Source of the DNA: a virus
Direction: 5' to 3' (one strand)
IMG/VR virus record: IMGVR_UViG_3300037069_001133
Span: 1 to 27,562 of that record
Length of the DNA stretch: 27,562 bases
A program made the position numbers and the translations under genes. The number at the start of each line of letters is the position of its first letter. Position 1 is the first letter of the stretch. Below are positions 1-27,562 of the stretch, piece after piece. A model generated the notes under the pieces. That model searched no databases. It saw only the letters and a list, made by a program, of their open reading frames with translations, and had not been told where the DNA came from.

Positions 1-1258
1 TGAGCCAGCCGAAGCCGCCGGCCGGCGTGACCGGGATGTTGCTCGGGTCGGCGCCGGCCACGAGGTCGTACTCGTAGAACGCCGGAGTTGCCAAGAGATC
101 GGCCGGCGGGTGAGCGACGTTGTAGGCCGGCTCATCCGCTGCCCAGACCACGAAATGGGGCATCTGGTACTGCCAGAGTGCCGTCAGGTCGGTGTGCTGG
201 AGGCGAATGACGCCGCCGTAGGTGACGGTCAGATCGAAGGTGATGTCACCGCCGGTCGCGCCCATCGCCCAGGTGTTGCGCAGCTGGATGTCATTCTCCA
301 CCCGGCCATCGGCATAGAACGTCGTATCCACCACAACGGACAAAGCGTTCTTGACGGATTGGCGAGCGCGCACCTGCGTGGCGAGCGGGCCATGCAGCCA
401 GTAGTCGGTGGACGCCGCGATTTCTGCCGAGAAGTCCAGGATGTGGACCTCCGGCGGCGAGATCGCCGCGCTGTTGGCCGACTTGATGCTGAGAGTGACC
501 ACCAACGGCACCGCAGCAGTCGCCACTGGATTTCCGGCAGCAGCCGTGCCGGCCGCCAGCGTGGCGCGGTAGGCCGTGCCCGGTGCGATATCGGGCACGT
601 GGAGCGCGATGCCGCCGAGCTTGACGGAGCCGCCAGTGTGGTTCGCGAGCGCATCGACTTGCACGCCAGCGAGCGTGGCCGGCAATGCGCCCTGAACGAA
701 GGGACGCGCCGTGCGGATGACACGCGCAGGGATCACGGCAGTGCCGTTGTTCTGCACATCGAACTGCGCCACAACTCCGGCTGCGGCCGGAGGAGGAGGC
801 GCAAGGCCAGTCGCCGGAGGAGGAGGCGTCGTGCCGCCGCCCGTTGTTCCGCCGCCCGTTGTTCCGCCGCCAGTCGGAGGAGGCGCCGGAGGCGTCGCAA
901 GCAAGGTGATCTGCGACGTGGCGATATACGTCACGCCGTTGACGACGGTGTGGACCTCCACCGTCCAGGGGCCTGGACCCCAGTTGTTGGCGAAGGGGTT
1001 GGAGGTCCAGGGGCCGTCCACCACGTTGTTGATTGTGGTGATGCCGTGCCCGGCGAACGTCTGGCCGGCGGCGAAGGCGTAGAGGTTGATGGTGCCCGCG
1101 ACGGTCGCCAAGGCGCCGCCGAGGTTGCGCTGGCCGCTGGCGACGATGGCCTGGCCGTTCTGCTGCAGGGTGATGCTGAATGGAGGCGGCGGGAGCGGCT
1201 CAGCTGCTCCCTTACCACCTACGGTTACCCACTTACCGTTTTGGGTGATGGCGGCCAT
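1..1258 (-). CDS. large structural protein, cut by the window edge (partial)
   Basis: I translated this frame by hand from ATG 1258: 419 codons with no stop to the window edge. It starts one base after the collagen-like stop. Residues 1-120 are MAAITQNGKWVTVGGKGA, PPFSITLQQNGQAIVASG, LYAFAAGQTFAGHG, WTVEVHTVVNGVTYIATSQI, an Ig-like beta domain. Then comes a Pro/Gly/Thr linker with three GGGTT units. From about residue 165 a large beta domain follows (VVAQFDVQNNGTAVIPARVI, HILDFSAEIAASTDYWLHG, NDIQLRNTWAMGATGGDITF, LTALWQYQMPHFVVWAADEP). It probably belongs to the virion surface or an adhesin. I do not recognise the family. A 401-residue plus-strand frame over the same DNA is its shadow. Confidence 0.75.
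   Translation of the reverse strand, partial: MAAITQNGKWVTVGGKGAAEPLPPPPFSITLQQNGQAIVASGQRNLGGALATVAGTINLYAFAAGQTFAGHGITTINNVVDGPWTSNPFANNWGPGPWTVEVHTVVNGVTYIATSQITLLATPPAPPPTGGGTTGGGTTGGGTTPPPPATGLAPPPPAAAGVVAQFDVQNNGTAVIPARVIRTARPFVQGALPATLAGVQVDALANHTGGSVKLGGIALHVPDIAPGTAYRATLAAGTAAAGNPVATAAVPLVVTLSIKSANSAAISPPEVHILDFSAEIAASTDYWLHGPLATQVRARQSVKNALSVVVDTTFYADGRVENDIQLRNTWAMGATGGDITFDLTVTYGGVIRLQHTDLTALWQYQMPHFVVWAADEPAYNVAHPPADLLATPAFYEYDLVAGADPSNIPVTPAGGFGWL
827..871 (-). repeat. three 15-base linker repeats
   Basis: Units at 842-856 and 857-871 are identical. The unit at 827-841 is degenerate. They encode GGGTT three times, followed by Pro runs, as a flexible hinge between the two domains of the partial protein. 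Confidence 0.85.
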
Positions 1259-1259
1259 G

Positions 1260-1799
1260 TTACGCAGTCACCGGCACATTCGACCACACGGCGCACCAGA
1301 CGCCTGCCGAGTTGACGAACACCGGGCAGCCTGTGCCGGCGCCCGCCGCCTGGTTGGGGCCACGGCCATCGGTCGCGTAGCCGGGATTGCCCGCCGAAGC
1401 AGCGGTCACGGCCGGGAGGGTCGCAACGGTGCTGGACGGTGCAGTGGACAGCGTCGGAGCGGGGCCAACCGGGCCAGCCGCGCCCTGGGGGCCGGCAGGG
1501 CCAACCGCGCCAGCGACGCCGGGGGTGCCAGCAGGGCCAGCAGGGCCAACCGCGCCAGCTGCACCGGCCGCACCAGCAGGGCCAACCGGGCCGGTCGCGC
1601 CAGCCGGGCCAGTGACGCCAACCGCGCCTTGGGTGCCAGCAGGGCCAGCAGGGCCTTCGGGGCCAACCGCGCCGTTTGCGCCAGCCGGGCCAACCGGGCC
1701 TTGGACGCCGGCCGGGCCAGCCGGGCCAGCAGGGCCAGCCGTTCCGACAAGGCCATCCGGCAGTTCAACGCCAAAGCCAACCGGGAGAAAAGTAGGCAT
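1260..1799 (-). CDS. collagen-like virion protein
   Basis: The product has 179 residues. An N-terminal 15-residue leader ([15 protein letters not shown]) is followed by 33 uninterrupted Gly-X-Y triplets at residues 16-114, rich in GPA and GPV. Such runs form a collagen triple helix and are known from phage fibres. After a Thr/Ser/Ala linker, a short C-terminal domain ([21 protein letters not shown] then [14 protein letters not shown]) with two cysteines probably forms the trimer cap. The gene lies away from the main fibre cluster, after the lysis genes. Open frames on the opposite strand over the triplet region are artefacts of the GC-rich repeat. Confidence 0.8.
1458..1754 (-). repeat. 33 Gly-X-Y triplets (collagen repeat)
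   Basis: Every third residue is Gly without interruption over 99 residues. X is Pro, Ala, Val or Thr, and Y is mostly Ala or Val. The plus strand shows it as a 9-base pattern of GGCCAG/GCC type. Confidence 0.95.
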
Positions 1800-1828
1800 G
1801 TGATGATGTACTTTCTTGGGCAGGGATG

Positions 1829-1853
1829 CCCTGACGGCACTACGCCGCCAGGG
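1829..1853 (-). other. intergenic hairpin before the collagen-like gene
   Basis: On the minus-strand transcript a 10-bp stem (arms 1844-1853 and 1829-1838, one G-U pair) closes a five-base loop. It lies between the stop of the Ala/Pro-tailed gene and ATG 1799. No U-run follows, so it is not a standard intrinsic terminator. It could attenuate or protect the message. Confidence 0.5.
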
Positions 1854-1862
1854 GTACGCTAG

Positions 1863-2330
1863 TTAGGCTGCCGGGGGCGTCTCCGGCTGGGCAGGGGCCG
1901 GCTCGGCGGGAGCCGCCGGAGCTTCGGGTGCGGCCGGCGCCGGAGCAGGCTCGGCTGCCACGGGAGCCGCCGGGGCGGGCGCTGCCGCCGGGGTGTTGGC
2001 CTGGAGCGCGGCCGACATGGTGTTGGCATTGGCCTGCAGCTGGTCGAGCACCGCCTGGAGCGCCGCCGGATCATTGGCAGCCACCGCCGCCTTCAGATTG
2101 CCGACCACCTGATTGAGAAGCGTGACCAGGCTGCCTTCCAGCGTCGTCTCGGCCGTGACGGCAGCCTTGATGTCATCGATAGTTGCCATAGTGTTGGTTT
2201 CCTTTTGAAGTAGCTCGGCGACCAGTGCGTAAACCTCATCCACCGTGCGGCCGCCAGTCACAATGGATCGTTGGGTGTGCCGCGAGCCGCAGCTACGGCA
2301 AAAGACAACCTCAGAGAACTCGGGCATCAT
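1863..2330 (-). CDS. Ala/Pro-tailed helical protein, possible dual start
   Basis: The frame encodes 155 residues from ATG 2330 (ATGATG overlapping the previous TGA), or 108 from the internal ATG 2189. The first 47 residues contain one C-x-x-C pair (FCRSCGSRHTQRS) and a helix (DEVYALVAELLQKE). From 2189 on (MATIDDIKAAVTAE, SLVTLLNQVVGNLKAAVAAN, LQAVLDQLQANANTMS) the sequence resembles small standalone helical phage proteins. It is followed by about 45 residues of low-complexity Ala/Pro/Glu. AGGA lies ten bases before 2189, so both starts could be used. The frame upstream of 2330 is shadow of the membrane protein gene. Confidence 0.62.
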   Translation of the reverse strand: MMPEFSEVVFCRSCGSRHTQRSIVTGGRTVDEVYALVAELLQKETNTMATIDDIKAAVTAETTLEGSLVTLLNQVVGNLKAAVAANDPAALQAVLDQLQANANTMSAALQANTPAAAPAPAAPVAAEPAPAPAAPEAPAAPAEPAPAQPETPPAA

Positions 2331-2929
2331 CCGACCATCGCCGTTGTGAACGCCAGAGCAGCCACGGCGCCGCCCCACAGTGCCTCGCCCCACTCGCTGC
2401 CGACTTGCATGCCGAGCGGATAGCGCAGGTTGACGGGGCGCCCGGTGATCTGCCAGCCGGCGAGATAGAGCGGCACAATCAGCAAACCAGCGATGACCAT
2501 CAGCCACCACGCGACGTAGCCGGCAAAGAACGCGCCGAGCGCCACAAGGGCGGTGCCGATGACGCCGTGGACCTCCAGGCCTGCAGCGTCGCGCCAGAAG
2601 CTACCGCCCGCCTGCCGGCCGAGGCCGATACCGCCCACCGGGGCAATGCCGGTCCAGGCAGGGAAGGTCATGTTGTTTGGCCAGGTGCAGCCGACGTAGA
2701 TCGCAGGAATGACCAGCAGTGAGTGCCACCAGATCGCGCCACCCAGGAGGGCAGCAAGCGCGACGGTGAGCCCATAGAACCCACGCGAGATCAGCGCACC
2801 ACTGTCGTAGTTGAACCATTGCCCGAGTACTCCACCGGCCACGCGCCGGCCAAGACCGCCAAGCAGGAATAGAGGGATGATCAGCACCCACAATTGGATG
2901 CTGAAGTGGTAGAGATACCACGCGGTCAT
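2327..2929 (-). CDS. polytopic membrane protein, function unknown
   Basis: The product has 200 residues, starting ATG 2929 with an ATGA overlap. There are about five hydrophobic segments: LWVLIIPLFLLGGLG (12-26), LTVALAALLGGAIWW, LLVIPAIYVG, a pair around GTALVALGAFFAGYVAWWLM and VIAGLLIVPLYLAG, and a last one at 183-198. The loop between segments is rich in Gly/Trp (TWPNNMTFPAWTGIAPVGG). Basic residues follow (RRVAGG, YLAGWQITGRPVNLRYP). I do not recognise the family. Its coupling to the lysis genes makes a membrane role at lysis or in superinfection exclusion possible, but nothing in the sequence proves it. Confidence 0.62.
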   Translation of the reverse strand: MTAWYLYHFSIQLWVLIIPLFLLGGLGRRVAGGVLGQWFNYDSGALISRGFYGLTVALAALLGGAIWWHSLLVIPAIYVGCTWPNNMTFPAWTGIAPVGGIGLGRQAGGSFWRDAAGLEVHGVIGTALVALGAFFAGYVAWWLMVIAGLLIVPLYLAGWQITGRPVNLRYPLGMQVGSEWGEALWGGAVAALAFTTAMVG

Positions 2930-3282
2930 TGCGCCGCCTCCGGTGCTGCTGCTGCGCCAGATTTCAGCATTTTGCCGAACTGCCCTTCGATCATCTTGGA
3001 GATATGACCGGCTGCCTGCTTGCGCCGGATCGCGTCGGGAACGGTGTTGCCGACGTAGTTGACGGCCTGGGTGAGCAGGTGATCGTAGGCTGCTGCATCC
3101 GTCTCGTCAGTGCCAGCCCGCGCGAGGCCGGTGGCAATCTGCCCGGCTGCCCGCTCGGTGGCGCCAATGATCTTGTCGGCATCATCCTTGTTCTGCATGT
3201 GCGAGCGCAGCCAGATGCCGAACACGGCAATGATCAACGGGTTGAGGGCGCCGATCAGGACGGCGATGTCAGACGCTTGCAT
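2926..3282 (-). CDS. holin candidate, single membrane segment
   Basis: The product has 118 residues. ATG 3282 overlaps the endolysin gene by 14 bases. One membrane segment is at about 6-25 (IAVLIGALNPLIIAVFGIWL). A mostly polar helical domain follows (NKDDADKIIGATERAAGQIA, YDHLLTQAVNYVGNTVPDAI, IEGQFGKMLK) with an Ala-rich tail. Position immediately after the endolysin and one N-terminal membrane helix fit type-III-like holins, though it is longer than most. The evidence is context plus topology. Confidence 0.6.
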   Translation of the reverse strand: MQASDIAVLIGALNPLIIAVFGIWLRSHMQNKDDADKIIGATERAAGQIATGLARAGTDETDAAAYDHLLTQAVNYVGNTVPDAIRRKQAAGHISKMIEGQFGKMLKSGAAAAPEAAQ

Positions 3283-3910
3283 CGGGGTGTACCACCATTA
3301 CGGCACGCAGCATATCCTGTGCCTGCTTTCGAGTCAGTTCAACGCGGTTCAGCCAGCCAGTCAGGAACTCGGCGCTGGACGCCGTGCGGGCGACGATGTC
3401 GCGATAGAACACCACGCGCTGTGCGGCGATTTCATCAATCATGGCGTTGGGGTTGGCCACGCATGCCGCCAAAGTCAGGGGGCCGAATACGCCGTCATCC
3501 TTCAACTTGGCGCCGCGCTGCACCATGGCGAGCGCCGCGTGCGGGCCGGACATCACCGCCGTGTCGAACACACTGAGATCAACACCGGCCGGCATCTTGT
3601 CGCAGCCCGCCGCCAGCCAGTAGTTCTTGCGGTAGATCGCGCCGGCCTGCTCCGCTGTCAGGGCCTTCAGCTGCGCCACCGAGAAGCTGGCGCCGAACGC
3701 GGCGCGCGCCGTCAGCAGCGTGATGCCTTTGTTGGTGGCACCGCCGGGATCGTTCGGGTTGTTGACGAAGCCGCCTTCGTGCTCCAGGATGAACGGCAGG
3801 CACTCGGTGAAGCGGTCAGGGGCCGCGACTGCCGCCGGAGCGGGCGCCGAGGTCGGAGCCGCCGGGGACGGCTTGTTGAAGATGCCGGAAATCCAACCAG
3901 TCACACTCAT
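3269..3910 (-). CDS. endolysin, GH108 muramidase
   Basis: The product has 213 residues from ATG 3910, which makes an ATGA overlap with Rz1. The frame opens 39 bases further upstream but without support. Residues 1-31 are a short hydrophobic helix plus an Ala/Pro linker. The catalytic domain begins at about 33. LEHEGGFVNNPNDPGG then ATNKGIT is the GH108 signature, with Glu45 the expected catalytic residue and Asp54 in the D-P-G-G loop. The C-terminal domain (SVFDTAVMSGPHAALAMVQRG, VFGPLT, then FLTGWLNRVELTRKQAQ) matches the PG_binding_3 part usual in this family. It degrades host peptidoglycan at lysis. No secretion signal is evident, so a holin is expected to release it. Confidence 0.93.
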   Translation of the reverse strand: MSVTGWISGIFNKPSPAAPTSAPAPAAVAAPDRFTECLPFILEHEGGFVNNPNDPGGATNKGITLLTARAAFGASFSVAQLKALTAEQAGAIYRKNYWLAAGCDKMPAGVDLSVFDTAVMSGPHAALAMVQRGAKLKDDGVFGPLTLAACVANPNAMIDEIAAQRVVFYRDIVARTASSAEFLTGWLNRVELTRKQAQDMLRAVMVVHPDASV

Positions 3911-4164
3911 TGGAAGTATCCCTTGATGCCATTCAGTTTTGTCCGGCAATCGGCGCCTGCGTCTGCCAGGTCGATGACGAAATTGGCCAAGTCTGCGTCG
4001 CTCTGAACGTCAGGAGCGGCCGGCTGATCCAGGCACGACAGCATGCTTGCCGGCGGCGCCGGGCTTTTGTACAGCACCGGGTGATCCTGGGTCGTTGTGC
4101 AGCCCGCTAAGAGCGGCACGGATAGCAGGGCTACTAGCGCAAGCCATCGTGCGCGGGGCGGCAT
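3907..4164 (-). CDS. Rz1: o-spanin lipoprotein (Rz1-like)
   Basis: The product has 85 residues. A short signal peptide (MPPRARWLALVALLSVPLLAGC) ends in the lipobox L-A-G-C with Cys22 as the lipidation site. A Pro-rich stretch follows (YKSPAPPASM), as in Rz1 proteins. The rest, residues 45-85, is helical with two further cysteines. The first 155 bases overlap Rz in another frame, and the gene then runs 103 bases past the Rz stop. The stop TGA overlaps the endolysin start (ATGA). Confidence 0.88.
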   Translation of the reverse strand: MPPRARWLALVALLSVPLLAGCTTTQDHPVLYKSPAPPASMLSCLDQPAAPDVQSDADLANFVIDLADAGADCRTKLNGIKGYFQ

Positions 4165-4438
4165 TGATCTGTTTCCTGACAGTGGCGAGTTGTTCGGCGC
4201 GAGCGTTGCTCACCGCCGTCTCTTGTTCCAGCGTCGCGCTGATCTTCGCGGCATCGAGCGCCTGCTGGTCGATGATGGCCTTGGAAGCGGCGAGGTCCAT
4301 CGACGCCTTGGCGGCATTGGCGACGCGGGCGTCATGCTCGCGCACGGCGAAGTAGACGGCACCGACCATGGCCGAAAGCATGATGCCAATCATGAGAATT
4401 TTGGCAGGCAAGCCGAGCAGCGAGGTCAGGCCCAACAT
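4010..4438 (-). CDS. Rz: i-spanin (Rz-like)
   Basis: The product has 142 residues from ATG 4438. The frame is open further upstream, but that part lies in the previous gene and reads as shadow. The N-terminal membrane anchor is about residues 10-31 (AKILMIGIMLSAMVGAVYFAV). A periplasmic coiled coil follows, rich in Ala, Glu and Gln (KASMDLAASKAIIDQQAL, KISATLEQETAVSNARAEQL, VRKQINAA). The out-of-frame start of a lipoprotein gene inside it at 4164 is the hallmark of Rz/Rz1 pairs. The pair spans the periplasm and fuses inner and outer membranes at the end of lysis. The C-terminal 40 residues are Gly/Pro/Ala-rich. Confidence 0.85.
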   Translation of the reverse strand: MLGLTSLLGLPAKILMIGIMLSAMVGAVYFAVREHDARVANAAKASMDLAASKAIIDQQALDAAKISATLEQETAVSNARAEQLATVRKQINAAPRTMACASSPAIRAALSGLHNDPGSPGAVQKPGAAGKHAVVPGSAGRS

Positions 4439-4454
4439 GTCGTGGTTCCATTCG

Positions 4455-5000
4455 TCATTCTGAGGGCTGGGCCTCTTGCTTCTCGCTCGGCAGCGGGTCT
4501 TCAAGACCAGGCAGGAAGATGTCTGGCACAACGATGGTCTTGGTGGCAATCTTCGGCTCGCGCCAACGCTCGGCGAGATCATTGTAGCGATTGGTGACCA
4601 ACTCGATGCCGAGGTTGGCGGCATGGAGGAGGTTGATCAGCAGGTGCTTCAGCGAGTGGCACTTGGCCTCCCACCAACGCGCGCGGTCCCAACCCCGGTC
4701 GCGGTCGTGCCGGGTGCCCTCCAAATCCTTCTCTGTGTCCCTAAGCCGGCGGGTCAGCAGGCCAACTTCATTGCGAAGTTCGCTGATCATGGCTATGGAA
4801 GCATCATCAACCTGCCGCCTGACATCATCTGCGCTTTTACGCTCCATGTCTTGCAGCTTGTGCTTGCGGTCGCGCCGCTCCTTGCTCCATGTCTTCATCC
4901 ACATCCAGGCCGGCGGCAGGCATGACAGCAAGATCGCTGCCCAGGCCGGCGGCATGAGGGACGATAGAGCATTAATGAGTGTTGGGCTTGAATCGGACAC
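4455..5000 (-). CDS. membrane-anchored coiled-coil protein of the lysis region
   Basis: The product has 181 residues, starting GTG 5000. A stop codon lies three codons upstream in frame, so this is the earliest start. One N-terminal membrane segment (about 14-37, LMPPAWAAILLSCLPPAWMWM) is followed by a highly charged helix from 38 to about 100 (KTWSKERRDRKHKLQDMER, LRDTEKDLEGTRHDRDRG), which is probably a coiled coil. A second helical part follows (WWEAKCHSLKHLLINLLH), with a Pro/Glu-rich tail. It resembles an i-spanin in layout, but the better Rz candidate is the next gene. A holin or antiholin role is also possible. Confidence 0.62.
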   Translation of the reverse strand: MSDSSPTLINALSSLMPPAWAAILLSCLPPAWMWMKTWSKERRDRKHKLQDMERKSADDVRRQVDDASIAMISELRNEVGLLTRRLRDTEKDLEGTRHDRDRGWDRARWWEAKCHSLKHLLINLLHAANLGIELVTNRYNDLAERWREPKIATKTIVVPDIFLPGLEDPLPSEKQEAQPSE

Positions 5001-5012
5001 TACATTTCAAAC

Positions 5013-5417
5013 TCACATTATCCTTCGGTGCGCCAGGTAGTATCCCTGACCGGCGAAGGTGGCGAACAGCACACTGCCGACGCCGAGCGGATTGGCGGTG
5101 GCAATGAACAGGGCCGCTGTGCCGTGCGCCGTGCTGAGCACGAGCAGTGCAAAATTCTTGATGTGCTTGTTGCTGGAGAAGAACCCCCAGAGGCCGATGG
5201 CCGTTACCAACATGCAGAGGATCGCCCAATTGGTCTCACTCGACAACTCGGCGAAGTAGTGGTAGCCGCGTCCGGTGAGGAACGTCTCGCCTGGCAGCAG
5301 CAAGATGGTGCCGACGCCGAACATGACGAAGATCAGGCTGAGGTGCACGACTGTCAGCGCGAGGCCGGTCTGCGGCGCCATGACATCGGCCATTTTGGCC
5401 TTGATGATTTCAACCAT
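5013..5417 (-). CDS. integral membrane protein, function unknown
   Basis: The product has 134 residues from ATG 5417 (TGATG overlap; GGAG eight bases upstream). Four hydrophobic segments are visible: LALTVVHLSLIFVMFGVGTIL, NWAILCMLVTAIGLWGFF, FALLVLSTAHGTAALFIA and LGVGSVLFATFAGQGYYLA. A short charged N-terminus precedes them. It opens the group of membrane and lysis genes. It could be a holin or a phage-encoded membrane modifier. No family is recognised. Confidence 0.65.
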   Translation of the reverse strand: MVEIIKAKMADVMAPQTGLALTVVHLSLIFVMFGVGTILLLPGETFLTGRGYHYFAELSSETNWAILCMLVTAIGLWGFFSSNKHIKNFALLVLSTAHGTAALFIATANPLGVGSVLFATFAGQGYYLAHRRIM

Positions 5418-5749
5418 CACAAGTCTCCGATGAAAAGACGAACGGGCCGATGCAGTGATCCGCCGTTCACCAAAGCAAAGAAGAATTCAACGCGGTAGTC
5501 CTGGCCGATGGTGCCGCCGGAAATCTGCGTGCCGAGGAAGGTGCCATTGCTGAGGTTGATCTGCACCGCGCTGCAGGTGAGACCACTCGGTGTGGCTACG
5601 ACGGTCGGCGTGACGCCGAGGTCCAGCGAGTCACCGGGGTAGGTTCCGGCAATCCACGACGTCAGATCAAGCCAATTCCACAGGTCATCGTTGGGGCCTT
5701 GGTCGCTCCAACGGGTCGGGGCGTCATCATCGTTGGTGGATATTGTCAC
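5417..5749 (-). CDS. fibre-tail adaptor-like protein
   Basis: The product has 110 residues, starting GTG 5749 with GGAG seven bases upstream. WNWLDLTSWIAG then GDSLDLGVTPTVVATPSGL, ISGGTIGQDYRVEFFFAL and RPVRLFIGD follow the small Ig-like pattern of phage fibre-tail adaptors (W-x-x-WL, GDxI, SGGTxGxxY, C-terminal R-R/F). Such proteins link adhesins to the tail, matching its place after the LamG-like adhesin. The N-terminus is Asp-rich (MTISTNDDDAP). Confidence 0.72.
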   Translation of the reverse strand: MTISTNDDDAPTRWSDQGPNDDLWNWLDLTSWIAGTYPGDSLDLGVTPTVVATPSGLTCSAVQINLSNGTFLGTQISGGTIGQDYRVEFFFALVNGGSLHRPVRLFIGDL

Positions 5750-5753
5750 ATCA

Positions 5754-7652
5754 TCACTCCTGCATCAGCGTTGCTGTACGACGCTCTGGCAGGAGCGAGA
5801 TCATCCTGATTTCAGGATTGAGACGGGCAACGCGCCCGACGATTATGGCGCGCCCCAAGAACTCGAATGGCATGGGGAAATCCGCCGCCAGCGACGCGGC
5901 CCATTCGATGGGCATTGCTACGTCAAGATGGACGGTAATTCCGCCGCGCCACTCCACTGGCATCGGTGCATCGAGCGCCACCGAGGAGGCCCAGGCGATT
6001 TGCCCATTGCCATCCAGGTGGATGGTCGCTAGCCAATCGCTGGCGAACGGCGCATCCAGGTGAATGGTTGACAGGCCGTCAAAGGGCATGACGGCATCCT
6101 GCCTCACCCCACTAAGTAATTCGAGCGAAAACAATTGATCAGCGACAACTTTCTTTCCAAATTCGAGTGGGCATGGTGCAACGCTCGCCAGAGTGGACTT
6201 CCATTCGAGCGGCATCCCAGCGTCCAGCGTCACCGCCAGAGCGCCGGACCACTCGATTGGCATTTTTGCATCGAACGAAACTGTTGTGCCGAACGCCACA
6301 GGCTGCGGGCTGTCGGCGAAATGCGTCAGAAGGCTTTCCTGCGGCGAGGTCGCGCCGAAGCTGACGGCGGCATTGGACTCAGCCGGATCGCTGCTGTCAA
6401 CCTGCAGCCGCGCCAGCAACTCGGACGGCATCAGCTGATCCGCCGTCATGCCGCGCAGCCAGTCAATCGGCGAGCGCGCATCGAGCGTCAGGTTGCGCAG
6501 CCACTCCACCGGCGAGGTCGCGTCAAGATTGCGCTGTGCAAGCAACTCCATTTGCTGCGGCTCATCGCGCCGCGCCGAGATCAGGGCCTCAGTCGGGAAA
6601 AGCGCACTGATGGCCCGCTGCGCAAGGAACTCCAGCGGCAATGGTGCATCAATATTCAGAAGCAAGGTGCCGCGCCACTCGATTGGCTGCGGCTCATCGC
6701 GCCGGATGCTCGCCAGCAGATCGGCCGGGAAGAATACCGAGGTCGCCTGCAGCCGCAGCGACTCAGCAGGAGACGCCACCGAGACTTGCTGGGTGCGCAG
6801 GAACTCTGTCGGGTTGACGCTATTGGCATTGAGCGAACTGTTCCAAGTCAACGGCTCGCTAGAATCATGGGCGATTGAGCGCAGGAACTCGGTCGGGCTA
6901 GGCATGTCAACTGTGACGGTGATGCCGCTCGGCGGGTTGTCAACGGTCGGGCCAGACACCCATGTCGCGGTCGGCGAGCCAACGGCGGTTGGCGTGTAGT
7001 TGTTGGGGCCGAGGTCGGCAAAGCTGGAGATCAGCCGGAGGTAGGCGATAAGGTTGGCCGATGTGATTGATGCGCTTTTCGGGCTGCCGCCAGCGCCGGC
7101 CGTTCCGCCGTTGTAGAGGAAGGCAATATCGGTCGGCGACAGGCCATTGTCCCAAACCGCAATCTCGGCCACCTGCTCAAAGGTATTCGAGCCGCTGAGG
7201 AAGCCGATGCCGCCACCGCCGCCGAAGAACAGCCGCGTCCATGAATTGGTGAATGGATCAAGACTAAGTGAAGAGTTTGTGCTGAGTGGCAGGCCATCGG
7301 TGCCGGCATTCATGCCGGGGCTGCCGGTTCCAGTATTGCTTGTGATTTGGAACGCCATGAAGTGCCAAGCCAGGTCAGTCGGATTGGCTATCTGTGTGAC
7401 GGTGCCGGAGCCGCCGCCAGAAGTGCGCTGCTGCAACGTAAGGTTGTTGGTGCTCCAAAATGTCGCACCGTGGAATGTTGTGGAGCCATTGGTGACGCCA
7501 AATAGCGCCTGACCGCTGGATGACGAAAAACCCGTCGCCAGCCGGAACCATCCTGTGATGGATATGGCACCGCTGGTGTTGGAGCCAGGGTTGGTGATCG
7601 GGCTGGGTATGTACCAGTATTTGGCGGCAGGCCCAACGTACTGCAAAGCCAT
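5754..7652 (-). CDS. LamG-like adhesin with 25 short solenoid-like repeats
   Basis: The product has 632 residues. ATG 7652 has AGGAGG (7661-7666) upstream. Residues 1-215 look like a LamG/concanavalin-type domain: ISITGWFRLATG, LFGVTNGSTTFHGATFW, DLAWHFMAFQITSN, WTRLFFGGGGG, VAEIAVWDNGLSPTDIAFLYNGG and NLIAYLRLI. Such domains bind glycans. Residues 216-248 are a linker. Residues 249-605 are about 25 imperfect repeats of 13-16 residues. The last 25 residues (RLNPEIRMISLLPERRTATL) form a cap or attachment end. It is followed by the fibre-tail adaptor gene, so the C-terminal end may attach to the tail and the LamG head may face outwards. I know of no named family with this repeat. Confidence 0.78.
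   Translation of the reverse strand: MALQYVGPAAKYWYIPSPITNPGSNTSGAISITGWFRLATGFSSSSGQALFGVTNGSTTFHGATFWSTNNLTLQQRTSGGGSGTVTQIANPTDLAWHFMAFQITSNTGTGSPGMNAGTDGLPLSTNSSLSLDPFTNSWTRLFFGGGGGIGFLSGSNTFEQVAEIAVWDNGLSPTDIAFLYNGGTAGAGGSPKSASITSANLIAYLRLISSFADLGPNNYTPTAVGSPTATWVSGPTVDNPPSGITVTVDMPSPTEFLRSIAHDSSEPLTWNSSLNANSVNPTEFLRTQQVSVASPAESLRLQATSVFFPADLLASIRRDEPQPIEWRGTLLLNIDAPLPLEFLAQRAISALFPTEALISARRDEPQQMELLAQRNLDATSPVEWLRNLTLDARSPIDWLRGMTADQLMPSELLARLQVDSSDPAESNAAVSFGATSPQESLLTHFADSPQPVAFGTTVSFDAKMPIEWSGALAVTLDAGMPLEWKSTLASVAPCPLEFGKKVVADQLFSLELLSGVRQDAVMPFDGLSTIHLDAPFASDWLATIHLDGNGQIAWASSVALDAPMPVEWRGGITVHLDVAMPIEWAASLAADFPMPFEFLGRAIIVGRVARLNPEIRMISLLPERRTATLMQE
5838..6908 (-). repeat. 25 tandem repeats of about 14 residues
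   Basis: The consensus is approximately D-A-x-[MS]-P-[IVL]-E-[WF]-L-x-x-L-x-L, with a period of 13-16 residues (39-48 bases). Clear examples are ATSPVEWLRNLTLD, ARSPIDWLRGMTAD, AGMPLEWKSTLASV and VAMPIEWAASLAAD. Copies differ enough that the array is old. The conserved Pro and the Glu-Trp/Phe pair are the anchors. Confidence 0.88.
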
Positions 7653-7678
7653 CCGTTGGGCCTCCTACCGTTCGCCGA

Positions 7679-8695
7679 TCAGGTGCTGCTGCCGGTCGCC
7701 CGCAGCGTGTCGCTGGTCTTGGCAGCCGCCGTTCCAGCCGCGAGCGTCAACCGCAGCCAGATGCCCTGCGGCGAGGCCGAGGCTGCCGCGAGGTTGCCGG
7801 TGCCCTGCACAGAAATGGTCTGTGGCGCCGCGCCGGAGGAGAACGAACTGATGCCGGTCGGCAGGGTCTGGCGGTTGGCGGCCGAGCCGGAGCCGCCGAG
7901 CGTGGTCTCCAGAGCGAAGTCCAGCGTGCCAGCGGACGGGTCCACCTGCTTGATGATGGACGCCGTGGTGAGCGCCAGCGAGGCGTTGCTGTTGCCGGCG
8001 AACACCTTTTCGTAGTAGACGCGGCTGCTTCCGCCCGCCACATCCGCCGCGACGTTGTAGAACAGGCGCCGGACCTGGGTGATCTGCACCGGCAGGATCG
8101 CCAGCAGCATGCCAGTGCGAACCTCATAGGTCGTGGCCGAGGTCGGCACGGTGCCCCAATCGCGATTGACAGAGATCACATCGCCGGTGATGGCGATGAT
8201 CCTGCGCAGCTGGAAATTGACGCCGCTAGGCAGGTTGTTGACGATGCGGACCACCTGCCCGAGCGCCACCGAAGCGCCCGCGCCGCTCGCCAGCGTGATG
8301 GTCGCCGGAGCCGAGGAGGAGGCTGCCGCGCCGGCCTGCGCCGTGCCGGTAACGACGGTAGCGGTGGAAAGGGCTGCGATGTCGCCGACTGCCGCTGTGC
8401 CGCTCGCGACGGCCTTCATCAGCCGCTCGAAACTCTGTGATCCAACCACGGCCGTGGTGCCGGTCAGCGTCTTGGCTTCGGTCTGCAGCACGCCGGCCGC
8501 GTCGCGCCCGGTCACGGTGATGATCGCTGCCGTGTCCGAACCAGACGAGGAGTAGTAGTTGACGGTGCCGGTGGAGGCAAGGTCGGCAAAGCTGGTGGAG
8601 ATCGCCGTGTTGATGGCGCCGCCGGTCGTGCTTCCGTCCACGTCCGGCATATTGGCCGAACCGCAGAAGAAAACGTCACTCAGAATTACGCTCAT
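7679..8695 (-). CDS. beta-rich virion protein of unknown function
   Basis: The product has 338 residues. It is rich in Ala, Thr, Ser and Gly with few charged residues, and predicted by eye to be nearly all beta. The N-terminus (MSVILSDVFFCGSANMPDVDG) is followed by beta segments (IITVTGRDAAGVLQTEAKTL, SFERLMKAV), a middle PATITLASGAGASVALGQVV, then LRRIIAITGDVISVNRDWG and QITQVRRLFYNVAADVAGGS. The end is WLRLTLAAGTAAAKTSDTLRA. ATG 8695 has AGGAG six bases upstream. It lies between a fibre-accessory gene and a LamG-like adhesin, so a fibre or appendage component is probable, but I recognise no domain. Confidence 0.68.
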   Translation of the reverse strand: MSVILSDVFFCGSANMPDVDGSTTGGAINTAISTSFADLASTGTVNYYSSSGSDTAAIITVTGRDAAGVLQTEAKTLTGTTAVVGSQSFERLMKAVASGTAAVGDIAALSTATVVTGTAQAGAAASSSAPATITLASGAGASVALGQVVRIVNNLPSGVNFQLRRIIAITGDVISVNRDWGTVPTSATTYEVRTGMLLAILPVQITQVRRLFYNVAADVAGGSSRVYYEKVFAGNSNASLALTTASIIKQVDPSAGTLDFALETTLGGSGSAANRQTLPTGISSFSSGAAPQTISVQGTGNLAAASASPQGIWLRLTLAAGTAAAKTSDTLRATGSST

Positions 8696-8707
8696 AGGGA
8701 ACTCCTG

Positions 8708-9106
8708 TTACGGCGTGAGGATGGCGGTGGAACGGGTCTGCGTTAGCAACCCGAGTTGGACGAGAAGCGCGTGCCCGGTCACCACAGTTGTGCTGTCGAG
8801 CGTGACAGACCCATTGGCCGCCGCCAACATGAGGTAATTGAAGAGCGCAAGGCTGGTCGCGTTCGGCGGGTTGGTGAGCGCCATTCCGTGTATGGCGTTG
8901 GTTTCGGTCGGCGTGAAGCGGCCGAAGTAGTCAAACGTCGTGATGGTTGTGCTTCTGACGATGGCAGGTGCCGCCGTTGGCGTGTTGCCGGACGCCACCC
9001 AGGCCTGGTAGACCGCCCAATCGACGTTGCCTGGTGCATCCGGGATGATCGCGCCGTCAGCCAAACGCACTACCGACGTTCCAGCAGTCAGCTGGTAAGT
9101 GCTCAT
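8708..9106 (-). CDS. fibre-accessory protein
   Basis: The product has 132 residues from ATG 9106 (TGATG overlap with fibre 2; GTG 9109 possible). The first third, YQLTAGTSVVRLADGAIIP then DAPGNVDWAVYQAWVASGNTP, is the motif common to small proteins downstream of phage fibres and to fibre-assembly proteins, where it often stands next to a DUF4376-like helical part. Here the remainder (TFDYFGRFTPTETNAIHGMAL to the C-terminus) is different and helical, with Thr-rich ends. Coupling to fibre 2 suggests an assembly or accessory role. The exact function is inference. Confidence 0.7.
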   Translation of the reverse strand: MSTYQLTAGTSVVRLADGAIIPDAPGNVDWAVYQAWVASGNTPTAAPAIVRSTTITTFDYFGRFTPTETNAIHGMALTNPPNATSLALFNYLMLAAANGSVTLDSTTVVTGHALLVQLGLLTQTRSTAILTP

Positions 9107-10794
9107 CACAGGTCAGCCTTTGCAGTGAATGTGCCTGCGAGGCCCACAGCCCCGGTCGCGGTCGTGGTGGCATACAGTTCCACAGCACCATTGCCAACGG
9201 CCTGGATGGTCCCTCCGGTTGCATTGGTTTGTGTCGTGTATGTGGCAGAGACTGTCGGTGCAGTCCGCATGGTCACAGGGAGCGGGACGGTTTGCCCGAC
9301 CGCACCGCCGGTTGTGTTGTAGCTGATGAATGAGAACGCCCCGACGCTGTAGAACCGTTGGCAGCGCGCCAGTTCAGTGGCAATGTCGCGCTTCTCCAGA
9401 GGCGTCATGAATGAGCCGGCCTCATGCTGCGGACCCCAGAGCGTGACACTGCCCGACTGCACGCCGATGGAGCCGGCGCGCGAATTGTTGGTGGAGCCTG
9501 ACGAATACCAAAAATTGAGGACTGTGTTGTCATCGCCGTTGGTGCCGAACGTCTTGCCGCTCGCTGATGGCAGGGCCTTGATGACGAAGTAGCGCGTCGG
9601 GGTGGTGGAAAGCGTGACGAATGTCCCTGTGCCATTGGCCGAGGCAGAAGGCGAGCCGCCGGTACCGAACACCTGATCGACGGAAATTCCGAGTTTCGGC
9701 GTTCCTGAAGCGGCAAAGGCAACGAACGATATCGTCACCACCTTGCCGCTCAGCCGCCGGACGCCCTCGATTTTCTGCTGAGTGACATCCAGATCGCCCG
9801 CCGCCGAGCCGCCTGTAAAGGCATAGACCAGGCCGTACTGCGCCTCCTCATCGCCAATGGATGAGCGTTGGGCGTCGGTCAGGGCAACAATGGTCTGGCT
9901 CGCGCTTCCGCCGCCGGCATGCGCCGAGGCAAACAGCCAACGATCAGGGCCGTAGGCGTCGCCAGGGATGAAGGTTGGGCCAGGGCCGCGCTGCTGAATG
10001 GTGAACAGCGGATTGTCGAGATAGTTTCGTCCGGTGTTGATGCCGGCCGAGGCATCGACGTACTGCTTCGGTGCCGCATTGAGCGGCCCTGTCGGATTGC
10101 CCACCAGCGTCAGCAAACCAGACATGGTGCCGCCGGACAGCAGCAGTGTCCCGGCCACGATGGTCGAGACGGCATCGACGTACTGCTTGGTGGCGGCACC
10201 GAGCGCCGCTGTCGGATCGGCATTCAGGATCAGCGCCCCGGTCATTGTGCTGCCGGACTTGGCGACGGAGCCAGGCGATGTGAACGCAGCGTTATCGACG
10301 TACTGCTTGGTGGCGGCACCGAGCGCCACACTGGGATCAGCCGCGAGCAACAACGCTCCGGTCAGAGTGCCGCCGGCCCGCGACAATGCTGCGTTGGCAA
10401 CAGTGCTGACGGCATCGACGTACTGCTTGGTGGCGGCGCCGAGCGCCGTGCCGGGATCGGCCGCGAGCACCAATGCTCCGGTCAGGGTGCCGCCGGCCTT
10501 GGGCAGCTTGGTATCGGAATACTGCTTGGTCACTGCGCCGAGCGCCGTGCTTGGATCGCCGCTCAGTATCAGCGCCCCGGTCATTGTGCTGCCGGTCAGC
10601 AGCACGGCGCCGGAGGTTGAGGCGATGGCATCGACGTATTGCTTGGTGGCGGCGCCGAGCGCAATGGCGGGATCGGCATTCAGGATCAGCGGCCCGGTCA
10701 ACGTCCCGCCGACCAGCGGCAGGCAGGCGGCGATGGTATCGTCCAAGTCTTTCGCCCGCAGGCGTTGGCCGGTCTGCCAGGTGGTGATTGCCAT
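9106..10794 (-). CDS. tail fibre protein 2, with six stalk repeats
   Basis: The product has 562 residues. Residues 1-28 contain TTWQTGQRLRAKDLDDT, a common fibre N-terminus. Residues 29-248 hold six repeats of a 28-residue unit spaced about 40 apart (next entry). Residues 253-560 form the distal part, beginning NYLDNPLFTIQQRGPG and continuing with YGPDRWLF, TDAQRSSIGDEEAQYGL, VVTISFVAFAASG, LWGPQHEAGSFMTPLEKRD and CQRFYSVG. This block is shared by many phage fibre tips and includes a jelly-roll-like carbohydrate-binding region. ATG 10794 has GAGG five bases upstream, in the seven-base gap after fibre 1. No intramolecular chaperone is evident. Confidence 0.85.
   Translation of the reverse strand: MAITTWQTGQRLRAKDLDDTIAACLPLVGGTLTGPLILNADPAIALGAATKQYVDAIASTSGAVLLTGSTMTGALILSGDPSTALGAVTKQYSDTKLPKAGGTLTGALVLAADPGTALGAATKQYVDAVSTVANAALSRAGGTLTGALLLAADPSVALGAATKQYVDNAAFTSPGSVAKSGSTMTGALILNADPTAALGAATKQYVDAVSTIVAGTLLLSGGTMSGLLTLVGNPTGPLNAAPKQYVDASAGINTGRNYLDNPLFTIQQRGPGPTFIPGDAYGPDRWLFASAHAGGGSASQTIVALTDAQRSSIGDEEAQYGLVYAFTGGSAAGDLDVTQQKIEGVRRLSGKVVTISFVAFAASGTPKLGISVDQVFGTGGSPSASANGTGTFVTLSTTPTRYFVIKALPSASGKTFGTNGDDNTVLNFWYSSGSTNNSRAGSIGVQSGSVTLWGPQHEAGSFMTPLEKRDIATELARCQRFYSVGAFSFISYNTTGGAVGQTVPLPVTMRTAPTVSATYTTQTNATGGTIQAVGNGAVELYATTTATGAVGLAGTFTAKADL
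10045..10710 (-). repeat. six-copy fibre stalk repeat
   Basis: Residues 29-56, 68-95, 101-128, 141-168, 181-208 and 221-248 of fibre 2 follow the pattern GGTLTGALxLxADPxxALGA then ATKQYVDA. They are spaced 33-40 residues apart. The DNA repeat is visible as the recurring block around CGACGTACTGCTTGGTGGCG on the plus strand. The last copy is the most degenerate. Confidence 0.9.
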
Positions 10795-10801
10795 TTGATC
10801 C

Positions 10802-11860
10802 TCAGAAGCCGATGGCGATGAAATTGACGCCGTAGGTAAAGCCAGGGATGCCGTTGTTCAAGGTGATCTGAATTGCCCCTGCTCCGGCCGGCTGCGAACT
10901 GACGCCAACGGCTGTGTTGGGCGGGTTGTTGCCTGTCCAGTTGGTGATGGTGAATATGCAAGCATTCGGGAATACCGACGGCAAGCTGAAGTTTATTGAA
11001 TCAAGGCCGGAGGTTGTGCACGGGAAACTCAGCACGCCCCACTGGAACCGGATGCCGCCCTCGATGTTCTGGAAGCTGTTGGAGCCGCCTCCGCCATTTG
11101 TGAAAGCATTGATCAGAGCGAAGTTGGCATTGACCCAGGAATAGGTTGCAAAGTTCGCGGCACTGTAGGACGCGGTGTAGAAATTGGCATTGACCCAAGC
11201 GTACGTCGCATACGTCGCATCACTGAAGGACGCGGTGTGGTAGTTGGCGACCAGGTAGGTGTAGGTGACGTACTTCACGTCGCTCTGGGATTGGGTGTAG
11301 AACTCGCCGAGGGACCAAACCTGCGTCGCCAGCGCGCCGAGGTCGGTTGAGTCCACCGTCGCCTTGAGCGCGCTGCCGCTCCAGCCGATCTTGACTGTGT
11401 TGGTCAGCTGGCCGATGCCGGTGCCCTGCTGCACTGGCGTGAAACCAATCAGGAAGCCGGGCACCCAGTTGGCGCCGCCCGCGTCGGGGTTGGTTGTGTT
11501 GTTGTCAACCGTGCTCACCCAATACTGCAAAACATTGCTGGTTGAACGGATGGCGGCGCCGGCTGGATAGCCGCCGATGGTGGTGTTGAAGGCTGAGTCC
11601 CAGCGCACCGGGCCACCGGCCGCTTGCCAACGGTTCCAGGCTGTTGATTGGTTCAGGACGCCGTTCCAGTCCGCACCCCAAGGCGGCGTGCCGCCGGCAT
11701 CGACTGAAATGAACGTGACTGGCGGGAAACCATCGGTCAGCGAGGCGGCGCCGGCCTGGATACCAATCTGCGACGCGGTGGGGATCGGCCGGATGTAGCC
11801 GGCTCCGGCGCCATTGGCGAACGGGATGCCGAACTTGGTCGGAATAGACGTGCTTTGCAT
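10802..11860 (-). CDS. tail fibre protein 1, with 20-residue repeats
   Basis: The product has 352 residues. Residues 1-140 are a conserved fibre-base region (IPTKFGIPFANGAGAGYIRPI in segments, TPPWGADWNGVLNQSTAWNRW, NVLQYWVSTVDNN, GGANWVPGF), matching fibres that attach directly to the baseplate. Residues 187-246 are three 20-residue repeats. After a Gly/Ser linker, the C-terminal domain (IRFQWGVLSFPCTTSG, VFPNACIFTITNWTG, GFTYGVNFIAIGF) resembles the receptor-binding tips of phage side-tail fibres, where the RFQWG stretch is typical. It probably forms a trimer recognising a surface glycan. Location right after the gpI-like gene supports the fibre call. The ligand cannot be read from sequence. 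Confidence 0.8.
   Translation of the reverse strand: MQSTSIPTKFGIPFANGAGAGYIRPIPTASQIGIQAGAASLTDGFPPVTFISVDAGGTPPWGADWNGVLNQSTAWNRWQAAGGPVRWDSAFNTTIGGYPAGAAIRSTSNVLQYWVSTVDNNTTNPDAGGANWVPGFLIGFTPVQQGTGIGQLTNTVKIGWSGSALKATVDSTDLGALATQVWSLGEFYTQSQSDVKYVTYTYLVANYHTASFSDATYATYAWVNANFYTASYSAANFATYSWVNANFALINAFTNGGGGSNSFQNIEGGIRFQWGVLSFPCTTSGLDSINFSLPSVFPNACIFTITNWTGNNPPNTAVGVSSQPAGAGAIQITLNNGIPGFTYGVNFIAIGF
11123..11302 (-). repeat. three 20-residue repeats in tail fibre 1
   Basis: Residues 187-206, 207-226 and 227-246 follow the pattern [FY]-[YH]-T-[QA]-S-x-S-x-A-x-[YF]-[VA]-T-Y-x-[YW]-[LV]-x-A-N. Copies 2 and 3 are the most similar. The regular aromatic spacing suggests a short stalk. Confidence 0.8.
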
Positions 11861-12426
11861 TAAACCTGCACCACCGTTGCTAACACGCCCACAGGTTTGG
11901 GCAGGATGCCCGACTGCGAGACGATTGCTGCCTCAACTGCCGTCAAAAGGAAAGTGAAATAATACGTCATGGTCATATTATTGTTGTCGATCACATAGCA
12001 ATTGCCGCGACCAGGAAACAGATTGAGCAAAATCTGATTGATGCTCGGCACCGAGCCGGTGGAAATGTTCGCCAGGGCCTTGGCGAGTATCAGGGTGCGG
12101 TAGGCGTCATCCGACAATGCGAAATTGCTCGTCACTGACTGGCCGCTGTACATCGGCGACTGGTTGTAGGGATCGGCGCTGACGTTGGTGGCCTCCTCGA
12201 AACCGAGGAACTTGCCACTTGCAACGCTCAGAACGCGCCCGACGCCGACAATCCTGCCCCACACATCGAGCCCATAGCCGACTGCCGTGTCGATGTCCCA
12301 CAGCATGTCGTAGAAATTGTCGATGTTGATATAGGGATCGATATATTGGTTGAAGTTGGTGATCAGCTGATTGATGATCGGACTGTTGGCGTACTGCGAA
12401 ATGATGGTGTCAGAGAAGTTTATCAT
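11860..12426 (-). CDS. DUF2612-like baseplate protein
   Basis: The product has 188 residues. Features are [47 protein letters not shown] in segments, [28 protein letters not shown], and a C-terminal [20 protein letters not shown]. These fit DUF2612 phage proteins, which sit after J-like genes and correspond in place to P2 gpI, the protein linking the wedge to tail fibres. ATG 12426 overlaps the J stop (ATGA). Its own TAA at 11860 shares a base with the first ATG of the next fibre gene. The gene is locally richer in A and T (for instance around 11950-12010) than its neighbours. Confidence 0.85.
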
Positions 12427-13844
12427 ACGAGTGTCAACTGGATGTCGCCGGCAGCGATGACCGGAGCCTGGTTAATTTGCATCTGGATGCTGTCGAGCGC
12501 CGGCAAGATGCCGTCGATGGTCTCGCTCGCCACCGTCTGCGGCTGGTTGATGGTGTAGGTCCCGGTGCCCCCAGTCCCGGTGCCGAGCGCCGTGATGATG
12601 GTGCCGGCTTGGATGCCGCTGCCAAGCAGCACCTGCCCAACGGCCAGGGTGCCACTCGTGACGGCCGTCACCGTCATCGTTGTGGTGGCGATTGACGCCG
12701 TCACAACGGCGGCTGGCGAGCCGGTCCATCCCAGCTTGATGGAAATGATCGACGCCCAGGTGCCGAGCGACGCGATGCCGGCGTAGAACCGGCTGGCGTA
12801 GATCGCCGATCCGATCCGCGCGCGAGGTCCGCCGTCTGCGCCGGAGAAGGCATTGATGATGACGCCTTGAATCAACGACAGGGCGTTGGATGGCACCGCC
12901 GTCGTGTTGGCAATCTTCACCAGGAACAGGATTGGCACCGAGGTCGGAATTTCAAAGGTGACGTTGTAGGTCGGCACCGGAACGGAGTAACCAGTATTCC
13001 CGTCAGAAACTACCACCGTCGTGTTGCCGGTGTAGCCGCAGCCGGGCGGCTTCTTTTGCCAGATCGCCGTGCCGATGGCGCCTGAGTTGCCGCCTGCCAC
13101 CGCGACGTAGAGGCTGTTGGCGGCAATCGAGACGCCGCCGATGGTGACGGGCGATGCGGTCGGATTTTCTGTGGCGTAGGCATCCACCACCCCTGGCACC
13201 TGCAAGACATTCGCCAGGATCGCCGACAGGGTGCTGCTGGAATTGATCGCCACCGACTCACTGCGGCGTTGCTCGAAATTGACGCGGTTCTCAACGTCGC
13301 TGCCGAGCACACCATCAGACGGGTTGGTGATGGCATCCCAGCCAGGAATGGCCTGGTAGATTTGGCTCAGCGAGGTCGCCGGGCAAGAGATCGGGCCGCT
13401 GTTGTCGCAAGCAAACTGCAACGATATGGTGCCGCTGGTCGGGATCGTGCCGCCGGAAATGCAGGAGTAGATGTTGCCATCAGTCGCCTGGGCAAGCGCG
13501 CCGGTCGGGATGACGGCGCCTGCGAGGCCCACGCAATTGCAGGTCACGATGGTCGCGCTTGGCAGGATGCGCTCGATGAAGTAGATGCGGCCGATTGCAT
13601 CCTGCATCCGTCCAGTTGCGTAGGACGGGTCCACACCATTGGCGAGCGCGAGGAACTGCGAATAGCAATCGGCGATGATCGCCGCGAAGCTGGTGGCCAG
13701 CTGGCCCTGCGGCGTGTCGAGCGACAAATTGAGGTTGCCGCCGAAGGCTGCCGTCATATCGGCCTGGACGCCCGCCAGGATGTCACTCTCCAGCGGCGCG
13801 ATGAAACCGTTGGGTCCAAAGGTGGGGGTGGGCACTGACGTCAT
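12423..13844 (-). CDS. baseplate J-like wedge protein carrying the virion module
   Basis: The product has 473 residues. Baseplate J features are [63 protein letters not shown] (the helix-rich entry), [19 protein letters not shown], and later [17 protein letters not shown]. The protein forms the wedge arms that carry fibres and trigger contraction. Residues 384-445 are one copy of the Gly/Thr-rich module. It sits between [13 protein letters not shown] and [14 protein letters not shown], which together form the usual C-terminal domain (a conserved strand ending in IQLTL). The module therefore interrupts the last domain rather than being appended. Start ATG 13844 has AGGAAG upstream and lies nine bases from the gp25 stop. 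Confidence 0.87.
12510..12695 (-). repeat. virion module copy 5 (baseplate J)
   Basis: This copy encodes residues 384-445: [43 protein letters not shown] and PQTVASETI. It is the copy closest to the apparent consensus. Bases 12567-12593 are identical to 23556-23582 in the terminator, 11 kb away. Confidence 0.85.
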
Positions 13845-13853
13845 GATTGCTTC

Positions 13854-14258
13854 CTAGAGTACGTCATTGCCATCAAGCAGGGAGACGCCGAACACGAAAT
13901 TGTTGGGCTGCACCTGGACGATGATGGTTTTGCCGGAAGTTGCCTTGACTTGCACTTGGCCGTGCAGATCGCGCTTGGTGAGGCTGGAGAGATAGCAAAT
14001 CGCCGAAACCGTCTCCGGCACCCGCAACGCCGCCTTGGTGAACTCGGCCTTCATCAGCTGCGACGGAGGCCGCTTGCCGAGGATGTCGGAGAAGTAAGGC
14101 ACGCCGAGCGACTTGGCATACCACAACTCGCCGAGGAACAGCCGGAGCGCACTCGCCACATCCTGGGCGATGGAATAGGGATCGGACGCCAGCGCGATAT
14201 TGCCGCTCGTGTCCAAGCACAAATCCCAGCTGTCGCGGTCCAGGAGGAGCGTGTTCAC
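13854..14258 (-). CDS. baseplate wedge protein, gp25/W-like
   Basis: The product has 134 residues, starting GTG 14258. LDRDSWDLCLDTSGNIALASD is the conserved entry strand-turn of gp25-like lysozyme-related wedge proteins. YSIAQDVASALRLFLGELWYAKSLGVPYF is their central helix, with the characteristic G-E-L/W-Y and G-[IV]-P-Y. A C-terminal beta region (HGQVQVKATSGKTIIVQVQ) follows. In P2 and T4 this protein binds the J-like protein and forms the inner wedge bundle, which fits the next gene being J-like. A 110-residue frame on the same strand and a longer one starting at 14307 are shadows. Confidence 0.86.
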   Translation of the reverse strand: MNTLLLDRDSWDLCLDTSGNIALASDPYSIAQDVASALRLFLGELWYAKSLGVPYFSDILGKRPPSQLMKAEFTKAALRVPETVSAICYLSSLTKRDLHGQVQVKATSGKTIIVQVQPNNFVFGVSLLDGNDVL

Positions 14259-14362
14259 CGGACCTCCAAAATCGTGGCCAGGGAGACGGCAAGAGCCTCG
14301 GCCGCACCCTCCCTACAGGGACGGTTGCGGAACCCAGCCGGCGCCAAGATTTCCCAGGTCAT
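14255..14362 (-). CDS. 35-codon mini-gene between spike and wedge genes
   Basis: The product has 35 residues: MTWEILAPAGFRNRP, then a helix-prone REGAAEALAVSLATI ending LEVR. It fills exactly the 108-base gap between the spike stop (14367) and the gp25-like gene, and its TGA overlaps the next start as GTGA. Purine-rich AGGGGA precedes the ATG, though too close, with another AGGGA further upstream. The tight fit and coupling argue it is translated, if only to couple expression of the wedge gene. I do not recognise the protein. The alternative is an untranslated spacer. Confidence 0.5.
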   Translation of the reverse strand: MTWEILAPAGFRNRPCREGAAEALAVSLATILEVR

Positions 14363-14366
14363 TCCC

Positions 14367-15017
14367 CTACGTCCCTGGGGTGGGGACGGATGTGCCGGCG
14401 GCTGCGGTCCCGGTCCCGTGCTGATGCTGGGTCATGTTGACGCTGCTTGCGCCGGTCTTGGCGGTGATTTCACCCTTGGTGCCGAGGTTGCCGCTTGCAT
14501 CGAGCGTCACATTGGGAGCCGACAGCACGATGGCGGTCGGGGAGTGGACGGTGATGCCGGTGTTGTCGAAGATGACGTATTGCGTCGGCGTGCCGTTGAG
14601 GATGCCGCCGATGTAGATGCCATCCGCCATGTTGAAGCGCCGCCGCGAGCCGGGGTTGGACTGCTTCTTGGTGGATTTCACTGAGGAGATATCGTGGCTG
14701 GCGAACACCACAATGCCGATGTCGCCCACCGCCGGGTCGATGATGACGGCGTTGGTGCCGCCTTGAAGCCGGGCGTAGGGCAGATGATAGACGGTGTTGT
14801 GGACGGTCGGCTGGCCGTTGCCGTCCAGCTGATTTACGAGCGGCAGCACATCGACGTAGCCGACTGGGTTCAGGCCTGCCGGCGAACTGACGGCCTGGAC
14901 CATCGCCGGCATCGCCGTGGACACCCGGCTGAGGATGCTGCGAACCAGCGCGGCATGGTTGGCGTAATCGGAGCCGGCCGACTGGGCAGTGACGTTGTTG
15001 GTGGCACTTCCGCTCAC
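14367..15017 (-). CDS. baseplate central spike, GpV/Gp138-like
   Basis: The product has 216 residues from GTG 15017 (GTGA overlap); GTG 15029 would add four. Residues 15-110 form an N-terminal OB-fold-like domain (ALVRSILSRVSTAMPAMVQAV, YVDVLPLVNQLDGNG, VYHLPYARLQGG, DIGIVVFASHDI), as in Gp138/GpV assembly proteins. A beta-helix stalk follows (GIYIGGILNG, GITVHSPTAIVLSAPNVTLDA, GEITAKTG). The C-terminus has MTQHQH followed by a Gly/Thr/Ala tail, the apex motif in which paired histidines bind a metal ion at the tip of the membrane-piercing needle. Hisses of the motif are residues 198 and 200 from the chosen start. The role is the central puncturing device of the contractile tail. Confidence 0.88.
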   Translation of the reverse strand: MSGSATNNVTAQSAGSDYANHAALVRSILSRVSTAMPAMVQAVSSPAGLNPVGYVDVLPLVNQLDGNGQPTVHNTVYHLPYARLQGGTNAVIIDPAVGDIGIVVFASHDISSVKSTKKQSNPGSRRRFNMADGIYIGGILNGTPTQYVIFDNTGITVHSPTAIVLSAPNVTLDASGNLGTKGEITAKTGASSVNMTQHQHGTGTAAAGTSVPTPGT

Positions 15018-16327
15018 GAGGAGAACCACTTGGCTGAGCCGATGTGGACAAATCGCTTGCTGGTGCCGGCCGGAACAGAGAATGCGACGTTGTTGGACAG
15101 CGCATCAATCGACTGGCTGGACGGCGGGTAGACCAACAGGGCGTTGGCTCCATTGTTCCACACCCCGACCTCGGTGCCGGCCGAGACGGAGGGCAGCAAG
15201 ACGCCTGTGCCGGAGGCCGTTGTGCCGATCTGGTTCCACTGCGTCGCCAGGACAGTGGCGGTGCCCTGCGTCGTGCCGGCTCCCGAAATTCCGACAGCGC
15301 CCGTGCCTTGGACATAGGAGCCGGAGACTACCCCTGTGGCAGTGACGGCGCCTGTGGCGGTGACGGTTCCGGCCGCGACCGTGCCTGTGGTCGTGAAGCC
15401 GCCGCTGGCATGCAGCGTGGAGAACAGGTCCCAAAAGCCCAGCACGCCGCCATTGTAGAGGAAGTCCAGCTGGCTGGAGCCGGAGTCATAACGCATCGTC
15501 CACTTGCCGTCAGTGGAGAAGGCAATGTGTTGGCCGTCAGCCATCCAAACGGTGTTGGCGCCGGAGCCTTCTGTCGCAAGGCGCGCGTCGATGAAGGCCT
15601 GGGTGAACGCCACATTCCCCATAAAGTAGCGTTTGACTTTGGTATGCGTATTGCCGTAGACGCCAAAGATATTCCCCAGGAGGAGATCGCTGCCGCCGTT
15701 GTTGGCAAGTGACAGGTCAATTGATGCAACGCCGGTCGAATCATCATCATCGACGTTGTTGCCGGCCCAATCAAGCTCCAGTGTGACGCCGGAGCCGCGC
15801 TGTGAACTTGGCAGGTCCACCTTGTCGTTCATCTCAACAACAAGGCCCTCCAGAGCCACGCCGACTGCGCCGCCTGTGACAGCAGTGCGCACAGCCTGGG
15901 CATAGGACGCAACCTGCGTCGCGTTGCCGGCTGCCGTCTTGTTGGCGTAGGCCGATGTGGTGCTGAAGCTGGCGTGGAGGTTCCAAGCTCCACCGGCCGG
16001 CGCCCCGCTCGCGCTTGACTGGACCTGCACATTGAAGACGTTGTTGGAGGCGCCGCCGGTGTGATTGATGAGGTAGAAGCTGTTGAGGATCGCCGCATCA
16101 GTGCCGGTGCTGCCGATGCGGGACAGCTGCGCGACCTGGTTGTTGACGCCCTCCGGCCAGAAGGTGGCGCGGCGGAAATCGCTATCTCCGATGTAAAGCT
16201 CACCAGTCAGATTGATGGTGAACTGCGAACTAAGCGTCACCGGCCCGGTGAACGTCCCGCCGGTGATCGGCATGAACGTGGCCAGAACATCAGCGGCCGA
16301 GGCGATGCGGTTTTTGGCGATTGTCAT
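15014..16327 (-). CDS. tail fibre/spike protein set within the baseplate cluster
   Basis: The product has 437 residues. The N-terminal 1-35 (NRIASAADVLATFMPITGGTFTGPVTL) carries a single copy of the fibre motif GGTxTGPxxL found six times in the 562-residue fibre. Residues 40-300 are a beta-rich domain (YIGDSDFRRATFWPEG, GGAVGVALEGLVVEMND, KVDLPSSQRGSG). Residues 305-360 are a Gly/Thr-Val repeat typical of a triple-stranded stalk. The C-terminal domain (ATQWNQIGTTASGTGVLLP, VGVWNNGANALLVYPPS, FSVPAGTSKRFVHIG) resembles a common phage fibre tip. It is likely an adhesin. Its position is odd: it splits the plug and spike genes, with ATGA and GTGA overlaps on its two sides, so it is fully integrated into the coupled operon. 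Confidence 0.75.
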   Translation of the reverse strand: MTIAKNRIASAADVLATFMPITGGTFTGPVTLSSQFTINLTGELYIGDSDFRRATFWPEGVNNQVAQLSRIGSTGTDAAILNSFYLINHTGGASNNVFNVQVQSSASGAPAGGAWNLHASFSTTSAYANKTAAGNATQVASYAQAVRTAVTGGAVGVALEGLVVEMNDKVDLPSSQRGSGVTLELDWAGNNVDDDDSTGVASIDLSLANNGGSDLLLGNIFGVYGNTHTKVKRYFMGNVAFTQAFIDARLATEGSGANTVWMADGQHIAFSTDGKWTMRYDSGSSQLDFLYNGGVLGFWDLFSTLHASGGFTTTGTVAAGTVTATGAVTATGVVSGSYVQGTGAVGISGAGTTQGTATVLATQWNQIGTTASGTGVLLPSVSAGTEVGVWNNGANALLVYPPSSQSIDALSNNVAFSVPAGTSKRFVHIGSAKWFSS

Positions 16328-16701
16328 GCCCAGACTGTCCCATCATCCCAGAGAAACTCATCCCATGAGCCGTAGCGTGCGCTCGGCACGAATGGGAGTG
16401 CTGCGACCTCGGCCTTGGTGAAGTAGGCCAAGAAGAAGCGGTCACCAATTCCTGGGTACGTCGGATCAAGCGAGCCCTGGGTGTCGATGAATGCCAGGTC
16501 GCCGTCAAAACCGAGATAGCCGGACCGTACGATCACATTGTTATTCCAGCAGGCGACGCCGCCGATAACTAAGATCAAGTCAACATATAAATCGACATAA
16601 ATCGTGCCAGATTTTTGATATACATTGATCTGGCAAATCTGGTTGTTGAGCGTGATGCTGACGGTCTGCGACGGCACCGTCTGCAGCGGGATAATTTGCA
16701 T
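16324..16701 (-). CDS. baseplate plug protein (Pam3 gp18-like)
   Basis: The product has 125 residues. The N-terminus MQIIPLQTVPSQTVSITL, then CQINVYQKSGTIYVDLYV, VIGGVACWNNN, YLGFDGDLAFIDTQG and LAYFTKAEV, match the small plug proteins described from cyanophage Pam3-type baseplates. These sit in the tube lumen above the spike, and the family has a conserved Cys-Gln and a D-Thr-Gln-Gly motif. The start overlaps the hub-associated gene by one base (TGATG). The C-terminal 25 residues (ARYGSWDEFLWDDGTVWA) extend past the usual family end and are aromatic/acidic. The coding stretch around 16560-16640 is noticeably AT-rich compared with its neighbours. Confidence 0.82.
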   Translation of the reverse strand: MQIIPLQTVPSQTVSITLNNQICQINVYQKSGTIYVDLYVDLILVIGGVACWNNNVIVRSGYLGFDGDLAFIDTQGSLDPTYPGIGDRFFLAYFTKAEVAALPFVPSARYGSWDEFLWDDGTVWA

Positions 16702-17387
16702 CAGGTCAGCCCTCCGGCCAGGCTGGCGCCTTGCGCCGGGCCAGCATCCTGCGATGCCACCTGACCGCCGTTCACTGGATCGGCGCTATCGGAATTTTGG
16801 GTGTCAGAGAACGCCGCCGTGCCCACCAGCCGGACCTCCTGGCACCACACATCGACGGTCAATAGTGTGGCGCCGTTTTTGGCGGTGCGGCGGTAATCGA
16901 CGTGCGTGACGTTCATGTTGCCATAGCTGACTTCGCGCGTGACGACGGAGTAGAGGCCGAGCGAGTCAGATGCCTGCGCACAGTCCAGCAGAAAACTCTG
17001 CCGCGCCGCATCGCCTGAGCCGCTGCCGAGCGCGCCGAGCGCGCCTAGAACTCCGAAATTGGTGAAGCCGCCGAAGGTGAATGTGACGCGAACATCGAGC
17101 GGTTCCTTCACCTTGTTGTAGGAGGCGAAAGCGCCCTGCTCTTGCGGGAAATTGCTGATGCGACGCTCATTGCGGTAATCAACTGCCATCACACTGTCGC
17201 CGGTGATGTCTGGGCCGAGGCCGTCTTGCGAGAACAGCCCCCACTGCACATCCGTCAGGGCCTGCACCACTTGGATGGCGTCGGAGCCGAGCGCCGCGAT
17301 GCCGTCAACAATCGGCGCCGCGCCGGGCGCAGTCAGGACCGGCGGCACACCCGGAGCAACGGGCACATTGGGGTATTGCGCGCTCAC
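16701..17387 (-). CDS. baseplate hub-associated structural protein
   Basis: The product has 228 residues, starting GTG 17387 in a GTGA overlap. The N-terminus is Pro/Ala/Val-rich (1-30). A central region (VQWGLFSQDGLGPDITGDSVM, RNERRISNFPQEQGAFASYNK, VKEPLDVRVTFTFGG) looks like Dit/gp48-type proteins that initiate or cap the tube at the baseplate. SYGNMNVTHVDYRR and LTVDVWCQEVRLVG follow. The C-terminal 35 residues are Ala/Gly/Ser/Asp-rich and probably flexible. The sequence phrase ISNFPQEQGAFASYNKV recurs in proteins next to hub genes of this phage class, but I cannot name the family. Position between hub and plug genes supports a baseplate-core role. Confidence 0.68.
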   Translation of the reverse strand: MSAQYPNVPVAPGVPPVLTAPGAAPIVDGIAALGSDAIQVVQALTDVQWGLFSQDGLGPDITGDSVMAVDYRNERRISNFPQEQGAFASYNKVKEPLDVRVTFTFGGFTNFGVLGALGALGSGSGDAARQSFLLDCAQASDSLGLYSVVTREVSYGNMNVTHVDYRRTAKNGATLLTVDVWCQEVRLVGTAAFSDTQNSDSADPVNGGQVASQDAGPAQGASLAGGLT

Positions 17388-18268
17388 TTGATCACCAGAC
17401 CCTGGTTGGTGGTTTCGAGCCGGGTGAACCAGTCGCCGCCAATCGTCTGCGACTCAAGCTCATGGCTCATGGAGTAAATAGACCACTTGCCGCAGGCCGG
17501 GGTCAAGCTGCTCTGAATTTGCACCAGCGAGCCGAATTTGATGCCTGGATTGAACAGGGTGGTGACCACGACGCCCGATGAATTGAATGTGGGGTATCCC
17601 ACCATGCCAGTGGTCGGCGAAATTAGCGGGATCGCGCCGGAGCGGTATCCGGTCTTGGGCCATATCGCCAACGTGTTGCGGTCGATTGTCCAATAGATAT
17701 CCGCCGCTCGCGCGCACTCCTCCACCTGCTGGCGCGGGCTGCCAGGGAAGTAGGGGTTGGCGATTTTGACATCAACGCCGTTGTTCTCCAGCGTCATGCC
17801 CATCTGCTTCGCCAGCTGCCCCATGATTGTGGCGACATCGCCTGATCCTTGGATGCTGGTCGGAGGCGCCGAGGCGACGGCTTGGAAAAGACCAGAGTAG
17901 GCCGACACTGCGAACATGGTGTCTGGCATGCCCTTGAAATCTGCCCAACCTTGGTAGATGGTTCCGTTAAAAACATTCGCCATGCCGTTGACGTCATCGC
18001 CGGCCGAGATCGACACTGTGTTGTTGGGCTGGCTGCCGGGCACGCCGCGTCCCAGCGTCGATAGCTGGTTCATCATTGACATCGTGAGGCCGTAGACACG
18101 CAGCTGCAATTCCGCCATCACTTCGCCGGACATGTGGATGTTGGCAGTGGCGCGCAGCCCGCCGATGGTCACCGAGTTGGTGCCGCTTTCGGTGAACTTG
18201 GCGCCCTGCACCAGTGTAAAGGTGACGTCAATCTTTCGCTCAACGAAGCTGGTGCTGGCGCCCGACAT
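17384..18268 (-). CDS. baseplate hub protein (gp44/gpD-like)
   Basis: The product has 294 residues. It follows the tape measure gene with a one-base TGATG overlap (ATG 18268; GTG 18271 is also possible). The sequence alternates beta segments expected of tail-tube-like hub domains: RKIDVTFTLVQGAKF, NSVTIGGLRATANIHMSG, AELQLRVYGLT, NTVSISAGDD, then a DNVFNGTIYQGWADF-like strand pair, FAVSAYSGLFQAV, and VDVKIANPYFPGSPRQQVEECARAA. It ends with SIYSMSHELESQTIGGDWFTRL, a stretch characteristic of hub proteins that join the tube to the central spike. The protein carries no enzymatic domain. The lytic function appears to have been placed in the tape measure instead. Confidence 0.75.
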   Translation of the reverse strand: MSGASTSFVERKIDVTFTLVQGAKFTESGTNSVTIGGLRATANIHMSGEVMAELQLRVYGLTMSMMNQLSTLGRGVPGSQPNNTVSISAGDDVNGMANVFNGTIYQGWADFKGMPDTMFAVSAYSGLFQAVASAPPTSIQGSGDVATIMGQLAKQMGMTLENNGVDVKIANPYFPGSPRQQVEECARAADIYWTIDRNTLAIWPKTGYRSGAIPLISPTTGMVGYPTFNSSGVVVTTLFNPGIKFGSLVQIQSSLTPACGKWSIYSMSHELESQTIGGDWFTRLETTNQGLVIK

Positions 18269-20406
18269 CACGCGAGCCCATAGCTGGATTGCGGGACGAT
18301 GGCCTGCCGCTTCATGGCGCCGCTGATATCGGCGGCGATGCCCTTAGCGTCGGTGGCCTTGGTGTGGATGGAAATCTGCCCTACGTGGACCTCGCTCGAA
18401 TGGTCGTTGGTCGTCGTGTTGGTATTCGTTGTGCTGGCTGGACGCGCGGCATTCTGTTGACTGCGCAGTCGCGCCAAAGTGTCTTGCAGATTGGTGATGC
18501 CAGACGGCGGCGCGACATCTGGCGGGCTGGATGCTCCGGCCGGCTTCGCGGTGTTGGGAGAATTGTCTTGCGACACTGCCACCAACGGCTTGACCGCCTG
18601 ATGAAGAACAGCCAGGGTCGGTGGTTTGGATGCGTCTTTCGGCTTGGCCTCAGCCGCCCTTTGTGCACGGATCGCCCGCATCACATCATCAGTTGTGGCG
18701 CCGGTGTGCTGGCCGTAATACGACTTTCCGGTGGTCGGATCGGGCAGCGAGGCCCAGATGGTGGCGAGCGCCCGCATGTACTCGTTGTCGTTTTTGGCGT
18801 TGCCGGTGCGCTCGCGGATCAAGGTGCTGGCGAGCCGGTCCTGCATCTTCTCATCGAACTTGGCATTGGGGTCCAGGCCCTGCTTCTTGATGAGATCGCG
18901 CAACGTGGTCTGGGTGATCTGGTAGCGGCCGAGCGCCGAGGAGTGTTCCTTGTTGTCGGGGTTGGCGAGCATCTTGGACTGAAGCTCATCAATCTGCCCG
19001 AGCGTCATGCCGGTGAGGTTCTGGTCGCCGTTGGTGTATTTGCCGTAGCCCAACGTCTCGTTGTAGCCGCGCCCCTTGTCGGTGCCCTCTGTCTTGCCCA
19101 CGAGGTCCAGCACCGACTTGTCGCCTTCGCCGAAGAAGTTGAGGACGCCGTTGCGCCAGCGGCCCATCATGTTTGTGAACGTCTCGGCAGGGTGCAGCGG
19201 CCGGTGATGTTCGTCCATCGGCCGCTCTTGCGGCGCCGGGCCATTGTCCGGCTTGTAGCCCTTGCGGACGCCATCGGGGGTGGCGTTTGGATCGGTGTCG
19301 CCCTTGAGGGCTAAAGGCAGCGCGAGCGGGAACAGGCGCGACAGCCAAGCAAACAGGCCTCCGGTGCCCGCTGCCGAGCCAGCCGCCTTCAGTCCAGTGA
19401 GGGCTGCCGTCACCTTACCGATGCTGGCGACCAAACCAAGCACCTTGGTGACGGCCCAGATTGCAAACAGTTCCTCGCTGACTGTTTTCCAGCCGCCCAT
19501 CGCCTTGACGATGTCGTTGACCTCAACAACAAAATTCTTGATCGCAGTTGCTGCGTCGCCCACCCATTTGGCGACGTTGATGGTAATCCATTCGCGGTTG
19601 TCCTGAAGCCATTGGCTCCAGTGCTTCAGCAACTCGATGATGCCAGGCGTCAATTCGTTGACGATGGTGCGCCCGACTGAGGTGAAGGCTTGCCGGAGGT
19701 CGGCAAAATTCTTCTGCAGCCTCTGCGCGTTCTCTGCGTCTTTCTCGCTGACGACACCAAGCTTGCGCTGCTCCTCCAGCAGCTTGGCTACGCCGGCCCG
19801 CCCCTGCTCCAGCAGGTTGATGGTGCCCTGGTCCATGCCGAGCGCGCGGCCGAACGCATTGGCGCGCTGCGGGTCCATGTGGGAGAACTTGTCGGCGAGG
19901 TCCAGGTAGATATCGCCGATGTCGCGCATGTGCCCTTTGTTGTCAGATATGCTGACATTGAGCGCGCGGAAATAGGGGATGACGGACGATTGGCCGGTCA
20001 GGACGAAATTCTGGAACTCACCAGTGAGCGACTGCATCGAGCCGTCGATGCCAGCGGCCGATCCGCCCACCCGCTCGGCTGCGCCTTCCCAGGCCGACAG
20101 GCCCTCGGTGGAAATGCCGAGGTTGTGGGCGAGACGGCCCACGGCCGCATCCGAGGTCGTGATGGATTGCACAAAGTCTTTGATGCCGCGCGCGCCCATG
20201 AACACGGCGAACATGCCGATGGCTTCATTGCGCAGCTTGGTGAAGAATTGCGCCGCCTGCTTGCCGCTCGCTTCGATCTGCTTGGCGGCAGCGTTGGCAT
20301 CCTCTTTGGTCTTTTTGAGGTCGGCGGATGCCTTCTTCTGGCCTTGAGTGAACTTGCTGTCATCAAGGCCCAGGGTAACCAGCAGGGAGTCAATGATTGT
20401 TGGCAT
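18268..20406 (-). CDS. tape measure protein with embedded lysozyme-like domain
   Basis: The product has 712 residues. The N-terminal 1-110 (LGLDDSKFTQGQKKASADLKK-like, then an Ala/Lys coiled coil to about 60) is typical of tape measure proteins of this phage class. Residues 60-300 are helical. A hydrophobic span lies at about 315-370 (LFAIWAVTKVLGLVASIG and FAWLSRLFPLALPLAL). Residues 434-570 look like a lysozyme-superfamily muramidase: VGKTEGTDKGRGYNETLGYG with candidate catalytic Glu440, MTLGQIDELQ, SSALGRYQITQTTLRDLI, MQDRLASTLIRER. This domain would open the peptidoglycan during DNA injection. The C-terminal 590-712 is Pro/Ala/Thr-rich and then beta-like. ATG 20406 overlaps the chaperone -1 frame by 17 bases. 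Confidence 0.85.
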   Translation of the reverse strand: MPTIIDSLLVTLGLDDSKFTQGQKKASADLKKTKEDANAAAKQIEASGKQAAQFFTKLRNEAIGMFAVFMGARGIKDFVQSITTSDAAVGRLAHNLGISTEGLSAWEGAAERVGGSAAGIDGSMQSLTGEFQNFVLTGQSSVIPYFRALNVSISDNKGHMRDIGDIYLDLADKFSHMDPQRANAFGRALGMDQGTINLLEQGRAGVAKLLEEQRKLGVVSEKDAENAQRLQKNFADLRQAFTSVGRTIVNELTPGIIELLKHWSQWLQDNREWITINVAKWVGDAATAIKNFVVEVNDIVKAMGGWKTVSEELFAIWAVTKVLGLVASIGKVTAALTGLKAAGSAAGTGGLFAWLSRLFPLALPLALKGDTDPNATPDGVRKGYKPDNGPAPQERPMDEHHRPLHPAETFTNMMGRWRNGVLNFFGEGDKSVLDLVGKTEGTDKGRGYNETLGYGKYTNGDQNLTGMTLGQIDELQSKMLANPDNKEHSSALGRYQITQTTLRDLIKKQGLDPNAKFDEKMQDRLASTLIRERTGNAKNDNEYMRALATIWASLPDPTTGKSYYGQHTGATTDDVMRAIRAQRAAEAKPKDASKPPTLAVLHQAVKPLVAVSQDNSPNTAKPAGASSPPDVAPPSGITNLQDTLARLRSQQNAARPASTTNTNTTTNDHSSEVHVGQISIHTKATDAKGIAADISGAMKRQAIVPQSSYGLA

Positions 20407-20620
20407 TTGCTATCCGCTGGTTTTCGGCATCGACCATCAAGATTTCTAGCAGGTCATACAAATCTTCGCTGCCGTAAACTGAGTCCAGTTCGTGCAGTGT
20501 CGCAATCCGGCTGGAGACCACTATGCCGATGGCGCGGGAGACGTTCGCGTACTCGGCAACAGGCCCGGTTGGGCCGACGCTTGGGCCGAAATCTAGGGCG
20601 CGCCGGCTGCCGAAAAACTG
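20390..20620 (-). CDS. tail assembly chaperone extension, -1 frame (T-like)
   Basis: I translated this stretch by hand. It is open in the -1 frame relative to the chaperone gene and ends with TGA at 20392-20390, 17 bases inside the tape measure gene. The C-terminal part reads SSRIATLHELDSVYGSEDLYD, then LLEILMVDAENQRIANANNH. The phrase YDLLEILMVDAENQR is the kind of helix found at the end of second tail-chaperone frames and has clear protein character. There is no ATG start. The only candidate is GTG 20521 (43 residues, no evident ribosome site), so expression by -1 frameshifting from the first frame is more likely. A five-T run at 20613-20617 is the best slip point seen. The left boundary given is the slip region, not a start codon. 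Confidence 0.68.
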   Translation of the reverse strand, partial: QFFGSRRALDFGPSVGPTGPVAEYANVSRAIGIVVSSRIATLHELDSVYGSEDLYDLLEILMVDAENQRIANANNH

Positions 20621-20997
20621 ACATGAAGTTTGAATATCTCCGCTCGCAGCCGCAAGCGCGTCACAACCTCCTCGATGTCATCGTCCATGAGACGGCGCAC
20701 CACCTGCGGTCGCGCCGGGTCGGGCATGAAAGTCACGCACGTCATCATTTCGTCCAGCAGCGGCGCCGCGTCGGCGTAGTCAATCTTGCCGAACGCCTTG
20801 AAGCCGGCCGCTGCCAGGGCCTGCAGGCCGCCAGAGATCGCATCCTCCGGCAACTCCACATCGCCCTTGAGCAGAGCCATCATGGCACGCATGCCCCACC
20901 GCTCGGCCTGAGTGGCGGACATCTCCGTCAAGACGAAGGCTTTGCCGAGGTCGCGGCCTTCGTCAGTGACGGTGTAGGTGAGGACTTTGCGTGCCAT
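20593..20997 (-). CDS. tail assembly chaperone, first reading frame
   Basis: The product has 134 residues and lies between tube and tape measure genes, the place of lambda G-type chaperones. It is mostly helical and acidic: LTYTVTDEGRDLGKAFVL, EMSATQAERWGMRAMMALL, then AISGGLQALAAAGF, DAAPLLDEMMTCVTF and a C-terminal DDDIEEVVTRLRL. These chaperones coat the tape measure while the tube assembles. The last 30 codons overlap an open -1 frame that encodes a second conserved-looking domain (see the next entry), as in G/GT pairs. No strong ribosome site precedes ATG 20997, so coupling to the tube gene is probable. Confidence 0.75.
   Translation of the reverse strand: MARKVLTYTVTDEGRDLGKAFVLTEMSATQAERWGMRAMMALLKGDVELPEDAISGGLQALAAAGFKAFGKIDYADAAPLLDEMMTCVTFMPDPARPQVVRRLMDDDIEEVVTRLRLRAEIFKLHVSFSAAGAP
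20613..20620 (-). other. candidate -1 frameshift site
   Basis: The read strand is CAGTTTTT, with TTT TCG in the first frame becoming TTT TTC after a -1 slip. It is not a perfect X XXY YYZ heptamer, because the A-site codon re-pairs poorly. It is nevertheless the only homopolymeric run between the last -1-frame stop (about 20679) and the first-frame stop at 20593. Confidence 0.4.
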
Positions 20998-21001
20998 AGG
21001 A

Positions 21002-21433
21002 TCAGATCGGGACCGGGTTGATGTCTGCCCATGTGATGATGAAGTTACGTGCCTGCAGCACCTTGCGGGTGCCTGGGATCGACACGATGCTCGTCAACAC
21101 GCCTTGCGTCAGGACGTAGGCGCGGTTGACCGAAGGCAGCGTGATGACGGCGTTGGCGAGGAATACCTCACGTGCCGCCTTCTGCGCCGCCAGCCAATCC
21201 TCGAACAGCAGCGAGGAGGCTGAATCAGACATGATGGAAATCGTCTGGCGCGTGAGGAACGGCACGAAGCCGGCGCTCATTTTGCCATCGACACCGATCA
21301 CAACCTCGGCCGGCTCGCTCGCATCCGTGTCGAATGCGGCGTCAGCCGAGAAACCTTGCAGCTGCTGTGGGGTCGGGAAAAGCCCAGCAACTGCCAACAT
21401 GTATACGCTGTTGGCTGCGGTAATCGTTCCCAT
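21002..21433 (-). CDS. tail tube protein
   Basis: The product has 143 residues. It immediately follows the sheath gene and precedes the chaperone, the standard place for the tube protein of a contractile tail. The N-terminus is TITAANSVYMLAVAGLFPTP, followed by QLQGFSADAAFDTDASEPAEVVIGVDGK in segments, GFVPFLTRQTISIM, and a C-terminal KVLQARNFIITWADI. This is a short beta-sandwich-like sequence typical of small tube proteins. ATG 21433 has GAGG nine bases upstream. An in-frame GTG at 21451 would add six residues inside the sheath gene and is less likely. No catalytic motifs are present. The role is firm by context; the precise Pfam family is not. Confidence 0.8.
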   Translation of the reverse strand: MGTITAANSVYMLAVAGLFPTPQQLQGFSADAAFDTDASEPAEVVIGVDGKMSAGFVPFLTRQTISIMSDSASSLLFEDWLAAQKAAREVFLANAVITLPSVNRAYVLTQGVLTSIVSIPGTRKVLQARNFIITWADINPVPI

Positions 21434-21434
21434 G

Positions 21435-23165
21435 TTACTGGACCTCGACACTGGCTAGGTTGATGCGCTGAACTGATCCGCCATCGGCGTACCAGAAAGT
21501 GCAGGGAGGCGAGCCACGTGATGCACGCACCTGCGGGGCGGCATCCTTGACTTGGAGATACCAGCCGACGCTGGTGATGGTCGGCGCAATGGTCAGCCCG
21601 GCTGCCGTGTTGACCTCCACCGCCTGCAGATTGCTGAGCGTGACGCCCGGCTGCAGCGCGCCGAAGTTGGCGGCCTGGTTGATCGGGTCAATGAGGGCGG
21701 CGCGGATCATGGCGTAGCCCGATGGGTTGTAGGGGATGGACTTGACCTGCGTCAGCAGCGACATCAGCGCCACCTGGAACTGGTTGGTCAGCCAAATCTG
21801 GTTGATGTAGCTGTCGAGCCAGGCGAACGCGCCGGTCACCGAGCCGGGATAGAGGAAGGTGAAGCTGTCGTTGGCGGTGCTGAAGTTGCCGACGTAGCTG
21901 TAGCCGTTGGCCTCCAGGTTGGAGGCGATCACCTGGCTGGTCACATCCGGCGCGAGGCCGCTCTGGCCCTTGAAGGCAAAGGTGACGCGGCCCTGCGTCT
22001 CGGTGAAGTCCACCGAGGCAATCGCGCCGCAGAGGAACGCCGCCGTTTGCGCCCCGTTGACCGGCGCGTAGACCAGTGCGGTGCCGTCGCTGTTGGCCTG
22101 GTCCAAAAGGTAGCCCATCGTCGTGGTCTGCCCGGTCAACGTCGCGTTGATGTCGTTGTCCCAGCAGGCATAGACAAAACGCTTGTTCTGGGTGTTGGCC
22201 CATGCAGCAAACGCCATCTTGATGGTGTTGCCCGAGCCGCCATCGGGATCGAAGGCGGTCATGAAGCTCGCCCAGTCCTGCGTGATCGCCTTGATGGCAT
22301 TCAGTGCGCCGGCCGGGGTGGCTGCCACGGCGCCAATCGACTGGACCGCGCCAACAGCCGCCGTCAGGCCGAGCGCCGCCGCGATGGTGCCGGAGACGAA
22401 GCTGACGGTGGAGGCCGCCCCGACAGTGCCGGAGGTCACCACGAACGCGCCGGAGACGCTGTCGTAGGTCACGACGGGCAGCGCTGACGTCATCGACTCA
22501 CTGGCGATGGTCTGCGTTGGCGTGACGGTGTAGGTGCCAATGCCGCCGGTGCCGGTGAGGATGGCGCTGACGTAGGTGTTGACCGTCACCCCGGCGCCGA
22601 CGATCTGATCACCGACTGAAATGGTGCCGGAGGTCATCGCCGAAACCGTCATCGTGGTGCCGGCGATGGCGGCGGTGAAAGCCGAGCGTTGCGGCCCGGT
22701 GGCGCTGAGCGCGGTGCTTATCAGCTGGGCGGCGGCGCTGAAGCTGGATGCGCTGGTGAGGGTGATGCTGCTGCTGGTCTTCAGCGTGCCGTCGATGGTC
22801 ACCGCGATGATGCCTGACGGGATGGCCTGGATGCCTGCGACGCCGCCGGCCGAGACGTTGGAGCCGCGCAAGTAGGCGCTCACCGAGGTCTGGTTGTACT
22901 GGGCGAACAGCAGCGAGCCGGGCTTGACGTTGGAATTGTCGAAGCCGAGGAAGTAGTTGCTGGCCAGCGCCGCCTCGGCGGCTGTGGCGCCGAAGTAAGC
23001 CGCCACTGCGGCCTGCGTCGGGAACGCCTGCACGGTGCCGAGCGGCACGCGCGTATTGGCAGTCAGGAACAGACCGTTCAGGTCAAGCGCCGAACCGCCC
23101 GCGCTGAGCACGCTGGGGCTGACATTGACGATCTGCGAAGCCGGAATGCTGGTCGTGCCGGACAT
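21435..23165 (-). CDS. tail sheath protein (DUF3383-like) carrying the virion module
   Basis: The product has 576 residues. The N-terminus (SIPASQIVNVSPSVL, LDLNGLFLT, RVPLGTVQAFPTQAAVAAYFG, ASNYFLGFDNSN, GSLLFAQYN) is diagnostic of DUF3383 contractile sheath proteins. Later segments NKRFVYACWDND, LGYLLDQ-like and the C-terminal NLQAVEVNTAAGL and GWYLQVKD complete the family. The sheath polymer surrounds the tube and contracts to drive it through the cell wall. One copy of the Gly/Thr-rich module occupies about residues 166-228, within the outer, variable part of the sequence, and so is likely displayed on the outside of the tail in very many copies. The family call comes from remembered motifs. 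Confidence 0.9.
   Translation of the reverse strand: MSGTTSIPASQIVNVSPSVLSAGGSALDLNGLFLTANTRVPLGTVQAFPTQAAVAAYFGATAAEAALASNYFLGFDNSNVKPGSLLFAQYNQTSVSAYLRGSNVSAGGVAGIQAIPSGIIAVTIDGTLKTSSSITLTSASSFSAAAQLISTALSATGPQRSAFTAAIAGTTMTVSAMTSGTISVGDQIVGAGVTVNTYVSAILTGTGGIGTYTVTPTQTIASESMTSALPVVTYDSVSGAFVVTSGTVGAASTVSFVSGTIAAALGLTAAVGAVQSIGAVAATPAGALNAIKAITQDWASFMTAFDPDGGSGNTIKMAFAAWANTQNKRFVYACWDNDINATLTGQTTTMGYLLDQANSDGTALVYAPVNGAQTAAFLCGAIASVDFTETQGRVTFAFKGQSGLAPDVTSQVIASNLEANGYSYVGNFSTANDSFTFLYPGSVTGAFAWLDSYINQIWLTNQFQVALMSLLTQVKSIPYNPSGYAMIRAALIDPINQAANFGALQPGVTLSNLQAVEVNTAAGLTIAPTITSVGWYLQVKDAAPQVRASRGSPPCTFWYADGGSVQRINLASVEVQ
22482..22670 (-). repeat. virion module copy 4 (tail sheath)
   Basis: This copy encodes about residues 166-228 of the sheath: GTTMTVSAMTSGTISVG, IVGAGVTVNTYV, LTGTGGIGTY and PTQTIASESM. 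Bases 22529-22550 are identical to 26877-26898 in the cement protein. Confidence 0.85.
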
Positions 23166-23168
23166 CAA

Positions 23169-23897
23169 CTATGCTCCTGGGGGATAGGTTGCGTCAATCT
23201 CCACCGGAGTGACGATCAGTTTGTCGGCGAAATCCTGCTGGACAGTGATCACCGGGTTGGCCTGGATGACGACATCCATGGTCCAGCGATACTCGAACTG
23301 CTGCTCAGCATTCTGGAACGCGGCCTGACGCGGCTCGCTGGCGAACAGCGGCTGGGCATCAATGGTGGCGGCCATGCTCTGGCAGGCGTAGGTGTCGCGG
23401 ATCAGCGTGCTGATGATCTGCGCATTGTCGGCGCTGGACGGGCCGTGGATGTCCAGCTGGAACGTGATCTGCGTCGGCTGGAGCACATTGTACTCGCCGC
23501 CGAGGAGTTGTGCCGTGGGGGCGCTCTGCGAGGGCAGGACGGCGTAGGTGCCAACGCCCCCAGTCCCGGTGCCGAGCGCCGTCACGACTGTGCCGGTGAC
23601 CACGCCTGGGCCGGAAATCGGCTGCCCGACGCCCATGGTGCCGGAGGAGATCGAATTGACAGTTAGGACCGTGCCGGAAATGCCGCCGAGGAACAACGTA
23701 TCTTCGTAGCTCGCCACATTGGTGGACAGCCGCTCGCGATGCGTTGGCGTCATCACGACAAAGTCAGTCCCGCTCGGCTCCGGCACGCGGCTTTGCTCGG
23801 CGCGGATCACCGCGACGCCGGCCGGCAAGATCGCCGTGAGGAAGGTGCGGAGTGCCACCAGCGTCTGGTACTCTGTGCTGCTGATGTATGCCATCAT
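23169..23897 (-). CDS. tail terminator, LIC_12616-like, carrying the virion module
   Basis: The product has 242 residues. The core is split: residues 1-71 (YQTLVALRTFLTAILPAGV, AEQSRVPEPSGTDFVVMTP, RERLSTNVASYED) and 132-242 (QITFQLDIHGPSSADNAQI, LIRDTYACQSM, PLFASEPRQAAF, NAEQQFEYRWTMDVVIQAN, FADKL). Together these match LIC_12616-type phage neck terminator proteins, which cap the tail tube and sheath at the head end. Between them sits one copy of the Gly/Thr-rich module (72-131). Removing it leaves about 180 residues, the usual family length, so it is an insertion in a surface loop. ATG 23897 makes an ATGA overlap with the previous stop. Confidence 0.82.
   Translation of the reverse strand: MMAYISSTEYQTLVALRTFLTAILPAGVAVIRAEQSRVPEPSGTDFVVMTPTHRERLSTNVASYEDTLFLGGISGTVLTVNSISSGTMGVGQPISGPGVVTGTVVTALGTGTGGVGTYAVLPSQSAPTAQLLGGEYNVLQPTQITFQLDIHGPSSADNAQIISTLIRDTYACQSMAATIDAQPLFASEPRQAAFQNAEQQFEYRWTMDVVIQANPVITVQQDFADKLIVTPVEIDATYPPGA
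23174..23178 (-). promoter_or_regulatory. ribosome binding site of the sheath gene
   Basis: AGGAG lies eight bases before ATG 23165. It overlaps the last codons of the terminator gene and supports ATG 23165 over the adjacent TTG at 23168. A strong site is expected for a highly expressed sheath. Confidence 0.6.
23505..23684 (-). repeat. virion module copy 3 (tail terminator)
   Basis: This copy encodes residues 72-131 of the terminator: GTVLTVNSISSGTMGVG, ISGPGVVTGTVV, GTGTGGVGTY and PSQSAPTAQ. Bases 23556-23582 are identical to 12567-12593 in the baseplate J copy. Confidence 0.85.
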
Positions 23898-24271
23898 GCA
23901 CCGTTCTGCAGCGTCACGGCCAGCTTGGTCCAGCCCGGCCGCACCCAGGACTCAAGCACCTGGACCACCAGCCAAACCTGCCCGTCAAAGGTCAGGAGGT
24001 CGCCGCCCTTGCCCTCAACCCGCACGGTGCCATTCCAGGCGCCGTTGAGGTAGATCGCGCGCCGCTCGCCCTGCTGGTCCAAGCCGTCCAGCATCTGCAG
24101 ATCGGTAAAGGTCAGCGACTGCATCTGCACCCAGCACTGCACCGACTGAGCATAGCTCGGCGAGCGCGAGCCGTCCGGGTTGATGACCGAACCAAGGGAC
24201 GATTGCAGCGTGGCCAGCGTCATCGGGTTGATGGCCGCGATGTGGCCGCGCACGATCTGATGGAGGTTCAC
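23894..24271 (-). CDS. putative head-tail joining (stopper) protein
   Basis: The product has 125 residues from GTG 24271, which overlaps the previous TGA as GTGA and has GGAGG four bases upstream. A TTG at 24283 is a weaker alternative. The N-terminus (NLHQIVRGHIAAINP) leads into a small beta-rich domain with VQCWVQMQSLTFTDLQMLDGL, RRAIYLNGAWNGTVR, GGDLLTFDGQVWLVVQVLESW and KLAVTLQNG. This layout, a small beta-barrel protein between an HK97-gp10-like gene and a terminator gene, is the position of head-closure/stopper proteins such as SPP1 gp16 types. Function is inferred from position and fold impression. I do not recognise a named family with certainty. Confidence 0.68.
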   Translation of the reverse strand: MNLHQIVRGHIAAINPMTLATLQSSLGSVINPDGSRSPSYAQSVQCWVQMQSLTFTDLQMLDGLDQQGERRAIYLNGAWNGTVRVEGKGGDLLTFDGQVWLVVQVLESWVRPGWTKLAVTLQNGA

Positions 24272-24702
24272 TTGACCTCCCAATCGACGCTGTTCAGCAT
24301 GTGGCCGGTGTCGATGAGCGGCTTGGTGCTGCCCTTCGCCGCGACCGTGGCCGGCGCGAGCGGCGGCGCCACGAGGTCCACGATGGACTGCTGGATTTCA
24401 CCCTTGATGCCCTCGCCCATGAGGGACAACGCCTTGTTGGCGTCGTAGTCGTGGGCCTTCAGCACGGCGCCGAGTTTTGGCCCCCACTTCGGCGAGTTGG
24501 TCTTGATGGCGGTGCGAAAGAACGGACGCGGCGGGATGCCGCGCGAGGGAGCGCCGAACTCCTGCACCGTCGCCACCAACGGTGTGGACGTGCCATCGGG
24601 ATAGGTCGAGCCGGCCAGGAAGCCGACACGGACCTCATGGCCGCTCTGCAGCTTGGCGGCAATCGAAGTGAGGGCAGCGGTGAGCCGGCTGCCGCCGCTC
24701 AT
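24268..24702 (-). CDS. HK97-gp10-like neck/tail completion protein
   Basis: The product has 144 residues. A stretch VRVGFLAGSTYPDGTSTPLVA is followed by QEFGAPSRGIPPRPFFRTAI, the signature of HK97 gp10-like and virion morphogenesis proteins that form or complete the neck. The C-terminal part (LMGEGIKGEIQQSI then LAPATVAAKG...PLIDTGHMLNSVDWEV) is the usual end of this family. The open frame extends 132 bases further upstream, but that part lies inside the DUF4054 gene and reads as Arg-rich shadow. ATG 24702 makes an ATGA overlap with the upstream stop, the coupling used throughout this operon, and matches the family length. Confidence 0.8.
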   Translation of the reverse strand: MSGGSRLTAALTSIAAKLQSGHEVRVGFLAGSTYPDGTSTPLVATVQEFGAPSRGIPPRPFFRTAIKTNSPKWGPKLGAVLKAHDYDANKALSLMGEGIKGEIQQSIVDLVAPPLAPATVAAKGSTKPLIDTGHMLNSVDWEVK

Positions 24703-25139
24703 CGCCATGGCGTGAACCCCCCGCCGGAGTAGATGGGAGGAGCGCCGTAGCGCGGCCCGGCAACGTACCGCATCGTGCGGAATGCGGCCATCGCCTGCCA
24801 CGCGGCCAGTCCATACTTGGACTGTGTGTACCATGCCGCCGTCCCTGGCACGCCCGCCAGTTCCGACGACACATTGACAGACCCTTCTCCGGCACTGGCA
24901 ATCCGGCCAACAACGGGCGATGATTCTGGCCCGTTGAGGTAGGCGATATGCGCCGTGACCATGTTGAGGATCGTGGCGCGCACCCCCATGTCGATGATGC
25001 GACTGCAGGGGGTGTTATCGACGTACAGGCACGCTTCGTTGAAAAACATCGTCGCCTGGGGCGCAGCACTCACAAGCTCAGGGTACCGCGCAGCCCAGGC
25101 GGCGTAATCAAACACAACCGTTCCGGTCGTGCCCGACAT
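24699..25139 (-). CDS. DUF4054-like head-tail connector/adaptor
   Basis: The product has 146 residues. The pattern fits DUF4054 phage proteins: an aromatic N-terminal FDYAAWAARYPEL, a helix with a central Tyr-Val (ACLYVDNTPCSRI), a helix VRATILNMVTAHIAYLNG, a Gly/Ser turn (GRIASAGEGSVNVSSEL), and a C-terminal WYTQSKYGLAAWQAMAAF. DUF4054 proteins are placed at the neck of contractile-tailed phages, as gp6-type adaptors beneath the portal. Start ATG 25139 makes a one-base overlap (TGATG) with the upstream stop. A GTG at 25142 is an equally possible start and would add one residue. Confidence 0.8.
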   Translation of the reverse strand: MSGTTGTVVFDYAAWAARYPELVSAAPQATMFFNEACLYVDNTPCSRIIDMGVRATILNMVTAHIAYLNGPESSPVVGRIASAGEGSVNVSSELAGVPGTAAWYTQSKYGLAAWQAMAAFRTMRYVAGPRYGAPPIYSGGGFTPWR

Positions 25140-25531
25140 CACTCAGCCGGCTTGATGCCGGGAGCGGTCTGCGACATGGGCTCGGAAACGCCCTTGACAG
25201 CCTCCTGCTCTTTGGCCTGATCGGCCGCGCGATCCGGCGTGGACTGAACGAAGATCATGCCCTTGACGATGGGGGAATAACCTTCGTTCTGCTTCATCCA
25301 CTCCGCCATGAAATCGGCATCGACTTCGGTGAGGCCGTAGCCGCCGATCACCCTGGAGGAGTTGCGGCCGGCGAGCGTCACCGGGTCGCCAACCGGCTGG
25401 TAGACGCTGCCGATGCCGCCGGCCGGCGCGTCGGCGAGCTTCTTGCGAAGCTGCAGACGCAGACCGTTCGGGAGCTTGCAGCCGACCATCACCGTCTTGC
25501 GGCTGGACGATTTGCTGGCGGTGTCCGACAT
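25139..25531 (-). CDS. conserved small head-region protein, function unknown
   Basis: The product has 130 residues and lies between capsid and DUF4054 connector, three bases after the capsid stop. The first 15 residues are Ser/Lys-rich. A compact basic-to-mixed region follows (VMVGCKLPNGLRLQLRKKL, then GGYGLTEVDADFMAEWMKQ), and the C-terminal third is charged and probably disordered (about 95-130, Glu/Lys/Pro-rich). The segment VGCKLPNGL followed by a short beta-rich stretch is typical of small proteins found after capsid genes in this class of phage, none of which I can name functionally. It could be an auxiliary head protein or a head-tail connector. I see no enzymatic motif. Its TGA overlaps the next ATG by one base. 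Confidence 0.72.
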   Translation of the reverse strand: MSDTASKSSSRKTVMVGCKLPNGLRLQLRKKLADAPAGGIGSVYQPVGDPVTLAGRNSSRVIGGYGLTEVDADFMAEWMKQNEGYSPIVKGMIFVQSTPDRAADQAKEQEAVKGVSEPMSQTAPGIKPAE

Positions 25532-25534
25532 GGG

Positions 25535-26560
25535 CTACACCCCCACCATCGTGGCGAAGGCCACCGGCAGGAACAGCACGGCGCCCCAGGTGCCCTGCGA
25601 CTTCTTCTGCTTGAAGGCCGACAGTTCGGTCACGATGGGATGCGCGCGCATCTTCTCGGTGAACGAGCAGTAGCCCGTCTCCTGGCCGTCGATGCTCTCC
25701 GCAATCATCTGGATCGTGTTGATGCCGGCATTGGTGTACTGCGGCGCCGTCTCGATGCGGATGTTGGGGAAATTCTTCTTCAGCAGGTCGCTGACGTTCA
25801 CGTTGAAGCTGTTCGTGTTCGTCAGGTAGATCGCGACGCCCGGCGGCAGAGCAAGGACCACCGAAGTGTCCTGGTCCACGAGGCCCTGCGTCTGCGTCAC
25901 CAGCGTCTCGTAGAGCGACTGGACGTCAGCGTAGATTTCATTGGCCGTGGACAGCGGACCCCAGCCGGGGCCACCAGCCGCCTTCGTGCCCGGCGAGATC
26001 GCGGCCGGCAGCGACGGGTCGTTGAGCAGGCCGTAGTTCTCCAGGCCCTGGACGCCAAAGAAGTAGGTGAGGTTCTGGAACTTGTCCAGCACCATCGCCG
26101 AGGCGACGTTCAGCTGCTGCGCCCAGTCGATTTTCGCCAGACCGGCTTCCGCCAGCTGCTTCTCGCCCCACTGGGTGATGGTCTGGTAGTGGTACGACTG
26201 GCGCTGCGGGAACTGGACGTTGGCCGAGGTCGTGCCGTTGTTGCTCCAGTCGCCGTAGCTGCTGACTTCACCGGCACTCTCCACCATCGAGAAGATGGCG
26301 GTGCGGGTGATCCAGTCGCCCTTCTTGGTCTCACCAAGGATTTGCGCCGCCTTGTTGGGCGTCGTCAGCACCTTGATGACCTTCGGGTCCAGGTAGCTGG
26401 ACAGGAAGGCGGGGATGCCGGCATTGCTGACCGTGACCAGCTGCGGCTGCGCATCCATGGCGAGGTCGTAGTTGTGAGCTACGCCCTCCGGTAGAAAATC
26501 GGTATCGTACGCCATGACGATACCATGGGACTGCGCGACGCGCAGAAGATCAGCGTGCAT
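25535..26560 (-). CDS. major capsid protein (DUF2184-like)
   Basis: The product has 341 residues from ATG 26560 and forms the HK97-fold icosahedral shell. Recognisable stretches are LDPKVIKVLTTPNKAAQI, GDWITRTAIF, VESAGEVSSYGDWSNNG, QRQSYHYQT, WGEKQLAEAG, NLTYFFGVQGLENYGLLND, and near the C-terminus YCSFTEKMRAHPIV. These match the DUF2184 group of phage capsid proteins. An upstream in-frame TTG (26581) would add seven residues and overlap the cement gene by 16 bases. I prefer the ATG because it has an AGGGG ribosome site and no overlap. There is no scaffold or delta domain at the N-terminus. No copy of the Gly/Thr-rich module is inserted here, unlike in its partner cement protein. Confidence 0.9.
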   Translation of the reverse strand: MHADLLRVAQSHGIVMAYDTDFLPEGVAHNYDLAMDAQPQLVTVSNAGIPAFLSSYLDPKVIKVLTTPNKAAQILGETKKGDWITRTAIFSMVESAGEVSSYGDWSNNGTTSANVQFPQRQSYHYQTITQWGEKQLAEAGLAKIDWAQQLNVASAMVLDKFQNLTYFFGVQGLENYGLLNDPSLPAAISPGTKAAGGPGWGPLSTANEIYADVQSLYETLVTQTQGLVDQDTSVVLALPPGVAIYLTNTNSFNVNVSDLLKKNFPNIRIETAPQYTNAGINTIQMIAESIDGQETGYCSFTEKMRAHPIVTELSAFKQKKSQGTWGAVLFLPVAFATMVGV

Positions 26561-26565
26561 TTGTA

Positions 26566-27525
26566 TTACCCCTGCGGCCAAGTGGTGATTTTGATGACTT
26601 CACCGGCGGCGCCGATGGAGCCAACGTACCATTTCGTCTCGACACCGCCGGCTGCGGTGATCGTGGTGGAAGTGGCGGTCTGCGTGGTGCCCACGAAGTA
26701 GGTCCCGTTGCCGCCCGTGCCGGTGCCGAGGCCGGTGATGGTCGTGCCGGCCGTGACGCCCGAACCCGACAGCACATCGCCGACGCCGAGCGCGCCGGAG
26801 CCAACCGCCGTGACGGTCAGGGTGCCGTAGGTGCCGCTGATGGTCGTGCTGCCGACGGTCTGCGGGTTGGTCACCATGTAGGTGCCAATGCCGCCGGTCG
26901 TGCCGGTCAGCTGCTGGATGACGGTGGTGCCGGTGACCACGTTGGTGCCCGACAGAACCTCGCCGACAACCAGGGTGCCGGAGCTAACCGCCGTCACGGT
27001 CATGACGCCGAAGCTGGCGCTTTCCGTGCCGCTCGCGCCCTCGGTGCCGGGGACGATGGAGCCGGTGACCGACGCCGTGCTGGCGGCAATCGAGCCGGTG
27101 ACGGAAGCGGCCTGCGGCGCGCTGCCGGTGGCGCCGGTCGTCACCTTGCCGGTGCCGAACTGGGCGTAGACCTTCTGGCCGATCAGCGCGGTGTTCGCGC
27201 CATCGTTCACGGCCCAGAAGTCACCCTCATTGAACAGGGTGCACTCGTAGCCGCCGGGGATCACATTGCCCGTCTCGGCGAGGTAGGTGGTGATCAGCGC
27301 GTCACCAAGCACCCGATGCACGAAGCCGGCCGGCAGGCCGGAGCCGGCGTTGGAGGCGAACGTGCCGGTGGGGTCAACCCAGGCGAAACGCCCAACGGTC
27401 AGGCCCGCAGGCCCAACCACGAGGGCGCCGGGGCCGGCCAGCACCGAGGAACGCGGGTTGGCGGAGGCGAAATCGCCGGGCAGGCCGGGAGCCGGCTGCA
27501 GGCGAACAACAGTCTGGAACGGCAT
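26566..27525 (-). CDS. head cement/decoration protein with two inserted Gly/Thr-rich modules
   Basis: The product has 319 residues. Residues 1-130 and 294-319 resemble phage structural cement proteins of the Gp24 type: a segment around GDFASANPR, then [32 protein letters not shown], and a C-terminal ETKWYVGS...IKITTW. Such proteins bind the capsid surface and stabilise the expanded head. Between the two parts lies a low-complexity stretch (about 131-169) and two tandem copies of a module of about 60 residues (170-231 and 232-290) that also occurs in the terminator, sheath and baseplate J proteins of this window. The protein is therefore roughly twice the length expected of the core family. 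Start ATG 27525 has AGGAG nine bases upstream. It directly precedes the major capsid gene, the usual place. The family call rests on remembered motifs, not an alignment. Confidence 0.78.
26569..26573 (-). promoter_or_regulatory. ribosome binding site deciding the capsid start
   Basis: AGGGG lies eight bases before ATG 26560. It straddles the end of the cement gene (GGG TAA) and supports ATG 26560 over the in-frame TTG at 26581. Confidence 0.55.
26653..26832 (-). repeat. virion module copy 2 (cement protein)
   Basis: This copy encodes residues 232-291 and is directly in tandem with copy 1. Hallmarks are [42 protein letters not shown] and TQTATSTTI. The two copies are clearly related but diverged at the protein level, so the tandem is not a very recent duplication. 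Confidence 0.85.
26833..27018 (-). repeat. virion module copy 1 (cement protein)
   Basis: This copy encodes residues 170-231 of the cement protein. Hallmarks in order are [33 protein letters not shown] and PQTVGSTTI. Bases 26877-26898 are identical to 22529-22550 in the sheath copy. Confidence 0.85.
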
Positions 27526-27537
27526 CTGCAGTGCTCC

Positions 27538-27562
27538 TTATCGAGCCTTGAGGGACAGGGCG
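27538..27562 (-). CDS. 3' end of an upstream head gene (partial)
   Basis: Only seven codons and a TAA are inside the window, reading ALSLKAR then stop. The frame is inferred from the stop sitting directly before the next gene's ribosome binding site (AGGAG at 27534-27538, nine bases before ATG 27525), the tight packing seen elsewhere. In phages with a cement protein followed by a DUF2184 capsid protein, the gene here is often a DUF2213-like prohead protease, but these seven residues cannot show that. Confidence 0.35.

Follow-up and report, generated by a model that had tools for sequence, protein, structure and literature searches.

A recurrent module inserted in four unrelated virion proteins of a phage, probably displayed from head to baseplate

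Results

Four virion proteins in the window carry copies of one module

The window, which is the whole 27,562-nucleotide stretch of viral DNA that was analysed, encodes four virion proteins of interest on its minus strand: a 319-aa capsid cement protein (26566..27525; PF23982, E 5.7e-27; PF22758, E 6.6e-15), a 242-aa neck or tail terminator (23169..23897; PF23961, E 5.4e-21; NF047498, E 2.4e-17), a 577-aa DUF3383 tail sheath (21435..23168; PF11863, E 4.7e-120; phrog_205) and a 473-aa baseplate J-like protein (12423..13844; PF04865, E 2.3e-10; phrog_6, E 1e-55). By the two profiles named, the cement core matched the XM1 gp53/E217 gp24 cement family, and by profile and fold the sheath core was a homologue of the E217 gp31 contractile sheath. 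For the terminator and cement families, a sequence search found no solved structures.

Within these proteins lie five copies of a module of approximately 65 residues, all encoded on the minus strand. The cement protein carries two tandem copies (26833..27036 followed by 26653..26844), and there is one copy each in the terminator (23499..23699, C-terminal to LSTNVASYED), in the sheath (22485..22685; aa 162-228, lying between the helix LISTALSAT and the strand VVTYDS) and near the C-terminus of the J protein (12510..12710, in a loop flanked by ISIKLG and SIQMQINQ). Pairwise identity between the copies was 46-65%, with local alignment z-scores of 11.1-19.5 relative to 1000 composition-preserving shuffles, and leave-one-out HMMs recovered the copies at 59-84 bits, whereas the highest score from 1000 shuffles was no more than 9.0 bits. 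The DNA encoding the GTGTGGxGTY turn gave three exact matches against 0.00 expected. When the module was removed, no similarity was detected between the four host proteins (blastp E ≥ 0.23). These comparisons strongly support a single homologous family, and they bear out the sequence-only reading, which had proposed five copies of one module in four unrelated virion proteins. The motif that it gave was looser than described, since the turn region reads LTGTGG in the sheath and LTGTTGG in the first cement copy in place of GTGTGG; similarly, QTxASxTI, which had been assigned to every copy, was not clearly present in the terminator copy. No Pfam or NCBIfam model covers the module.

The module is an insertion in all four proteins

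Core alignments with phage isolates showed that the module is a clean in-frame insertion in all four proteins and is absent from the homologues in cultured phages; in the alignment of the window sheath with the E217 sheath it falls in a gap. An insertion had previously been proposed for the terminator and J proteins, and this result extends it to the sheath and cement proteins. The host-protein cores belong to the same families as virion proteins of E217, Pa193 and XM1 (gp31 sheath, gp44 J protein, gp24 cement), but the module has not been reported in those proteins.

The same loops were used recurrently, at core states 147-156 in the sheath, 374-385 and 232-239 in the J protein, 66-68 and 27 in the terminator, and from 133 onwards in the cement protein. 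As mapped on the sheath tree, presence of the module changes at least 6-10 times per gene. Because homologues free of the module exist and its presence changes so often, the segment is not a constant part of the core fold. There is strong support for the conclusion that the module is inserted, and that it is gained and lost protein by protein. Correlated presence among the four proteins was not shown, as there were too few independent pairs.

Distribution of the module in relatives and beyond

The occurrence of the module was determined in 80 relatives, which were collected using the module-bearing sheath of the window as the query. It was present in 36/43 cement proteins, 35/50 J proteins, 39/73 terminators and 69/80 sheaths, the last count being inflated by the choice of query. 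Rarer hosts were the tail collar or fibre (4/41) and the phrog_1912 head protein (2/58). No copies were found in the tail tube (0/78), tape measure (0/69), chaperone (0/77), hub (0/62), spike (0/64), gp25-like protein (0/53), MCP (0/46) or neck protein (0/56). These counts strongly support the conclusion that, within this phage group, the module is restricted to certain virion genes, among which are none of the internal tail components tested. Together with homology, they also indirectly support surface exposure of the module, because it was absent from every tail tube and tape measure but present in most sheaths (the inflated count). The DUF2612 wedge is a baseplate component that may be exposed, and none of its 43 homologues carried the module; which genes receive it is therefore not accounted for by exposure alone. 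Nor is full exposure obvious for the neck terminator or the phrog_1912 head protein, an observation that counts against a surface reading.

Copy number varied from 0 to 3 per protein among the relatives, with tandem copies in the cement and sheath proteins. Genome contigs were searched using a DNA pattern keyed solely to the conserved turn; among 125 ORFs, this search gave, in prophages, 17 cement proteins, 13 terminators, 9 sheaths and 6 J proteins, the other carriers being connectors, fibres and secreted proteins. The distribution of the module over cement, sheath, neck and baseplate proteins recurred in the cultured lysogens Paraburkholderia elongata 5N, Rhodovarius crocodyli CCP-6 and Rhizobium freirei PRF 81, and a prophage of P. 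elongata 5N has the module in all four proteins. Overall, the module was also found in connectors, tail fibres, one giant-virus protein and secreted bacterial proteins, which included a GH5 cellulase match and T9SS-sorted and LamG proteins, and the hosts of module carriers belonged to diverse phyla. A tblastn search of INPHARED with the module returned nothing even at E 10; this result is uninformative as to absence, as the low-complexity filter probably masks the Gly/Thr-rich query.

No description of the module was found in the literature. The PHROG 21413 and 38233 profiles contain it (at about positions 400-465 and 555-625, respectively) and have matches to each of the four window proteins and to the majority of other proteins that carry the module, but these profiles represent whole proteins, of unknown function or labelled as tail fibre, and are not domain definitions.

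Predicted fold and comparison with known virion domains

AlphaFold2 predicted an all-beta domain with confidence (pLDDT 94.3, pTM 0.81). In the predicted sheath, the module strands lie at residues 157-231 and the module folds within the protein, while the core still matches E217 gp31 (8env_A, TMt 0.76, E 1.4e-28). These models strongly support independent folding as a discrete domain. When the predicted module was searched with Foldseek, the closest solved structure was the decoration protein of Arthrobacter phage Bridgette (8eci chain 1), which gave a modest match (probability 1.00, TM 0.68, 35% identity over 68 columns, E 7.3e-3). By hhalign the match was likewise modest, with 48% identity across 25 columns and a probability of 54.9, and pairwise identity was 22-33%. 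A small beta domain and a GxGIxxGTxITA core are common to both. However, Bridgette gp7 is a stand-alone capsid protein of 126 aa with a C-terminal extension of approximately 50 residues and no GTGTGGxGTY turn, whereas the window copies have the turn and are all internal to other proteins, none being a separate capsid-binding protein. The models suggest that the module and gp7 are related in fold. Other top Foldseek matches were to beta-barrel domains of F1-ATPase and eEFSec, the latter not significant. Matches to MCE/YebT (E 0.008) and to antibodies, obtained using phmmer against the PDB, were weak and unsupported by profile search, and were rejected.

To our knowledge, the portable domains described in virions are mainly Ig-like folds, whose role has been an open question since 2006. 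Such accessory domains of phages (Big, I-set and FN3) were reportedly described by Fraser et al. in that year. The module matched no Ig-superfamily profile of these types in Pfam or NCBIfam, and the Ig beta-sandwich was absent from its best Foldseek matches; a weak Big_11 match in the terminator (E 0.036, aa 211-241) lies outside it. The parallel that had been drawn with Ig-like accessory domains of different sequence was upheld, as both are optional domains common to unrelated classes of virion protein. Phage Ig-like domains occur in fibres, baseplate, tail tube, capsid and Hoc and are apparently dispensable (PMC9022992); in contrast, the module lies in frame inside sheath, terminator and cement proteins and, in this phage group, never in the tail tube.

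Residue conservation and selection

Across 601 unique domains, the conserved positions were Gly, Thr, Val and Ile, with one Tyr and one Gln, and there was no conserved W, D, E, K, R or N. Charged residues made up 3.3% of the module, aromatic residues 4.0% and Trp 0.1%. The pN/pS ratio was 0.18-0.26 for the module compared to 0.23-0.29 for the host-protein cores; purifying selection acts on the module as strongly as on its host proteins, and no positive selection was seen. Mean module identity was 0.474 within genomes and 0.473 between genomes, whereas copies in the same protein were closer across genomes (0.558). By this comparison, there was no indication that copies had recently arisen from one another within a genome.

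Discussion

We consider it likely that the module represents a portable accessory domain of the virion surface, repeatedly inserted into loops of outward-facing virion proteins. A self-contained, barrel-like beta domain of approximately 65 residues would have entered permissive loops of such proteins in frame and repeatedly, would project from the particle at the head, neck, sheath and baseplate, and may constitute a generic surface accessory layer. One particle would then probably carry the module at all four sites and display it over much of its surface. Display from head to baseplate had been proposed from the sequence; the module is indeed common to the four sites, and the gene distribution indirectly supports its exposure. 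In E217, the gp24 cement protein is on the capsid surface and the gp31 sheath is outside the tube (PMC10329688). By analogy with proposals for phage Ig-like domains, the most likely role would be adhesion or retention through weak, many-copy surface contacts, or spacing, rather than binding to one specific receptor.

Alternatively, the inserted barrels may act as structural cement, touching neighbouring subunits and stabilising the head, sheath and baseplate in the manner of decoration proteins. We regard this as unlikely, although it is the most probable of the alternatives. In its favour, the closest match among solved structures is to a capsid decoration protein, the Bridgette capsid cement proteins are dimers that bridge capsomers (PMC13033339), selection is purifying and pN/pS is not elevated, and tandem copies occur in cement and sheath proteins. 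However, copy number varies and presence changes repeatedly among relatives, which indicates that the module is not required for assembly, and its carriers, which range from unrelated assemblies to secreted bacterial proteins, have no partner surface in common.

Less probable still is that every copy binds a single host glycan or capsule, as the sequence-only reading had suggested. Simultaneous display on many proteins, likeness to Hoc and Ig-like domains (PMC9022992) and the secreted carriers with cellulase, T9SS or LamG features are consistent with such an adhesin. Against it, the conserved aromatic or polar residues that are a hallmark of glycan binding were limited to one Tyr and one Gln, no Trp or charged position was conserved, and amino-acid change was not accelerated. 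Since host phyla are diverse and copies from the same genome are no more alike than those from different genomes, no common specificity is visible. The conserved composition, the pN/pS values and the occurrence in secreted bacterial proteins do not support a shared ligand. Finally, a selfish in-frame coding insertion, with mobile DNA tolerated in loops like the Rickettsia palindromic elements, is highly improbable: the same unit does lie in frame in loops of many unrelated proteins and is frequently gained and lost, but the identity comparison, purifying selection equal to that on the cores and the use of few target genes, with one or two loops each, stand against it, and it is already contradicted in that no two genes of the same genome were seen to share similar DNA from a recent copying event.

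A portable accessory domain of this kind would mean that cement, sheath, neck and baseplate proteins of one particle employ, in the way that Ig-like folds are employed, a domain that is unrelated to those folds and has no Pfam or NCBIfam entry. Natural relatives carry 0-3 copies per protein. The same pattern is present in cultured lysogens, which makes it possible to test by deletion of the module what surface accessory domains are for. For annotators, a domain definition would keep sheaths and connectors from being labelled as tail fibres by whole-protein profiles such as phrog_38233. More broadly, and with the balance tilting only slightly in its favour, an undescribed virion-surface domain family may coat whole particles from capsid to baseplate, with phage lineages tuning how many copies each protein carries. 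The family occurs in contractile-tailed phages and in phages with decorated connectors, as well as in prophages, secreted bacterial proteins and a giant virus, and it would represent a second portable decoration system, independent of Ig-like domains.

Results

The contractile-tail structural genes of the window (27,562 bases) were clustered on the minus strand, and on that strand single copies of the Gly/Thr-rich module, of ~65 residues, were located in the genes encoding the J protein (12510-12710), the sheath (22485-22685) and the terminator (23499-23699), with two tandem copies in the cement gene (26833-27036 and 26653-26844). Consistent with the sequence-only reading, which had proposed one module in four unrelated virion proteins, the five copies were 46-65% identical and the cores of J (PF04865), sheath (PF11863), terminator (PF23961) and cement (PF23982/PF22758) were mutually unrelated. 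Alignments of the copies gave z-scores of 11-19.5 against shuffles, and an HMM built from any four copies recovered the fifth at 59-84 bits, compared to 9 bits for the best of 1000 shuffles; the likeness therefore exceeded an effect of composition.

In the terminator and J protein the module had also been regarded as an insertion rather than family core, and comparison with phage isolates showed that it interrupts all four families cleanly and in frame. Alignments with sheath homologues of sequenced phages continued on both flanks and skipped the module; those of J ended at it. Across all fetched relatives, insertion points fell in a single sheath loop (core states 147-156 of 493), one C-terminal region of cement, a main (374-385) and a second (232-239) loop of J, and two terminator loops (66-68 and 27 of 172); the second sites indicate that J and terminator each received the module independently more than once. 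The module was optional: among full-length proteins that differed in its presence, the most similar pairs had cores up to about 71% identical.

At four loci outside the window (L248:7021-7953, L289:614-1555, L271:5914-6912 and L269:1396-2346), terminators carried two modules in different loops, at about aa 30 and aa 140, so that a single protein had been entered independently twice. In another terminator (L036:1623-2510, = L092) the short repeat TDWDGGTTDWDGGAATWDYFSY interrupted the module, an insertion within an insertion. The window also encoded a collagen-like Gly-X-Y repeat protein downstream of the lysis genes (1260-1799, minus strand), a fibre-like protein in which an apparently LamG-type N-terminus precedes numerous imperfect repeats of ..DAxxPxEwLxx.. 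type (5754-7652), and a tail fibre with tandem GGTLTGALxLxADPxxALGAATKQYVDA repeats (9106-10794).

An AlphaFold2 model of the isolated module, built from 114 module sequences, confidently predicted an all-beta domain (pLDDT 94.3, pTM 0.81). When the sheath was modelled at full length (pLDDT 87.5), the sheath fold of the homologous phage E217 was predicted to be retained (TMt 0.76), with the module as extra strands at 157-231. The predicted module fold resembled 8eci chain 1, its top Foldseek match in the PDB (probability 1.00, TM 0.68, 35% identity, E 7.3e-3), which is entered as 'Decoration protein' and is the product of gene 7 of Arthrobacter phage Bridgette, adjoining the major capsid gene. 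Since the sequence-profile match to this protein was weak, common descent is only likely. Further Foldseek matches, to beta-barrel domains of F1-ATPase and eEFSec, were not significant.

Module distribution was determined in 80 IMG/VR records found by the sheath, a sample biased toward module-bearing sheaths. Copies per protein ranged from 0-3 in sheath, J and cement and 0-2 in terminator. On a quick sheath tree (96 rows), sheath showed at least 10 changes of module presence; assuming co-inheritance, the minimum was 9 for the terminator, 7 for the cement protein and 6 for J. When modules were cut out, homologues of each window gene sought in these relatives and their modules counted, only six gene families ever carried the module: sheath (69/80), terminator (39/73), cement (36/43), J (35/50), tail collar/fibre (4/41) and the phrog_1912 head protein (2/58). 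It was absent from 13 other window genes, each with homologues in 43-78 relatives; among them were tail tube 0/78, chaperone 0/77, tape measure 0/69, spike 0/64, hub 0/62, neck 0/56, gp25-like wedge 0/53 and major capsid 0/46, several never-carrying genes being named by synteny with annotated phages. In E217 the sheath encloses the tube, the cement protein gp24 projects from the surface of the capsid and the baseplate nut consists of J proteins (PMC10329688). The distribution fits a module in outward-facing loops and speaks against an internal role; the fit is imperfect because exposure of the terminator and phrog_1912 proteins is doubtful and one wedge protein always lacked the module.

Modules in different proteins were as similar within one genome (0.474) as between genomes (0.473), and those in the same protein across genomes were more similar (0.558). 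This pattern indicates old copies, mostly inherited with the host gene, and a recent mobile element was rejected. The pN/pS values of 0.18-0.26 for modules and 0.23-0.29 for cores reflected purifying selection; the amino-acid sequence therefore matters, and nothing pointed to an arms race over a receptor.

When about 85,000 genomes of bacteria and archaea were searched with a DNA pattern of the conserved turn, irrespective of the protein carrying it, 118 stretches matched. Cement, terminator, sheath or J again accounted for 45 of the 125 module-bearing ORFs; the remainder included tail fibres, connectors and one capsid protein, as well as proteins secreted by bacteria that contained T9SS sorting, FG-GAP, LamG, PilY1 or cellulase domains. 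All four families were represented by module-bearing prophage genes in Paraburkholderia elongata 5N, and other cultured hosts included Rhodovarius crocodyli CCP-6 and Rhizobium freirei PRF 81. On viral contigs the commonest additional carriers were two adjacent genes for connectors, phrog_578 (head closure Hc3), frequently with two copies, and phrog_12985/SU10 adaptor. Structure searches also placed the module in collagen-like proteins of Indivirus, a giant virus, and in one predicted major capsid protein of HK97 type.

About 60 viral contigs (L006-L085; e.g. L049:2335-4263, L017:1628-2608) had adjoining connectors, Hc3 bearing a tandem pair of modules and an SU10-type adaptor bearing one. The Indivirus ILV1 collagen-repeat proteins (BFVD A0A1V0SCQ2, A0A1V0SDM6) matched the module fold, the best at 51% identity over 70 columns. 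Module-bearing signal-peptide proteins lay directly upstream of the terminator/sheath region at three loci (L133:8518-9165, L124:8880-9788, L143:1528-2142); those of L133 and L124 had gained two cysteines in the module, suggestive of adaptation to an oxidising compartment.

Discussion

We favour the reading that the module would act as a generic surface accessory domain, exposed on the particle, where it may provide weak multivalent contacts, retention or spacing. Such a role would be analogous to that of phage Ig-like domains, for which a comparable surface function has been proposed, unproven (PMC9022992). The results show the copies to be homologous, inserted, optional, confined to a few genes and under purifying selection; the fold and the intact sheath core are predictions, and exposure on the particle and any adhesive role are inferences. 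The main rival is that the module stabilises the particle in a cement-like manner. The shared host glycan ligand suggested from sequence gained no support: charged residues made up 3.3% of the module compared to 11.1% of host cores, aromatic residues 4.0% compared to 8.6%, and the conserved columns were Gly, Thr, Val, Ile, one Tyr and one Gln, a composition that differs from that of typical sites for sugar binding.

No Pfam or NCBIfam model covered the module, and a literature search found no paper describing it. The accessory domain that we favour would belong to a known kind, that of portable virion accessory domains; as far as tested, the module family and its set of host proteins are new.
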